Shown here piece by piece: positions 1 through 64,000 of a stretch of DNA of 64,000 bases (the stretch's first letter is position 1; every line of letters starts with the position of its first letter). This stretch comes from Bacteroidales bacterium (lineage in GTDB: Bacteria; Bacteroidota; Bacteroidia; Bacteroidales; UBA7332), in the NCBI GenBank assembly GCA_028687995.1, contig JAQTZA010000001.1, forward strand, positions 372,001 through 436,000, read 5' to 3'. Made by a program: the position numbers and the translations under genes. The notes under the pieces were generated by a model. It was not told the DNA's origin, ran no database searches, and saw only the letters and a program-made list of their open reading frames with translations.

Positions 1-36
1 CAATAGTGTAATCACGAACTTAAGAAACTCAATATT

Positions 37-74
37 AGCCTGACAGAATTTTAAAAATCTGTCAGGCTTTTTTT
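37..74 (+). terminator. Intrinsic terminator of a gene upstream of the window
   Basis: A perfect 10-bp stem (AGCCTGACAG at 37-46 pairs with 59-68) with a 12-nt loop is followed by a run of T up to 74. It probably ends a plus-strand gene that lies before the window; the first 36 bases are too short to identify that gene. Confidence 0.8.
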
Positions 75-400
75 AAGATTTAAATTACATAAAAGAGTTA
101 TCATCGTAACTATAAAAGCACAATCGTTCTAACGTTCATTCTATCAGTTAATTTATTCTACATATTATCATTTTAAATTTTTACTCTCCACTTAATATCT
201 GCTCGCATACGTTCGCAAACAAATAAATGGTAATATTTTAGTCCATTAAAATCCAGATTTCAAGTAAGCTTAGATTCAATCTTTATAGCTAATTCAAAAA
301 CTCAAGTTTGAACTCAAAGAACCTTTTCTTTATCCCCTTTCACTTCTTATAATTATTTAATATTAGCAAAATTACCTTATTAAGCTTACTGACCAATTTA
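75..400. other. AT-rich intergenic stretch, no gene seen
   Basis: The region between the first terminator and the promoter of the first gene is very AT-rich. I see no credible coding frame, no RNA gene and no repeat in it. Confidence 0.6.
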
Positions 401-455
401 TCTACCTTTTGTATCAAAAACTGAAACAGAAAAAAATATTTATCCCATACTTTTG
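401..455 (+). promoter_or_regulatory. Candidate HTCS-dependent promoter of the 571 gene
   Basis: A Bacteroidetes -7 element TACTTTTG lies at 448-455. Two half-sites, TCTACC at 401 and TGAAAC at 422, are 21 bp apart, and the second starts 26 bp before the -7. The same geometry occurs before four other pectin-locus genes (see 34380, 25026, 24798, 11929). The half-sites here are the most degenerate of the five, and no -33 TTTG is seen at normal spacing. The leader to the start codon is about 115 nt. Confidence 0.5.
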
Positions 456-570
456 ACGTGTCATTGTATGATATACATATATGAATAGCATCTCAAACAC
501 AAATTATTTTAGTTAACCACAAATCACCACTAAACTTTTAATTTTTAAAACCAATTAATTAAAATTCAAC

Positions 571-3500
571 ATGAAAAAAACAACTACAAATTCAATTTTA
601 CTCATGGCTTTTTTGCTACTGAGTATTTTGGGCGTGAAGGCACAATCTTCCACCTATTCGGGAACTTTCCCAATTACGATGCAAGGATACACAGAATCTT
701 ACACCAATCCTGTGGCTGCTACTTGGGCAGGATCAACAAGTGCACCTAGCACAGCTGCCAGAAATGGAAAATGCTTTGCTACAGCTAATGATATGAACTT
801 GAATACAGGAAAAAACGTAACATATCGTTTACCTAATTGTGGTACAATGACTCTACAAGCCAATGGAACGGTGGGAAGAGGGTTTGTTATTACGGTAACC
901 CGCGTTTCTGATAATGCACAATTAAGCCGAACAGTATGGGCATATAGCAATGGGACTTGCTCTTCGAATGATTTTGTAATCAACAGTCAAGTACCAGTAA
1001 ACATTACAATTTTATCACCAAGTGCAGCTGAAGGAGCAATTACAACTACAGGTTCTTCCTATATTAGTTATGTGAATATTACCTCAGCTTGTATCTCTGC
1101 CGCAATCACCTCTGTAACTGCTCCAAGTAGTACATTATGTGCTGGCGCAACACAAACATTGACGGCTAATGGCATTTCAGCTGGAGGTACAGTAGCGTGG
1201 TATACTGCTCCAAGTGGAGGAGGATCGAATCTTGGTAGTGGTATTACTCTAGCAAATGCAGGACCTGGAACTTATTATGCTCTCGTTACAGCAAGTTGCA
1301 ATTCTAGTACTGCCGAATCTTCTATAACAGTTGCCACTTCACCTGCTACATCAATAAGCTCACAACCAAGTGGAGCCACTTATGCACAAAACGATGCTCC
1401 AACAGCTCTATCTGTTACAGCAACTGGAGCAAGTAGTTATCAATGGTATAGCAATTCAACTCAATCCACAAGTGGCTCAACGCTTTTGGTCGGTCAAACT
1501 AGTTCTACTTATACTCCTTCAACAGCTTCGGCAGGCACAACTTGGTATTACGTTGTTGCTAGTGGCTGTTCTGATGTTACGAGTAATATTGTATCGGTGA
1601 TGGTTAATGGCGTTTCAATATTAACGACTCCAACGGTTTCGGATGCCACAACTCCAACGAATCAAGGATTTACGGCCAACTGGTCCGATGTTGCAAATGA
1701 AAGCAGCTATAAGGTAAATGTATATGACGGCACAAATGCGTTGGTTAAAACAGTTACGGGTATTGCTGCCAATTCTACTAGTTCAGTTATTACTGGATTA
1801 TCATCTAACACGAACTACACTTACAAAGTAATTGCCGTTGGCGATGGCGTTTCAACAGGAAATTCAGTTGAATCAGCTGCTTCAAATTCAGTTCGCACAC
1901 TCAGTACAGAAAAAGCGATTACGGCATTTAGTCTTGCAGGACAACAATCATCTTCCATCGATGAAGCTCTGAAGACAGTATCTGTGTATGTAACACCTGG
2001 AACCGATAAAACCACATTGACTCCAACAATTACAGTATCAGCAAATGCAACGGTTAATCCTTTATCAGAAACTGTGACTGACTTTACAAATCCTGTGAAT
2101 TTCACTGTTACCGCAGAAGATGGAACAACTCAAATCTACGCAGTATCAGTCTCGTTTGGTAGTTCTGCAACTGATTATTTCCGTTCAGCAGCTAATGGAA
2201 ACTGGGGAGACTTATCTACATGGGAGACATCAGCTGACGGCACTTCAAGTTGGGTGAGTTCTTCATTGATTCCAACTGCTTCGGCCAATGTTATCACTAT
2301 TCGTTCAGGGCACAATGTAACAGTTGCTGCTTCAAAATCAGCAGATCAAATTACTGTAGAAACTGGTGGAACAATCACTGTAAGCACAGGACAGACACTA
2401 ACAATTGCTGATGGAGCAGATGTTATTGATTGCCAAGTGAATGGCACAATTGTAAATTTCGGTACCGTTACTCCTACCGGGGCACTTCAATTTGGTGATG
2501 GAGGAGTATATCAACACTCACAAAACGGAGGTACAATTCCTTTATCTACTTGGGGAACTGGTTCTACTTGTTTAATTACAGGTGCCACGTCTTCTTCTCC
2601 AAACAACAATTCACAGAATTTCTATAATTTCACTTGGAATTGCGTTGGTCAATCAAGTAATCTTAACCTTGTATGGGGTGTTGCCGCAAAAACTACTATT
2701 TATGGCAATTTTACGCTTGCAAGTTCAGGAGCATCGGAGTTTAGATTAACGAATAGTTCTATTGCAAACGATATTGAAATTAAAGGAAACTTTGTACTCT
2801 CTGGAGCAACTACTAATTTTAAAATTTCAGGATCAGCAACTTCTGCTAAAATGAATGTCATTATTGGAGGTAATCTTACCGTTTCAGGTGGTACGTTAGC
2901 AATTAGCGGAAATAGCGCGGCAAACTACGCATGGAATGTTTCAGGAGATGTAAATGTTTCAAATACAACATTAACAAAAAGCGGAAGCGAAACTGTGTCA
3001 AAATTGTTCTTTGTAAAAAATGGAACTCAAACTCTAACAGTTGGCTCAGGTGTTACATTTGGTAGTGGATTCCCAATGGAAGTAGCAGCAGGTACTAGAT
3101 TGAATATGGGAAGTAGCGTATTTAATGGTTCAGGAGCTTTTACTTTAAATGCAGGTTCAACTCTAGAAACCACTCATACAAGTGGTGTAAATGGTAATGT
3201 TGCTACGTCAGGTACCAAAACACTTGATGCTTCCGCAAATTACATTTTCGATGGCGTTACTGCCCAAACAACTGGAGCTTTACTTACAGCTGCTAACAAT
3301 GTAGAAATCAACAACTCTAGTAATGTTGCACTAAGTGGAGCAACTACTTTAAGTGGAGCATTGACATTGACATCTGGGAAAATCAGTTTAGGCGCAAATA
3401 ACTTAACTGTTGGCACTACAATCAATGGTGGTTCAGCTACTAATTATGTGATTACCGATGGTGCTGGGAAAGTAAATATTCCAGCTAATTCAGGTGTTAC

Positions 3501-4080
3501 AACTCAAATCCCTGTCGGGATTTCAGCTAGCAGCTTCGACCCTGCAAGTGTTAACCCCGTAACTGCCACTTCATTTGCTGTAAAGGTATCTTCTACCCTT
3601 TCGGGAACAGCAGGAGATTTGGAAATATTCTATCCAAGAGAATGGGATATAACACCAGCCGTAGCATCGTCTACCATACTCTCACTTTCTCCTTCAGCAT
3701 CTGTTGTTCCAGTATCAATGACATACCAACCAGTTGTCTATCATTATGAAAATAGTGCTTATACACCAGTTTGGTCGGCATATAGTAATGGAACTTTTAC
3801 TTGCACATTTAGCAACTTCTCTCCTTTCGTTACAGGTGAGGGATTGGCTACTGCTTTAAATCCATCTTATTTGGATGTGAAAGTCTTTAGTCGTGAGAAA
3901 CAAATAGTTGTAAATGGCACAATGGATGAAACAATCTCGATTTATACTATTAATGGTCAATTAATCGAGAATACAAAAGCAACTGGAAGTCAAACCATCA
4001 TTAATTTGAAATCAGGTTTGTATCTAGTATCAGTTAAATCTGCGAACAAATTGAATAACTTCAAAATCAACGTTAGATAA
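571..4080 (+). CDS. Large secreted multidomain protein with T9SS sorting domain
   Basis: This 1169-residue protein starts with a clear signal peptide (residues 1-24, ending VKAQ). It ends with a type A T9SS C-terminal domain over about the last 75 residues, so it should be exported across the outer membrane and anchored or released there. In between are an Ig-like stretch around residues 180-350 with typical Trp/Tyr core positions, a fibronectin type III-like domain at about 355-445, a cadherin-like beta-sandwich module at about 450-530, and a long Ser/Thr/Gly-rich beta-helix-like region from about 535 to 1000. No catalytic motif is evident. It may be an adhesin or a carbohydrate-binding surface protein. 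Its place beside the pectin locus and a promoter resembling the other locus promoters suggest co-regulation, which is inference. The short overlapping frames inside it are not genes. Confidence 0.85.
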   Translation: MKKTTTNSILLMAFLLLSILGVKAQSSTYSGTFPITMQGYTESYTNPVAATWAGSTSAPSTAARNGKCFATANDMNLNTGKNVTYRLPNCGTMTLQANGTVGRGFVITVTRVSDNAQLSRTVWAYSNGTCSSNDFVINSQVPVNITILSPSAAEGAITTTGSSYISYVNITSACISAAITSVTAPSSTLCAGATQTLTANGISAGGTVAWYTAPSGGGSNLGSGITLANAGPGTYYALVTASCNSSTAESSITVATSPATSISSQPSGATYAQNDAPTALSVTATGASSYQWYSNSTQSTSGSTLLVGQTSSTYTPSTASAGTTWYYVVASGCSDVTSNIVSVMVNGVSILTTPTVSDATTPTNQGFTANWSDVANESSYKVNVYDGTNALVKTVTGIAANSTSSVITGLSSNTNYTYKVIAVGDGVSTGNSVESAASNSVRTLSTEKAITAFSLAGQQSSSIDEALKTVSVYVTPGTDKTTLTPTITVSANATVNPLSETVTDFTNPVNFTVTAEDGTTQIYAVSVSFGSSATDYFRSAANGNWGDLSTWETSADGTSSWVSSSLIPTASANVITIRSGHNVTVAASKSADQITVETGGTITVSTGQTLTIADGADVIDCQVNGTIVNFGTVTPTGALQFGDGGVYQHSQNGGTIPLSTWGTGSTCLITGATSSSPNNNSQNFYNFTWNCVGQSSNLNLVWGVAAKTTIYGNFTLASSGASEFRLTNSSIANDIEIKGNFVLSGATTNFKISGSATSAKMNVIIGGNLTVSGGTLAISGNSAANYAWNVSGDVNVSNTTLTKSGSETVSKLFFVKNGTQTLTVGSGVTFGSGFPMEVAAGTRLNMGSSVFNGSGAFTLNAGSTLETTHTSGVNGNVATSGTKTLDASANYIFDGVTAQTTGALLTAANNVEINNSSNVALSGATTLSGALTLTSGKISLGANNLTVGTTINGGSATNYVITDGAGKVNIPANSGVTTQIPVGISASSFDPASVNPVTATSFAVKVSSTLSGTAGDLEIFYPREWDITPAVASSTILSLSPSASVVPVSMTYQPVVYHYENSAYTPVWSAYSNGTFTCTFSNFSPFVTGEGLATALNPSYLDVKVFSREKQIVVNGTMDETISIYTINGQLIENTKATGSQTIINLKSGLYLVSVKSANKLNNFKINVR

Positions 4081-4096
4081 TTTATTTGATAAAACG

Positions 4097-4132
4097 AAAA
4101 AACCTGCTAGAATTATTCTAGCAGGTTTTTTT
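4097..4132. terminator. Bidirectional terminator between convergent genes
   Basis: A 12-bp perfect stem (4101-4112 with 4116-4127) and a 3-nt loop are flanked by an A run on the left and a T run on the right. It can therefore terminate both the plus-strand gene ending at 4080 and the minus-strand gene ending at 4143. Confidence 0.85.
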
Positions 4133-4142
4133 ATGTAAAAAA

Positions 4143-5120
4143 TTAAGGATTGAATAGTCTATGTAAAAATCTCAAAACATAATCTACAGTTGGTTGAAAC
4201 CATGGGTCAACTAACCAAAAAGAGTGTGGACTGTCAGATAATGTATATGACTTATTATAAATATTATACTGATTCAACAATTCAATCATCTCTCCTCTTC
4301 CAGCATGAAATCTAGCTTGCGAACTTGCAATAAAAACTACAGGAACTGACCTTTCATTTACCCAAAATATGGGTGAGGCTTCTTTCCAGATTTGCGGTTT
4401 TTCTTCAAAAGTACAACCCAACCATTTCACGTCAGATCCACCACGTTTTCTATCAAGGTTTAATGAACTTGGAGCTAGAAAATCGACAATTCCGTCAATA
4501 TCAATCACTGCTTGAACCTTGCATGAAATGCTAATTCTTTGGCCAGATCTTTCAATGAGTGCTACATCATTCGTCATAGCAACCAAAGTTGCCAACTGAC
4601 CGCCCGCTGAGTTTCCTTCTATTGCAATTCTTGTCGTATCAATTCCATATTCAGTAGCATGGGTTTTCAGCCATCGAATGGCATTTTTAATATCATACAC
4701 CGCTGCCGGATATTGCGCCTCACCACTCAACCTATATTCCACAGGAATGCAGACATAGCCTTCACGCGCAATGGATGCAGCCATTGTTGCTTCCATCGAT
4801 TTATCTCCAGAACTCCAACCACCGCCATGTATCATCAAAAGAGCCGGATAAATCGCTTGCTTTTCAGGAGAGAATAGATCAAGATGTAAATTCTTGTCAT
4901 TACCCATCGAATTTTTAACTGTAGAATAAACAATATTTTTCGTTATTCTAAGTTCAGAAAAATTGGGTGAATGAATTCGAGCATTCGGATATTTTTTCTG
5001 AATCTTAATCAAAGCTTGACGAGTAGTATATGTCGAATCAATATTCGTACGACACAAGACCGGAGAGGCTGTCATTGAAAGCCAACCTACAAAAAGCAAA
5101 TTGAGTACACGATGTTTCAT
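4143..5120 (-). CDS. Secreted alpha/beta-hydrolase esterase (BD-FAE/Aes type)
   Basis: The protein has the oxyanion-hole motif HGGGW followed by the nucleophile motif GNSAGG (Ser171 when counted from 5120) and a late His in SPHSFW. This is the catalytic pattern of the BD-FAE/COG0657 esterases. I chose the ATG at 5120 rather than the open frame starting at 5222 because the next residues (MKHRVLNLLF) form a signal peptide, while the upstream extension looks like non-coding leader. It is the last gene of the SusC/SusD/DUF5123 group, 108 bp after the preceding gene, and is followed by a terminator. In this context a role in removing acetyl or other ester groups from pectin is plausible. The substrate cannot be read from sequence. 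Confidence 0.85.
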   Translation of the reverse strand: MKHRVLNLLFVGWLSMTASPVLCRTNIDSTYTTRQALIKIQKKYPNARIHSPNFSELRITKNIVYSTVKNSMGNDKNLHLDLFSPEKQAIYPALLMIHGGGWSSGDKSMEATMAASIAREGYVCIPVEYRLSGEAQYPAAVYDIKNAIRWLKTHATEYGIDTTRIAIEGNSAGGQLATLVAMTNDVALIERSGQRISISCKVQAVIDIDGIVDFLAPSSLNLDRKRGGSDVKWLGCTFEEKPQIWKEASPIFWVNERSVPVVFIASSQARFHAGRGEMIELLNQYNIYNKSYTLSDSPHSFWLVDPWFQPTVDYVLRFLHRLFNP

Positions 5121-5228
5121 AATTTCCGTAATATAAAGTTCATCAATTTGTTTGATGCAAAAATTACCCCAAACATTCGTAAGAATATTTGGGGTATCAA
5201 CCAACTCAAACTCAACTTTCAATACACA

Positions 5229-6842
5229 CTATCTAAAGAAAATTGCTCCTGCACTATTTTTACCCGCAAAACTGGCATCTTTAAAGGAAAAAAATCCATT
5301 TAAAGGATCATTCCACAATGATGTGGATGCCCCAGAATACGCAGTCATATATTTTTTAATTGAATAAGAAATCACGACACTTACGGGATCATCGATATAG
5401 TCGTTCGTATAATAACTTCCGGCAACAGTGAGAGCACCACTAGTCTGACGCACACCGTTTGCCCCCAAAACTCCACCAGAGCTTCCAAAAATACAATTTG
5501 AGATAACAATACCACTACCAGTAAATGTGGAAGTATTCGCGTCTATCAAATATCGAGAAGAAGAGGGATCAAGCATACCTTGATTAATTGTACAATTTGA
5601 TACAGAAATCGTCTTCATAGGCTGACCCGTACGTAACACCAATGATCCTTTGAAATTGTAGATTGCACAATTATCGAAATTAATATAATTGATAAAATCG
5701 GCACTATTGCTATTTACAATTGCATAAGTGCTATTAAATCCAATATCATAAATCGTACATTTATTGAAAATCAGAGAGTCAATTGTTTGATTCTTTCCAC
5801 CCTGAACTCTCATGGTTGTATTACCAAAATTATGCAGATTACAGTTTTTGAAACTAAGGTTACTTACATTGGTCATTAGATTATTGTTAAACAAATAACC
5901 AATTTTGATAGACGCTGTATTGTTATCACAATATCCAGTAAAGTCAATATTCTCAAACTTCACATACTGCAATGTAGAACCATCTTCAAACCCAAGCATA
6001 CTACTTGTTGCTGACGGTGTTCCATTTGTAAGACAAAGTACTGGACGATTTGTTTCACTGAAACATTTCAACTTCACGTTTTTATTGAAACGGAATGTAG
6101 TAGAACCCAACGGATAGATTGCACCTGGCTCTAACACTAAAACCTGACCGCTTGAGGCATTGGCTAATGCTGTTGGCAAATCTGAACCAGAAGCTAAATA
6201 AGTATCTCCTTCTACAATAAAACTACTTGTTCCACGCAAAATATCATTATTATAAAGTTGTACTTTATAGGTTGAATTTTCTAATGAAGCTACAACAATG
6301 TCTCCTACTGTTTTTTCAGACAAAGATATCGGAACCATTTTTGTTGTATTGTCTGCTGCGGTCAACAAAAGATGAGTTACATTCGCTCCTGGAGTCCATT
6401 TGACTTCAATCGTATTCATATCAGTCATCTTCGCAATAAATCCGAAAAAAAGATTCTCTGCTGGAGTTTTGAAAGAGAGTGTTGAATTGAACTTAGAGCT
6501 TTTTGTTTCGTCTATAGCATTTGCTTTGATTCTTGCAAAATAGGCAGTACTACCAGCTAATTCCTGCACATAGGTTAGGTTTGTGATAGTAGTATCAATC
6601 GCCATTGTAGAGAAGTTAAGGCTATCGGTACTGACTTGTAATGTATAAGAGACAGCATCTACAACTGGAGCCCAAGTGAAAGTCACTTGAGTTTTATTAA
6701 TAGCAGCAGCGAATTTAATTGGCTGAAATACGCGATCAGTCGTTAGCGATGTTAACTCCTGCGACAAATCTTCGCAGGAATAGATAATCAATCCCATCAA
6801 GAAATATGATAAGAATAGAATATGTTTAATTGGCTTGTTCAT
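5229..6842 (-). CDS. Surface lipoprotein, FN3 plus beta-helix (DUF5123/DUF4957-like)
   Basis: The 537-residue protein has a lipoprotein signal peptide with the lipobox Cys in YSCED. Two fibronectin type III-like segments follow (about 35-125 and 130-210), then a right-handed beta-helix-like region of repeated short strands with many Asn and Cys. This layout matches the DUF5123/DUF4957 proteins that occupy the SusE/F position after SusD in pectin loci of Bacteroidetes. The expected role is binding of pectin chains at the cell surface; a lyase activity is not excluded, as the helix resembles polysaccharide lyase folds. It lies 26 bp downstream of susD and is clearly in the same operon. Confidence 0.8.
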   Translation of the reverse strand: MNKPIKHILFLSYFLMGLIIYSCEDLSQELTSLTTDRVFQPIKFAAAINKTQVTFTWAPVVDAVSYTLQVSTDSLNFSTMAIDTTITNLTYVQELAGSTAYFARIKANAIDETKSSKFNSTLSFKTPAENLFFGFIAKMTDMNTIEVKWTPGANVTHLLLTAADNTTKMVPISLSEKTVGDIVVASLENSTYKVQLYNNDILRGTSSFIVEGDTYLASGSDLPTALANASSGQVLVLEPGAIYPLGSTTFRFNKNVKLKCFSETNRPVLCLTNGTPSATSSMLGFEDGSTLQYVKFENIDFTGYCDNNTASIKIGYLFNNNLMTNVSNLSFKNCNLHNFGNTTMRVQGGKNQTIDSLIFNKCTIYDIGFNSTYAIVNSNSADFINYINFDNCAIYNFKGSLVLRTGQPMKTISVSNCTINQGMLDPSSSRYLIDANTSTFTGSGIVISNCIFGSSGGVLGANGVRQTSGALTVAGSYYTNDYIDDPVSVVISYSIKKYMTAYSGASTSLWNDPLNGFFSFKDASFAGKNSAGAIFFR

Positions 6843-6868
6843 TGTATGTAAATATTAAGTTCCGATTA

Positions 6869-8653
6869 TTAATAACCATAGTCGTTGGTAAGTGTTCCAT
6901 TGCTTGCATCCAAAAAGAATTGCCAAATTGGCCAGAATTGATGGGTATCAGGTTCTTTTTGGAACAAAGAATTTACCTTTATGTCCGTCAAATTGTTCAA
7001 TCCATTGCTCACAAACCATCCTTTATTTGTAGGATAATTGAGGAGTGCTCCGGCAGCATCAGTATCTCCATGTTCCAAACCATATATTACCAACGACTCA
7101 CCATCTGCCGCTGTTTTGTAATAAATTTTATCAGGTAGATCTGAATAATTGTCCGACCGGTTTGCCAATGCGGTTAATTTTGTTTTGGCTTCGTTTAATT
7201 TCGAACCCAACAAATTCCAACGAATTAGATCAGATTTACGTAGCATCTCGCCACAAAATTCCAATGCACGTTCGTCAACTATAGCATTAAAGAATGTCTC
7301 TTTGTTTGCTATGACGGAAGACATGTAGGTATCCACTTTCTCAGGATGAGTAAGGAACGCACGTTCACGAATCTTTCTGAGATAAGGAGCTGCAGCATTC
7401 GGCCCATCCAATTCATTGATTGCCTCAGCAGCCATAAGATAAACATCAGCATATCGCATACATTGCCAGTTTACACCATCATCATTTGTTGATGTTACTA
7501 CCCGACTCATCCATTCGTAACGCAGTTTTCCGAAACACCATGAACTTATTTTTCGAGGCACTTGCACTCCATTTGTCCATTCGTAGGGTACGCAGGTAAT
7601 ATCACGACGAATATCATCTTTGTCAAAATCGTAGAAAACGGTTGGAACGGGTCCATTTGCACCGCCTTGTGCCTGTTGAGTGTATTTATCAGTTGTTGTA
7701 TGTTTCACCCCAAAAGTGTACAATACACGACCTCGACCATCAGAGAAGGGAAGTTCGTATAACGACTCTAGACCTGCAGTTGTTTTGTCTTGACAAAGGT
7801 TTAAAAAGTTTTGTTTGAAGGTTCCCAATGCGCAAGTTTTACTTTCTATCACATCAAGACACTCTTGTTTCACAATTGGATAAAGTTTTTCTACAGAAAG
7901 TTCAGGATCATTGCTTCTTCTAACAGTCTTATCAGGTCGTAAAGAAAAACCAGCGGCTGCCAAGCAAATTCTTGCTCTCAAACCTTTCACAAATGCTTTA
8001 TTCACATGTTCTGTACTTTGTGTTAAAGCGCTTTCGTTAGGCCAAGCCACCAAGTTTTCAGATTCTTTCAAATCTGCAAGAATTTGTTTGTAAATAACAT
8101 CTCTGTCTGATTTTGGCAAATAGAGTGTTGATGTTGTGATTGGTTCAAAACGTGCAGGAACATCTCCCCATGCTTTAATCAAGTCGTTGTAAATATATGC
8201 CCTCAAAGTCAAAGCCTCACCCAATAGTTGAGCTAATTTTGCATCTTTAGTCACATTACCGTATGTTCTCAAACCACGGATACAAAGATTTGCACGTTCT
8301 ATTCCCTCATACATTTTCGCCCAAGCATTGTTGTCGGTGTTCATCTGTGTGCTATTTACCAATGGTGAATAGCTCGTCAATAGAGCTCTGTCATCAGATG
8401 TATTTTCGGAAGAGTTATACCATTCTATATCCGTATTTAATCCATAAAATGGGATGTATCTTCCTCTATATGAATTAGTTTCAGAAAACGATTGATGAAT
8501 ACCCATTACAGCTTGTTCAGCCAAGGTTACATTTGAGAAAATAAACGACTCATCCAACGAAGACTGAGTGGGTGCTTCAAGTGTGTCATTACATGAATAT
8601 ATAGTGACAACGAAAGACAGCAGTGCGGCAGTTTTATATATTTTATTTTTCAT
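6869..8653 (-). CDS. SusD/RagB-family outer-membrane lipoprotein
   Basis: The protein has 594 residues with a lipobox (IYSCND) and the helical TPR-rich core of SusD proteins. Family hallmarks include the early segment with FSETNSYRGRY, the RAYIYNDLIKAWGDVP block near residue 150, and the C-terminal DLIRWNLLG and FWPIWQ blocks. SusD sits as a lid on its SusC partner and captures the glycan; here that is most likely an oligogalacturonide, from gene context. It follows susC by 18 bp and precedes the DUF5123-like gene by 26 bp, so the three are one transcript. Confidence 0.95.
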   Translation of the reverse strand: MKNKIYKTAALLSFVVTIYSCNDTLEAPTQSSLDESFIFSNVTLAEQAVMGIHQSFSETNSYRGRYIPFYGLNTDIEWYNSSENTSDDRALLTSYSPLVNSTQMNTDNNAWAKMYEGIERANLCIRGLRTYGNVTKDAKLAQLLGEALTLRAYIYNDLIKAWGDVPARFEPITTSTLYLPKSDRDVIYKQILADLKESENLVAWPNESALTQSTEHVNKAFVKGLRARICLAAAGFSLRPDKTVRRSNDPELSVEKLYPIVKQECLDVIESKTCALGTFKQNFLNLCQDKTTAGLESLYELPFSDGRGRVLYTFGVKHTTTDKYTQQAQGGANGPVPTVFYDFDKDDIRRDITCVPYEWTNGVQVPRKISSWCFGKLRYEWMSRVVTSTNDDGVNWQCMRYADVYLMAAEAINELDGPNAAAPYLRKIRERAFLTHPEKVDTYMSSVIANKETFFNAIVDERALEFCGEMLRKSDLIRWNLLGSKLNEAKTKLTALANRSDNYSDLPDKIYYKTAADGESLVIYGLEHGDTDAAGALLNYPTNKGWFVSNGLNNLTDIKVNSLFQKEPDTHQFWPIWQFFLDASNGTLTNDYGY

Positions 8654-8671
8654 AATTGCTGTTTTTTGATA

Positions 8672-11600
8672 TTAAAAATTCATATTCAATCCAACAGAAA
8701 ATTGACGACTCTTTGGGTAAGCAGAATAGTCTACGCCAGGCGTCAAATTTGTCTGACGGCGAGTTGAAACCTCTGGATCAAATCCAGAATAATTGGTCCA
8801 ACAATATAAATTATATCCTGTTACATAAAATCTCAAATTCTGAATACGAATCTTGCGGACAAGTCTATTGGGTAATGTATATCCTAACGTCACAGTATTC
8901 AGGCGTAAAAATGAGCCATCCTCAACAGCCCAATCAGAGAATACAAATTGCTTAGTCTCTGGTGACCACATGGTTGTATTGGCATTCATTGCAGCCAATT
9001 GCGCTGGATCGTTGCTGATTAATCCGTCAGAAGTTAGATTTGTCCAACGTTGACCATCACCCATTGTAGTGATCATATTTCTGTATTGATACTTGCTTGT
9101 AGTGGTATATTCAATTTTGTTGGCGTTGTAAACATCGTTTCCATAACTCCAGTTGAAATTCACACCCAAATCGAAACTTTTAAAGCGGCTACTAATTGCA
9201 AAACCTCCAGTATGAAGCGGGTTTGCATCACCGATGATTGTTTTATCGTTCGCATCAACAACATTGGTTGTTCCATTAATATTTTTCAATTTCATTGATC
9301 CTGGACGTAATGTTCCTACGATTCCAGAACAATCAACCACTCCATCATTTAAAGTCCATTTATTGGTAGACGCATTGTATCCCGAAAAATCTGACACTTC
9401 GTATCGACCATCAGATTGGTAACCATACATTTTACCTACTGATCCACCTTTCGAAATCCAATAATCGGTACCAACCTCTGTTGAGGCCCAACCGCTCATT
9501 GCTCCAAAATCGCTCATGATTCCCAATGAATTGATTTTATTCTGATTAAATCCGATATTTCCACTAAAAGTTAACCCAAAATCTTTTTTATCAATCGCAA
9601 TCCAATTGAGCGAAAACTCTAACCCAACATTCTGGGTTTCACCCATATTTCTATATTGTGTATCATATCCTGTACCCGATACTGGGAAATTTATAAGCAA
9701 ATCTTTTGTTGTGTTGTAGTATGCTTCGACTGTTCCGCTCAATTTGCTATTGAACATTGCAAAATCTACTCCGGCGTTTCGTGTTATGGTTGTTTCCCAT
9801 TTCAAATCGGGATTTGCCATCGTCTTAGATGGTGCCCAATAAGAGGTAAATCCATTGATCCATGTAGTTGTACTTGATCGGTAAGATTGAACCATTTGTC
9901 CACCCGGTATATTATTATTACCGGCTGTACCATAGCTAATTCTCAACTTCAAGTCATCCAACCAATTTTTTGCAGACTCCATGAATGGTTCAGATGAGAT
10001 ACGCCAAGCGGTAGCCACCGATGGGAAGTAACCCCATTTATTGCCAGCAGAGAAACGGCTCGATCCATCACCTCTAAATGTAGCACTTAACAAATACCGG
10101 CTCTTATAGTCATAATTTAGGCGACCAAAGAATGAAAGAAGTTTCGAATTAGGATAATAATAATCGTCCACCGAATTGGCAACACCTTGTGTAGTTAATT
10201 TAAAAGCATTGTCGGAATTGAAAAATGAAGGAAATCCAACAACATTCGTACCCATCGATTTTGATTCTGTGTAAATAAATTCGTGACCAAGCATCACATT
10301 AAGGTGATTCTTTTCTCCAATCAGATGTTTAAAATCATAATTTAATGTGTTTGTGTTTCTGATGGTACCACGCGTATCTTCTGTGAGAATTATAGCCGGT
10401 AAATTTTGATATGCTGCCGGCACATTATTTCTAACATAATAAGTAGTGGAGCCATAATAACGTTGATCATTGTTGCGGTAATCATCGTATCCAAATTCTG
10501 ATCTGGCTTTGAGATTGCTATACAACTCCCAAGTGATGCTACCTGCCATATTTAATGTTTTCCGTTTCTGAATACGATCATTATCAGAAATAGCAGTGAG
10601 TGGATTAAATAAATTACCCAATTCGGTATCATCGCTCGATCCACTTTCAGATGTTAAATTTCTAAGAGGAAAAGGCGTGTAGATCATTGCGTATTTGAGA
10701 CGTGAGTCGGAAGTCGACTTTTCATTTTGCTCATTCATACCACCACCATTTATATTTGTAGAGGCGTACCGGCTAGAGAAATCGAAAGCCAATGACTTTG
10801 ATATTTTTGTATTGTATTTGAAACTCAAATTATCTCTACTGAAATCAGATCTCTGCATAATCGCTTTGTCGTCGATTCGACTATAACTGAAGCTAAATTT
10901 GCTTTTATCTGCACCACCGTTTATACTTAAATTGTGATTGCTGGTAAATCCGGTTCTTCCAAAAACAAGATTTTGCCAGTCGTTTGTAGCCACATTTTTA
11001 TAGAGATCCATATCTGAATATTTTCCAAAATAGGTCTCATAAGAATCTGCTTTCCCATCATTTTTCACCAATGCCAATTCGTACTGCCATTTAGCGTAGT
11101 CGGTTGCTGGGAGAACATTTAATGTTTTTGCAATTTGTTTCCAACTTAAAAATGTATTATAGTTGACTGACACCTTACCCTCTTTTCCAGATTTTGTAGT
11201 TACAAGAATAACACCATTTGCTCCACGTGAGCCATAGATAGCAGTAGACGAGGCATCTTTCAACACATCAATTGACTCAATATCATTTGGGGCAATGTCG
11301 TTGATAGATTCAACGGGGAATCCGTCAACTACGAATAACGGCTTGTTGTCTCCCGTAATGGAACCACCACCTCTTACTCGTATCTTCATTTCTGAATCCG
11401 GAGAGCCTTCAGTAGTTGTTATCTGAACTCCCGCCAATTTTCCTGTAATAGCCTCTATGGCTGAAGAAACTGGCACTGCTGCAATTGCACTCGCTTTCAC
11501 AGACGAAACGGAACCTGTAATATCTTTTCGTTTTACTGTTCCATATCCGATCGCCACAACTTCTTGTAGTAATTGAGTATTGGTTTCTAGTTTAATTTGG

Positions 11601-11875
11601 AGACCCGAAGTCGGCTTACCTTTGAGGGTTACTAGCTCGTCTTTCATTCCAACGAATGAAATTTTGAGAACAGCGGTTTTTGTATCAGGAACTTTTAGGC
11701 TAAAACGACCATCCAGATCAGTAATCGTTCCTGTGGTTGTTCCTTTAATTGTAACAGTAGCGCTAGGCAAAGCTTCACCTAAATCATCCTTTACAACTCC
11801 AGTAACAACGGTCTGAGCATTAGCATAACAAACAAAAAAGATTGTTAGCATTAATGTGCAGAGTGTTTTTCTCAT
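8672..11875 (-). CDS. SusC/RagA-family TonB-linked outer-membrane transporter
   Basis: This 1067-residue protein has a signal peptide (1-20), a carboxypeptidase-D-like regulatory domain (about 21-105), a plug domain containing the SusC signature around FVVDGFPVESI and GSRGANGVILVTTKSG, and a long beta-barrel ending in an aromatic residue (NMNF). It imports oligosaccharides together with SusD using TonB energy. It is the first gene of the susC-susD-DUF5123-esterase group and has its own candidate regulated promoter at 11929-11983. Length is normal for the family. Confidence 0.95.
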   Translation of the reverse strand: MRKTLCTLMLTIFFVCYANAQTVVTGVVKDDLGEALPSATVTIKGTTTGTITDLDGRFSLKVPDTKTAVLKISFVGMKDELVTLKGKPTSGLQIKLETNTQLLQEVVAIGYGTVKRKDITGSVSSVKASAIAAVPVSSAIEAITGKLAGVQITTTEGSPDSEMKIRVRGGGSITGDNKPLFVVDGFPVESINDIAPNDIESIDVLKDASSTAIYGSRGANGVILVTTKSGKEGKVSVNYNTFLSWKQIAKTLNVLPATDYAKWQYELALVKNDGKADSYETYFGKYSDMDLYKNVATNDWQNLVFGRTGFTSNHNLSINGGADKSKFSFSYSRIDDKAIMQRSDFSRDNLSFKYNTKISKSLAFDFSSRYASTNINGGGMNEQNEKSTSDSRLKYAMIYTPFPLRNLTSESGSSDDTELGNLFNPLTAISDNDRIQKRKTLNMAGSITWELYSNLKARSEFGYDDYRNNDQRYYGSTTYYVRNNVPAAYQNLPAIILTEDTRGTIRNTNTLNYDFKHLIGEKNHLNVMLGHEFIYTESKSMGTNVVGFPSFFNSDNAFKLTTQGVANSVDDYYYPNSKLLSFFGRLNYDYKSRYLLSATFRGDGSSRFSAGNKWGYFPSVATAWRISSEPFMESAKNWLDDLKLRISYGTAGNNNIPGGQMVQSYRSSTTTWINGFTSYWAPSKTMANPDLKWETTITRNAGVDFAMFNSKLSGTVEAYYNTTKDLLINFPVSGTGYDTQYRNMGETQNVGLEFSLNWIAIDKKDFGLTFSGNIGFNQNKINSLGIMSDFGAMSGWASTEVGTDYWISKGGSVGKMYGYQSDGRYEVSDFSGYNASTNKWTLNDGVVDCSGIVGTLRPGSMKLKNINGTTNVVDANDKTIIGDANPLHTGGFAISSRFKSFDLGVNFNWSYGNDVYNANKIEYTTTSKYQYRNMITTMGDGQRWTNLTSDGLISNDPAQLAAMNANTTMWSPETKQFVFSDWAVEDGSFLRLNTVTLGYTLPNRLVRKIRIQNLRFYVTGYNLYCWTNYSGFDPEVSTRRQTNLTPGVDYSAYPKSRQFSVGLNMNF

Positions 11876-11928
11876 AATACTTAGATTTTAAAGTTAATAA
11901 CAATAGTTGCTAAATCGCAAATAGCATA

Positions 11929-11983
11929 CAAAGCAACCTTAAAAAGCAAAAAAACATGTGCAGATTCCGGTAAAGAAGGTGTA
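11929..11983 (-). promoter_or_regulatory. Candidate HTCS-dependent promoter of susC
   Basis: Read on the minus strand, half-sites TACACC (starting 11983) and TGCACA (starting 11962) are 21 bp apart. The -7-like element TTGCTTTG (7 of 8 matches to TAnnTTTG, at 11936-11929) begins exactly 26 bp after the second half-site. No -33 TTTG is present, as expected for an activator-dependent promoter. The same geometry is seen at 24798, 25026 and 34380. Confidence 0.6.
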
Positions 11984-12094
11984 CTTTTTGAATAAATCTC
12001 TACAAAGAATAAATCGGCACTAACATTGCCTTATTTTTGTGTTCATGGTTCAAAAAAAACTATTTACTGTGTCAAAAAAGAGTATTAAAGATAT

Positions 12095-12865
12095 TTATTT
12101 TAATTCACTTTTAAGCAACCCTAACGCCTTTAAACTTATTACCGCCTGATAAGCAAAACGGCGAGCCCCTTCTTGTTTCAGGTGTGTGTCATCATTTACA
12201 ACATAAACGATCTCTTTGGATTTCTCTGGACCTAGAGTTTCGACTAACTGCTGTGTCGAACTTGTCAAATCGACCAATGGAACCGACAAATCTACCGCTA
12301 CCTTTTTCATTGCTGATACATAATTGAGGCTCGAATCTTTTTCTGAATTTATCGACAAATTGTGCATTGCTTTTGGGGTAAGATGCTGATTCTCGAAATA
12401 GCGTCGGACAACTGGAGTAAACAGAATTGGAATTGCTCCTCGGTCGCGAGCCTCTTTCGCATACTTTTGGAGAAAAAAGCTATACTGACCATACGGCGCT
12501 GTACCACGTGCAGTGGTATCATTTTCATCTGTATCCAATCCGTTGTTTTTCTCGTCATTGTGCCCAAATTGAATAAAAACATAATCGCCGGGGTTAAGCT
12601 GGTTGCGCAACTTAGTCCATACTTCGTAGTAAAACGATTTAGAGCTTCGCCCGTTTCGAGCAGAATTGATTATTTCAACATCACTTTTTAAGAATTCTGG
12701 AAACAGTTGACACCAACCTCGCTGTTCGTTGACACCACTAAATTTAACGGTATCGTAATTGGCCATGGTGGAATCACCGATGGAGAAGATACGTGGTTTT
12801 GTGCTCCAAGAAACTAAAAATACGCTCAGAGATATGATTCCCAGGATAATAATTCTACTGTTCAT
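12095..12865 (-). CDS. SGNH-hydrolase, rhamnogalacturonan acetylesterase-like (CE12)
   Basis: The start at 12865 is chosen over the open frame start at 12898: it gives a clean signal peptide and lies 2 bp after the stop of the preceding pectinesterase gene. Block I is IGDST (Ser32), block III is FGHNDEKN and block V is DDTHLKQEG, which supplies the catalytic Asp and His. This is the arrangement of CE12 rhamnogalacturonan/pectin acetylesterases. It would remove acetyl groups from pectin backbones in the periplasm or outside the cell. It is the last gene of the six-gene enzyme operon beginning at 19835. There is no T9SS domain. Confidence 0.9.
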   Translation of the reverse strand: MNSRIIILGIISLSVFLVSWSTKPRIFSIGDSTMANYDTVKFSGVNEQRGWCQLFPEFLKSDVEIINSARNGRSSKSFYYEVWTKLRNQLNPGDYVFIQFGHNDEKNNGLDTDENDTTARGTAPYGQYSFFLQKYAKEARDRGAIPILFTPVVRRYFENQHLTPKAMHNLSINSEKDSSLNYVSAMKKVAVDLSVPLVDLTSSTQQLVETLGPEKSKEIVYVVNDDTHLKQEGARRFAYQAVISLKALGLLKSELK

Positions 12866-12867
12866 AA

Positions 12868-13833
12868 TTATTTGTTTGTCGCTTTCTGAGGATTCCAATT
12901 ATCAAAACCTCTCATCACATTTTCTAGAGTATATTCTGAAGCCTCATTTTTGGTCAACGTTCTTATCCAAGATACACGTGCTGAAGTATTTGCGCCTTCT
13001 CCTTTGTTGTTGTATTCCATAAATCTAGCACTTTTCTCGTTCTCTATTTTATCCCAATTGTGCCATCCTGTTTCTCTGATTTCATTAGGAAGAGTACAGT
13101 TCATGAACAAAACCATTGCATACGCACGCCAAGGACGACCCAAATATTCGGCTGTGACAGTACTATCTGCCATACGGATATTGCAATTATTGAAAATGTA
13201 ACCATATTTAATATTCTGAGGTGTACTCGCCGCAGTAATGTAAGAATTACGTTTACATACGATTTCACACCCTTCGAACCAAGCAGTTGACGGACCAAAA
13301 ATAAAATCAGTTGTTCCTTCGATATAACAATTGAGGAAGTATTGGCGCATATTTTCTCTGCCAGCATATATCGTATCTTGATTCCCCAAGAATTTGCAAT
13401 TAATAAATATGACCCTGTCTCCTTCTACGTGAAGAGCTACCGCCTGACCCAACTGTGCTGCTGAGTTTTCGACTGTTAGATTCTCCATCGTGATATCGTT
13501 TCCACAAATTTTCATAGAAAAAGTACGAAACGTTCCCATTTTATTGATATTGGCGTGATCGTCATAATTGATAATCGTTTTATCGCGATCCTCTCCAATC
13601 AAATGAATATTGCAGCAATAAGTAGGAATCAAAAGCTTTTCTTTGTAAAATCCCTTTTTAATAAATATCGTCACAATACCTGATGGATTGAAAGCCCGAA
13701 CCGAATCAATCGCTTGCTGTATATTTCTGAAATTGCCAGTTCCATTGCGATCAACCACAATATCGTATTTGGGTTGCTGACAATAAAGTGCCGAACTAAA
13801 TAGACAAAGAAGTACTAAAATGACGCTTTTCAT
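12868..13833 (-). CDS. Pectin methylesterase (CE8)
   Basis: This single-domain pectinesterase of 321 residues has a signal peptide (1-18) and an N-terminal VDRNGTGNFRNIQQAID block. The family signature with GQAVAL is followed by NQDTI (catalytic Asp153), TDFIFG (Asp176, nucleophile) and the LGRPW motif near residue 230. It hydrolyses the methyl esters of homogalacturonan, which makes the chain a substrate for the neighbouring pectate lyases. It lies 3 bp after the PL1 gene upstream and 2 bp before the acetylesterase, so translation is probably coupled. It lacks the Ig-like and T9SS domains of the second CE8 enzyme at 21435, suggesting a different cellular location. Confidence 0.93.
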   Translation of the reverse strand: MKSVILVLLCLFSSALYCQQPKYDIVVDRNGTGNFRNIQQAIDSVRAFNPSGIVTIFIKKGFYKEKLLIPTYCCNIHLIGEDRDKTIINYDDHANINKMGTFRTFSMKICGNDITMENLTVENSAAQLGQAVALHVEGDRVIFINCKFLGNQDTIYAGRENMRQYFLNCYIEGTTDFIFGPSTAWFEGCEIVCKRNSYITAASTPQNIKYGYIFNNCNIRMADSTVTAEYLGRPWRAYAMVLFMNCTLPNEIRETGWHNWDKIENEKSARFMEYNNKGEGANTSARVSWIRTLTKNEASEYTLENVMRGFDNWNPQKATNK

Positions 13834-13836
13834 GAT

Positions 13837-15243
13837 TTACTCCTTTTTACTTTTCTTATTGACATTGGGTTTATCAACATTTGGCTGCACGAGACTATTC
13901 AGATAAACCTCCAAGAAGGTATATCCTTCCGAATTTATATCTTTTGCATTTTTCCCCGGAAAATTCTTTTCCAACCAACCATCAGGAATTCCGTCTGAAT
14001 TACAATCGGATAACAATTCTCCCATTCTATAGTCAGGCCAACCGCCAACATCGGTTTGCGAATCTATCAGTCCTGATTTTCCTGAAAGAGAACCTTTGTA
14101 TTGATTCACACCTGTTTCAACCTCTTTTACTATTCGAGCATCCACTACATCTCGTTTAAACGATGCTCCAGCAAACAACAAAACCTTTAAATATGCATCC
14201 GTTGCCTTTTCGATTTTTACAGGTGTACATTCAAATGGAACAGTAGCTTTACAGTCAGAGATATTAACACCTTTTACAAAATCTACTCCTTTCCAATTAT
14301 TTTTGGTTACATCCGGAAAACCAACTACATAATTATTTTCTATAAAATATTTTCCATAGCCCGGAGGACATAACGATGGGTTTGCATCCATATCGATGTT
14401 AGTAATACGTCGTCGAATGGTCGATTTCGTGGCATCACCAGCTTTAAAATAATTGGCGACTATGTTAAATTTGCCACTTTCGCCACCATAAGAGCTATTC
14501 TCGCCCCAATTATAAATCACATTATTACAAAAGTCAACTCTCTCTTCGTCCAATGAGTTATTGTATTTTAATCCAGCACGGCGTAAACCATTGAATCTCG
14601 GATTGCGGCTGCTATGATCGGCAATCAGATTATGATGGAAAGAGGCATTTTTACCACCCCATATTCCTCCATATCCGTGTGCACCTTTCGGATGTTCCGA
14701 ATTATTGAGAGACTCAGAAATGATGCACCACTGCATTGTGAAATTTTCATTTGAATAAAATGAAGCACATTCGTCAACCGACCAACTGGCTGAGCAATGA
14801 TCGATAATGATATTTTTATGATCTCTTCCACCCAATGCATCGGGATCGTGATTTTTGACCAAATCGCCTAATCTAAACCGCATAAAACGAATAATCACAT
14901 TGTTGGTATTAATAAACAGGTCATTATCTTTTATACAAATACCATCTCCTGGAGCACTTTGGCCTGCAATTGTAACAGAATCATTTTTAATGGATAGCGT
15001 CTTGGTTAGGCTAATTAATCCAGATACTTTAAACAAAATTATTCGAGATCCTTTTTGATTGACGGCCCAACGAAATGTTCCTTTTGAGCCATCATCAGCT
15101 AGTGAAGTAACGTATAATACTTTCCCACCTCTTCCTCCTGTGGTATACATACCACCACCTTCAGCGCCAGGGAATGCAGGAATTTGTGCCTGAATATATA
15201 AACTGATGAAAAGAAATAGTAGAAGGATTATTTTTGATTTCAT
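13837..15243 (-). CDS. Pectate lyase, PL1 family, no T9SS domain
   Basis: The mature protein opens with the FPGAEGGGMYTTGGRGG block typical of a PL1 subgroup in Bacteroidetes. The beta-helix core carries DHCSASWSVDE, the HGYGGIWGG block and the SRNPRFNG block with the likely catalytic Arg. It would cleave de-esterified homogalacturonan by beta-elimination with Ca2+. At 468 residues it ends in a Lys/Asn-rich tail with no T9SS domain, unlike its paralogue immediately upstream (15251-16948), with which it shares the same block order. A signal peptide (1-19) sends it at least to the periplasm. The 3- and 7-bp gaps on either side place it within the operon. Confidence 0.93.
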   Translation of the reverse strand: MKSKIILLLFLFISLYIQAQIPAFPGAEGGGMYTTGGRGGKVLYVTSLADDGSKGTFRWAVNQKGSRIILFKVSGLISLTKTLSIKNDSVTIAGQSAPGDGICIKDNDLFINTNNVIIRFMRFRLGDLVKNHDPDALGGRDHKNIIIDHCSASWSVDECASFYSNENFTMQWCIISESLNNSEHPKGAHGYGGIWGGKNASFHHNLIADHSSRNPRFNGLRRAGLKYNNSLDEERVDFCNNVIYNWGENSSYGGESGKFNIVANYFKAGDATKSTIRRRITNIDMDANPSLCPPGYGKYFIENNYVVGFPDVTKNNWKGVDFVKGVNISDCKATVPFECTPVKIEKATDAYLKVLLFAGASFKRDVVDARIVKEVETGVNQYKGSLSGKSGLIDSQTDVGGWPDYRMGELLSDCNSDGIPDGWLEKNFPGKNAKDINSEGYTFLEVYLNSLVQPNVDKPNVNKKSKKE

Positions 15244-15250
15244 TGATGTG

Positions 15251-16948
15251 TTATTTAATCATTAGTTTTGATGTGTATGAAGATCCTTTTTGTATTTCGC
15301 ATTTTACAATGTATATTCCTCTCGGAACTCCTTTTAATGAAAGAACCACCATATTATCAGTAACTAGTTCATTCTTCAACAAAACTCCATCGGTAGAGAT
15401 GATTTGTATTTTTGTCAGAAGTTTGGGAGTTTTAATATGAATTTCATCGCCTACTTTCAGAGGATTTGGGTACATTAAAAAGGATTCATCTCTTTTTTCA
15501 CTGACTGACGAAAGTTCTAAATTCACTACAGACTCGACTAATTCATTCAAATAAACCTCTAAATTAGTATAGATTATACTTAGATTGTATCCATTACCAT
15601 CTGCCAAAGCAGTATTCAGTCCATTCTTAATCTCCCAAGAGTCAGGCATTCCATCACCATCAGAATCAACAGGAACAGATGCTAAATCGTAATTGTAAGC
15701 AGGCCAGCCACCCACATCTTTTTGAGAATCGATAAAACCTCCTGTGCTACCATTACTACCAGCAGTGCAACTGACCGTTCCATTTAAAATATTTCTGACA
15801 ATTCGTTTATCCACACTATCTCTACGCAGACTGGCTCCAGCATACGAAGTTACACTATTATAAGCTTCATTTGCAGACTGAACTGTTAATTGTGGAATGG
15901 CAAATGGAGTTGAAGAAGTAATATCATTTATGCTTTTTGCACCAAGATTTACGGGTTGAAACCCAATCGAATTATCGTTTGTTACTGCACTATAATTGTG
16001 CATCACATTCCCATTTAGGTAAAACACCCCCCAAATTCCTGCGGGTTGGCTATTAGAGCCATCATCACCATTTGGACTAAAAATTCTATAACTTACAACA
16101 CCCGTACTGCGTGCAATACCTGACCGATAATAATTATTCAAAATATTATATGAGCCACCTTCGCCGGCATAACCACTATTGCCGCCCCAATTATAAATTA
16201 CATTATTTACGAAATTCACTTTTTGTGTTGAAGGACTATTCGTATATCTACTTCCACAAAAACGCGGATTGCGACTATCGTGAAAAGCAAGAATATTGTG
16301 ATGAAATGAGGCAGGTTCTCCACCCCATATACCACCATAACCATGTGCTCCTTTAGAGTGCACAGAATTTCTCATACTCTCTGCCATAATACACCACTGA
16401 AGCGTGAAATTCTGATTATCATAGAATGATGAACATTCGTCGATATTCCAGCTCATGGAGCAATGGTCGATGATAATATTTGAAAGATTACGTCCCCAAA
16501 TCGCATCTGCGCCATCCCATCCGTACGCCGTATTACCGGCCAATTTATCTGCCGCTGCGGCTTCGTCTCCCATTCTGAATCTCATGAAACGAATAATAAC
16601 GTTACTCGCTTGCACTACAACAGGGTAATTTTTCAAACAAATTCCATCACCTGGCGCAGTTTGGCCAGCAACAGTTAGATTTCCGTTTTTAATTCGCAAT
16701 TCTGAAGTCAAAGGAATAAGACCCGCTACTTTAAAAAGAACTGTTCGAGCACCAGTTTGATTTATCGCCCAACGAAAAGTACCAATAGATCCATCATCTG
16801 TCAATTTGGTCACATATAATACTGACCCTCCTCTTCCTCCAGTGGTAAACATGCCATCGCCTTCCGCTCCAGGAAAGGAGACGGTTTGCGCTTGCATTAG
16901 ACTTATTGCAGAAATAAAAATCAAGAAGATGATTGTATATCTTTTCAT
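15251..16948 (-). CDS. Pectate lyase, PL1 family, with T9SS sorting domain
   Basis: This is a paralogue of the next gene in the operon (same FPGAEG..TTGGRGG opening, DHCSMSWNIDE, HGYGGIWGG and SRNPRF blocks). It carries about 90 extra C-terminal residues: a linker and a type A T9SS sorting domain (YPNPLKVGDEI... through LMIK at the end). It should therefore be a cell-surface or released enzyme, while its paralogue stays inside. The start at 16948 (MKRYTII) is preferred to the upstream Met at 16957 because it directly begins the signal peptide. An Asp-rich stretch, DSDGDGMPDSWE, near residue 440 looks like a Ca2+-binding loop of the thrombospondin type 3 kind. Confidence 0.93.
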   Translation of the reverse strand: MKRYTIIFLIFISAISLMQAQTVSFPGAEGDGMFTTGGRGGSVLYVTKLTDDGSIGTFRWAINQTGARTVLFKVAGLIPLTSELRIKNGNLTVAGQTAPGDGICLKNYPVVVQASNVIIRFMRFRMGDEAAAADKLAGNTAYGWDGADAIWGRNLSNIIIDHCSMSWNIDECSSFYDNQNFTLQWCIMAESMRNSVHSKGAHGYGGIWGGEPASFHHNILAFHDSRNPRFCGSRYTNSPSTQKVNFVNNVIYNWGGNSGYAGEGGSYNILNNYYRSGIARSTGVVSYRIFSPNGDDGSNSQPAGIWGVFYLNGNVMHNYSAVTNDNSIGFQPVNLGAKSINDITSSTPFAIPQLTVQSANEAYNSVTSYAGASLRRDSVDKRIVRNILNGTVSCTAGSNGSTGGFIDSQKDVGGWPAYNYDLASVPVDSDGDGMPDSWEIKNGLNTALADGNGYNLSIIYTNLEVYLNELVESVVNLELSSVSEKRDESFLMYPNPLKVGDEIHIKTPKLLTKIQIISTDGVLLKNELVTDNMVVLSLKGVPRGIYIVKCEIQKGSSYTSKLMIK

Positions 16949-16986
16949 CAAGAGCATAAATGACTAAATTTTTCAGAAATATTGAA

Positions 16987-18162
16987 TTACTTCTTAAGCA
17001 AAGTACTTACCATAATAAACGGCCCGACTGCTTTTGGATCGTTTTCACGTATTGGTTCAGTGATGTAGTATTGGTAACTCCCATCACGATATTTTGGTTC
17101 TCCACCCAAACCTGCTACAGAGCAAGCATCGGTTAAAGAGATTGTTCCATCGATATTTTTGTGGATAAATCGTTTCACAAATTGATTATATGCTTTTGTC
17201 CCTTTTTTCAGAAACGATTTTGGCAAATACCCTTTTTGACCACCTTTCACCCAAGTATAAATAAACATGGCTGAACCAGAAGATTCAACGTAATTACCTT
17301 CTTCACCAACTTTGTCAGTCACCTGATACCACATTCCAGTTTTTGGATCACGGTATTTTTCAATTGATTTGCACAAATCGGTCAGAATTTTAATTATTTC
17401 TGGTCGCTTAATATGATCTTTCGGCAGAAAATCAAGAACATCCACCAGAGCCATCATATACCATCCCATACTCCGTGACCAAAAATTTGGAGAACAACCT
17501 GTTTGAGAATCTGCCCATTTTTGCTCACGGCTTTCGTCCCATCCGTGATAATAGAGTCCTGTTTTCTCATCATACAGATGTTTATGAATCAGTATAATCT
17601 GTTTGGCTACATCATCAAAAATATCGTCTCCACCATAACGATGAGCATACTCTGCTAAAAATGGAGATCCCATGTATAATCCATCTAACCACATTTGGTT
17701 AGGGTAAATCTTTTTGTGCCAAAAACCACCTTCTGAAGTTCGGGGATGTGTTATCATTTGACTACGCAACAAATCGATTGCCTTCTTAAGTTTTTTCTCT
17801 TTGGTAATATCATATAAATCAAACAGCATTTTCCCTGAATTTAATTTATCGATATTATAGTCCGAAAGTTTATATCTAGTGATATTTCCATCGGACGAAA
17901 TGATGGTATCAGCGTAACTTTTTACGTAATTGAGATATTTTGAATTTTGCGTAATACGCCATACGTCCAAAATCGCACCCAATTCTAAGCCATTGCAATA
18001 GTCCCACTTTGGTTTTTTAGCAAAGTCAGTCATCCAACTTTCTGGCATGCGTTTCATTTCCGAATCGGTCATCCATTGATAGTACGGTTGTTTTGCTTCA
18101 ACTCCTGTTATTGCTATTAATAAGCAAAAAAGAAGTACAATTAACTGTTTGTTTTTACTCAT
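16987..18162 (-). CDS. GH105 unsaturated galacturonyl/rhamnogalacturonyl hydrolase
   Basis: The 391-residue protein has an (alpha/alpha)6-barrel pattern, with the catalytic Asp160 in MWLDGLYMG and the FWSRSMGWYMMAL block characteristic of GH105 (YteR/YesR type). It releases the 4,5-unsaturated uronate that lyases leave on the non-reducing end of pectin oligosaccharides. A signal peptide (1-23) makes it periplasmic. Its start codon overlaps the stop of the GH28 gene by 4 bp (ATGA), indicating translational coupling. Length is normal. Confidence 0.93.
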   Translation of the reverse strand: MSKNKQLIVLLFCLLIAITGVEAKQPYYQWMTDSEMKRMPESWMTDFAKKPKWDYCNGLELGAILDVWRITQNSKYLNYVKSYADTIISSDGNITRYKLSDYNIDKLNSGKMLFDLYDITKEKKLKKAIDLLRSQMITHPRTSEGGFWHKKIYPNQMWLDGLYMGSPFLAEYAHRYGGDDIFDDVAKQIILIHKHLYDEKTGLYYHGWDESREQKWADSQTGCSPNFWSRSMGWYMMALVDVLDFLPKDHIKRPEIIKILTDLCKSIEKYRDPKTGMWYQVTDKVGEEGNYVESSGSAMFIYTWVKGGQKGYLPKSFLKKGTKAYNQFVKRFIHKNIDGTISLTDACSVAGLGGEPKYRDGSYQYYITEPIRENDPKAVGPFIMVSTLLKK

Positions 18163-19835
18163 TTGAATACTATATTATCGTATTTTACTTCAGAGGATAC
18201 CGAAATCTGACTCTTGTTTTCAAGATTTGAAGGCAACCTAATATTTCGTGTTTTGTCACCAGTTATCTCAATTGGCTTTGCCAAATTTGCAGGAAACCCA
18301 ATCTTAAGTGCTTTGAAATTCTTCACATTATTGAGTATAAATGCAGGTCCTTCGGTAGGTTTTACACTTACATTTTTAAATAATACACCGTCTGATTCTA
18401 CAATTTCAGCACCATAGCGTGATGTGAAAAAACCATTTTCAAGAACTATGTTTGATATATTCATTTCAGGCAATCCATTGAAAAACAGTGCTCTTCTCGC
18501 ATTTTTTGATACTATGTTTTTTACAAATATATTACGAAAACACGGAGTTTCTTCAGTTACAGGAATATTCTGTGAAGAGGGTGCAATTTTCACGCTATCA
18601 CTTAAAGATTCAGAGGCAGATTTACCACCATAATACAAATCAAATAAAAATGAATCAGTAGCAATATCAGACATGTTTATATTATTAATATAAATATTTT
18701 CGACAACTCCTCCTCTACCTCTACAGCTCTTGAATCGTAATCCAACATCTGTACCCAGAAACTGACAGTTATTAACTGAAATATTGCGAACGCCACCCGA
18801 CATTTCACTTCCTACTACAAAACCACCGTGTCCTTGAAAAACTCTGCAATTATCAACAATTACGTTTTCGGTTGCTCTGGCTCTTTTTCGGCCTACTTCA
18901 TCTTTCCCCGATTTTATACAAATACCATCGTCACCGACATCAAATGTACTGTTTACAATGAGTACATTTTTGCACGATTCAAGATCTAAACCATCACCAT
19001 TTTGAGCATACGCCGGATTGCGAGCAAAAACATTATCGATAATCACATTCTCACACAACAACGGATGAAGATTCCAACTTGGTGAATTTTCGAAAAGAAC
19101 ACCTTGTAATAGCACATTCTTGCACTCAATAAAACTGACCATCACTGGTCGAAGAAAATCCTTGACATCGAGCCACTCTTGCTCCGATAAATTTCCACGG
19201 GGAACATTCATATCACTTATTTGCTGTCCCTTATATGATTTCTCAGATGGATACCAATAGTTTTTTTCCTTTAAAATTCCACCTAATTTGGTAACCATCT
19301 TCCATTGATCTTCTGAAACCTTTGATTTTTTCAGAGGGCGCCATGCATGACCTGAGCCATTGACAGTACCCTCTCCCGTGATAGAGACATTGATTAAATC
19401 CTTGCCGCTAATCGGAGATTGGCATCGTTTGGTATCCACTCCTTCAAATATTGTATTTACAAGTGGATATAAGTCAAAATTAGGTGAAAAAACAATAATT
19501 GCTCCCTTATCTAAATGCAAATCTATATTTGATTTAAAAACGATAGGTCCAGTCAACCAAACACCAGATGGAACTGTTAAATGACCTCCTCCTTTATTAG
19601 AAAGATGTTCAATCGCTTTTTGAAAATTTTCAGTATTAAGTGTTGTACCGTCACCTTTTGCACCAAAATCTTTAATAGACACAGTCACGGAAGGAATTAC
19701 TGGAAGTGGGACTTCACTCATTTGAAATGGTAACTTCTTGTACAGATATGAATATTTATTTTCTGCAGCTTTCATAACGGTTACTGAAATAGCTACAAAC
19801 AATAAATAGACGATAACTCCTTTGAATAGATTCAT
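18159..19835 (-). CDS. GH28 polygalacturonase
   Basis: The protein has 558 residues, a signal peptide, then an N-terminal SIKDFGAKGDGTTLNTENF block and a beta-helix with the GH28 catalytic set: NGDGLDLES, VGDDGICIKSG (Asp302/Asp303) and GHGGFVVGSEMSGG. It hydrolyses alpha-1,4-galacturonan or rhamnogalacturonan linkages, probably in the periplasm because no T9SS domain is present. It is the first gene of the six-gene enzyme operon running down to 12095. A possible weak version of the shared promoter architecture lies upstream at 19976-20030. Confidence 0.93.
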   Translation of the reverse strand: MNLFKGVIVYLLFVAISVTVMKAAENKYSYLYKKLPFQMSEVPLPVIPSVTVSIKDFGAKGDGTTLNTENFQKAIEHLSNKGGGHLTVPSGVWLTGPIVFKSNIDLHLDKGAIIVFSPNFDLYPLVNTIFEGVDTKRCQSPISGKDLINVSITGEGTVNGSGHAWRPLKKSKVSEDQWKMVTKLGGILKEKNYWYPSEKSYKGQQISDMNVPRGNLSEQEWLDVKDFLRPVMVSFIECKNVLLQGVLFENSPSWNLHPLLCENVIIDNVFARNPAYAQNGDGLDLESCKNVLIVNSTFDVGDDGICIKSGKDEVGRKRARATENVIVDNCRVFQGHGGFVVGSEMSGGVRNISVNNCQFLGTDVGLRFKSCRGRGGVVENIYINNINMSDIATDSFLFDLYYGGKSASESLSDSVKIAPSSQNIPVTEETPCFRNIFVKNIVSKNARRALFFNGLPEMNISNIVLENGFFTSRYGAEIVESDGVLFKNVSVKPTEGPAFILNNVKNFKALKIGFPANLAKPIEITGDKTRNIRLPSNLENKSQISVSSEVKYDNIVFK

Positions 19836-20157
19836 GGTAAATTGAAATTATGTATTATAATAAATTGAAACCTTTTTACTAAAATAGAATATGCCCTCAC
19901 AATGCAAATCGTAAATACGTATTGAATTTGAAAAACGACATTGCAATTCGATGAATGCCTTTATCGAAACCGAGTGCAAGATATATCAATCAAAAAAAGT
20001 CGATGTGGGAAAAATTGATTTATAATGGGGAGAATTTGACAATTAGCAATTTGTCGTCTGAAAATGACATATTATTAGATAAATTTGCATAAAATGATTC
20101 AATACATTAGTTCTTAACAATGTACACACATTCTTCAATCTGTTAATTTTCAAAACT
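19836..20157. other. Divergent intergenic region, GH28 operon / DUF4861 gene
   Basis: This 322-bp gap separates divergent genes and must hold promoters in both directions. For the plus strand there is a perfect -7 element TAAATTTG at 20080-20087; a small inverted repeat (GACAA 20038-20042 / TTGTC 20051-20055) lies just upstream. It does not show the TCCACA-type pair found at other locus promoters. I see no coding sequence. Confidence 0.5.
19976..20030 (-). promoter_or_regulatory. Weak candidate HTCS-dependent promoter of the GH28 operon
   Basis: On the minus strand CCCACA begins at 20009, and 26 bp later TATCTTGC (6 of 8 matches to TAnnTTTG) begins at 19983. The distal half-site position (20030) reads CCCCAT, a poor match. 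The geometry is the same as in the stronger copies, but the matches are weaker and chance is possible. Confidence 0.3.
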
Positions 20158-21366
20158 ATGACTAAAAAAACATTCATCTCGTTAGCAATACTGCTCTCAC
20201 TTTCGGGAAACATTATTTGTCAGAAATCGGTTAATCAGATTTCTATCAAAAATATCGGACGCGAAAAATTGGTTGATTTCACACTCGAACTTCCATTATC
20301 AAAATTCAATCTATCATTAACCAATTACATAGCGATTGTAGATAACAAAATCGTTCCTATTGAAACAAGTGAAAATATATTTGGCATCAAAACAATCATT
20401 TTGCCAATTGACACTTTGGATGTTAATAAGACTCATAAAATAGAAATTAAAGAAGGATTCTCTGCAACTTATCCCAAAAGGACTTATGCCGAGTTATCCC
20501 ATAAAATTGGCGGACATTTTGAGGGCAAAAAATATGTTGGCAGTTTTTCATGGGCAAAGACAAATTACATCCGCGTACCCGATGAATACACCGATCACTC
20601 CTTCTACCTAAAATACGAAGGTCCTGGTTGGGAAAGCGACAAAACAGCCTATCGGTTCTACCTCGATTGGCGAAATGCAATGGACTTATTCGCAAAAAAA
20701 ACACCACTGATGATTCTACCAGGCGTTGGAATTGATGGCTACGATAGTTATCATAAACCGTCCGACTGGGGAATGGATGTATTGAAAGTTGGTAAAGCAT
20801 TAGGTGTAGGTTCAATCGCTGTATGGGATGGTAAAATTGCAATTAGAGTGGACAAAAAAGATAGTACTATTTGCTACATTAAGGCGGACGGAAAAATCCG
20901 TTCGCAGGTAATGACAACTTACTTTGGGTGGAATGCCAATGGAATCAAATGCAATCTAAAATCGCTTATCAGCATTGATGCGGGCAGTAGAGCAACGCAC
21001 GTAGAATTATTAACAGACAAAGATTTACCAAATATTGCTTCTGGATTAAACATCGAAAAAGACGTTGAAATTCTTACTGAAGAAAAACCACTAGGTGAAT
21101 GGACCTACTTTGCCACTTTTGGCAAACAAAGCTTAGCGGATGACAACATGGGTTTGGCAATATTTTACCGCAAAAAACAACTCAAAGAGATTACCAAAGA
21201 TCCATTAAGCCATGTAATAGTACTAAATCAAGATCATCGCTTTGTTGAATATTATTTCATGGCTACCTGGGAACAAGAGTGGCAATCAGTCAAAAGCAAA
21301 GCGGATTTCTTAAACGCAATTCAGGAAGTCGAAAATAGACTCAATAACAAAATTCAAATACGTTAG
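20158..21366 (+). CDS. DUF4861 family secreted protein
   Basis: The 402-residue protein has a signal peptide (1-21) and then an Ig-like N-terminal segment (about 25-105). A larger beta-rich domain follows, with GGHFEGKKYVG, YRFYLDWRNAMDLF and DSYHKPSDWGMDVLKVG blocks. I recall these blocks as typical of DUF4861, a family common in pectin and other uronate-polysaccharide loci of Bacteroidetes. Its biochemical function is not established to my knowledge. The conserved Trp/Asp/His-rich blocks suggest an enzyme or a glycan-binding protein. It is transcribed alone, divergently from the GH28 operon, and is followed by a strong terminator. Confidence 0.8.
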   Translation: MTKKTFISLAILLSLSGNIICQKSVNQISIKNIGREKLVDFTLELPLSKFNLSLTNYIAIVDNKIVPIETSENIFGIKTIILPIDTLDVNKTHKIEIKEGFSATYPKRTYAELSHKIGGHFEGKKYVGSFSWAKTNYIRVPDEYTDHSFYLKYEGPGWESDKTAYRFYLDWRNAMDLFAKKTPLMILPGVGIDGYDSYHKPSDWGMDVLKVGKALGVGSIAVWDGKIAIRVDKKDSTICYIKADGKIRSQVMTTYFGWNANGIKCNLKSLISIDAGSRATHVELLTDKDLPNIASGLNIEKDVEILTEEKPLGEWTYFATFGKQSLADDNMGLAIFYRKKQLKEITKDPLSHVIVLNQDHRFVEYYFMATWEQEWQSVKSKADFLNAIQEVENRLNNKIQIR

Positions 21367-21390
21367 TCTTTTTAGAAATTGCGATTTACA

Positions 21391-21424
21391 AAAATAGCTG
21401 AATCAAATGATTCAGCTATTTTTT
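21391..21424. terminator. Bidirectional terminator after the DUF4861 gene
   Basis: A 15-bp stem (21391-21405 with 21408-21422) is bounded by A and T runs. It can serve the plus-strand gene ending at 21366 and the minus-strand pectinesterase ending at 21435. Confidence 0.85.
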
Positions 21425-21434
21425 GTTTAATGAA

Positions 21435-24400
21435 CTATCGAACTATCACCTTGGCTATTTTATTGCCACATCTCACTATATACATTCCTTTTTCGATTAT
21501 AAAAGAATTTATACCAGAGGAAATTTTCTGCGTTTGTATTAATACACCAGTGCAGGAATAGATTTCAATCATACCATAATGAACACTATTCACGACAATT
21601 TGTCCTTGTTCGGAATAGATAAATGATTGATTTGTAGATGCCGCAATGTGAGTGAGTGAATCAACAGTAGCAGTAGTAGAGCTGCTCAATGCCCCAAATT
21701 CAGAAACAGCAATCACCTTGTACACCGATCCATCAGAATAGGTAGTTGAATAGTTAGTTGTGCTAGAAAATCCAATAACTACTTCATCTTTCAAAACTAC
21801 ATAACAAATGGCTCCGTCTACTGCATTCCAAGTGATTCCATCATTAGAAACAACTACATTTTCTACCATTGCTGTGGTTTGTGGTTTGAGCGTGGCATCC
21901 CACGAATCACCCCCACCGAGTACATTTGTCATTGTATAATTAGCAGCTTCTTCAGTTGTCAAAGTTGCCGTAGGACTACTACCTGAAACCACATTACTAT
22001 TCCCATCAGTGTAGGAAAATGAGGTATTTCTTCCTGCCAATGAAACGGAGTTATTAGATGAATTAACCGTAGCATATTCCGCAAACAGTGCCGGAATAGT
22101 ACTCATACTAATCCAACCTCCAGTAGAAGCCAAAATATTCATTTTCGTATTCAAATAGACTGCACGTGGTGAGTTTTGCCAAGGGCGACCCAAATTATAG
22201 ACTCCATCTTGTGAACTCGCTCCGTCTATAGTACAATTATTGAAGACATACCCATAGTTATTCGCAACTGCGGTAGAAGGTGCGCAAATTACATCAGCTG
22301 TAGGGCGATCTTGCATATAAAGTAGGCAACTTTCGAAGAAACAAGCACCATTTCCAAAGATAAAATCAACTGATCCACGAATGTCACAATTCAGATAATA
22401 CTGGCGATCAGCACCGACATTAGAGGTTAAATGTGTATCTTGATATCCAAATAATTTGACGTTTTTGAACACATTCTTATCGCCATACACTTTCAAAGCT
22501 ACTGCTTGACCAGCATTAAGTCCTGCTGTGTTTTCAATCGTAACATTCTCCATATATAAATTTTTGGCCATTATTTCTACAGTCTGGCAAGTAGAAGTCG
22601 TGTAGGCACCAAGTCCACTGTAGTGACTTCCAGTGATAATCACTCCATCGCGACTCTGACCAATAATACTTACATTGTCCTTTGAAGCAGCAAGGGTTGG
22701 GTATTCGTTATAGGTTCCGTTTTTAACAAAAATAAAATATGGAGTGGCATTATTCAAGGGTACAGCATTAAAAGCTGATTGAATTGTCGTTCCATTGCCT
22801 GAACCATCTTGTGCAACTACAAAATCAAACAATTTTGGGGTTACTGCCGGTTTCGCTTTAGTTGTAAAACTGAGGGTAAAGGCTCCGCAAGGATTGTTGA
22901 ATAAATCTTTGAATGCTCCTGCTGGTACATCAAGGGTGTAAGCGGTTGAATAATGAAGATTCGCATAAGGCAATGTAATATTTTTACCCACAACTCCGGG
23001 AGAAAGTGTTACACCATTGAGCGTAATGTTGCCACTACCCAACGATACATTTTCACTATAAGTCATTTTAATCGAACCGTTTATAGCAACATCAGTTCCA
23101 GAAGCTATTGGAGTTGTAGATGCAACACTCGGATTTAATCCATCATCGACTGGTCCATTCAAATTAAATTGATATACATCAATAAAATAGAGCCAAAGAT
23201 TGGCGCTGTTATACATCAAACGCAACGTAGTCGGAATCGATGATTGAGCCGCAGCCGTTTTCACTAGTGCTCTGTCATTTGTACCAATGATAAATGTTTC
23301 AATCGTGTTCCAAGTGACACCGTCACCAGCCAACTTTTGGATGTAATATTCTTGGGGAACAGAACCACCACCAGATTGAATATAAAAACTCAGCTCACCC
23401 ACCGAAGGAAGAGTAGGTAATGTAACTGAATTGGTTTTAAACGAATAGGTATAAGGTGATGCGGCACGTGCACCAGCACTTTGCACATTATCAAAACTAA
23501 ATGTATATCCATTTACAGTTTGACTTACAGTACCCGAACTTACACCCGGCACAGATGTTGCATCTGGTGTAAAGCTAAATAATTGTGTGCCTTTTGCATC
23601 CACTTCGGTATGAAAAGTGATGGTTGTTCCAACATACGAATTATTTGCAACGTCGGTAATCGCATTTGTAGGAATTGTCAAAGTATAATCTGTATCGTAT
23701 GCCAATCCGCTGTAATTGATATAAATTAAATTGCTATTAGAACCAGATACAGCGGGTGTAATAATTTTTGAACCAATTGATACATTAGCTGAACCCGCCT
23801 TGCAAGTTTCACTCATCACGAAAGAGATAAATCCATTTACTGGCAGAGTAGTACCATTGCTAATTGATACATTTGATGCTGTTGGAAATATTGTATCCGG
23901 AGTTTTGAATGTAGCACTCGTAATGGCTGCTGTAACTGTGTTCACAGAGTTTTTAAAAGCACCTGCAGGAACGTTCAAGACATACGAATTATCAGTGCTC
24001 AAACCAGAATAATTGATTGTAACCGTAGATGCACTTACTGAAATATCAGATTCGGAAACGGCAACTCCACCTAACGTAATATCATTTGCTGTGGCGCGGG
24101 TTACATTTTCAGAATACTCAATCGAAATACTACCACTTGTTGGGATAGTGCTTCCAGTAACGGGTGCAACTGACACCACAGTTGGTGGTGTTGGTGCTGA
24201 AACGTCTCCATAAATTTGCAAATCGGTTAGATAGGCATTTTGAGTGGGTGCTAAATTGGTAAATTTTAGCTGAACGTTTGTGCCGTTAACGGCCAAATTA
24301 GAGACACGAACGCCAGTACTGGGATTTACAAACGTATTGTAAATACTGACCCAATCGGCATCTCCGTTGCCTTTTTTCCATACTTGAAATCCACGACTAC

Positions 24401-24764
24401 TACCGGTAGTAGCTTCCACAAATGTGATTTTAGTGATAGATGCTATAGCACTTGTGATGATAGACATCGTGCCCGATGTTACTTCAGTTGTTTTTGCCAT
24501 TTTGAGATATCCCGACGAAGCGATACCTGCAGCTTGTGCTCCAGTCGACCAACCACTGTTGGCAATAGAGATCCCATACATGGTATATGTCAACGATTCA
24601 TTTGATAACATAGTTGTTTTGACAACCGAATTGTTTGGCGAAGCAGTGGATGCAGTATAATTAGTCCATGACTGAAAATTTTCGTCCACTAAAAGCTGTT
24701 CAGACGCTTTTGAAAGTTGTAACAACAGAAAAGCTAAGATAAAAAAGGAGAATGTTTTTTTCAT
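21435..24764 (-). CDS. Multidomain pectin methylesterase (CE8) with Ig-like and T9SS domains
   Basis: This 1109-residue secreted enzyme has, after the signal peptide (1-20), a jelly-roll-like N-terminal module (about 25-190). Two bacterial Ig-like (Big_5/SbsA type) modules begin near PPTVVSVAPVTGSTIP and IFPTASNVSISNG, then come another beta-sandwich module and a third Ig-like module (about 550-640). The CE8 catalytic domain spans about 645-960, with GYQDTHL (Asp776), VDFIFGNG (Asp800) and LGRPW. A T9SS sorting domain closes the protein. It should de-esterify insoluble or cell-wall pectin outside the cell, with the modules acting as spacers or binders. It has its own promoter (24798-24852) and terminator, so it is monocistronic. 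Confidence 0.92.
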   Translation of the reverse strand: MKKTFSFFILAFLLLQLSKASEQLLVDENFQSWTNYTASTASPNNSVVKTTMLSNESLTYTMYGISIANSGWSTGAQAAGIASSGYLKMAKTTEVTSGTMSIITSAIASITKITFVEATTGSSRGFQVWKKGNGDADWVSIYNTFVNPSTGVRVSNLAVNGTNVQLKFTNLAPTQNAYLTDLQIYGDVSAPTPPTVVSVAPVTGSTIPTSGSISIEYSENVTRATANDITLGGVAVSESDISVSASTVTINYSGLSTDNSYVLNVPAGAFKNSVNTVTAAITSATFKTPDTIFPTASNVSISNGTTLPVNGFISFVMSETCKAGSANVSIGSKIITPAVSGSNSNLIYINYSGLAYDTDYTLTIPTNAITDVANNSYVGTTITFHTEVDAKGTQLFSFTPDATSVPGVSSGTVSQTVNGYTFSFDNVQSAGARAASPYTYSFKTNSVTLPTLPSVGELSFYIQSGGGSVPQEYYIQKLAGDGVTWNTIETFIIGTNDRALVKTAAAQSSIPTTLRLMYNSANLWLYFIDVYQFNLNGPVDDGLNPSVASTTPIASGTDVAINGSIKMTYSENVSLGSGNITLNGVTLSPGVVGKNITLPYANLHYSTAYTLDVPAGAFKDLFNNPCGAFTLSFTTKAKPAVTPKLFDFVVAQDGSGNGTTIQSAFNAVPLNNATPYFIFVKNGTYNEYPTLAASKDNVSIIGQSRDGVIITGSHYSGLGAYTTSTCQTVEIMAKNLYMENVTIENTAGLNAGQAVALKVYGDKNVFKNVKLFGYQDTHLTSNVGADRQYYLNCDIRGSVDFIFGNGACFFESCLLYMQDRPTADVICAPSTAVANNYGYVFNNCTIDGASSQDGVYNLGRPWQNSPRAVYLNTKMNILASTGGWISMSTIPALFAEYATVNSSNNSVSLAGRNTSFSYTDGNSNVVSGSSPTATLTTEEAANYTMTNVLGGGDSWDATLKPQTTAMVENVVVSNDGITWNAVDGAICYVVLKDEVVIGFSSTTNYSTTYSDGSVYKVIAVSEFGALSSSTTATVDSLTHIAASTNQSFIYSEQGQIVVNSVHYGMIEIYSCTGVLIQTQKISSGINSFIIEKGMYIVRCGNKIAKVIVR

Positions 24765-24797
24765 TTGTTTGGATTTTTATAGGTTGTGTGTTTCATA

Positions 24798-24852
24798 CAA
24801 AATTACTGCGGATTGATATATTTAATGTTCAAAAATTGACATTATAGGTGGA
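24798..24852 (-). promoter_or_regulatory. Candidate HTCS-dependent promoter of the large CE8 gene
   Basis: On the minus strand TCCACC (starting 24852) and TGAACA (starting 24831) are 21 bp apart. A perfect -7 element TAATTTTG starts at 24805, exactly 26 bp after the second half-site. The leader to the start codon is about 33 nt. Divergent from the similar promoter at 25026-25080. Confidence 0.65.
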
Positions 24853-25025
24853 GATTTTAAAGATGATATTCTTCCGACAAGATGACTTTGAAATTTCATC
24901 ATTCCTCTACCATAAGCCTGCCATTCATATATAAGATAAAAAAGAAGATTAGTTATATTCCTAATATCTGAAATATTATTCAAAAAAATCAACTTAATAT
25001 TTATTCCTAACAGATAAACAAAATG

Positions 25026-25080
25026 TCCACACTATATGCAGATTAATCCACATCCATAGTAAACATTTGCCGTAAGTTTG
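25026..25080 (+). promoter_or_regulatory. Candidate HTCS-dependent promoter of the PL9-PL1 operon
   Basis: Two exact TCCACA half-sites (25026 and 25047) are 21 bp apart. The perfect -7 element TAAGTTTG (25073-25080) starts 26 bp after the second. No -33 TTTG is present. The leader is only about 20 nt. Together with the copy at 34380 this is the clearest example of the shared architecture. Confidence 0.75.
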
Positions 25081-25099
25081 CAATCTGAATTATCCCTTT

Positions 25100-26671
25100 A
25101 TGCTCATGAAAAAAAACACAACTCTTCTTATTCTAGTAACATTATATATTTCAATATTTAATGCGGAAGTGTTTGCCACAAACTATTATGTTTCTCCTAC
25201 AGGATCTACTTCTGCTGCTGGAACAATAACTGCTCCTTTGAGTTTTACTACTGCCATTGCCAAATCACTCACAGCAGGCGATTCTGTTATTCTACGTGGC
25301 GGCTTATATAGTTTTAATGCTCTTCAACAAATATCAAAATCAGGATCGGCAGTCAAATATTTACACATTGTGGCTTATCGCAATGAAGTTCCGGTACTAG
25401 ATTTCAGAAATCAAGCTTACAATTCGAGCAATCAAGGGGTGAAAATATCTGGCAATTATGTTCATTTTAAAGGAATCACGGTGCAGGGTGCAGGCGATAA
25501 TGGTATTCAAATAACAGGCAGTAATAATTTTATAGAATTCTGTGTTGCTCGATGGAATTGTGATTCGGGATTTCAACTTAAAACAGGAAGCAATAATTAT
25601 ATTCTAAACTGTGATTCGTACGAAAATTTCGATTATGAAAGTGGTGGAACTGCTAGTCCAGATTTTGGAGGAAACGCAGATGGTTTTGCAGATAAACAAT
25701 ATACAAACACTGGGACGAATACATTCAAAGGATGCCGTTCGTGGAGAAATAGCGACGATGGATGGGATCATTTCGAGAAAATTGGAAATACAGTACACGA
25801 CAGCTGTTGGTGTTATGCCAACGGACCAGCGTCTTTTGACATGACAGATAATATTCGTTTTAAAACGGACAGTGCAGCATGGTTTTCTAAATTCAAGAAT
25901 GGGTCTGGACGATATGTGATGACTAACTATGGCAATGGAAATGGATTTAAATTAGGCGGGAATTATACCGCTAACAACTCGGTTGTACATCATTGTATAT
26001 CAGTAATGAATAAAGTAAAAGGATTTGATCAAAATAATAACAACGGTACAATGACCATTATTAATTGTACTGGTTACAAAAATGGCAATAATTATGGTTT
26101 CTCAAATAGTAGTTATGGCACTTTGATAATTAAAAACTGTGCCTCCCTCAGTAGTACTGGCTCCAATAGTTTCGCATGCAAATCGGTAACTCAGACCAAT
26201 AATACTTGGAATTCAGGTTTTGGATGTACTACGGCAGATTTTGCAAGTCTGGATAATACCCAAATGCTAAATCCACGTCAAGCCGATGGATCTTTGCCCG
26301 AAATAACCTTGCTTCATTTAGTTTCTAATAGCATCATGATTGATAAAGGTGTCGTTTTAGAATATGGCTACGTAGGCTCTGCTCCAGATCTTGGTGCGTA
26401 TGAATATGGCAATCTTTCGCCCATCAACAATGTAATTGAACAGAACACAAATCCAATCATTTACTTTTCGCAAGAATCAAAAGAAATACATATACTCGGT
26501 GAGATAAAATCAGTTGAAATTTTTGATATTTCTGGGAAAAGGGTAGTTTCAATTTCACAAACAGAAGAAAATCAGATTTTGTCTGGGAGTAACCTACCAA
26601 AAGGAGCTTGTATCGTAAGGACAAAAAGTATCGACGGACACATCACCAATCAAAAACTGTTTATTCAATAA
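25100..26671 (+). CDS. Pectate lyase, PL9 family, with T9SS sorting domain
   Basis: The 523-residue protein has a signal peptide and an opening NYYVSPTGSTSAAGT block, followed by a parallel beta-helix. The PL9 active-site features are visible: NADGFADK, the Ca2+-binding RNSDDGWD cluster (Asp219, Asp220, Asp223) and a Lys in GNGFKLGG (Lys284) at the position of the catalytic base in characterised PL9 enzymes. The spacing between cluster and Lys is longer than I recall for the Dickeya enzyme, suggesting an insertion. The last about 75 residues form a T9SS domain, so it is an extracellular endo-lyase. The start could be the second Met at 25106. It is co-transcribed with the PL1 gene 27 bp downstream. 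Confidence 0.9.
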   Translation: MLMKKNTTLLILVTLYISIFNAEVFATNYYVSPTGSTSAAGTITAPLSFTTAIAKSLTAGDSVILRGGLYSFNALQQISKSGSAVKYLHIVAYRNEVPVLDFRNQAYNSSNQGVKISGNYVHFKGITVQGAGDNGIQITGSNNFIEFCVARWNCDSGFQLKTGSNNYILNCDSYENFDYESGGTASPDFGGNADGFADKQYTNTGTNTFKGCRSWRNSDDGWDHFEKIGNTVHDSCWCYANGPASFDMTDNIRFKTDSAAWFSKFKNGSGRYVMTNYGNGNGFKLGGNYTANNSVVHHCISVMNKVKGFDQNNNNGTMTIINCTGYKNGNNYGFSNSSYGTLIIKNCASLSSTGSNSFACKSVTQTNNTWNSGFGCTTADFASLDNTQMLNPRQADGSLPEITLLHLVSNSIMIDKGVVLEYGYVGSAPDLGAYEYGNLSPINNVIEQNTNPIIYFSQESKEIHILGEIKSVEIFDISGKRVVSISQTEENQILSGSNLPKGACIVRTKSIDGHITNQKLFIQ

Positions 26672-26698
26672 AACTTTATATTCTAATAACATATACCA

Positions 26699-29521
26699 AT
26701 GAAAAAGCAATTATTTATTTTATCAATTTTATTATTTGTGTCTCTACTTTTAAGTGCACAAACAGTCACAATAAGCGAATCCGTTGGATGGCTTGAATCA
26801 GCTTATGTAAAATGGCAACCGGTTGAAGGTGCTAGTAGCTATAATGTTTATTATAGTGGTATTGGAGTTACAAATAAAAAAATCGACAATCAACTAATTC
26901 GCAGTTATGGCACCTATTTTCGTGCAGATGTAATGGGGATAAGTGCTGGATCATATACCATCAAAGTAGCTCCCGTAATCAATGGATCAGAAGGCACTGC
27001 TACTACAACAGATCCAATTACTGTTTTGGCGCAAGACCGCACAGGTTTTGCTTTTGATGGAGGACGTGTTCCTGGAGGTTATAAAGCAGATGGTACAATT
27101 AAAGATGGTGCCGTGATAATTTATATTACAGAAAATAATAAAAACACTATTTCATTGAATATTACCGGAGCGACGACCAATCCATGTGTCGGTCTTCAAA
27201 ATATTCTGTATGGAATAAAAAAAGGAAAAGATACCCGACCATTTATCATTCGTTTAATTGGTAACATCACCGATATGACTGTGATGGAAGGAGAAGACAT
27301 CGTTATTGAAAACGCTAATAATGCTTCAAGTTATATCACATTTGAAGGTGTTGGTTCAGATGCAGTGTGCAATGGTTGGGGAGTTCGTTTAAAAGGAGCG
27401 ACTAACATAGAAGTGCGTAATCTGGGTGATATGAATTGCAACAGTACAGCAGGTGATGATTTCGGATTACAACAAGACAATGATCATGTTTGGTTACATA
27501 ATTGCGACATGTTTTACGGTAATGCAGGTAGCGATGCTGATCAAATAAAAGGAGATGGTGCATTGGACAATAAAGGTTCAACCTATATTACGTTCTCTTA
27601 CAACCACTTTTGGGACAATGGTAAAGCGAGTTTACTTGGCTTAAGCGAAAATACAACTACCGGTTTGTATATCACATATCATCACAACTGGTTCGACCAC
27701 TCAGATTCTCGACACCCACGTGTCAGATTTTACTCTGCACACGTTTACAACAACTATTATGATGGAAATGCTAAATATGGCGTTGGTTCCACTGAAGGTT
27801 CATCTGTTTTTGTAGAAGGAAATTACTTCCGCAACTGTAAACATCCAATGATGATATCGATGCAAGGATCAGATGTTTGGAACACCACAACTTTAGTAAA
27901 TGACCCAAACAACATGGGAACTTTCTCAGGTGAAAATGGTGGAATTATTAAAGCATTCAATAATACATTTGACACGTCAATCGGCACAAACAACATGCGT
28001 TTTGTAGCTTATGGCGACCCAAACGCTGCGTTCAACATTGCAGGAAAAATAAGTTCAACAATAGATTTCGATGCTTATCTGGCCACTTCTCGAGGAGAAC
28101 AAGTTCCTGCTACAGTGAAATCCTTCCTTGGAGGTAACACATACAATAACTTTGATATAGATGCAGCTCTATATGTTAAGAATTTGGTAATCGATGAACC
28201 AACTGTAGCAAGAGACAAATCAATGCAATACGCAGGTCGTGTAGATGGTGGTGATTTGAAATTCACATTCAATAACTCAGTAGATGATGCCTCTTATTTG
28301 GTAAATAATACCATAAAGACGGCTCTTACAAATTACACCTCTCAACTGGTTTCAGTTCAAGGCGATATCATTACCGGAGAGCAAACTATCTCTTCGCCAG
28401 CGAACAATAATCAAACAGTGACAAGTGGAACAGCGATTAGCTCTATTGTTTACACTTGGGGTGGCATTGCGACTGATGCAACAGTCACAGGAATACCTGC
28501 ATCTGGACTTACATTCGTAAAAGACGCAACCGCTAAAACAGTCACTATTTCGGGAACACCAACAGCAACTGTTTCTTACTCAATTGCAACGATTGGTATT
28601 GGTGGTACCTCAGTTACTGCGTCTGGCACCATTACTGTATCTTTACCAAGTAGTCAAACAATTAGCAATCCTGCAAACAAAGATCAAACTGTAAATACTG
28701 GAATAGCAATTGAACCCATCATTTTCACTTGGGGTGGCGATGCTACAGATGCTACAGTAAGTGGATTACCAGCTTCGGGTATTGATTTCGTGAAGGATTC
28801 TACAGCTAAAACCATCACAATTTCTGGTACACCAACAGCAACAATCTCATACTCAATTGCTACATCTGGAAATACTGGAACTTCTGCATCAGTATCAGGA
28901 ATCATTACATTATCAAATGATAATGGTTCAACAGGAGAGTTAATTCACGATTTTACTGCATCAGGCAAGACAAGCACTATTTTCACAATTACAGGGAATC
29001 TTTCTACAGGCTACGGAAGCGTCACTTATGCAGGATTAACACTGACGCAATGTCTTAAAATGGAGTCAAGCACCAACATTGCATTCTCAACTATTGGAGA
29101 TGGAACCCTGACTTTAGTATTTGGAAGCACCTATACTGGAACAATAAAGGTAGATGGAACTGTATTCGCACCTATTTCTGGTATTATAAATGTTCCGTTG
29201 ACAGCAGGAAGTCATACTATTGCGAAAGGAAGTGGATCAAATTACCTGTTCTACATTCGCTTTGCCTACACAACTACAGCGGTGAAGAATACGTTAGTTT
29301 CAGACATTAATTTCTATCCAATTCCTGTGATAAACACGCTAAATATTTCTTCCAGCTCATCTATTAATAGAACTGACATCTTCAGTCTATCAGGGACTTT
29401 GCTAGTAAGAATAGATGGAAACCAAAGAACAATCGATTTAGGTAATTTAAAAAGAGGAAGTTATCTTATTAAAGTATCTACTGAATTGGGAGTAAAAAAT
29501 CAAATGATTATAAAAAAATAG
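26699..29521 (+). CDS. Pectate lyase, PL1 family, with Ig-like repeats, CBM-like and T9SS domains
   Basis: The protein has 940 residues. After the signal peptide (1-20) comes an FN3-like domain (about 25-110), then a PL1 beta-helix with the conserved DNDHVWLHNC Ca2+ block, the YHHNWFDHSDSRHPRVRF block holding the catalytic Arg, and a YNNYYDGNAKYGVGS block (to about 540). Two near-identical 91-residue Ig-like modules follow, then a beta-sandwich module of about 105 residues that looks like a carbohydrate-binding module, and a T9SS sorting domain. It is secreted and would depolymerise homogalacturonan at a distance from the cell. It is the second gene of the PL9-PL1 operon. Confidence 0.93.
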   Translation: MKKQLFILSILLFVSLLLSAQTVTISESVGWLESAYVKWQPVEGASSYNVYYSGIGVTNKKIDNQLIRSYGTYFRADVMGISAGSYTIKVAPVINGSEGTATTTDPITVLAQDRTGFAFDGGRVPGGYKADGTIKDGAVIIYITENNKNTISLNITGATTNPCVGLQNILYGIKKGKDTRPFIIRLIGNITDMTVMEGEDIVIENANNASSYITFEGVGSDAVCNGWGVRLKGATNIEVRNLGDMNCNSTAGDDFGLQQDNDHVWLHNCDMFYGNAGSDADQIKGDGALDNKGSTYITFSYNHFWDNGKASLLGLSENTTTGLYITYHHNWFDHSDSRHPRVRFYSAHVYNNYYDGNAKYGVGSTEGSSVFVEGNYFRNCKHPMMISMQGSDVWNTTTLVNDPNNMGTFSGENGGIIKAFNNTFDTSIGTNNMRFVAYGDPNAAFNIAGKISSTIDFDAYLATSRGEQVPATVKSFLGGNTYNNFDIDAALYVKNLVIDEPTVARDKSMQYAGRVDGGDLKFTFNNSVDDASYLVNNTIKTALTNYTSQLVSVQGDIITGEQTISSPANNNQTVTSGTAISSIVYTWGGIATDATVTGIPASGLTFVKDATAKTVTISGTPTATVSYSIATIGIGGTSVTASGTITVSLPSSQTISNPANKDQTVNTGIAIEPIIFTWGGDATDATVSGLPASGIDFVKDSTAKTITISGTPTATISYSIATSGNTGTSASVSGIITLSNDNGSTGELIHDFTASGKTSTIFTITGNLSTGYGSVTYAGLTLTQCLKMESSTNIAFSTIGDGTLTLVFGSTYTGTIKVDGTVFAPISGIINVPLTAGSHTIAKGSGSNYLFYIRFAYTTTAVKNTLVSDINFYPIPVINTLNISSSSSINRTDIFSLSGTLLVRIDGNQRTIDLGNLKRGSYLIKVSTELGVKNQMIIKK
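28382..28914 (+). repeat. Internal tandem repeat encoding two 91-residue Ig-like modules
   Basis: Module 1 starts at 28382 (QTISSPANN) and module 2 at 28655 (QTISNPANK), a period of 273 bp. The two share blocks such as TWGG, GIPASGL/GLPASGI and TISGTPTAT. This is an in-frame intragenic duplication in the PL1 lyase and a likely site of copy-number change. Confidence 0.85.
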
Positions 29522-29578
29522 ATTCGCAATTATTACAGAATAAACTCATGCACAGTGTGCAGAAATATTGAAATTCTT

Positions 29579-29610
29579 ACAGCTTCTGCAGATTAAACTG
29601 TAGAAGCTGT
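29579..29610 (+). terminator. Hairpin after the PL9-PL1 operon
   Basis: A 13-bp stem (29579-29591 with 29598-29610, one G-T pair) with a 6-nt loop lies 58 bp after the PL1 stop codon. The downstream T run is weak, so termination is likely but may be inefficient. Confidence 0.5.
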
Positions 29611-29696
29611 AGTATTTAATAAAAATTAATACTTAATAAAGAAATTTGCAAAAAAAATGGTTTTTAACCTCGCAATAAATTATCCTATTTCGAAAG

Positions 29697-29726
29697 ATTG
29701 ATTTTCGAACAAATAGGTTATCTTTG
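29697..29726 (+). promoter_or_regulatory. Housekeeping-type promoter of the HTCS gene
   Basis: A perfect -7 element TATCTTTG (29719-29726) is preceded at 18-bp spacing by ATTG (29697-29700), matching the -33 element of Bacteroidetes. Unlike the enzyme promoters of the locus it has no TCCACA pair, which fits constitutive low-level expression of the sensor. Confidence 0.55.
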
Positions 29727-29794
29727 TTTTGACGCCGATTGTTTCCGTCACGCCTTAAATCTGAAAACACAAAATTAGAAAAACCCTATCTACC

Positions 29795-32700
29795 ATGAAA
29801 AAGGTTGTTTTTTATATCGTCTTTTGCGCTTTTTATTTGCTCTCATTTGGACAAACAAGGGATCAATTTGCACACTACTCTGTAAATGACGGTTTATCTG
29901 AAATCAATGTGCTTTGTATGCTTCAAGACCAAAAGGGTCAAATGTGGTTTGGTACTTTTGACGGTCTAAATAAATTTGACGGTTATACTTTCAAAACTTA
30001 TAAAGGAAATTCTGGCGATATTTTTGGTCTTGTAAATTATAGAATCGATAGAATAAAAGAAGATAACGAAGGCTTTATATGGCTTCAGACCTATGATGGC
30101 AGAACCTATCGTTTTAATCCACGAACAGAGAGATTTCTTCAAATTCCCCAATGCAAAAAAGAGTATACAGACTACAGATTACCATTTGATAAAATATACA
30201 CGCTCAACGATGGTAGTATTTGGATTTCAGGCAGTGACAATGGTTGCTTTAAGATACGAAACACTGAGAATGAAGACTCGGTTAAAATAACACACTACAG
30301 TACCGATTATGGCTTATTATCTTGCAATAAAGTCAATGCAATATACAGCGATAAGAAAAAAAACACTTGGATATTAACCAATGATGGCCTCAATCTCATC
30401 AAACAAGGTTCTGAAAAACCACAACAACTATTCAATGAGAAACAGGAGACCAGTTTTTATTCAATTTCCGAAAACTATCCATACATTTGGATTGGAGGAA
30501 ACCGGGGAAGATTGAGAGTATATGATAGTAGGAAAGAGACTTTTGATGTGATAAATACACCTGTTTCTGAATCAAATATCATCGATATCAAACGTGTCAA
30601 TGCTCAGGAAATTTTTCTTTTGACCAATAAAACAGGGTTTCTGCTGTACAACATTCAAGATCACAAGTTTACTGAGTTTAATAAAAATAGCGGAGATGGT
30701 ATTATTAGTGATAATTTCTACTCCTGCTTCATGGACAAACAACATAATATTTGGCTCGAGACAGACAAACCAAGTGTAGTCTATTTTGAGACAGGGAAAC
30801 GAAAAGTCAATAATTTCAGTGTGTTTGTAGACAATTCTGCTCCATTTGTGGTATTGCCAAACTTTTTTGTTGTAGAAGATTCGTTGGGTAATACTTGGGT
30901 ACATCCTCGCAAAGGTGGATTTAGCAAATATAACCGCTTATCTAATAAACTTGATTATTTCTACAACGATCCAAACTCCATTGACCACAAGTTTTCGAAT
31001 GTAATGCACTCAGCATACTCCGATCGACAAGGAAATCTGTGGCTAAGTCCTTTTTCTCATGGTATTGAGAAAGTCGTTTTCAGCAAATCGTCATTCAATT
31101 TTTACAAACCAGTACCCAATCAGACTGTATCTTCGCACATCGAAGTCAGATCCATTTTCCAAGACAAAGATAACTATCTTTGGGTTGGCACAAAAGATGG
31201 CACAATTCATATTTACGATCCTCAGCGCAAATTGTTAGGCAAACTATGTGAAGATGGTAAAATAAATGGGTCAAAGCCTTTAAACGCTTCCATTTACAAC
31301 ATTACCAGCGATCACAATGGCACAATTTGGCTATCTTCAAAAGGGTTAGGATTATTCAAAGTCGTTAAATCACCCTTTGGCAAAAGCTTTAAATGCACCA
31401 TTACCAATTATCAGTACAATCCAGATGATATTTACAGTCTGAGCTCAAACGCAGTCTATTCGGCATTTGAAGATAGTATGAATCGCTTGTGGGTAGCCAC
31501 TTATGGCGGTGGTATAAACTTGATGCAAACGACCGATGGCGAAGTGAGATTTATTAGTTATCGGAATAAACTAAAAAATTATCCAGTTGAACAATGTTTA
31601 AGGACTCGCTTTATCACCGAAGACAAACGGAATAGAATGTTTGTCGGGACGACAAGTGGATTAGTTGCATTTAACGGAAAGTTCAGCAAGCCAGAAGATG
31701 TTCAGTTCTATCAATATTCTCATCATCCAGAGCAGGCTCAATCAATATCAGGAAATGACGTTCACTACATTCTACCAGCAAAAGATGGCAAAATCTATTT
31801 GGCCATATTTGGTGGTGGATTAAATATTTTGGATTCAAAATTCAAATTGAATGAAAATCCAAATTTCATAAAACTCATGAAGTCTAGCGGTGCTCCGTCG
31901 AATGTAATTTTCACATTGAAAGAGGATGTGAAAGGTGATATTTGGTTTTCAACTCAGACTGAAATTGCTAAATTTTCTCCCACAACTCAAAAATTTGATG
32001 CCTATAATCCAATCAACAACAACAATTATAACTTCATTGAGGCTTCAGCTTGCAAAATAAACAATGGAGAATTGGCCTATGGTACTACTGAAGGATTTGT
32101 CATTTTCGACCCATTGAAAACGAAAAAGAGCAAATTTATTCCACGGATTATTTTCACTCAATTTCAGCTGTTTAATAAAACACTTGAGGTTGGAGATAAA
32201 GATTCACCGCTTACACATGTAATCGACGAAACAAAAAACCTAAAACTAAACTCGAAACAAAATATTTTCTCAATCGGTTTTGCTGCCATTGATTATACGA
32301 ATCCGCTCAACATTGAATACGCATATAAGTTAGAAGGGTTCGATTCTGAATGGAATTATGTCGGGAATCATCGTTTTGCTACCTACACAAACCTTCCAAA
32401 AGGAAAATATACGCTGCGCGTAAAATCTACGAATTCAGACGGTGTGTGGGTTGAGAATGAACGAAGTATCGTAATCGAAAGATTGCCATCTTTCTGGGAA
32501 TCTTCTTGGGGAATTCTTCTCTATATTCTTCTATTTTTGGGTATCATGATTTTGACCGCATATATTCTATTTATCATTCTTCGACTTAAAAATGAAGTAG
32601 AAGTGGAACATCGAATCAGCAATATGAAACTTCGGTTCTTTACCGACATTTCACACGAATTGAGAACACCACTAACATTGATTGCCTCTCCTATCGAAAA

Positions 32701-34231
32701 CATTCTGCGCCATGAATCGATTTCGGATAAAGTGAAAGATCAATTGGAAATTGTACAGCGCAACACCGATCGTATGCTTCGACTGATCAATCAAATACTT
32801 GATTTTAGAAAAATACAGAACAAAAAAATGAAGCTATTCATCGAAGAGGTAAGAACAGGAACTTATGTCGAAGAAATCTGCCAAAGTTTCAGAAAGCTTG
32901 CTGAAGAACGTCAAATTGAATTTCTAGTTGAAGACCACAGCAACGATGCAATTCTATGGCTTGATAAAGATAAATTTGAGAAAATTCTCTTCAATCTTTT
33001 GTCTAATGCATTCAAATTCACACAACCACGTCACGCCATAAACGTCTCAATTACTGACGAGAACAACCTTATTGTGCTCAAAGTTACCGATCAAGGCGAA
33101 GGCATCAGTAGCGACCGACTAAAAACGCTCTTCACTCGATTCGAAAGTTTCGCCACAAACGGAGTTTCTTTCCAACAAAGCTCCGGCATCGGACTTTCAC
33201 TCACTAAGGAGTTAGTAGAAATGCACATGGCAGAAATCAACGTGCAAAGCAACCCCGGTGAAGGCTCTTCATTTATCGTTTCCTTCCTTAAAGGACACGA
33301 ACATTTCGACCATAATAAAGACTTCATTTTGAACGATTTAGAAAAACAGGAAAATAACCATCTCGAAGAGACAAAAACCAATATTGAAGAACTAGAAGAC
33401 GAAACACCAATAGAAGCAAATGACAAACCAGTTATTCTGATTGCTGAAGACAACACAGAACTTCGCAATTTTTTGAAAAACATTTTGTCAATCGATTACG
33501 AAATTCTGGAAGCCGAAAATGGCATTGAAGCATTAGCATTGTCCAAGGAGCATATTCCTGATTTAATCATTACAGATGTCATGATGCCACTCATGGATGG
33601 ACTTCAACTTTCTAAATTGATCAAGGAAGACATCAATATTAGCCATATTCCATTGGTTTTGCTTACCGCCAAAACCGACATGGAAAGCAAACTCGAAGCA
33701 TTGCAATACGGTGTTGACGATTATATCACGAAGCCATTCAGTTCGGCATACCTCGAAGCGAGAATAACTAATCTTCTAAATTTACGGAAGCAGCTTCAAA
33801 ATTTATATCGATCAGCCATTACAAGCGGCGTTATTTCGCCGTCGAAACCGAATGTTATTTCGCAAGACGATATATTCATCCAACGTATAATGAAGTACGT
33901 CGAAGATAATATTGATAATTCGGAGTTGACAATAGACGATATTGTATCAAATGTCAATTTTAGTCGTTCCGCATTTTTCAAAAAACTGAAAAGCTTGACT
34001 GGTCTCGCTCCAGTTGAATTTTTGAAAGAGATGAGAATACAACGATCTGCACAACTAATCGAAACAGGTGAATTTACAATTAGTCAAATTACGTATATGG
34101 TGGGGATAAGTGATCCTAGATATTTCAGCCGATGTTTTAAGCAAAAATTTGGCATTAGTCCTCGGGAGTACAAAGAGAAAATAGTATCGTCATCCAGAAG
34201 TGATATCGGAATGGCGGAACGCGAAGAATAA
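29795..34231 (+). CDS. Hybrid two-component system regulator (HTCS) of the pectin locus
   Basis: This 1478-residue single-protein sensor-regulator has a signal peptide (1-19), then about 14 Reg_prop beta-propeller repeats forming the periplasmic sensor (to about 800). A Y_Y_Y domain (about 815-900), one transmembrane helix (about 907-932) and a HisKA domain with phospho-accepting His954 in ISHELRTPL follow. A HATPase domain (NLLSNAFKFT, DQGEGIS, GIGLSLTKEL), a receiver domain with Asp1261 in IITDVMMP, and an AraC-type DNA-binding domain (about 1365-1465) complete it. All catalytic residues look intact. HTCS proteins bind oligosaccharides in the periplasm and activate the adjacent utilisation locus. 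The ligand here is presumably a pectin oligomer. AraC-type domains bind direct repeats, which fits the 21-bp-spaced half-sites found before locus genes. Confidence 0.95.
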   Translation: MKKVVFYIVFCAFYLLSFGQTRDQFAHYSVNDGLSEINVLCMLQDQKGQMWFGTFDGLNKFDGYTFKTYKGNSGDIFGLVNYRIDRIKEDNEGFIWLQTYDGRTYRFNPRTERFLQIPQCKKEYTDYRLPFDKIYTLNDGSIWISGSDNGCFKIRNTENEDSVKITHYSTDYGLLSCNKVNAIYSDKKKNTWILTNDGLNLIKQGSEKPQQLFNEKQETSFYSISENYPYIWIGGNRGRLRVYDSRKETFDVINTPVSESNIIDIKRVNAQEIFLLTNKTGFLLYNIQDHKFTEFNKNSGDGIISDNFYSCFMDKQHNIWLETDKPSVVYFETGKRKVNNFSVFVDNSAPFVVLPNFFVVEDSLGNTWVHPRKGGFSKYNRLSNKLDYFYNDPNSIDHKFSNVMHSAYSDRQGNLWLSPFSHGIEKVVFSKSSFNFYKPVPNQTVSSHIEVRSIFQDKDNYLWVGTKDGTIHIYDPQRKLLGKLCEDGKINGSKPLNASIYNITSDHNGTIWLSSKGLGLFKVVKSPFGKSFKCTITNYQYNPDDIYSLSSNAVYSAFEDSMNRLWVATYGGGINLMQTTDGEVRFISYRNKLKNYPVEQCLRTRFITEDKRNRMFVGTTSGLVAFNGKFSKPEDVQFYQYSHHPEQAQSISGNDVHYILPAKDGKIYLAIFGGGLNILDSKFKLNENPNFIKLMKSSGAPSNVIFTLKEDVKGDIWFSTQTEIAKFSPTTQKFDAYNPINNNNYNFIEASACKINNGELAYGTTEGFVIFDPLKTKKSKFIPRIIFTQFQLFNKTLEVGDKDSPLTHVIDETKNLKLNSKQNIFSIGFAAIDYTNPLNIEYAYKLEGFDSEWNYVGNHRFATYTNLPKGKYTLRVKSTNSDGVWVENERSIVIERLPSFWESSWGILLYILLFLGIMILTAYILFIILRLKNEVEVEHRISNMKLRFFTDISHELRTPLTLIASPIENILRHESISDKVKDQLEIVQRNTDRMLRLINQILDFRKIQNKKMKLFIEEVRTGTYVEEICQSFRKLAEERQIEFLVEDHSNDAILWLDKDKFEKILFNLLSNAFKFTQPRHAINVSITDENNLIVLKVTDQGEGISSDRLKTLFTRFESFATNGVSFQQSSGIGLSLTKELVEMHMAEINVQSNPGEGSSFIVSFLKGHEHFDHNKDFILNDLEKQENNHLEETKTNIEELEDETPIEANDKPVILIAEDNTELRNFLKNILSIDYEILEAENGIEALALSKEHIPDLIITDVMMPLMDGLQLSKLIKEDINISHIPLVLLTAKTDMESKLEALQYGVDDYITKPFSSAYLEARITNLLNLRKQLQNLYRSAITSGVISPSKPNVISQDDIFIQRIMKYVEDNIDNSELTIDDIVSNVNFSRSAFFKKLKSLTGLAPVEFLKEMRIQRSAQLIETGEFTISQITYMVGISDPRYFSRCFKQKFGISPREYKEKIVSSSRSDIGMAEREE

Positions 34232-34379
34232 CTATAACAAAATTTCACTTTCAAAAATCAGATTATACCTTTTCAGAATCAAAGTCACTGAATCTGTGAC
34301 AATTTGCAATTTTAACGGGAATATCTAGTAAGAATTTAATGTTCTATTTTTATCAATATTTTTAAGAAATACCAAAAAA

Positions 34380-34434
34380 TCCACAGATTCAAACTATTTG
34401 TCCACACGTTTCTTTTCGTGAGAGTTTACATTTG
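34380..34434 (+). promoter_or_regulatory. Candidate HTCS-dependent promoter of the 34484 gene
   Basis: Two exact TCCACA half-sites (34380 and 34401) are 21 bp apart. The perfect -7 element TACATTTG (34427-34434) starts 26 bp after the second. This matches base for base in geometry the promoter at 25026-25080. The remaining bases from 34232 to the promoter hold no gene that I can see. Confidence 0.75.
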
Positions 34435-34483
34435 CAGTGTTATCAACAACTAAAATTTAAACTAACTCTTAATTAAATCAATC

Positions 34484-35269
34484 ATGAAAAGAAAACTACT
34501 TTCGTTAGCAATGGCGTTAATCGTCGTTATGGGATTAAATGCGCAAAAAGTGTGGAACTTTGGTGCAGATGCTACTACCTTTCCTCTTTCTACGGGTGTA
34601 GGTATGGGGCCATTTCCAGTTATAATTGATGGTCTTTCTATTACAGGCATTTCAACTAATGCAAATATGGGTGCAATCACGGCAGGTGCAAAAACGTTTA
34701 CAGATGCAAATAATGTAAGTTACTCTTTCGCCAATAGATTTCAGTTTAACGGTGCAGGTTATACTGGTGCAGCTGCTACAGATGTAACACCAAGCGTTAA
34801 TATGCCTACCCAAAGATACATCTCATTCAATGTAAGTGGCAACAGTAAAATCTATTTTATTGGCATTACAGGTTCAAGTTCATCTGCTCGTAAAATCTTT
34901 GTTACGGATGGAACAACTTACGTTGGAGGTCTTAATTTCCCTGCGGCAAGTGTAGCAAATGACGGTACTATCGATTATACTGGTCCTGCTGCAACGTTGT
35001 ATATATTCTGCAATCAATCTTGCAATTTATATTATCTATCCGCTACCAATGTATTAACTACTGGTATTAAATCAACACTTTCTGATAAAGGCGTTACATT
35101 CAATGGAACTGAATTAGTAAATAATTTAGGCGCAGAATTAGAAGTATACAATGTAGTTGGAAAAAAAATCACCTCTTCCATTACAACAATCAGTACTTCA
35201 AATTTTCCCAAAGGAATCTATATGGCTCGCATCAAAGGTCACAAAGAAGTTTTGAAATTTAAGCTCTAA
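34484..35269 (+). CDS. Small T9SS-sorted beta-sandwich protein, unknown function
   Basis: The protein has 261 residues with a signal peptide (1-20, ending LNAQ). A single beta-rich domain of about 170 residues follows, with KVWNFGAD near its start and blocks such as ISFNVSGNSKIYFIGITG and ATLYIFCNQSCNLYYL. A T9SS sorting domain occupies the last about 65 residues. The domain resembles the beta-sandwich between the Ig repeats and the sorting domain of the PL1 lyase at 26699. It could therefore be a free-standing pectin-binding module; this is inference. It carries one of the two best copies of the locus promoter architecture, directly after the regulator gene, which strongly ties it to the pectin response. 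No catalytic motif is recognised. Confidence 0.85.
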   Translation: MKRKLLSLAMALIVVMGLNAQKVWNFGADATTFPLSTGVGMGPFPVIIDGLSITGISTNANMGAITAGAKTFTDANNVSYSFANRFQFNGAGYTGAAATDVTPSVNMPTQRYISFNVSGNSKIYFIGITGSSSSARKIFVTDGTTYVGGLNFPAASVANDGTIDYTGPAATLYIFCNQSCNLYYLSATNVLTTGIKSTLSDKGVTFNGTELVNNLGAELEVYNVVGKKITSSITTISTSNFPKGIYMARIKGHKEVLKFKL

Positions 35270-35301
35270 TTTTTCGCATTCTTTAATAGGTAATTTATTA
35301 G

Positions 35302-35344
35302 ACCTGTTCTCAATGGTGGATTCACTTTGAGAGCAGGTTTTTCA
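35302..35344 (+). terminator. Terminator after the 34484 gene
   Basis: ACCTGTTCTCAA (35302-35313) pairs with TTGAGAGCAGGT (35327-35338, one G-T pair) and is followed by a run of T. It closes the pectin locus on this side. Confidence 0.75.
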
Positions 35345-35423
35345 TTTATTCAGTTCCATACTAAATGAATTAAATTTTTATACTTCCTCTGCATTTTTTA
35401 ACAGTTAAATAAAATTTATTTGT

Positions 35424-35431
35424 TAATTTTG
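35424..35431 (+). promoter_or_regulatory. -7 element before the TonB receptor operon
   Basis: TAATTTTG matches TAnnTTTG exactly and would give a leader of about 58 nt to the TTG start at 35496. No good -33 element is seen, so this is a tentative promoter. Confidence 0.4.
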
Positions 35432-35495
35432 TAAATCTGTAATTAGCAACTGATTTCATTCATACTCTCCCCGGAGAAAGCCAACACATAATATT

Positions 35496-38198
35496 TTGAG
35501 AAAGTATATTTTTATCATCCTTGTAATTATATTTTCAAGTTATCTTCCTGTATTCTCTCAACAGACCTTCACCTCTGCTAAGGATACTTCTAACCTAATC
35601 TCATTTGAGACATTGGCTCCTCACATAGAAAAGCAAAATCAAATAAAGCTCTATTACAAACCTGAATGGTTTGTAGGAAAACGATTTAGAAAAGACATTT
35701 CGTCATTGCCTCTCAACGAATGTTTAACCATAGTAAAACGCCTTACTGAACTAAATTGCATTGCGGTTAACTCTTCCACTTATGTGTTTGTGCCTGTCGA
35801 AATACGAAACTACACCAATAGAATTGACAACAAAGGGGTCGTGCTGATTGGCGATGATAACATTATCTCAAATGCCAAAAATGCAACCATAAGTGGCAAA
35901 ATAATTGATATGCAATCAGGCAAACCACTTCATGGAGCAAAAATAAACATCGACATTTTAAACATCACCGCGACCAGTGACAAAGCTGGAAATTACAAAC
36001 TCACCCTTCCCATTGGTGAATATTTTCTCCGCATGAACTATGCCGATTACAAAGAAAACATTAAACCAATCAGAGTAAATGGGAATGGCATTGTTGACTT
36101 TGAGTTGGCTGAAAGTTCAATTTTACTGAAAGAAGTTCTTGTAACAGATCGAGCAGCAGATCTCAATGTCATTCGCACTCAAATGAGTACAATTAAGTTC
36201 AATTCGACAACCATCAAAGAATTACCCCTATTTTTGGGTGAAAAAGACGTCATAAAGAGTGTAACACTACTTCCGGGCGTGCAATCCACTGGAGAATTTG
36301 GCACAGGTTTTTTTGTGCGTGGTGGTAGTGCCGATCAAAATCTCATTTTGGTAGAAGATGTACCTCTCTTTAATTCTTCACACATGTTTGGGTTGAATTC
36401 TGCAATTAACTCAGATGGTATCAGCAGTGCATCGCTTCTGAAAGCAGGCATTCCTGCAAAATTCGGAGAGAGAGCCTCTTCGGTAATGGACATTCGTTTG
36501 GGAAGCAATCCTGACAAACTCTCGGTAAATGGTGGCATTGGACTTATCAATTCGAGACTCAATGTAGAATTACCCCTTTTCAACAAAAAAGTTCGATTGC
36601 TCATCGGTGGACGAAGCTCCTATTCAAACTGGATGTTGCATTCGCTTCCAGATGCAGATTTGAAGAAAAGCTCCGCCAGCTTTTACGATATGAATGCACT
36701 CCTTTCAATCCGTCTAAACCGAAAAAATGGGTTGACTTTGTTTGGTTATTTTAGCAACGATGAGTTCAGTTTTAGCCAAAATTCACCCTATCGATACGAC
36801 AACACCTTGGCATCCATCCGATATTCGCATATTTTTAGTGATAAATTGAACTCGTCGTTACTTTTAGGACTTAGCCGTTACCGCAACGAAGTGAATCAAT
36901 CGGACACCTTAAAACCAAATGAAGCCTACAGAATCAGCTCTTCAACAAACTACAATAATGCAAAACTGAATTTCACTTGGAGTCCTACCCAAAAACAGTC
37001 AATAGATTTTGGGTTAAATGCCATTTTATATAAACTTCAACCGGGCATTATGTCGCCTCTGGGAGCTCAATCGGATGTGATTTCTAAAATCACGAATTCA
37101 GAAAAAGCGATAGAATCAGCCGCCTATATTAGCGATAACATTAACTTTTCAGCAAAATTTAGTGCTGAACTAGGTGTTAGATTCACCCGTTATGGATCTC
37201 TTGGAGCGAGCAATGTCTTTGTGTTCAAAGAGAATGCTCCACGTTCACCAGAAAATATTACAGACACACTACATTACGGGAATAATCAAATCATCAAATG
37301 GTACAACAGTCTCGAGCCCAGACTCTCGCTGCGATATTCTTTTGACGATGTAAGTTCGGTAAAATTCAGTTACAATCGAATTAGTCAGTTCATTAATTTA
37401 ATTTCCAATACAGCGGTAATGGCTCCAACGGATGTTTACAAATTGAGTAGTCCGAATGTTTCACCATTGGTTTGTACACAATTCACATTGGGATACTTCA
37501 GAAATTTCCATAAAAACACCTACGAAGCATCCGTCGAATTTTATTATAAAAAGTTGGATAACATACTCGAATACCGTGATGGTGCGCAAATATTATTGAA
37601 CAACTCTTTGGAGACAGACCTACTTCATGCTTCGGGATACAATTATGGCGCAGAATTCTATCTCAAAAAGAATACTGGACGATTGACAGGATGGGCAAGC
37701 TACACTTACTCCCGATCGATGCGACATACAACGAGTCCCTTCGAAGCTGATCAAATTAATCGAAACAGGTATTACCCATCGACATTCGACAAACCTCACA
37801 ACGTGGTTATCAACGCTTCGTACCACATCACCCGTCGTTGGCGATTCGCGGGCACTTTCAATTTCAACACGGGCAAACCCATTACATTACCCGAGTTGAA
37901 GTACAATTACAATGGATTTCAATATGTTTACTATTCCGACCGAAACAAATACCGATTGCCCGATTATCATCGATTGGATATCGCCATCACTTTTGATGAA
38001 ACACTGCGGTTGAAACAAAAGTGGAAAGGAAGTTGGACATTTTCCATTTTAAATCTGTACGCACAGAAAAATCCCTATTCGGTTTTTTATAAATCAACCT
38101 CGCAATTGGAATCGAAGTTTTATCAATCGTTTAATTTGTATCAGATGTTTATCATCGAAAGACCAATTCCAACGTTTACTTATAATTTTAAGTTTTAA
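35496..38198 (+). CDS. TonB-dependent receptor with STN-like and CarboxypepD-like N-terminus
   Basis: This 900-residue outer-membrane receptor has a signal peptide (1-21), an STN-like domain (about 30-110), a carboxypeptidase-D-like regulatory domain starting at ATISGKIIDMQSGKPLHG, a plug with DVIKSVTLLPGVQST and GFFVRGGSADQN, and a beta-barrel ending YNFKF. It belongs to the non-SusC receptors that are paired with DUF4249 lipoproteins, as here 9 bp downstream. The substrate is unknown. There is no ATG between the upstream in-frame stop (35451) and the end of the signal peptide, so the start must be a non-ATG codon. TTG at 35496 gives a perfect signal peptide. Confidence 0.9.
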   Translation: MRKYIFIILVIIFSSYLPVFSQQTFTSAKDTSNLISFETLAPHIEKQNQIKLYYKPEWFVGKRFRKDISSLPLNECLTIVKRLTELNCIAVNSSTYVFVPVEIRNYTNRIDNKGVVLIGDDNIISNAKNATISGKIIDMQSGKPLHGAKINIDILNITATSDKAGNYKLTLPIGEYFLRMNYADYKENIKPIRVNGNGIVDFELAESSILLKEVLVTDRAADLNVIRTQMSTIKFNSTTIKELPLFLGEKDVIKSVTLLPGVQSTGEFGTGFFVRGGSADQNLILVEDVPLFNSSHMFGLNSAINSDGISSASLLKAGIPAKFGERASSVMDIRLGSNPDKLSVNGGIGLINSRLNVELPLFNKKVRLLIGGRSSYSNWMLHSLPDADLKKSSASFYDMNALLSIRLNRKNGLTLFGYFSNDEFSFSQNSPYRYDNTLASIRYSHIFSDKLNSSLLLGLSRYRNEVNQSDTLKPNEAYRISSSTNYNNAKLNFTWSPTQKQSIDFGLNAILYKLQPGIMSPLGAQSDVISKITNSEKAIESAAYISDNINFSAKFSAELGVRFTRYGSLGASNVFVFKENAPRSPENITDTLHYGNNQIIKWYNSLEPRLSLRYSFDDVSSVKFSYNRISQFINLISNTAVMAPTDVYKLSSPNVSPLVCTQFTLGYFRNFHKNTYEASVEFYYKKLDNILEYRDGAQILLNNSLETDLLHASGYNYGAEFYLKKNTGRLTGWASYTYSRSMRHTTSPFEADQINRNRYYPSTFDKPHNVVINASYHITRRWRFAGTFNFNTGKPITLPELKYNYNGFQYVYYSDRNKYRLPDYHRLDIAITFDETLRLKQKWKGSWTFSILNLYAQKNPYSVFYKSTSQLESKFYQSFNLYQMFIIERPIPTFTYNFKF

Positions 38199-38207
38199 AT
38201 ATTAACA

Positions 38208-39377
38208 ATGATGACTTTCTTAAAACAGAAAAGTTTTGTTACACTTTTGGCACTTGCATTGATTGGGTGTACAGAAATTTACACTCCTGACATCAACTCG
38301 GGCACTCAAGCTCTTGTGGTTGAAGGAATGATTACCGACGGAAATGGACCATTCACAATAAAATTATCGATGGCAAAACCACTACCGTTCGACTCTATCA
38401 ACACATCGCGATTTGCAGTAAAAGGTGCAGTATTGAAAGTCACTGATAATGAAAATCATACATTTAAACTAACTGAAATAAGCACTGGAGATTATAGACT
38501 ACCATTAACTTTCAAAGCAAAAATCGGAAATTGGTACAAACTATTTATTACCACCAAAGACGGATATAGTTACGAATCGAACGCTGAAACATTGATTGCG
38601 CCACAGAGTTACGACAGTATTCGGAGCATGTACGCATCGGAAAATTATATCAATTCGAAAAATGAATTACAAAATGTAGTGGGTGCCGACGTAAGAGTCG
38701 ATCTTTTCAATAAGCTTTCAAAAAATGACTCCGTACCATCCTGTCGATTCGCATCAGATCTTACCATTCAATTACAATACACTTATCGCGATCGCGATTT
38801 ATTAGGGAATGAGATAATGTCTTATCATTGGGTGGTTACTAGTTGGAAAACCCTTCCGTTAAACACGACCGAAAACATCACGGAAGTGAAAGGTGCAACC
38901 GTAAATCCTTTTATAAAGAATCATCCAATTGGATTCATTCCATTTGAAGCGTCAAGTTATGGCTATGTAATTCCACCACCCACCATTATTTATTTTTTGA
39001 GGACAAGACAACTCACCATGAACAAAGATTCGCACCGATTTTATAAAAGCACAGTCGGTCAGTTGTCTGCAAGCGGAAAAATATTCGATCCAATTACTTC
39101 TCAAGTCTATGGCAATATGAGATGCGTTAGTGATGCTTCAAAAATTGTGGTTGGTTTATTTGAAGTCTCGGCTATCAAAAATCATGCATTTGTAGTGAAA
39201 ATGGACGAGGCGTCAATGAAACGCAAAGAGACTTCCATCGAAAAGGTCAGTTTTGTGGAAATGCCACAAGGAGACGAATATCAATACCGAATTTGGGATT
39301 ATCCAAAAGCAGATGCTCCAAAAAATGATCCGACGTACACACCTATTCCGCTGCCGATTTGGTGGTATCACAATTAA
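38208..39377 (+). CDS. DUF4249 family lipoprotein
   Basis: The 389-residue protein has a lipobox (LIGCTE) near residue 21, followed by an Ig-like domain starting LVVEGMITDGNGPFTIKLS. The rest is a beta-rich body with conserved YRIWDYPKAD near the C-terminus, the pattern of DUF4249 proteins. These accompany TonB receptors in Bacteroidetes and are thought to act as surface partners, by analogy with SusD. Its position between the receptor and two further envelope genes supports this. The start may be the second Met at 38211. Confidence 0.85.
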   Translation: MMTFLKQKSFVTLLALALIGCTEIYTPDINSGTQALVVEGMITDGNGPFTIKLSMAKPLPFDSINTSRFAVKGAVLKVTDNENHTFKLTEISTGDYRLPLTFKAKIGNWYKLFITTKDGYSYESNAETLIAPQSYDSIRSMYASENYINSKNELQNVVGADVRVDLFNKLSKNDSVPSCRFASDLTIQLQYTYRDRDLLGNEIMSYHWVVTSWKTLPLNTTENITEVKGATVNPFIKNHPIGFIPFEASSYGYVIPPPTIIYFLRTRQLTMNKDSHRFYKSTVGQLSASGKIFDPITSQVYGNMRCVSDASKIVVGLFEVSAIKNHAFVVKMDEASMKRKETSIEKVSFVEMPQGDEYQYRIWDYPKADAPKNDPTYTPIPLPIWWYHN

Positions 39378-39391
39378 TAAATCGACAAAAA

Positions 39392-41116
39392 ATGACATTG
39401 CATAAGAGGTTAATTATACTATTTTTCACCCTATTTTTTGTTTTGACTCATGGAGAAGTTAAAGCTCAAAGGTTAGGATCAGAACTGGTATCTCTGCAAA
39501 CAGATAGAACAACTTATATTGCAGGAGAATCAATCTATTACAAACTCTTTGTGATAAACTCTGAGACCCAGAAATATTCTGACCAGAGCAAGGTAGCCTA
39601 TATCGCCATAAGAGCCACCAAGGCAGATCCAATCATCAAAATCAGGGTAAAATTGACAACTGGTATGGGAGATGGTCGTATCGAATTGCCTGACAGTCTA
39701 ATTTCAGGTGTTTATCAATTAGTGGCATTCACAAATTTAACACGCAATTTGGGTGAAGATTTTTTCTTTCGAAAAGAGATAACCATCATCAACCGTTTCG
39801 ACAAATCACTCGACTTTAGGGTGTTGGCAAAAGAACTAATAGATAGCACGTTGATTCAGTTTCATGACTCTCTGTTGCAAATACATATCGACACGACTGA
39901 ATTTAATCAGCGTGAGAAGGTTTCACTGCGAATTGGTTCGACTAAACCGAATGCAAATGTGACGGTCTCGGTATTTGAGGAAACTCCTTTTGAATCTCAT
40001 CAGACATCTTTTATTGATTTCACCAAATTAAAAAAAGAAAGTTTGAATACCTCGAAAACAGCCAATTTCGCTTGTGAAAATAAAGGGAAAATATTGAAAG
40101 GGAAAGTCATTGATACCAAAACCCAAGAATCAATCAAAGATGCCATTGTTTTACTGTCATGCATTGATAGCATTCCAAATTTACAATATATAGTGACCAA
40201 TCACAATGGCGAATTTCAACTATTATTAAACGATTATTACGATGCCAAAGAGCTATTTTTGACTATTAAAGAGGCAGCAGGAAGTGAAAATTGGCAAATC
40301 ATTGTAGTAGATGAATTTGCTCAATCACAAAATTGGAATTCTACAACGATCGCAAACAATCAATCTCAAAGAGAATATGCATCTAAAAGCCAGAATCTCG
40401 GTTACATCAACAAAACATACCAACCAAAGCCAGAATCTGCATCCCTCTCGAAGAAAGAGTTAAAAGCTAGAATTCCTCAATTTTATCATTCGAAGGTCTC
40501 CTCTTTTTACCCAGCAGAATTTATGCCTTTACCCGATTTTCCTGAAATCGCTGTAGAAATACTTCCCGAAGTTAGAATTGTGAAAGAAAATGGCAAATAC
40601 CAAGCCCGAATGCTCAACAAATTAATGCATCAGTTCGAATTGATGAGCCCTGCATTTTTTATAGACGGTGTTTACGTTGACGATATTAATAAAGTAATAC
40701 CGTTGGAATCGAAGCAAATAAAGAGAATCGATATAATTTCAAACCAAAGAGAATTTGGCGATCTACTTTTCGGAGGATTGATTTCGATAACTTCTACATC
40801 AAACGAGATGAAACGATCGAAACCAGCATCATATTCACTCAGATTGAAGAATGATGATATTAATAGTGGCGGGGAAATAGTTACAGAGAATCCAAAATCC
40901 GTCCAAAACTCAAATTCTCCATTCTTGAAACAGTTGCTTTATTGGAATCCGAATCTGTCAATTAAATCTAACGAAGAGCAAAAAATCGAGTTTTACACCT
41001 CCGATCATTTATCAAATTATATTATCAAAGTCGAAGGAATTGCAGAAGATGGAACACCTATCAGTAGTAGTGCAATCATCAAAGTGACGGATCATTCAAA
41101 TGCGACAATGCCATGA
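39392..41116 (+). CDS. Secreted macroglobulin-like (MG2) / CarboxypepD-like protein
   Basis: The start at 39392 is chosen because MTLHKRLIILFF begins a signal peptide, whereas the open frame start at 39359 overlaps the DUF4249 gene. The mature protein opens with SLQTDRTTYIAGESIYYKLF, the typical entry of an MG2-type macroglobulin domain. It continues with a CarboxypepD-like segment (GKVIDTKTQESIKDAIVLL) and a short plug-like segment (FFIDGVYVDDINKV, GGLISIT). The result resembles a receptor N-terminus without a barrel. The function is not known. It is presumably periplasmic or surface-exposed and works with the TonB receptor and DUF4249 protein of the same operon. Confidence 0.75.
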   Translation: MTLHKRLIILFFTLFFVLTHGEVKAQRLGSELVSLQTDRTTYIAGESIYYKLFVINSETQKYSDQSKVAYIAIRATKADPIIKIRVKLTTGMGDGRIELPDSLISGVYQLVAFTNLTRNLGEDFFFRKEITIINRFDKSLDFRVLAKELIDSTLIQFHDSLLQIHIDTTEFNQREKVSLRIGSTKPNANVTVSVFEETPFESHQTSFIDFTKLKKESLNTSKTANFACENKGKILKGKVIDTKTQESIKDAIVLLSCIDSIPNLQYIVTNHNGEFQLLLNDYYDAKELFLTIKEAAGSENWQIIVVDEFAQSQNWNSTTIANNQSQREYASKSQNLGYINKTYQPKPESASLSKKELKARIPQFYHSKVSSFYPAEFMPLPDFPEIAVEILPEVRIVKENGKYQARMLNKLMHQFELMSPAFFIDGVYVDDINKVIPLESKQIKRIDIISNQREFGDLLFGGLISITSTSNEMKRSKPASYSLRLKNDDINSGGEIVTENPKSVQNSNSPFLKQLLYWNPNLSIKSNEEQKIEFYTSDHLSNYIIKVEGIAEDGTPISSSAIIKVTDHSNATMP

Positions 41117-41841
41117 GAAACTTCATATACCTGCTCCTTTTTTCGATTTGTTTGACCTCAAATGCCCAAATAAATGTGGTGTCAAGAATTCCTGCCCCCG
41201 ATTCAACATTTGAGCCAAAATTAACAGGCGAACTATTTTTCGAAAGTCAATTAGTGATTGGAGACCAATACTTTAACAAAGAGTGGGCTTCGTGCGATAT
41301 ATTGCTAACAACTGACGAATTGATTCGTGACAAATCAGCAAAATACAACGGTTTATACGACGAATTAATATGGCTAAACAACTGTAATTTCGGCAAATTC
41401 AAGATTGACAAATCTTCCATTAAAGAATTCTGGCTAAAAAACATTGTCGGTGAAGACATCCACTTCAAGAAAGTAAATGTAAATGCGGCCGAGAAAGATT
41501 CCTTGCAGACAATTTTCGTTGAAGTAGCAACCGAAGGCAATATCTCGTTCTATATACATCATAAAATTTCGCTACAATGGCCACAGTATATGGTAGATGA
41601 TAATGTAAGACGAAAATATGATGTACTAAAAGCAACTCCTGTCTATTATATAAAACTTCCATCTAATCGATACGAAATTATAACGAAACTTCGCAAAAAG
41701 GAGTTACTACATCTGTTTCCAGAGCATCAAAATGCCATTAGTAAAATCATTAAAGATAATCGATTGAATCTGAAATTGGAGAGTGATTTTGTGAAAGCAA
41801 TTGAGTTACTAAACTCAGGGAACATACTCATATCACAATAA
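41113..41841 (+). CDS. Secreted protein of unknown function
   Basis: The 242-residue protein starts with a signal peptide (MRNFIYLLLFSICLTSNAQ) and has no family that I recognise. It contains no T9SS domain. The ATG overlaps the stop of the preceding gene (ATGA at 41113-41116), indicating translational coupling and a joint role with the TonB receptor/DUF4249 group. Confidence 0.75.
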   Translation: MRNFIYLLLFSICLTSNAQINVVSRIPAPDSTFEPKLTGELFFESQLVIGDQYFNKEWASCDILLTTDELIRDKSAKYNGLYDELIWLNNCNFGKFKIDKSSIKEFWLKNIVGEDIHFKKVNVNAAEKDSLQTIFVEVATEGNISFYIHHKISLQWPQYMVDDNVRRKYDVLKATPVYYIKLPSNRYEIITKLRKKELLHLFPEHQNAISKIIKDNRLNLKLESDFVKAIELLNSGNILISQ

Positions 41842-41860
41842 ATAGCGATGATGAGTTGGG

Positions 41861-42139
41861 TTATTTCAATTTAGAAATGATTTTCTTCTTCAAAGGTTTG
41901 TTCTCAGTTTGAGGCACCTCAGATGCGTCTCTCTTCACATAATGATATCGAATTGCAGTGTCCAACATGCCACTCTGCTTTTCAAAATCTTTACAGGCAT
42001 CGCATACGCTAATATGCATACGCAACTGCACTTTTTCCGCCAAAGTGAGTTTAAAGAGACTCTTCTTCTCAATCAATTCTGTCGCTTTCTTGCACGAAAG
42101 CATCAGAAAATTCATCATTTTGTTGATCATTTTACTCAT
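41861..42139 (-). CDS. Putative zinc-finger anti-sigma factor
   Basis: This is a small 92-residue protein with the zinc-binding pattern of anti-sigma factors: an early Cys (LSCKKATEL) and MHISVCDACKDF, which is HxxxCxxC. There is no obvious membrane helix, so it would be a soluble ZAS-type regulator. Its start overlaps the end of the sigma-factor gene by 8 bp, the usual arrangement. It would bind and silence that sigma factor. An alternative start is the Met at 42130. Confidence 0.8.
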   Translation of the reverse strand: MSKMINKMMNFLMLSCKKATELIEKKSLFKLTLAEKVQLRMHISVCDACKDFEKQSGMLDTAIRYHYVKRDASEVPQTENKPLKKKIISKLK

Positions 42140-42695
42140 TGAACCAATTCATTTCTAAACATTTTCGCAATTGCAGTTTGGATCGATGGAGTATCTGCCA
42201 AAAATTAGTAGGCGTAATCTGCAATTCCTGACAAATCAACTCGCCCTTTTTCTCTTCGAGAAACTTAAGATGAATGGCTACTCGCCAATTTTCTGGCAAG
42301 CGATGCATACAATCGTTCAAGGTGATCAGAAATTCAGAATTATCCAATAGATTTTCAGCATCATTGGTCCATTCTTGAGGCTTTTCATCGGCTCTCCAAT
42401 GACTATCTTTATCAAACATCCGATCCAATATTCCTTGGTTGTCTTCGATAGGTGATCGAAAAGATGTGCGAAAGAAATCACCAATTTTATTATTCAGAAT
42501 AGCAAATAACCATGTCTTGGGATTGCTTTTTGCCTCAAATTTATCAAATGATTGCACAGCTGCCAGGAAAGTCTCTTGCACCAAATCTTCAGCCGTCTCT
42601 TTCGATGAAGTTTTATACAACGCCCATGAATATAGATTATCGGAATAGAGTTCTACCCAATCTTTTATTATTTCTGACGTTCTTTTCGACTCCAT
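42132..42695 (-). CDS. ECF-type RNA polymerase sigma factor
   Basis: The start at 42695 (MESKRTSEI) is chosen over the open frame start at 42767 because the extra residues are atypical and cover the likely promoter. Region 2 shows SWALYKTSSKETAEDLVQET and AVQSFDKFEAKSNPKTWLFAI. Region 4 shows LPENWRVAIHLKFLEEKKGELICQELQIT. At about 187 residues it is an ordinary ECF sigma factor. It is coupled to the anti-sigma gene. Its regulon cannot be deduced. Confidence 0.92.
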   Translation of the reverse strand: MESKRTSEIIKDWVELYSDNLYSWALYKTSSKETAEDLVQETFLAAVQSFDKFEAKSNPKTWLFAILNNKIGDFFRTSFRSPIEDNQGILDRMFDKDSHWRADEKPQEWTNDAENLLDNSEFLITLNDCMHRLPENWRVAIHLKFLEEKKGELICQELQITPTNFWQILHRSKLQLRKCLEMNWFNE

Positions 42696-42725
42696 TTTAC
42701 TACTCTCCAAACAATTTGAATAACA

Positions 42726-42733
42726 CAAAGATA
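42726..42733 (-). promoter_or_regulatory. -7 element of the sigma-factor operon
   Basis: Read on the minus strand this is TATCTTTG, a perfect TAnnTTTG. It lies about 30 bp before the chosen start codon of the ECF sigma gene, supporting that start. It is back-to-back with the identical element at 42788. Confidence 0.5.
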
Positions 42734-42787
42734 TACTTTTTTGGTCGAAAAAAAGAACCTCTCTCACTGTTAAAAAGATAGTTTGTG

Positions 42788-42795
42788 TATCTTTG
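42788..42795 (+). promoter_or_regulatory. -7 element of the DUF4494 gene
   Basis: TATCTTTG is a perfect TAnnTTTG and lies 28 bp before the DUF4494 start codon. It is the same octamer as the divergent promoter at 42726-42733. Confidence 0.5.
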
Positions 42796-42823
42796 AGGAA
42801 TAAAATTTAAAAACAAGAAAGAT

Positions 42824-43261
42824 ATGAATTGGTTTGAGTGCAAAGTGCGTTACGAGAAAACGATGGAAAACGGAATAATCAAAAAAGTGACTGAACCGTA
42901 TATGGTTGATGCACTATCTTTTACTGAAGCAGAGGCTCGAATCATCAAAGAGATTACCCCATTTATGAGTGGTGAGTTTACGGTTGCAAACATTCGTCGG
43001 GCAAATATCAGCGAACTATTTTTGGATGAAACAGGAGACAAGTGGTACAAGTGCAAAGTGATGTTCGTGACCGTTGACGAACGAAGCGGAGCTGAAAAAA
43101 TGACACCTTCGTTTATGCTTTCGCAAGCCATCGACTTCCAAACAGCACTCAAAAACCTCATTGAAGGAATGAAAGGTACCATGGCTGATTATACAGTTGC
43201 ATCTATCACAGAAACTGCAATTGTAGATATTTATACGTACGAAGTTCAAGAGAAACAATAA
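42824..43261 (+). CDS. DUF4494 family protein
   Basis: This 145-residue cytoplasmic protein opens MNWFECKVRYEKTMENG and contains the ALSFTEAEARI block. I recall these features as DUF4494, a small conserved family of Bacteroidetes with no assigned function. The two halves (WFECKVRYE... and WYKCKVMFVTVDE...) resemble each other, suggesting an internal duplication. It is followed by the YggS and dihydroorotate-dehydrogenase-like genes in the same direction. Confidence 0.8.
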   Translation: MNWFECKVRYEKTMENGIIKKVTEPYMVDALSFTEAEARIIKEITPFMSGEFTVANIRRANISELFLDETGDKWYKCKVMFVTVDERSGAEKMTPSFMLSQAIDFQTALKNLIEGMKGTMADYTVASITETAIVDIYTYEVQEKQ

Positions 43262-43322
43262 ATTTTTAGCTTTTTCTTCGGCGATTTACAAAATCAACTT
43301 ACTCTATTTTTCTTTTGAAAAG

Positions 43323-43991
43323 ATGTCAATAACAAAGAATTTACAATCGGTTCAACAAAATATCCCACCACATGTTCGACTGGTGGCGGTTTCTAAATTC
43401 CATCCAAACGAAGCAATCGAAGAGGCTTACAAATGCGGACAACGGATTTTTGGAGAGAGTCGTGTACAAGAATTGGTTCAAAAGGAGAGTTCATTACCCA
43501 AAGACATTGAGTGGCACTTCATTGGTCATCTACAGACCAACAAAATTAAGCAAATTGTGCCATCTGTAACCATGATTCATGCGATTGATAGCGAACGATT
43601 ATTAAGCGAAATAAACTTACATGCTCAAAAAGCAAACCGAACCATCTCTTGCCTCTTACAAATTCACATTGCAAAAGAGGAGACAAAATTTGGTTTTTCG
43701 TTTGATGATTGTCGCGAATTTATTGCCTCAAATAGATGGCAAAAGTTCGAAAATATTGAAATCGCAGGTTTGATGGGTATGGCAACATATACCGAAAACA
43801 AAATTCAGGTGAGAAATGAATTCAAATCACTGCATCTTTTTTTTCAAGAACTAAAAACAACACAATTTAAAGAAAAAAACTATTTTTGTGAGCTTTCGAT
43901 GGGAATGTCCGACGATTATCAATTGGCGATTGAGGAGGGAAGCACGCTGGTGCGGATTGGAAGTACAATTTTTGGAAATCGAAATTATTAA
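43323..43991 (+). CDS. YggS/PROSC family PLP-binding protein
   Basis: The 222-residue protein has the PLP lysine in RLVAVSKFHP (Lys25), the FGESRVQEL block, WHFIGHLQTNK and the C-terminal LSMGMSDDYQLAI..GSTLVRIGSTIFG block. The family keeps pyridoxal phosphate levels in balance and has no known enzymatic activity. The length is normal. The stop is 12 bp before the start of the next gene. Confidence 0.93.
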   Translation: MSITKNLQSVQQNIPPHVRLVAVSKFHPNEAIEEAYKCGQRIFGESRVQELVQKESSLPKDIEWHFIGHLQTNKIKQIVPSVTMIHAIDSERLLSEINLHAQKANRTISCLLQIHIAKEETKFGFSFDDCREFIASNRWQKFENIEIAGLMGMATYTENKIQVRNEFKSLHLFFQELKTTQFKEKNYFCELSMGMSDDYQLAIEEGSTLVRIGSTIFGNRNY

Positions 43992-44003
43992 AATTTGTCT
44001 ATT

Positions 44004-44975
44004 ATGAGCAAAATGGAAACCACCTATGCCGGATTAGAATTAAAAAATCCGATTATCATTAGCAGTTCAGGACTGACAAATGCCCCTCAACGGGTACTCA
44101 GCCTCGAAAAAGCAGGTGCTGGTGCAGTGGTGTTAAAATCGTTGTTCGAGGATCAAATCAATATGTTGATGAATCAATACAACGAGTATAACGAATATCC
44201 TGAAGCCTTCGATTATATCCGCTCCTATTCAGAGACATTCTCCATTGCTGAATATTCTCGATTGATAAAAGAGACCAAAGAGCTCTGCACCATACCTATT
44301 ATTGCAAGTATTCACTGCTTTAGCACTGGTAGTTGGAGCCATTATGCCAAAATGCTCGAAGATGCTGGTGCGGATGCCATCGAATTAAACATTTCCATCA
44401 TGAATACTGGTCGTCAGCCAATCAATGTGGAGGAGATGCATGTTCAAATTCTAAAAAATGTACGCAAAGAGATTGAGATTCCTATCATTGTAAAAATAGG
44501 TGATAACTTCACCAATTTGGTGTCGGTTGTCGAATCTTTACACGGAAATGGTGCTGCCGCCGTTGTCCTTTTCAACCGCTACTACCAGCCAGATATTAAT
44601 ATTATCAAACAAACGTTTACGGCTGGACAAGTATTCAGCAAACCAGAAGATTTGAGCAATACATTGCGGTGGACAGCTGTAATGACTGGCGTTTTACCTC
44701 AAATAGAGATTTCCACATCCACGGGTGTTCACGATTGGGAAGCAGCTGTAAAAATGTTACTTGCAGGAGCTACCACAGTGCAAATTTGCAGCGCAGTTTA
44801 TCAACAAGGCGAGATTATTATCTCAGAATTTATCACCTGCATAGAAGAGTGGATGCTGCAAAATGGGTATGAAAGTATCGAAGATTTCAGAGGAAAATTG
44901 AACTACAAGAATATTCCAAACCCTTCAACCTACGAACGTACTCAATTCATGAAGTATTTCTCAAACATGAAATAA
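44004..44975 (+). CDS. Dihydroorotate dehydrogenase-like protein
   Basis: The protein is a TIM-barrel flavoprotein of the PyrD family (METTYAGLELKNPIIISSSG, ADAIELNIS, STSTGVHDWEAAVKMLLAGATTVQICSA). It shows the typical FMN phosphate-binding C-terminal block. I chose the ATG at 44004; the open frame begins with a TTG at 43995. It differs from canonical PyrD in the active-site loop, so it may be a paralogue acting on another substrate; databases usually call these dihydroorotate dehydrogenase-like. Confidence 0.85.
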   Translation: MSKMETTYAGLELKNPIIISSSGLTNAPQRVLSLEKAGAGAVVLKSLFEDQINMLMNQYNEYNEYPEAFDYIRSYSETFSIAEYSRLIKETKELCTIPIIASIHCFSTGSWSHYAKMLEDAGADAIELNISIMNTGRQPINVEEMHVQILKNVRKEIEIPIIVKIGDNFTNLVSVVESLHGNGAAAVVLFNRYYQPDINIIKQTFTAGQVFSKPEDLSNTLRWTAVMTGVLPQIEISTSTGVHDWEAAVKMLLAGATTVQICSAVYQQGEIIISEFITCIEEWMLQNGYESIEDFRGKLNYKNIPNPSTYERTQFMKYFSNMK

Positions 44976-44993
44976 TTTTCAAAATTATCTCCC

Positions 44994-45389
44994 ATGAACT
45001 TCATAAGGAAAACCATTTTACCAATCCTTTTGGCAACTATTTGGATTAGTATTTCTGAATTTGTACGAAACGAACTTCTATTCAAGAATTATTGGGTAGA
45101 TCATTACCAACAATTAGGACTAGCTTTCCCATCTGCACCCATCAACGGTGCTATGTGGGGTGTTTGGTCACTGCTTTTATCCATTGCCATTTATATTCTC
45201 CTGAAAAAATTCTCATTGATACAAGCTGTAATGCTTGCGTGGTTCATGGCATTTGTGATGATGTGGTTTGTCATTGGCAATTTAGATGTATTGCCATATA
45301 AACTTTTGTATTTTGCAATTCCTCTCAGTTTGTTAGAAGTTTATATAGCCACTTTCATCCTAAAGAAACTCTCATCACAAACTTATTAA
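44994..45389 (+). CDS. Small integral membrane protein, unknown
   Basis: The protein has 131 residues with four hydrophobic segments (about 8-25, 52-72, 78-98 and 102-122). No family is recognised. It follows the dihydroorotate-dehydrogenase-like gene by 18 bp and probably shares its transcript. Confidence 0.75.
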   Translation: MNFIRKTILPILLATIWISISEFVRNELLFKNYWVDHYQQLGLAFPSAPINGAMWGVWSLLLSIAIYILLKKFSLIQAVMLAWFMAFVMMWFVIGNLDVLPYKLLYFAIPLSLLEVYIATFILKKLSSQTY

Positions 45390-45455
45390 GCAAAAAATAG
45401 AACAGATATTGTTATTTTTAAATTATTTTAATATCACCATTCTCTGCTTTTATAT

Positions 45456-45463
45456 TATCTTCG
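45456..45463 (+). promoter_or_regulatory. -7-like element before the rhodanese gene
   Basis: TATCTTCG matches TAnnTTTG in 7 of 8 positions and lies 27 bp before the start codon. Confidence 0.35.
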
Positions 45464-45490
45464 CACCATAATTTATTAAACGAAGGAAAT

Positions 45491-45805
45491 ATGCTTAATT
45501 TAATCAAACAACTTTTCGGAATGGGTCCAAAGGTGGACTATGCAGAATTAGTAAAACAAGGTGCTATTATCCTTGATGTTCGTACCAAAGGCGAATATAC
45601 AGGTGGTCACATCAAAGGCTCACTAAACATCCCTTTGGATGCACTGAGTGGCAACTTAAACAAATTCAAAGACAAAAATAAGGCTATTATCACTTGTTGC
45701 GCCTCTGGTGGAAGAAGTGGCGTTGCCAAGAACATCCTAAAATCAAATGGTTATACAGAAGTGCATAACGGCGGAAGCTGGATGAGCTTACGAAATAAAA
45801 TCTAA
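45491..45805 (+). CDS. Single-domain rhodanese-like sulfurtransferase
   Basis: The 104-residue protein has one rhodanese domain (ILDVRTKGEYTGGHIKGSLNIPL) and the active-site loop CASGGRSG with Cys70. It carries persulfide sulfur in the cytoplasm. Its position facing the sulfite reductase genes may reflect a link in sulfur metabolism, but the two are on opposite strands. Confidence 0.92.
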   Translation: MLNLIKQLFGMGPKVDYAELVKQGAIILDVRTKGEYTGGHIKGSLNIPLDALSGNLNKFKDKNKAIITCCASGGRSGVAKNILKSNGYTEVHNGGSWMSLRNKI

Positions 45806-45820
45806 GAAGTAATAGGACAC

Positions 45821-45861
45821 AACTAGGAGGATGCTCATCAAACATGAACATCCTCTAGTTA
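45821..45861. terminator. Hairpin between convergent rhodanese and cysI genes
   Basis: AACTAGGAGGATGCTCAT and ATGAACATCCTCTAGTT form a long stem with one bulge. It lies between the stop codons at 45805 and 45881 and can serve both strands. Confidence 0.65.
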
Positions 45862-45880
45862 TTTCTATGAAAGCTAACCC

Positions 45881-47608
45881 CTATTTTTCTGGGACATATT
45901 TTACCAACGAAATATCTTTGTGAAAATCTTTTCCAATCAGGGTTTCCTTCACATATCCGGTGCGGATGACGAAGTTACCGAAACGTTCTCCAGAAAGGCG
46001 CTCTTCGGAGTAATGTTTCAGAATTGGGATTAACAATCCAAGAATCTCTTCTTCCGAAACCATTTCAGCATAAAGTTTATTCAAACGATCACCTGAGAAA
46101 CCAGCGCCAAGATAGAGGTTGTAACGATCAGGAGCTTTTCCCACCATCGCGATTTCACCCAAGAACGGACGTGCGCAACCATTGGCACAACCGGTCATTC
46201 GTATAATTATCTCGTCGTCAATTAATCCAAATTTTTCGAGTTCAACTTCGAGTTTCTCTAGGAGCGATGGCAAATAACGCTCCGCTTCGGCAAATGCCAT
46301 TCCGCAGACAGGGAGCGCCACACACGCCAAACTATTGAGGCGCAAACCCGAGAGCTTGTTGGTCAGTTTCCATTTCGACAATAATGCGTCGATTTCGGCT
46401 TTGTCTTCTTCAGCCACTTCTCCAATCACGAGGTTTTGGTTTCCGGTCAAGATAAAGTTGCCTTTGTGCACCGATGCGATTTCGCACAAAGCTGTTTTAA
46501 GTTGTAATTTATCGTCGTTTTTCACCTTTCCACCTTGCACGAAAAGAGTAAAATACCATTTCCCGTTGAAGCTCTTTTTCCAACCGTATGCATCGCCATT
46601 GCTGTCGAAATGGAACGGTTTGGCAGGTTGCAGTTTATCGCCCAATACTGTTTGAATTGCGGAAGTGAACACATCGAGTCCAACTCGGTCGATAGTGTAT
46701 TTCAGACGGGCATTCTTACGATCGGAGCGATTTCCGTTGTCGCGTTGAAAGATAATAACAGCTTTGGCAGCTTCCACGATATCTTCGGTTTTCACAAATC
46801 CAATCACAGAGGCCAAGCGAGGATAAGTGGTTTCGAGGCCGAAAGTCGTTCCCATTCCGCCACCAGCTAATACATTGTACCCGACGAGTTTCCCTTTTTC
46901 TACAATTGCCACAAAAGCTAGGTCATTTGCATACGCATCCACGTCGTTACGTGGAGGAATCGCAACCGCAATTTTAAACTTACGCGGAAGGTATGTTTTT
47001 CCATACATTGGTTCGTGGTCTTCTACCTTTTCACCACCTTCTACTAGTTCGTCATTGACCCAAATCTCGTGATAAGCAGTTGTTTTGGGCGATAAATCAG
47101 TATGCAATTTCAATGAATCGTCATACACTTGTTGGTGAATTTCTGTCTCCCACGGATTGGCGGAAGTCATTACGTTTCTGTTCACATCGCCACAAGCTGC
47201 CAACGTGTCGAGCAACGTAGCGTTGATGCCTTTGATGGTGGCTTTGAGATTTCGCTTCACCACACCGTGCAACTCAAACGCCTGACGGGTAGTGAGTTTG
47301 ATGGTCGGATTGCCATATTTATCAGCCAAAGCATCGATGTCGAGCCACTGTTTGGCAGTAGCCACACCGCCTGCCACACGAATGCGAATTAAGAAACTGT
47401 AAAGCGGCTCCAATTTCTGTTTGCGGCGCTCTTCGTCGAGGTCGCGGTCTTGCTGCTGGTACGAACCGTGCAGTTTCATCAACTGCTGATCGTCTGCGCT
47501 AATACTGCCAGTAAGTGTGTCGGCAAGTCCTTCGCGAATGGTTCCACGCAGGTAGTTGCTTTCGATTTTTATCCGTTCTACGTCGGAAAGCGGTTTATTT
47601 TCAGTCAT
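45881..47608 (-). CDS. cysI: Sulfite reductase hemoprotein subunit
   Basis: The 575-residue protein shows the siroheme/[4Fe-4S] ligands Cys429 and Cys435 (CVALPVCGM) and Cys474 and Cys478 (TGCANGC). It also has the duplicated ferredoxin-like halves of the nitrite/sulfite reductase family (TIKLTTRQAFELHGV, DVNRNVM). It reduces sulfite to sulfide in cysteine biosynthesis, taking electrons from the CysJ flavoprotein encoded just upstream. The gap to cysJ is 125 bp and contains repeated sequence. Length is as in E. coli CysI. Confidence 0.95.
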   Translation of the reverse strand: MTENKPLSDVERIKIESNYLRGTIREGLADTLTGSISADDQQLMKLHGSYQQQDRDLDEERRKQKLEPLYSFLIRIRVAGGVATAKQWLDIDALADKYGNPTIKLTTRQAFELHGVVKRNLKATIKGINATLLDTLAACGDVNRNVMTSANPWETEIHQQVYDDSLKLHTDLSPKTTAYHEIWVNDELVEGGEKVEDHEPMYGKTYLPRKFKIAVAIPPRNDVDAYANDLAFVAIVEKGKLVGYNVLAGGGMGTTFGLETTYPRLASVIGFVKTEDIVEAAKAVIIFQRDNGNRSDRKNARLKYTIDRVGLDVFTSAIQTVLGDKLQPAKPFHFDSNGDAYGWKKSFNGKWYFTLFVQGGKVKNDDKLQLKTALCEIASVHKGNFILTGNQNLVIGEVAEEDKAEIDALLSKWKLTNKLSGLRLNSLACVALPVCGMAFAEAERYLPSLLEKLEVELEKFGLIDDEIIIRMTGCANGCARPFLGEIAMVGKAPDRYNLYLGAGFSGDRLNKLYAEMVSEEEILGLLIPILKHYSEERLSGERFGNFVIRTGYVKETLIGKDFHKDISLVKYVPEK

Positions 47609-47733
47609 AAGTTATAAGTCGTAAATCAAAAGTTGTTCCGCAAGCGGAATGTCCGCTATGCTTCCATAAGTCATAAGTTAAAAGTCTTCTGCATTTCTTT
47701 AAGCTCCTCCCCTTGGGGGAGGCTGGGTGGGGT
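47609..47733. repeat. Intergenic repeats between cysJ and cysI
   Basis: The spacer has two near-copies of an ATAAGT(C)..AAAAGT motif on either side of an inverted repeat (TTCCGCAAGCGGAA). A GC-rich hairpin, CCTCCCC (47706-47712) / GGGGAGG (47716-47722), then runs into GCTGGGTGGGG. Elements of this last kind recur between genes in many Bacteroidetes genomes. It interrupts what is otherwise a cysJ-cysI operon. Confidence 0.6.
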
Positions 47734-49551
47734 CTAATAAACGTCTGTTTGGTAACGTTTTGCTTTCTGCAAATTAGTCACATATTCTTCGGCCTGTTCT
47801 GGCGAGAGATTTCCTTCTGTCTGGATGATTTGCAAAAGCGTTTGATGCACAGCAGTTGCCATCTGTTTCATATCGCCACACACATAGAAATGAGCGCCTT
47901 CTTCGAGCCAAGTGAATAGTTCTTTGCTGTTTTCAAGCATTCGATCTTGCACATAGACTTTTTGCTCCAAATCGCGCGAGAAAGCCACACTCATTTTGGT
48001 CAAAACACCCTCTTTGAGAAAACGTTGCCATTCGAGTTGATAGAGGAATTCACTTTCAGAAAAGCGATTACCAAAGAACAGCCAACTTTTGCCTGGATTT
48101 TCTAATTCTGCTCGATGCTCCACGAAAGCACGATAAGGCGCAATACCAGTTCCAGCTCCAACCATTATGATGGGCGTTGTAGCATCTTGAGGCAAGCGAA
48201 AATTGTTATTTTTTTCAATAAAAACAGGTGCATTTTCATCCGTATCAATTCTATCGGAAAGGAAAACCGAACACAATCCAGTTTTGTCGCGATTATTACT
48301 AGTGTATTTTACAACGCCTACGGTCAAGTGCACTTCATCGGGATGTGCCAACGGACTCGAAGCGATGGAATAGAGACGAGGCGAAATTTTACGCAATAAA
48401 TGGATGAGTTGCTCGGGTGTCAAGTCAGTTGGATATTGAGTAAAGAAATCAAGCACATCTTTTCCATAAATGAATTTCTTCACATTGGGTGTGCTGGTCA
48501 GAATCGCTTTCAGCTCCTCGTTTTGGGTTAATTCCACATACCGTTGAATAACATCAGCCGTGATATTGGTCAATTCGTATTTATGAATCAGCAAATCGTG
48601 TAGCAAGGCTTTGCCATTTTCGGTTTGCACTTTTGTATCGGGAGAAAAACGCAAAAGCGTCATTAATTTCGCCACCAACTCCAGTGAATTTGTAGCATAA
48701 ATACCGAGAGAGTCACCCGGTTCGTAGGTCAACCCTGAGCCTTCGGTAGAGAGTTCTACGTGGATGGTTTGACGATCTGAGTCTCTGCCGTGAAGGAATG
48801 TCTTATCAAGTACGGTTGCGTGAAAAGGATTCGATTTGCTATATTCGCCAGTGACTTCAAGGACCGAAGAAGATGATTGACTAGCAGAAACCTGTGCAGC
48901 GTTTGATGTGGAGGTTGCTCCTCCCAAAGCAGTTAAAGCTCCTTTAATCCAATCTTGTGCCGATTGACGAAAGTCCACATCACAATCTACTCTATCAAAC
49001 ACACGTTGACCGCCAAGTGATTCCAACTGTTTATCAACCTCTATTCCTACTTGGCAAAACTTGAGGTAAGTACGATCTCCTAAAGCAAGCACAGAATAAT
49101 TTAGTTGATCTAACTTTGGAGCCCGTTTACTGTGTATAAAATCGTAAAACTCTTTTGCTTGAAAAGAGGGCTCTCCATCGCCGTGTGTACTGATAATCAC
49201 GAGCAGATTCTTCTCGTTCTTAAGCTCTTTGGTCGGATAGGTTTCCATGTTTTGTAATTTAGCCTCAAAACCAGATTCCAAAGCGATGGATTGTGCCATT
49301 TTAGCAACCGACTCACCATTTCCGGTTCGTGAACCGTATAAAATGGTTATTTTTTTGTCTGCAATCTCAGAAGATGGAGCAGTTATGGTATTATTTTGAA
49401 TAACGGCAGAACCATTTATGCCTAGTTGAGTCGATACTCCCGCAAAATAGCCCGACACCCAGAAAATCTGTTCAGATGAAAGGTCTTTTTGCAAATCAGA
49501 TAGCAATTTAGACTGCTCAGACGAGAGCGGAATATTGGGATTAAATGTCAT
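47734..49551 (-). CDS. cysJ: Sulfite reductase flavoprotein subunit
   Basis: The 605-residue protein has a flavodoxin domain (ITILYGSRTGNGESVA near residue 70, STHGDGEPSFQAKEFY), then a ferredoxin-reductase-type FAD domain (RLYSIASSP) and an NADPH domain (IIMVGAGTGIAPYRAFVEHR, WLFFGNR, YVCGD). It ends in VY, as other CysJ-type diflavin reductases end in an aromatic residue. It passes electrons from NADPH to the CysI subunit. The first gene of the cysJ-cysI unit, with a promoter at 49589-49619. Confidence 0.95.
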   Translation of the reverse strand: MTFNPNIPLSSEQSKLLSDLQKDLSSEQIFWVSGYFAGVSTQLGINGSAVIQNNTITAPSSEIADKKITILYGSRTGNGESVAKMAQSIALESGFEAKLQNMETYPTKELKNEKNLLVIISTHGDGEPSFQAKEFYDFIHSKRAPKLDQLNYSVLALGDRTYLKFCQVGIEVDKQLESLGGQRVFDRVDCDVDFRQSAQDWIKGALTALGGATSTSNAAQVSASQSSSSVLEVTGEYSKSNPFHATVLDKTFLHGRDSDRQTIHVELSTEGSGLTYEPGDSLGIYATNSLELVAKLMTLLRFSPDTKVQTENGKALLHDLLIHKYELTNITADVIQRYVELTQNEELKAILTSTPNVKKFIYGKDVLDFFTQYPTDLTPEQLIHLLRKISPRLYSIASSPLAHPDEVHLTVGVVKYTSNNRDKTGLCSVFLSDRIDTDENAPVFIEKNNNFRLPQDATTPIIMVGAGTGIAPYRAFVEHRAELENPGKSWLFFGNRFSESEFLYQLEWQRFLKEGVLTKMSVAFSRDLEQKVYVQDRMLENSKELFTWLEEGAHFYVCGDMKQMATAVHQTLLQIIQTEGNLSPEQAEEYVTNLQKAKRYQTDVY

Positions 49552-49588
49552 TGTACTGAATAGTTTGATTATAGATAGAAATACGCTA

Positions 49589-49619
49589 CAAAAGTAGAGC
49601 TCTACCTACTACTACCCAA
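49589..49619 (-). promoter_or_regulatory. Promoter of cysJ with overlapping palindrome
   Basis: On the minus strand the -7 element TACTTTTG (49596-49589) is preceded at 20-bp spacing by TTG (49619-49617). A perfect 12-bp palindrome, GTAGAGCTCTAC (49594-49605), overlaps the upstream edge of the -7, and ACCCAAT/ATTGGGT (49614-49620, 49651-49657) form an inverted repeat around the -33. Either could be an operator. Confidence 0.45.
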
Positions 49620-49671
49620 TACCACATTCGTTGTAAATGTTATACCATAAATTGGGTATGGAGGGAGGGAG

Positions 49672-49712
49672 GAGTGATGAGTGATGAGCCTGCCTGTCGG
49701 CAGACCGGTTTT
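49672..49712. repeat. Short intergenic repeats after the phosphatase gene
   Basis: A tandem GTGATGA duplication is followed by a small hairpin (CTGCC 49690-49694 / GGCAG 49699-49703). GC-rich inverted repeats of this type are common between genes in Bacteroidetes. No coding function is supported. Confidence 0.45.
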
Positions 49713-49727
49713 AAGTCAAAAATCGAT

Positions 49728-51377
49728 TCATCGCTTGTCAAACACCTCCGGAATGGGCGAACCTATACATCCGCTCGGCATTTGAATATGCAAAAGAGCA
49801 GCGAGGGTTGCCGAAATATCTGTCATAAAATGAGTTTGATTCGAAGTGCCGTGGTGAATATTCCAACCCATAAATATGAGAGGAATGTGCGCATCGTAGG
49901 GATTCCAAAGGCTGTGCGTGCATCCTTTTTTGCAATAGTGAGGCAGCCAACCCGATAGCGGAATCATCACCACGCTACCGCTTCGTTGTTGATTGTAGCC
50001 ATTCACCATTTTCTCTTTGATAACCGCAGGAACAGACGACTCTTCGATTCGATCCTGATCCACAGCATATTGCACTCCCTCCTGTTTTTGAAGAAAATTG
50101 ACTGTTGTCGATTTCACCAAATCGAAGTCGATATTCAAGCTGTCGATGCGCGCTTTGTTGTAGAAAACCTGAAAATTATCGATGCCAAAGGTCAGTTTAT
50201 CTGCTCCAAACTTCTGTTTCAAGAGTGATTCAAGGTTGCTTTCTATTTTTTGAGAAAGAATTCCTGCTGGCATTTTGTTCGCTTGCATAAAACCATTGGC
50301 ATGGGACGATCCGTGGTCGGCAGTCAAGAAAACGAGGTAGTTTCCTTTGCCAATTTTTCGATCCAGATAGTTGAAAAATGTTGATAAATCTTTGTCCAAA
50401 CGAAGATAAACATCCTCTATTTCAATGGCATTCGGACCCACTAAATGACCCGAATAATCAGTAGAAGCACAGTTGATAGTTAGAAAATCGGTCGAAGTCT
50501 CTTGTCCGAGTTTGTATCCATCGACAGCAGCTTTCGCAAAATCCAACGTCAATGTGTTGCCAAATGGCATTTGGCGCAGCGAACCGTGATCTGCAGCATA
50601 CGCTTTCTGGGTATCGTAAGGAAAAACAGGAGCCGAAGCTCCTTTGAGCGTTCCCTCCCACTCCACATTGTCAGCCGTACTTTCGGTGTATTGATCTATG
50701 GGTAAGAGCGTGTTCCATCCATTGGTAATTAGTTTTTCAATCGGTTTGGTATCGTTGAAACGGTTCGCCCAATCGGGGAGTTGATTCATGTAGTAGTTGC
50801 TGGTAATGAATTTGCCCGAAGCATCGTCGATCCAAAATGCACCTGTCGGATTATGCCCGGCAGGGAGAATAGATGCTCGGTCTTTGAGGGAAACACCCAC
50901 TACTTTCGACTGAAAATTGGTGGCCAAACGCAGTTCGTCGGTGATGGTAGTTACCAACAATTTTCGAGGAGACATCTTGCCAGCTTTACTGTCTGCACCA
51001 ACTGTTTGAACGGTCGAATCGTCGGTGCAATAGACCGACTTGCCAGAAATAGGATCCGTCCAATCGTTGCCTGCAATGCCGTGAATAGAGGGTACTGAGC
51101 CCGTAAAAATAGAGGTGTGACCGATGGCTGTGACCGATGGAATATAGTTAATCATCGTATTTTCGCACGAGAATCCTTCGCCTAGTAATCGTTTGAAACC
51201 GCCTGCTTCGTATTTTGAATAGTAGCGATAGAGGTAATCCCAACGCATTTGATCAACCACAATGCCCACCACCAATTTTGGTCGATCGGCAGGAGAAGTT
51301 GTTTTTTTATTTTTTTGAGCAAAAAGCGTTCCGCAAAGCAACACGGAAAAGAGCGAAATGGCTATTAATTTCTTCAT
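49728..51377 (-). CDS. PafA-like alkaline phosphatase / phosphodiesterase family protein
   Basis: The 549-residue protein has a signal peptide (1-20) followed by metal-ligand block VVGIVVDQMRWDYLYRY. The nucleophile region TAIGHTSIFTGSVPS, GIAGNDW (the Asn of PafA-type enzymes) and LKDRASILPAGH (the Lys-x-Arg pair that marks PafA phosphomonoesterases) follow. LTADHGSSHANG supplies the second metal site. It would release phosphate from organic esters in the periplasm. It stands alone and its promoter is not obvious. Confidence 0.9.
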   Translation of the reverse strand: MKKLIAISLFSVLLCGTLFAQKNKKTTSPADRPKLVVGIVVDQMRWDYLYRYYSKYEAGGFKRLLGEGFSCENTMINYIPSVTAIGHTSIFTGSVPSIHGIAGNDWTDPISGKSVYCTDDSTVQTVGADSKAGKMSPRKLLVTTITDELRLATNFQSKVVGVSLKDRASILPAGHNPTGAFWIDDASGKFITSNYYMNQLPDWANRFNDTKPIEKLITNGWNTLLPIDQYTESTADNVEWEGTLKGASAPVFPYDTQKAYAADHGSLRQMPFGNTLTLDFAKAAVDGYKLGQETSTDFLTINCASTDYSGHLVGPNAIEIEDVYLRLDKDLSTFFNYLDRKIGKGNYLVFLTADHGSSHANGFMQANKMPAGILSQKIESNLESLLKQKFGADKLTFGIDNFQVFYNKARIDSLNIDFDLVKSTTVNFLQKQEGVQYAVDQDRIEESSVPAVIKEKMVNGYNQQRSGSVVMIPLSGWLPHYCKKGCTHSLWNPYDAHIPLIFMGWNIHHGTSNQTHFMTDISATLAALLHIQMPSGCIGSPIPEVFDKR

Positions 51378-51526
51378 TGTGTAGTTAGTGTGTGATTCAG
51401 TGCGCTAAGGTAGAACAATTTAGAGAAAAGGTCAAACGGATTTACAGGAATTCATTGAAATGTAATGATTGGGTGCAAACGGGAAGCGATGAAGTGCGCG
51501 AACATGTTCGTGCATTATATAATACC
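51378..51526. other. Intergenic stretch without recognisable features
   Basis: Upstream flank of the phosphatase gene. A short open frame beginning at 51465 runs into the repeat at 51527 and has no coding support. Confidence 0.4.
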
Positions 51527-51685
51527 ATTTAACGCTGACAAGTCTATCGACGTTGTCAGGTTGTTCGCGGCAAAACCTGTCAGCGACGAAGTCCTGACAG
51601 CGTTGAATAAACTCTACTTCTCCTTTTTATCGCAAGTATTCAACCACAATATACAGTTACAATCTGTCAAAAAAAAGCACGAGTT
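51527..51685 (+). repeat. Dispersed repeat, copy 1 (long form)
   Basis: The first 41 bp (51527-51567) are identical to 52361-52401. They contain CTGACAA...TTGTCAG, and in this copy the following bases supply an imperfect mirror (AACCTGTCAGCG...CTGACAGCGTT). The segment from about 51531 to 51614 can therefore fold as one long hairpin. Further on it shares CTTTTTATCGCAAGT and a degenerate CAATATACAGTT block with copy 2. It looks like a small mobile or REP-like palindromic element. Confidence 0.65.
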
Positions 51686-51832
51686 ATAGAACTCGCGCCA
51701 GTTAGAGGTTTGTTAGCGAGATTTGTAATCTCGCTTTTTTTAGTATTATAAGGAACTGCGTTCCGACTACATTTATTTCTTTCGCATTAAAAATGCTCAT
51801 AATATGAAAAAGGCGGGAGCAAAGATCCCGCC
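51680..51832. repeat. Cluster of short hairpins
   Basis: Successive inverted repeats occur at 51680-51695 (CGAGTT/AACTCG), 51715-51735 (AGCGAGAT/ATCTCGCT, followed by a T run) and 51812-51832 (GGCGGGA/TCCCGCC). No coding frame spans them. They form the left border of the ATPase fragment. Confidence 0.6.
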
Positions 51833-51877
51833 AACGGAACAACATCTTTCTACGGTTTCATATCCAGTGGGACGAGG

Positions 51878-52333
51878 ATTTACGACAACATCGCTTTCGG
51901 CGTGAAAATTCACGGCATGCGCAACCGCAAACAGCTAAACCGCATCGTGGAACACTACCTGCAAGCAGTAGGTTTGTGGGACGAGGTGAAAGATCGCCTA
52001 CAAACTCCGGCTGCAAAGCTCTCCATCGGACAGCAGCAACGCCTTTGCCTGGCACGCGGACTGGCCGTTGAGCCACAGTTTATCCTTGCCGACGAAGCTA
52101 CTTCGGCACTTGACCCTATCTCGAGCCGACTGATTGAAGAGCTATTTGTGAAACTGAAAGAGGAATACGCAATCGTTCTTGTCACCCACACGCTTCGTCA
52201 GGCGCGACGCATCGCCGATCACGTGGTCTTTATGTACCTAGGCGAAGTGATTGAAGAAGGTCCTGCTAGTGAAGTATTTGGCAATCCGAAACAGGAATTG
52301 ACCAAGAAATATTTGGAGGGAGCGTTTAGTTAA
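51878..52333 (+). pseudogene. 5'-truncated phosphate-type ABC ATPase (PstB-like) fragment
   Basis: The frame reads IYDNIAFGVKIHG from 51878 and continues with LSIGQQQRLCLARGLAVEP (ABC signature), FILADEATSALDP (Walker B) and VLVTHTLRQARRIADHVVF, ending as PstB proteins do. The Walker A half (about 90-100 residues) is missing: upstream in frame there is only repeat sequence back to a stop at 51800. No pst transport genes are nearby. It is clearly more GC-rich than its surroundings. It is best read as a remnant or transferred fragment caught between two repeat copies. The GTG at 51902 could start a 143-residue product, but that would lack ATP-binding residues. Confidence 0.85.
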
Positions 52334-52360
52334 GAAAATCTCCGTGAGGATGGGGGTATC

Positions 52361-52497
52361 ATTTAACGCTGACAAGTCTATCGACGTTGTCAGGTTGTTC
52401 GATGCAGCACCTTTTTATCGCAAGTTTGCAACTTGTGATTCTTATTTTTGCAGTTTGCAACTGCAATATACAGTTTCAAACTGTACAAAAAAAAGTA
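52361..52497 (+). repeat. Dispersed repeat, copy 2 (short form)
   Basis: This copy begins with the 41 bp identical to 51527-51567, then lacks the mirror half of copy 1. It continues with three consecutive short palindromes: CAAGTTTGCAACTTG (52421-52435), GCAGTTTGCAACTGC (52450-52464) and ACAGTTTCAAACTGT (52470-52484). A small open frame at 52344 owes its similarity to the frame at 51465 to this repeat, not to a gene. Confidence 0.65.
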
Positions 52498-52527
52498 AAA
52501 GGCAGATTCGAGTTGAATCTGCCTTTT
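52497..52527. terminator. Bidirectional terminator
   Basis: A perfect 13-bp stem, AAAAGGCAGATTC (52497-52509) with 52515-52527, has a 5-nt loop. It lies 25 bp beyond the stop of the minus-strand HsdR-N-like gene and probably terminates it. Confidence 0.8.
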
Positions 52528-52551
52528 GAAATAAAATACTTGATATAAAAT

Positions 52552-53619
52552 TTACTTAATATACATTTCTAAAATTCGAACTAATGTTTCACTATGATTA
52601 TAGATGTCATCAAGAGCTAAAATTTCACTTTTTATTTCCTTTTTATTTTCATCTAAAACAACAAAATATTTTTTATTTCCATTGAAATATAACCTACACA
52701 ACGGTTTACGATTATTATCATCTAATAAAACCGAAAAATAAGACTGAGCATCACGATATGTCACACGTTTTACATCAACATGTTGTCTCAATATTGATTT
52801 TACAATCAGAAATCCTTCAATCTCCTCTTCTGATGTTTCGATTTTGCTCTCAGTATCTTTTGATGTTACAGAAATTTGTAAATTTTCTTGTTCTTTAGCC
52901 GATTCATCTTCTTTTGTCAAAGCGGTTTTCAACCTCTCGGTAATCAAATCACTTATGTACTGTTGAACTGATTTCTTCGTTAAATTAGTGAATAATTCAA
53001 GCACCTTAGCTGTCACAACACTTGGATAAACTTGTTTTGCAAAATATTTTACAAATTCAGGATTCGGATTATTTAATTCTTGATGAATCAGCTGTTTCAA
53101 TTCATTCATATACTTCAATTCGCTTGCTGTATTTACAATACTATCCGCATCAAAATATGATTTATGGAATTTCTTTAATTCTTCTATTTGATTATCCTTA
53201 ATTTCCGAAATATTGAATTCTAAGAATGGTTTTTCATCCATTTTATTAGCATCCACTAAATCCGAATAAAAGCGATACACAATCCCGTTGGTCAATAATC
53301 CAAATTTTGCTTTCGACACATGAAAATAGCGCAACAACTGTCCATCATGAATACTTAAATTCTGACCCCAATGTTTACATTCAACTAAAATAGTAGGCTT
53401 ACCTTCCAAAAATATTGCGTAATCAATTTTTTCTCCTTTTTTTAATCCAATATCGGAGATAAATTCTGGGACTACTTCTATTGGATTAAAAACGTCATAG
53501 CCAAGAGCTTGTAAAAATGGCATTATAAATGCATTCTTTGTTGCTTCTTCTGTTTGGATTTGATCTTTGAGTTTTACAACTCTTTCTCCTAGAATTCTAA
53601 TTTGATCTTTAAAGTCCAT
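52552..53619 (-). CDS. Orphan HsdR N-terminal-like (type I restriction nuclease-like) protein
   Basis: This 355-residue protein has at its N-terminus the PD-(D/E)xK nuclease-like layout of the HSDR_N family: an early Glu/Gln-rich helix (EEATKNAFIMPFLQALGYD), then KIDYAIFLEGKPTILVECKHW with Asp87-type and ExK residues, then LLRYFHVSKAKFGLLTNG. The C-terminal 150 residues are charged and unassigned. There is no helicase domain and there are no HsdM/HsdS genes nearby, so it is not a complete restriction system. It could be a solitary DNA nuclease or a DNA-binding relative. Its own promoter is at 53703-53732, and the palindrome array lies beyond that. Confidence 0.8.
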   Translation of the reverse strand: MDFKDQIRILGERVVKLKDQIQTEEATKNAFIMPFLQALGYDVFNPIEVVPEFISDIGLKKGEKIDYAIFLEGKPTILVECKHWGQNLSIHDGQLLRYFHVSKAKFGLLTNGIVYRFYSDLVDANKMDEKPFLEFNISEIKDNQIEELKKFHKSYFDADSIVNTASELKYMNELKQLIHQELNNPNPEFVKYFAKQVYPSVVTAKVLELFTNLTKKSVQQYISDLITERLKTALTKEDESAKEQENLQISVTSKDTESKIETSEEEIEGFLIVKSILRQHVDVKRVTYRDAQSYFSVLLDDNNRKPLCRLYFNGNKKYFVVLDENKKEIKSEILALDDIYNHSETLVRILEMYIK

Positions 53620-53702
53620 TATGTATTATTTTAAAGGTTTGATACTTTCCGAAATGCAATATTTATCAATATTAAACATACTAAGTAAAACACTAATCGA
53701 TA

Positions 53703-53732
53703 CAAAAATAACAATTAGTTTCTGATTGCAAA
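53703..53732 (-). promoter_or_regulatory. Promoter of the HsdR-N-like gene
   Basis: On the minus strand TTTG (53732-53729) and TATTTTTG (53710-53703) are separated by 18 bp, a full match to the Bacteroidetes -33/-7 promoter. The expected transcript starts about 80 nt before the gene, so the palindrome array further away is not in its leader. Confidence 0.65.
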
Positions 53733-53854
53733 TAGAATCAAGAAAAACATATTAAAATATTTTATACAATTAATTTCCTTGAGAGAATCAGCGTGTACTA
53801 TTTTTTCATCTTTAGTTTAGAAAGCAAAAAGAAGCATCAAACGGATAATCCCCT

Positions 53855-54076
53855 CTGCCCAGTCTGGGCAAACACCAAAAAAGTTTAGTTCTAGCTTGCC
53901 CAGTTTGGGCAAGGCTGAAATAAATTCAGTTCGAGCTTGCCCAAGCTGGGCAAGTAACAAAAAAATCCAGTTCACGGTTGCCCAAGCTGGGCAAGCACCA
54001 AAAATTTCCAGTTTGCCCTTGCCCAAGCTGGGCAAGCTCGCCAGAGAATTATTTCGCCTTTGCCCAGACTGGGCAA
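53855..54076. repeat. Tandem array of six 17-bp palindromes at exact 41-bp spacing
   Basis: Palindromes start at 53855, 53896, 53937, 53978, 54019 and 54060, every interval being exactly 41 bp. The consensus is TTGCCCARNYTGGGCAA, with 7-bp arms (TTGCCCA/TGGGCAA) constant apart from the first base of copy 1. The 3-bp centres vary: GTC, GTT, AGC, AGC, AGC, GAC. The five 24-bp spacers are diverged but related, mostly of the form CACCAAAAA...CCAGTTC. No further copy is present on either side. 41 bp is close to four helical turns, so all palindromes lie on one DNA face; as RNA each would be a small hairpin. The array lies between the divergent promoters of the HsdR-N-like and DUF6261-like genes. 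It does not match CRISPR. Confidence 0.97.
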
Positions 54077-54181
54077 CCATCTACAAAAATTTATTCTAAT
54101 TATCCCACACATACTTTACCATTAAAAATATTAAATTAAAAATAAATTGAGGTATATATTAGAAATATTCTGACAAGTTAT

Positions 54182-54189
54182 TATTTTTG
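54182..54189 (+). promoter_or_regulatory. -7 element of the DUF6261-like gene
   Basis: TATTTTTG matches TAnnTTTG exactly and is 42 bp before the start codon. No -33 TTTG at normal spacing is seen, so it may need an activator. The last palindrome of the array ends about 105 bp upstream. Confidence 0.5.
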
Positions 54190-54231
54190 CAATGCAATCA
54201 CTCATTTATTCATTTTTAAAACAATTATTGT

Positions 54232-54996
54232 ATGTCAGTTGAAGTTTCACGTTTGCCATTAAAAGAGCTTTGGAACAGCGAATACACGATATTCGTAGAC
54301 CAAATCTCAAAAATCGTTGCTAAATACAACGTTCAGGATTTACACCTTAAGAAATCGTTCGACAGGGTTTCTGCATTCTTACCAAGTTTAGCTAAAGTAA
54401 CTGCTCAAGAGTTGAGTAGTCAGTTTAGTAACTCTTTAAAAGATTTAGACAATGAGCGCGACTCGCTCATTAATGGTATCATCGCTCAGGTGAAAACGAT
54501 GAGCAAAATCACGATCCCTGCGCTGGCTACTCAGGCAGCAGTATTGAGTCGATTGTTTGACAAACACGGTCGCGACATTGCAACGGCGGGTTACAATGCA
54601 GAGACGAAACGAATCAACGATTTATTGTCGGACTATCACACAAAAGCAGAAATAAAGACAGCGGTAGATGCTATTAGCCTAACGTTGCTTTTCGATCAAT
54701 TGGCAGTGGTGAACACCCAATTCGAAGAGCTGTTTTTGCAACGGAACGAAGACGATGCCACCACCGAAAGTGTGGATGCACGGGCATTACGTTCTGAAAC
54801 GGATAAAGCGATTACCGCATTTTTTGATGCCATTGTATTCTGTAGCTCAGAATACGATGAACTCGACTACACACCACTAGCCAACGAACTGAACGAAGTA
54901 ATCAACTACTACAAAACACATCTGAAAGCCCGTTCCACACGACGCAGCAACAGCGGCAACGTATCAAGCGAAACTCCTATTGAGCCGAAAGCGTAA
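54232..54996 (+). CDS. DUF6261-like family protein, unknown function
   Basis: The 254-residue protein has no signal peptide or membrane segment and is predicted to be largely alpha-helical, with regular heptad-like patterns and a low-complexity Arg/Ser tail. The opening (VSRLPLKELWNSEYTIFVDQI) and overall size agree with what I remember as DUF6261, a Bacteroidetes family with no assigned function. It is monocistronic, with its own promoter and a terminator at 55011. The notable feature is its context: a palindrome array directly upstream and an orphan nuclease-like gene across from it. Confidence 0.8.
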   Translation: MSVEVSRLPLKELWNSEYTIFVDQISKIVAKYNVQDLHLKKSFDRVSAFLPSLAKVTAQELSSQFSNSLKDLDNERDSLINGIIAQVKTMSKITIPALATQAAVLSRLFDKHGRDIATAGYNAETKRINDLLSDYHTKAEIKTAVDAISLTLLFDQLAVVNTQFEELFLQRNEDDATTESVDARALRSETDKAITAFFDAIVFCSSEYDELDYTPLANELNEVINYYKTHLKARSTRRSNSGNVSSETPIEPKA

Positions 54997-55010
54997 AACA
55001 CACTAAATAG

Positions 55011-55042
55011 AAAAGGATGACTTGCGAGGGTCATCCTTTTTT
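55011..55042 (+). terminator. Terminator of the DUF6261-like gene
   Basis: An 11-bp stem AAAAGGATGAC (55011-55021) with 55030-55040, followed by T residues, lies 15 bp after the stop codon. Confidence 0.85.
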
Positions 55043-55240
55043 GTGTCAGCAATACAGTACAACGAGTAGATAATATCTGGAACAACGCAGACTTTTAGAC
55101 AGTTTATCACTAAAAAATTGCGCGGAATTACTTCGTATTCAAGAATGGAAAACCGTATGGCAAAGATTATTACGATAACTTCACTTTAACTCAATGCAAA
55201 TTAGCTCCACCAATTTTCAACTATAATTTTGACAATGAAA
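55043..55240. other. Intergenic stretch, no gene seen
   Basis: About 200 bp between two terminators. Fragments read like degraded coding sequence in places, but I could not identify any product. Confidence 0.4.
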
Positions 55241-55281
55241 AAAGTCGCAAACACCTCTTTTAAAAGGTTATTTGCGACTTT
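55241..55281 (-). terminator. Terminator of ilvE
   Basis: AAAGTCGCAAA (55241-55251) pairs with TTTGCGACTTT (55271-55281), and an inner CTTTTAAAAG palindrome extends the structure. On the minus strand it ends in a T run, 30 bp after the ilvE stop codon. Confidence 0.8.
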
Positions 55282-55310
55282 CAATAGACTGTTAATTCAA
55301 TTCGTTATTT

Positions 55311-56330
55311 CTACTCTACAATGGTATTAAAGCCATAATCATCAGGCAGTTCACCCAATTGTATTGCACGTAGTTTATTGTACAATTTTTCTGATAGCGG
55401 CCCCGCTTTTCCATCTTTTGAAAAAACGTAAGATTTACCTTCTTGCAAATCATCGATTCGCTGAATGGGGCTTATAACAGCAGCAGTACCACATGCACCA
55501 GCTTCTTCAAACGATGCTAGTTCTGTTTCGGGGATTGGACGTTGCTCTACTTTTATTCCCAAAGATGGGGCTATCTTCATCAAACTATCATTTGTAATAG
55601 ATGGCAGAATTGACTCAGATTTAGGAGTAATGTATGTATTATTCTTGATACCGAAGAAATTGGCAGGACCACATTCATCGATGTATTTTTTTTCACGCGC
55701 ATCGAGATACAACACCATCGAATAGCCCAATTCATGGGCTTTTTCGCCAGCGCTTAGGCTTGCTGCATAATTACCGCCTACTTTGTATTTCCCTGTACCT
55801 AGCGGTGCGGCTCTATCGTATTCACGTAGAATCACCACAGGCGTGGGCTGAAATCCTTCCTTGAAATAGGGACCAACAGGCGTCACAAACACCAGAAACA
55901 TATATTCCTCAGCAGGTTTCACACCCACTTGAGCACTTGTACCAATCAACAATGGTCGAATGTATAATGATGCGCCACTTCCATAAGGTGGAACAAAACG
56001 TTCGTTTTTCTTGACAATTCCGATCACCGCTTCACAAAACTTCTCCACCGGAATTCGCTGCATTAAAATCCCGTCGCAGGTACTTTGCATACGTTTTGCA
56101 TTCTCCTCCATCCGGAAGATACGAATTTTGCCGTCTGCACCACGAAACGCTTTCAAACCTTCGAAAGCCTCTTGTCCGTAATGCAAACATGTGGCTGCCA
56201 TGTGCATTGGTATATACTCAGAATCGGTATATTCCAACTCACCCCATACACCATTTTTGAAACTACATCTTACATTCAAATCGGTTTTGATGTAGCCAAA
56301 CGATAACTCTGACCAATTAATATTATCCAT
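55311..56330 (-). CDS. ilvE: Branched-chain amino acid aminotransferase
   Basis: The 339-residue protein is a fold-type IV PLP aminotransferase with the PLP Lys183 in KYKVGGNYAAS, the FEGLKAFRG block near the N-terminus, the ECGPANFFGI block and the SFEEAGACGTAAVISPI block. The length and motifs fit class II branched-chain aminotransferases, which make valine, leucine and isoleucine from their oxo-acids. It is followed by a strong terminator. A perfect -7 element lies upstream at 56377-56384. Confidence 0.95.
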   Translation of the reverse strand: MDNINWSELSFGYIKTDLNVRCSFKNGVWGELEYTDSEYIPMHMAATCLHYGQEAFEGLKAFRGADGKIRIFRMEENAKRMQSTCDGILMQRIPVEKFCEAVIGIVKKNERFVPPYGSGASLYIRPLLIGTSAQVGVKPAEEYMFLVFVTPVGPYFKEGFQPTPVVILREYDRAAPLGTGKYKVGGNYAASLSAGEKAHELGYSMVLYLDAREKKYIDECGPANFFGIKNNTYITPKSESILPSITNDSLMKIAPSLGIKVEQRPIPETELASFEEAGACGTAAVISPIQRIDDLQEGKSYVFSKDGKAGPLSEKLYNKLRAIQLGELPDDYGFNTIVE

Positions 56331-56376
56331 TGTAATCTAAAATAAAAAATGTCTGCTATCCGAAGATAGACCGTTG

Positions 56377-56384
56377 CAAAGATA
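56377..56384 (-). promoter_or_regulatory. -7 element of ilvE
   Basis: Read on the minus strand this is TATCTTTG, a perfect TAnnTTTG, 46 bp before the start codon. No clear -33 element. Confidence 0.45.
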
Positions 56385-56484
56385 ATTTTTTTTCGTGAAA
56401 TGAGGGTTCATTTGCACTTGTAAAAAAACGAAACCATCGAAAGTGAAAAGAATTTAGATTGTTTTATTGAAAAGAAAACCCTCT

Positions 56485-57186
56485 TTAGAATAATAAAGGA
56501 GTATTATCCAAATTGAAATAGCAAACTTTAGCAATGCTGGAAGGAAATACCACACTGGCTATTTCTCCATTCGGACAGAAAAAAGTACCGCAAGAAAATC
56601 CACTCTTTAAAATCGAATTTGCATGCTTGCCTACTACATTTAATTCACGCAAGTTGTCTGTCAATCCTATTCCTAGAGCCTTGCAATATGCTTCCTTTGC
56701 CGTCCAGACAGTATAAAATCGGTTTTGATTCATCTCGCCGTTTTTACAGAATCTCTTCTCCTCATCCGAGAATGCGAAATCCAACGCATCAGAATGATCC
56801 GAAAATAGTTTTTCTTCTAGGTCAACACCTATGCTTTGGCGTGATATTGCAATTAGAAATCCACTCCCGGTATGGGATATATTAAATTTAAATTCACGAT
56901 TTTCAAGATAAGGCTTCCCTGACTCACTCGTTTGAAAGACTACCTCCAATGGGTATGTATCGATCAATTTTGCACATAAAACCCTCAACCAGGTATGAGT
57001 AGCTATCCACATAACCTGTTGTGACACAACCATTCGATGGGCTTTCGACAATTCATCCGTAGTAAGATATTGTTCTATATTAACAGAACCGATAGAGGAT
57101 AGTGAGCCATAAAAAACAAACAATTCATTGGATGGTAGCAATGTCAAATCCGTTTTCGATGCCCATTCTGGGGATTCTATATTCAT
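56485..57186 (-). CDS. 4'-phosphopantetheinyl transferase (Sfp type)
   Basis: The 233-residue protein has the Sfp-family motifs: FKFNISHTGSGFLIAIS, IGVDLEEKLF (Mg2+-binding Asp/Glu) and FYTVWTAKEAYCKALGIGL. It attaches the phosphopantetheine arm of CoA to the serine of carrier domains, here most likely the PCP domains of the adjacent peptide synthetase. Its start overlaps the stop of that gene by 4 bp, so the two are co-translated. Length is normal. Confidence 0.93.
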   Translation of the reverse strand: MNIESPEWASKTDLTLLPSNELFVFYGSLSSIGSVNIEQYLTTDELSKAHRMVVSQQVMWIATHTWLRVLCAKLIDTYPLEVVFQTSESGKPYLENREFKFNISHTGSGFLIAISRQSIGVDLEEKLFSDHSDALDFAFSDEEKRFCKNGEMNQNRFYTVWTAKEAYCKALGIGLTDNLRELNVVGKHANSILKSGFSCGTFFCPNGEIASVVFPSSIAKVCYFNLDNTPLLF

Positions 57187-60100
57187 ACATTTAGTTTACT
57201 TAAAAACCACTCAGCCACCATATCCACATTATCTTCCAAAAATATTTCACCATGAAAGCAGGGAATAAAATGAGAATTGACACCCAATTTTGCATAACGT
57301 TCCCACTTCATTGTTAGTCCGCCAAACTTCAAGTGCGACTGCGATGTCAACAGTTCAATTTTAATATCCAACGGACGTATTGTGTAATCATGCAATAATT
57401 CAAACGCTTTTAGTTGTAAAAAATCATTGAATTCAGGGATGGAGAACGATTCTGTTTCGAGTACAGCGTCTATTTTGCGGTGCCTTATTTTATAGACAAT
57501 AATCTGATCCGCAATGTTTTTCACGATTGTTTTTACTTGCTTCAATGGATTACGAGTGATAAACCACCAAAGTTTCGACCTAATTATCGCTGTTTTAAAT
57601 AGAATTGGCAACTGACCATCGTACTTTACAAATAGAGAACTCGCATCGAGAATAAATAGATTTTCTAAGAGATGCTGCCTATTTTTTTTCAACAATTGAC
57701 GAGCTATTTCGTACACCACAAAACCGCCAAAAGAGTAGCCTGCTAAATTTATCTTTTTGAAAGGTAATACGCGTTGAATTTCATTCAAATACAACCAAGC
57801 GAGTGCCTCTACTGTGTCTGGAATCTCAATTTCACCATTAATTAGTGGGGCGTGAAGCACATAAATGGGTATTCGAGGATCGAGCCTCAACGCTAATTCA
57901 TCAAACTGAATGACATGCTGACCAGCTCCCCAGATTAGAATGAGTGGAACGACCTTCTCATCTCCTTTTTGAAGACAAGTAATGACTTCACTTTCAATTG
58001 CAGGTTTATAATTGGAAATAATTTTGGTCAGTTGCTTGATAGTTGGGAAATTGTAGATATCTGAAATCGATATTTTCACTCCGAAATCTCGCTCGATGGA
58101 TACAATTAACCGAATAAATTTCAACGAATCGAAGCCACTAAAGAGCAAATCAGTTTCAGAATCGATTTCAATATCGTCTGCAATATCATGCACAAGATTC
58201 AGCAAATGAGTTTTAATCTCTTTCTCTTTAGCATCCAATTCCAAATCTTCGTGGCGCATCACTTGCTTAACAGAATCCGACAATTTCGTATTCGGTTCAG
58301 CTTTCGCAATAGATAGATCAATCGCTTTGCGCACCAATTGCCTTCGATCTGTTTTACCGTTATGCGTCAGAGGCATACTTTCGAGTTGATGAGCAATTTG
58401 TGGCACCATATAAGAGGGAATCAACTCATACAGTGATTGCTTTATGCTTTGATAATCGACAAGTTGTTGATCCTTTGTCGTGTAAAATGCAGCAAGGGCT
58501 TTATCGCCAGATTTTTTCTCGAAATGTACAACTTCACATAATTCTATATCAGAAAATTTCTTGATTCGTTCAGCGATTCCTTTGGGCTCTACTCGATAAC
58601 CGCGTATTTTCACTTGCTCATCTTTTCTTCCCAAATAGTAAATTAATCCAGTAGAGTCGCAAGCCACTAAATCGCCCGTTCGATAGCAGCGCATTGCGCC
58701 TTCTATGGGTGAATTTATGATACCAAAAGCACGATTCTGCGCTTCAGAAGCAAACACATAGCCATGTGCCACACCCACGCCCGAGATTAATAGCTCACCG
58801 ACTACTCCACAGGGCAATGGGTGTTCATTTTCATCAATTATCTTCACATGATAACCTGGCAATGGCCTTCCAATTGGAATATGTATTGAAAGTTCATCTT
58901 TTGCTGTCAATTCGTAGGTGAGCGCCACTACTGTCGTTTCTGTGGGTCCATACGTGTTTATTAATCGATGTTGTGGTGAAGAAGATAACCACATATCTAC
59001 ATCTAATCCAAATACTGCCTCACCTCCAATAATTGTCAAGCGAACAGCTAATTCATTTGCAACATTCTTGTATCCGTCGAAAGCGATTATTTGACGCCAA
59101 AAAGCAGTGGGCAAATCCCAAACACTGATTTTATTTTCAAGTGTGTATGCTATAAATTCCGATGGGGAAAGGATTTTCTCCTCTCTCAGATAGAGAGTTG
59201 CACCCGACCCTAAGGTCATAAAAATCTCTTCAATGGACGCATCAAACCCCAGATTCGAAAATTGAAGAACTCGATCTTGGCTCGTAATTTCGTATTGAGA
59301 AATAGCTGCTGAGACAAAATTAGACAACGACTCTCGACTTATTTTTACCCCTTTTGGCACACCTACCGATCCACTCGTGTAGATTATATATGCAATCGAA
59401 TGAGGCTCAACATCTATTGGTTCTTCATCGTAATAATCTACAAAAGTGACTTCGTGAAGATTCAAAATGGGAGTTTCAAAAATTTTATGATTGCTATTGT
59501 TGTTCGTAATCACAAGCTTAGCTTTCGAGTCGTCCACCATAAACCGCTGACGCTCTTCGGGCAATGCAGGGTCAATCGGCAAGAATGTAGCTCCTCGATA
59601 GAGAATTGCCATCACGGATACAAAATAGTAATATGATCGACTCACATTGATGGCCACCACATCTCCTTTGTTCACATTACCATGCTCCAAAATAACAGTC
59701 AATTGCGACACATCAGCCGAAAATTCAAGGTAGGTAATTTCATTTCCATGATCGTATATCGCCCTTTTGAAAGGCGCATACAACACATGTTTTCGAAACT
59801 CTGAAACCACATCTTCTATTTTGGCGATCGGTTTTTGGCTGGATTCGTTTAATGGAATATATGAATTTGCGAACAAATTATCTTCAAATAGTGCAATCTT
59901 GGCGGTTAACGACCTAAGATTCGCGACTGAATTGCTTACAAACCCGATAAAAGCAAATGCAACGGCTTTGGTAACTCCTTTTACTCGAATGGAATTTTTC
60001 CCTACTTCGAAAACCAGTGAATTTGCAAATTGAATCGGTAAATCAATACCTGATTCTACAATCACAATTTCAGGTATTTGGCTAGCACGACCTCTGAGGG

Positions 60101-63100
60101 CACTATATCGAAGGGCAAGATTTGCGCAAAACGTCTCATTTTTCTCGATCTCTTCAATTGATTGGAAAACAGAGATCAGTGAATCTTCCAATTTAGCCTC
60201 ATTAGCTAAAGCAACATAGAATGGAATCCACTTTGCAAAATAACCATACGTATCTTGATTAATTTGGGTCAAATTAGATGGAATAATGCCAATTGCTCCT
60301 TCCGTTCGTCTGCCTAATCGAAGAAAAAACAACGAGGCAAAAGCAGTCACCAATGTAAATAGATTTTGTGCTGGCCAATGCGATTGAATGGATGCAAAAG
60401 TTGGTTCTGGGATTTCAATCCACTCTTCGAGTGATTCTGTTACAATATCAGAAATGATTGGAGATGCGATAAAATCACATTGTTGCAGTCTATTTTTCCA
60501 GAAATAGTCATATTTGGCTACCTTTTCAAACTGTTGTTGAATTTTTGCCACTTTCATTGCTTCGGGAGATGCAATTCGTTCTCCTTGAACCAACAAAGTA
60601 GACAAATCAGCCTCTTCTCCCCATTCGTTGAAAAGCTGCCCCAACACCACACACCCATCGGCACACGCAATTGCCCACGAATTTTTATATCGAACAACCT
60701 CCCCTATTTTTCCAAATCGCCCTTTGTGCACCTCCGATTTTGAAACAAAATAGATGCTGCCTTTCAACAACACAGTAGCTAATAAAAATTCATTATCTGA
60801 ATACATACCAGCATCACACGCACGAAGCAATGCACTTAAGTTTTTGACAGTTTCATTCCAAAACAAAAATCCCATCGATGCAGGTCGTTTCGATAATCCG
60901 AAATAGGTGCGTTTGCTTTGATCTTGAGGCACACCCATCAAGTTGCCGTCTATAATCTTATCAACAAGTGCCGAAAAACTCCAAACAGACCTTTCGAAAC
61001 AGCGATTATTCAGCGAGAATGCTGTATCTACGCTATTCACTATAATGTTCTCTGTCAGATAGATTTCACCGGCATCAATATCATTTGTCACATCATGCCA
61101 AGAGACGCCGTGCACTTTCTCGTGATTAAGTAACGCATGATTGGTTGCATACATTCCAGCATATTGAGGCAACAACGAATCGTGATAATTGATTGTTTTC
61201 TCTTTTGCAAATGCCAAAAAATCCGCTTTCAAAATAAATCCATTGTTGATGCTGAAAATATAATCTACTGAATTAAACAATGTCAAATCTGAAAGATTGG
61301 AACAACAACGAATAGTCAACCGTCGAGCAATTTTTCTTACATTTTCGTCAGGAGATATTATACAATCAATGAAGACATTTTTCTGAAATAATATATCAAT
61401 GCATTGAATGAGAAGAGCACCCTCTCCCACTAGCATACAACTGAAAACTGGTGGCACCTTCAAAATTTCGGTCAGTTGAGAAGCAACTAAATCAACCTTT
61501 CGGTCAACAGATTTGACCATCTCAGAAAGCAGAAAATTGATACCTGCCGACATTCGATTAACAAAATCGATATCGTAAAGCATTGTGTCGTACTCAATCC
61601 AACAGGTATATGCTTTATCGCATTTTTCTACGTTAAGCAACAAATCTATTTTTGCAGAATTATTCCCGATTTCTCGTTGTGAAATCGAAAAGCTATCAGA
61701 CCCTGTAGATTCATGAGGCCAATTCTGCATCACCATAATGGTTTGATAGATTGGATTTAAATCTAATCTAAAATCAGACGTTACAGCTTTTGCTATTTCG
61801 CCAAAAGGTGTAGATGCATTCGAGAATGAAGCAACGGAAAAATCGTTGCATCGCTGCAAAATGGATAAAAATGTATCTTCTTTTTGTTTTGTAAATCTGA
61901 TGCTAACCATATTGGTATAGTAACCAATCAAATCGGTGACCATTGGATGTTTTCTATTGGCAAATGGCGTCCCAACGACCAGATCACTTTGCTTTGCAGC
62001 AGTGCCCAACGCCAATTGATAGGCGCTCATCACAATAGAAAATGGGGTAATACTCAACTTTAATGCCAGACGTTCAACTCCTTTTGTAATTTCGTCAGAA
62101 ATATTCCACCACAATCGATTGCCATATCTTCCGGCTTTCTTCCAGTCTGGATTTCGTTTGAGAGGTAATGTGATTCTTTCCGGAATATTGATCAACGCCT
62201 TTTGCCAGAAATCAATTTCAGATGATTTTACCTCTTCCGACAGATGATTATTCAACCAAATTGCATAATCTCCGGAACGATAAAGCGATTTTTCGGGTTT
62301 TTTACCCAAATATCGCTGGGTCAATCTCTTCATGAACAAATTCAACGACCAACCGTCAAAAATCAAATGATGAATCGTCATCAATAAACGAAATTCGGTC
62401 TCATCCCATTTTATCAATCGAAACGAAAACAGAGGCAATTTTTGGAACGAGAATAGCACGTTTCCATTCTCCAGAATCTCATTCTGATATTTTTCCTGTT
62501 TGTCAACATCTTCGTACATTGACAAATCGATGAGCGGTACAGAAAAATCAACAGTCGGGAGAATTCGCTGTATCGGAATTCCATTTTCACTAGGGAAAAT
62601 AGAACGAAATATCTCTTCTACATCAACAGTTTCTTTCAAACTTTGAATAAAATGCACGTCATCAATCGCACCTCGAATAGTAAATTCCTCTTGAATATTG
62701 TGAGTCAAACCAGTTGCATCAAATTGATGAATGACCCACATTTCACGCTGTACGGGTGTCAATGGAAACTCCATCCGATCCACCTCACATCGTTCAAAAT
62801 CGTCAATAATTGGGTCTTCACCGTTTGTCATAATGTCAACCAAACGGCACATTTTTGACAAAGTCATTTTATTGTAAAACTCCTTCAAGGGAATCTCAAT
62901 ACCGAATTGTTTAATGATTGAAGTAATCGCTTGTATCGCTTTGAGCGAATGACCTCCAGCTGCAAAAAATTCCTCTTCTAATCCTATCGTTTTTCTGTCA
63001 AGTATTTTCTGCCAAATCAAATAAACCTGTCTTTCAGTCTCATTTTGAGGTTCAAAAATAGAAACTACTTCATCTGTTTTGATTTCAGAAACAGGAGGTA

Positions 63101-64000
63101 ACACTTTTCGGTCAATCTTCCCATTTGCATTTAAGGGGAACGAACGACAAACCACCATTTCGGATGGAATCATATAATGCGGCAAGAACTGGCTCAGTTT
63201 TTCAATTATCAATGCTGAAAATTCGTTATCAGACATAAAGAAATTTTCAGATGGCGCATCTGCCAAAATTATTTTTGGTCGAAGATAGGCCACCAAAGAA
63301 TCATCTCCACGACGATCTTTGGAAAATAAAACCACACTCTCTTTCAACAATTCGATTTGCTGCAAGGCATACTCGATTTCACCAATTTCGATGCGCTGTC
63401 CTCGTAGCTTCACCTGAAAATCACGGCGACCAATGAAGTCGAACATTCCATTCTCCAATTGACGGCCAACATCTCCCGTTCGGTACATTTTTCCCTTCCC
63501 TCTGAACGGATCAGGCACAAACTTCTCAGCGGTCAACTCCAGTCGGTTTAGATAGCCGTTGGCAACACCAGCTCCACCGATGCAAATTTCGCCTTCTTCG
63601 CCTTGCGTCACCGACTCCATTTTTTCGTTGAGAATGTAAATTGAATTATTTACAAGCGATTCTCCAATCGGAATTTTAGTATAAGATTCTAATGGATCAC
63701 ACACAAACGATGTGGCATAAACCGTGGTCTCCGTTGGGCCATATTCATTGATTAACTTCACTCGGCTGCCATCCAACTCCTCGTAAAACTGTTTTACTAA
63801 TGAAATTGTCAAAACTTCGCCACCGACTGAGACCCATTTCAGCGACTGTAGCGGTTTTGAATTTCTATTCGCGGATATATAATCTAAAAAAGCGCCCAAC
63901 ATGGATGGAACAAAGAACATAAAGTTTACACCTTGCTCTTCAATAATCTGTGCTAATCGAGCAGGATCCTTCTCATCTCCAGGCTCCGAAACATACAATG
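57183..64000 (-). CDS. Nonribosomal peptide synthetase with embedded formyltransferase domain (5' end outside window)
   Basis: The frame is open to the window edge, so at least 2271 C-terminal residues are present. Numbered from the edge (63998), the order is: partial adenylation domain (NEYGPTETTV near 90, YRTGDVGRQL); carrier domain (GGHSLKA, Ser351); condensation domain with intact HHLIFDG (543-549); formyltransferase-like domain with NYHDSLLP (937-944), HGVSWHDVTNDIDAGEI and a C-terminal beta-barrel part; a condensation-like half-domain without HHxxxDG (about 1150-1370); a second adenylation domain (YTSGS near 1540, NTYGPTETTV); a carrier domain (GFDSLKF, Ser1958); and a thioesterase (GYSFGG, Ser2089). 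It would build and release a short peptide. The formyltransferase could formylate an amine or hydroxylamine of an intermediate; the product is unknown. The adjacent Sfp-type gene supplies the prosthetic group. Confidence 0.95.
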   Translation of the reverse strand, partial: LYVSEPGDEKDPARLAQIIEEQGVNFMFFVPSMLGAFLDYISANRNSKPLQSLKWVSVGGEVLTISLVKQFYEELDGSRVKLINEYGPTETTVYATSFVCDPLESYTKIPIGESLVNNSIYILNEKMESVTQGEEGEICIGGAGVANGYLNRLELTAEKFVPDPFRGKGKMYRTGDVGRQLENGMFDFIGRRDFQVKLRGQRIEIGEIEYALQQIELLKESVVLFSKDRRGDDSLVAYLRPKIILADAPSENFFMSDNEFSALIIEKLSQFLPHYMIPSEMVVCRSFPLNANGKIDRKVLPPVSEIKTDEVVSIFEPQNETERQVYLIWQKILDRKTIGLEEEFFAAGGHSLKAIQAITSIIKQFGIEIPLKEFYNKMTLSKMCRLVDIMTNGEDPIIDDFERCEVDRMEFPLTPVQREMWVIHQFDATGLTHNIQEEFTIRGAIDDVHFIQSLKETVDVEEIFRSIFPSENGIPIQRILPTVDFSVPLIDLSMYEDVDKQEKYQNEILENGNVLFSFQKLPLFSFRLIKWDETEFRLLMTIHHLIFDGWSLNLFMKRLTQRYLGKKPEKSLYRSGDYAIWLNNHLSEEVKSSEIDFWQKALINIPERITLPLKRNPDWKKAGRYGNRLWWNISDEITKGVERLALKLSITPFSIVMSAYQLALGTAAKQSDLVVGTPFANRKHPMVTDLIGYYTNMVSIRFTKQKEDTFLSILQRCNDFSVASFSNASTPFGEIAKAVTSDFRLDLNPIYQTIMVMQNWPHESTGSDSFSISQREIGNNSAKIDLLLNVEKCDKAYTCWIEYDTMLYDIDFVNRMSAGINFLLSEMVKSVDRKVDLVASQLTEILKVPPVFSCMLVGEGALLIQCIDILFQKNVFIDCIISPDENVRKIARRLTIRCCSNLSDLTLFNSVDYIFSINNGFILKADFLAFAKEKTINYHDSLLPQYAGMYATNHALLNHEKVHGVSWHDVTNDIDAGEIYLTENIIVNSVDTAFSLNNRCFERSVWSFSALVDKIIDGNLMGVPQDQSKRTYFGLSKRPASMGFLFWNETVKNLSALLRACDAGMYSDNEFLLATVLLKGSIYFVSKSEVHKGRFGKIGEVVRYKNSWAIACADGCVVLGQLFNEWGEEADLSTLLVQGERIASPEAMKVAKIQQQFEKVAKYDYFWKNRLQQCDFIASPIISDIVTESLEEWIEIPEPTFASIQSHWPAQNLFTLVTAFASLFFLRLGRRTEGAIGIIPSNLTQINQDTYGYFAKWIPFYVALANEAKLEDSLISVFQSIEEIEKNETFCANLALRYSALRGRASQIPEIVIVESGIDLPIQFANSLVFEVGKNSIRVKGVTKAVAFAFIGFVSNSVANLRSLTAKIALFEDNLFANSYIPLNESSQKPIAKIEDVVSEFRKHVLYAPFKRAIYDHGNEITYLEFSADVSQLTVILEHGNVNKGDVVAINVSRSYYYFVSVMAILYRGATFLPIDPALPEERQRFMVDDSKAKLVITNNNSNHKIFETPILNLHEVTFVDYYDEEPIDVEPHSIAYIIYTSGSVGVPKGVKISRESLSNFVSAAISQYEITSQDRVLQFSNLGFDASIEEIFMTLGSGATLYLREEKILSPSEFIAYTLENKISVWDLPTAFWRQIIAFDGYKNVANELAVRLTIIGGEAVFGLDVDMWLSSSPQHRLINTYGPTETTVVALTYELTAKDELSIHIPIGRPLPGYHVKIIDENEHPLPCGVVGELLISGVGVAHGYVFASEAQNRAFGIINSPIEGAMRCYRTGDLVACDSTGLIYYLGRKDEQVKIRGYRVEPKGIAERIKKFSDIELCEVVHFEKKSGDKALAAFYTTKDQQLVDYQSIKQSLYELIPSYMVPQIAHQLESMPLTHNGKTDRRQLVRKAIDLSIAKAEPNTKLSDSVKQVMRHEDLELDAKEKEIKTHLLNLVHDIADDIEIDSETDLLFSGFDSLKFIRLIVSIERDFGVKISISDIYNFPTIKQLTKIISNYKPAIESEVITCLQKGDEKVVPLILIWGAGQHVIQFDELALRLDPRIPIYVLHAPLINGEIEIPDTVEALAWLYLNEIQRVLPFKKINLAGYSFGGFVVYEIARQLLKKNRQHLLENLFILDASSLFVKYDGQLPILFKTAIIRSKLWWFITRNPLKQVKTIVKNIADQIIVYKIRHRKIDAVLETESFSIPEFNDFLQLKAFELLHDYTIRPLDIKIELLTSQSHLKFGGLTMKWERYAKLGVNSHFIPCFHGEIFLEDNVDMVAEWFLSKLNV

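Follow-up and report, generated by a model that had tools for sequence, protein, structure and literature searches.

A two-part sequence tag held at a fixed distance from the -7 element appears to mark five, and probably six, promoters for pectin digestion in the window, the stretch of 64,000 nucleotides analysed here (positions 372001-436000 of contig C3, in a genome of 3.56 Mb). The 55-bp element has a rigid spacing, is conserved in other genomes, precedes pectin genes and is specific for this locus and for one class of DNA-binding domain of hybrid two-component system (HTCS) regulators. It is very probably the operator-promoter unit of the HTCS encoded at 29795, which would activate transcription as a tandem AraC-type dimer replacing the -33 contact of the promoter.

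Organization of the locus and of the candidate operators

The window carries a pectin utilization locus with the composition of a polysaccharide utilization locus (PUL): a SusC/SusD pair, pectin-active enzymes and a local regulator (Table 1). Five sites follow exactly the arrangement of the original prediction, with 21 bp from the start of one half-site to the next and 26 bp from there to the start of the -7. They have the hallmarks of HTCS operators, namely a direct repeat with a period of about 21 bp located upstream of PUL operons. The half-site TCCACA that had been proposed is present but too short, its longer form being TMCACMT-n5-A-n-CAAAWW followed by TnCACA. The motif of a matrix held out from the window reads approximately TMCACMT-n5-A-n-CAAAWW-n-TnCACA-N20-TAnnTTTG. 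Its upstream half-site comprises two boxes separated by roughly one turn of the helix, which fits the paired helix-turn-helix units of AraC-type domains, and its downstream half-site keeps the first box only.

Table 1. Candidate operator-promoter elements and genes of the pectin locus (window coordinates). Bits and ranks are those of the held-out weight matrix, built from other genomes only.
Feature	Position	Strand	Starts of half-site 1/half-site 2/-7	Remarks
Operator + -7, TCTACC-N15-TGAAAC-N20-TACTTTTG	401..455	+	401/422/448	Before gene 571; 24.0 bits, rank 3
Operator + -7, TACACC-N15-TGCACA-N20-TTGCTTTG	11929..11983	-	11983/11962/11936	Before SusC/SusD/esterase operon; 22.2 bits, rank 5
Probable weaker operator, 22-bp repeat, TCCCCA...CCCACA...TATCTTGC	19976..20031	-	20031/20009/19983	Before GH28/GH88/pectinesterase/GDSL operon
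Operator + -7, TCCACC-N15-TGAACA-N20-TAATTTTG	24798..24852	-	24852/24831/24805	Before pectinesterase gene 24764-21435; 25.6 bits, rank 1
Operator + -7, TCCACA-N15-TCCACA-N20-TAAGTTTG	25026..25080	+	25026/25047/25073	Before pectate-lyase-like genes 25100-29521; 24.0 bits, rank 4
Operator + -7, TCCACA-N15-TCCACA-N20-TACATTTG	34380..34434	+	34380/34401/34427	Before gene 34484; 24.4 bits, rank 2
Secreted protein gene	571-4080	+		Behind 401 operator
SusC/SusD/esterase operon	11875 down to 4143	-
SusC-like TonB receptor gene	8672..11875	-		Part of target operon
GH28/GH88/pectinesterase/GDSL operon	19835 down to 12095	-
DUF4861 gene	20158-21366	+
Pectinesterase with Big_5 domains	21435..24764	-		Target; Pfam
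Pel9A-like beta-helix protein and pectate lyase with CBM77	25100..29521	+		Target operon; Pfam
HTCS gene	29795..34231	+
Secreted protein gene	34484-35269	+		Behind 34380 operator

In this group the primary promoter consists of the TTTG/TAnnTTTG pair (PMC7366714). A TAnnTTTG-like -7 had been predicted throughout and is found at four of the five sites, the exception being the site at 11983, where the -7 is TTGCTTTG. None of the five has a -33, so that they depart from the sigma-ABfr promoter. This absence of a -33 TTTG, although predicted correctly, is weak evidence and does not count alone because several window promoters unrelated to PULs also lack it; it was discarded as an independent argument, the count of 0/38 following from the geometry. 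Half-site 2 covers the stretch where the TTTG would sit, 18-21 bp before the -7, and in the other promoters of relative loci the TTTG peaks 19-20 bp before the -7. This placement is most naturally read as that of an activator replacing the missing -33 contact.

The sixth site, which precedes the GH28 operon, was predicted as a weak one at 20030/20009/19983 (-). It holds as a plausible weaker site, but the register was off by one: with TCCCCA beginning at 20031 (-) the half-sites are 22 bp apart rather than 21, and the -7 (TATCTTGC) is poor. In the 21-bp register the site was rejected, with -6.6 bits from the ungapped held-out matrix. With a tolerance of 1 bp in the spacing it scores 17.7 bits, sixth highest in the window; among 797,400 control positions a single one reaches 18. 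The sequence at 20031 (-) is thus a probable weaker operator of the GH28 operon.

Specificity, conservation and candidate regulon

A genome-wide search gave 5 matches to the five-site pattern in 3.56 Mb, all in the pectin locus, none to the reversed pattern, and 5 in the window versus 0.00 in shuffled windows; the genome and window counts are post hoc. Held-out tests carry more weight, since the pattern was fitted to those five sites. In a matrix of 21 sites from other genomes, chosen with the window-derived pattern and from related loci that are not independent, the window sites rank 1-5 at 22-26 bits and the next place has 8.8. The control maximum is 12.3 bits in 0.8 million positions, the controls being 0.4 Mb of stretches read on both strands; the genome-wide searches were made by pattern and not by matrix. 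A scan of the window for Crp-like palindromes gave only weak, unremarkable matches.

The spacing was compared across other genomes, in 79 loci that carry HTCS relatives. The 21/26 pair is the commonest of 528 spacing pairs with every degenerate pattern tried on the full set, three versions of which gave 12 occurrences versus a mean of 0.52, 29 versus 1.45 and 42 versus 7.05. It also comes first in a letter-free test for any repeated hexamer upstream of TAnnTTTG (15 versus a mean of 0.82). The spacing of TCCACA half-sites taken alone, ignoring the -7, is not discriminating in the relatives. Places scoring at least 17 occur in 47 relative loci and are intergenic in 69 of 77 cases (90%), the non-coding share of that sequence being 15%. 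The two nearest genomes have about two good matches each with the pattern used. The shared 21/26 arrangement is confirmed as real and far beyond chance. Note that in L028 two operator matches before a SusC gene, 22029 and 22009 (21950-22029, -), overlap at about 20 bp from each other, which suggests a three-unit tandem repeat. The orthologous locus L004 (70% identity) has weaker back-to-back matches at 411 (-) and 485 (+), one of which precedes a GDSL-esterase gene.

The genes examined behind such sites in relatives code for GH28, GH88/105, pectinesterase, pectate lyase, DUF4861, GDSL esterase and SusC-like receptors, the exceptions being one GH95 and one unassigned secreted protein (L005). 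The latter is homologous to the window 571 product (36% over 657 aa) and lies behind an operator as well (L005 14503); the gene of the fifth predicted site, at 401, therefore has an operator in a second genome too. L005, L018, L026, L037 and L061 resemble the window in carrying an operator immediately downstream of their HTCS gene. The proposal of a candidate HTCS operator with a pectin regulon agrees with all tests made and is supported by the conservation of the spacing in other genomes and by downstream genes that are mostly related to pectin.

The regulator and competing readings

The HTCS at 29795..34231 (1478 aa) combines in one chain Reg_prop propellers and Y_Y_Y of the sensor, HisKA, HATPase_c, a receiver and, as anticipated, a terminal AraC-type HTH (Pfam). 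The closest solved chain for its receiver and DNA-binding parts is 12aw_A (E 7.6e-87), whose CHIP motif aligns to SHIP in the window protein. This places it in the standard inhibited class with an S/CHIP receiver motif, a consensus linked to phosphorylation-dependent release and DNA binding of the DNA-binding domain (PMC11253607). Its gene has the ordinary promoter that had been described (TTG-N18-TATCTTTG, -7 at 29719..29726, +) and no operator.

That the repeat belongs to another regulator of the same pectin genes, either a different HTCS or a one-component AraC protein encoded elsewhere, is unlikely. The genome does have further HTCS genes and binding by the 29795 protein is predicted, but across genomes site presence follows the DNA-binding domain of this HTCS: the leave-one-out matrix score rises with the identity of the domain of the locus HTCS to that of the window (Spearman 0.585, n=94), and HTCS loci at 40% identity or less mostly have no site, including most of those from one related genome. 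The other HTCS loci sampled in the window genome (L127, L128, L129) score 7.7 or less, and the site adjoins the HTCS gene in orthologous loci. L027, L058 and L080 have a similar DNA-binding domain and no high-scoring site within the locus stretch scanned.

Repression, with a bound dimer blocking the -33 region until pectin frees it, would agree with the overlap of half-site 2 and the -33 slot, and repression is documented for at least one HTCS whose receiver motif departs from the consensus (PMC11253607). It is very improbable in view of the consensus SHIP of the window protein, of promoters lacking a -33 that could be blocked and of the pectin HTCS BT4111, which is needed for growth on homogalacturonan (PMC3243724). 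A chance likeness among AT-rich promoters picked by eye can practically be dismissed; the pattern was indeed found after the fact and its half-sites vary, but the held-out spacing, letter-free and matrix tests contradict it, as do the genome-wide exclusivity and the intergenic placement of the sites.

For activation by the 29795 protein we infer binding, activation and sigma contact at the operator in the following manner. A pectin breakdown product would bind the periplasmic propeller, whereupon the kinase part would phosphorylate the receiver and free the AraC-type domain. The tandem repeat would then be occupied by two copies on the same face of the DNA; the upstream copy would contact the two boxes, TMCACMT as well as CAAAWW, and the downstream copy mainly TnCACA. 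The downstream copy, sitting at the -33 position, would help the primary sigma factor to use the -7. The genes turned on in this way would be those for SusC/D, pectate lyase, pectinesterase and the secreted proteins, and probably the GH28 operon; the HTCS gene itself would not be among them.

Relation to known systems and associated genes

Sixteen HTCS motifs were predicted for Bacteroides by Ravcheev et al. 2013 (PMC3878776), as direct repeats averaging 21 bp that would bind same-face dimers. They include HTCS_Rgu-1, with 12-bp sites and a 9-bp spacer, at the pectin locus BT4108-23 of B. thetaiotaomicron. This locus is induced by homogalacturonan, on which disruption of HTCS BT4111 reduces growth to 11.6% (PMC3243724), and the receiver-DNA-binding fragment of BT4124 binds the bt4114 promoter (PMC11253607). 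The kind of operator is therefore already known, since the 2013 prediction includes a pectin one. The window resembles the HTCS_Rgu-1 regulon (BT4111/BT4124) in its pectin/homogalacturonan locus, its HTCS with an AraC-type domain, its 21-bp direct repeat and its gene classes; it comes from a different lineage, and the comparison of the operators covers their period. Bacteroides relatives whose HTCS has about 43% identity carry the same operator, for instance B. faecis (L013 5820+ and 22221-). The window repeat shares the period of about 21 bp with HTCS operators generally (PMC3878776), but it is also held 26 bp from the -7 and covers the -33 slot. No description of this fixed distance and slot occupation was found in the HTCS literature examined. 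At pBAD of E. coli, AraC occupies the tandem direct repeat araI1-I2, of about 21 bp, whose promoter-proximal half-site overlaps the upstream promoter element. The window system differs in its sigma factor and in its membrane-bound, phosphorylated sensor.

The geometry suggests how HTCS activators make up for an absent -33 contact, and it gives a strict rule for recognising the operator-promoter unit of pectin HTCSs throughout the Bacteroidales, by which a regulon can be read directly in sequence. It is possible, if somewhat doubtful, that the 21-bp repeat locked 26 bp from the -7, with a half-site for the -33, is a promoter grammar for HTCSs of all substrates; it is seen in the pectin HTCS clade only, the samples of other HTCSs being small (8 promoters, and 34 around a second family). 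Were it general, most HTCS regulons would be readable by one gapped sequence search.

The operator predicts regulon members such as the uncharacterised secreted proteins 571 and 34484. Both have sorting tails, no assigned catalytic family and good operators upstream, and show no resemblance to each other outside the sorting tail. They may be pectin-binding or new pectin-active proteins. A TonB-type receptor operon (CarbopepD_reg_2/Plug, DUF4249, MG2; 35496-41841, +) adjoins the pectin locus and has no operator. The DUF4861 gene of the window also has none. In L018 a strong operator precedes a DUF4861 gene right after the HTCS gene, and L026 and L061 have a strong operator in the same place, before a gene taken as DUF4861-type from its size.
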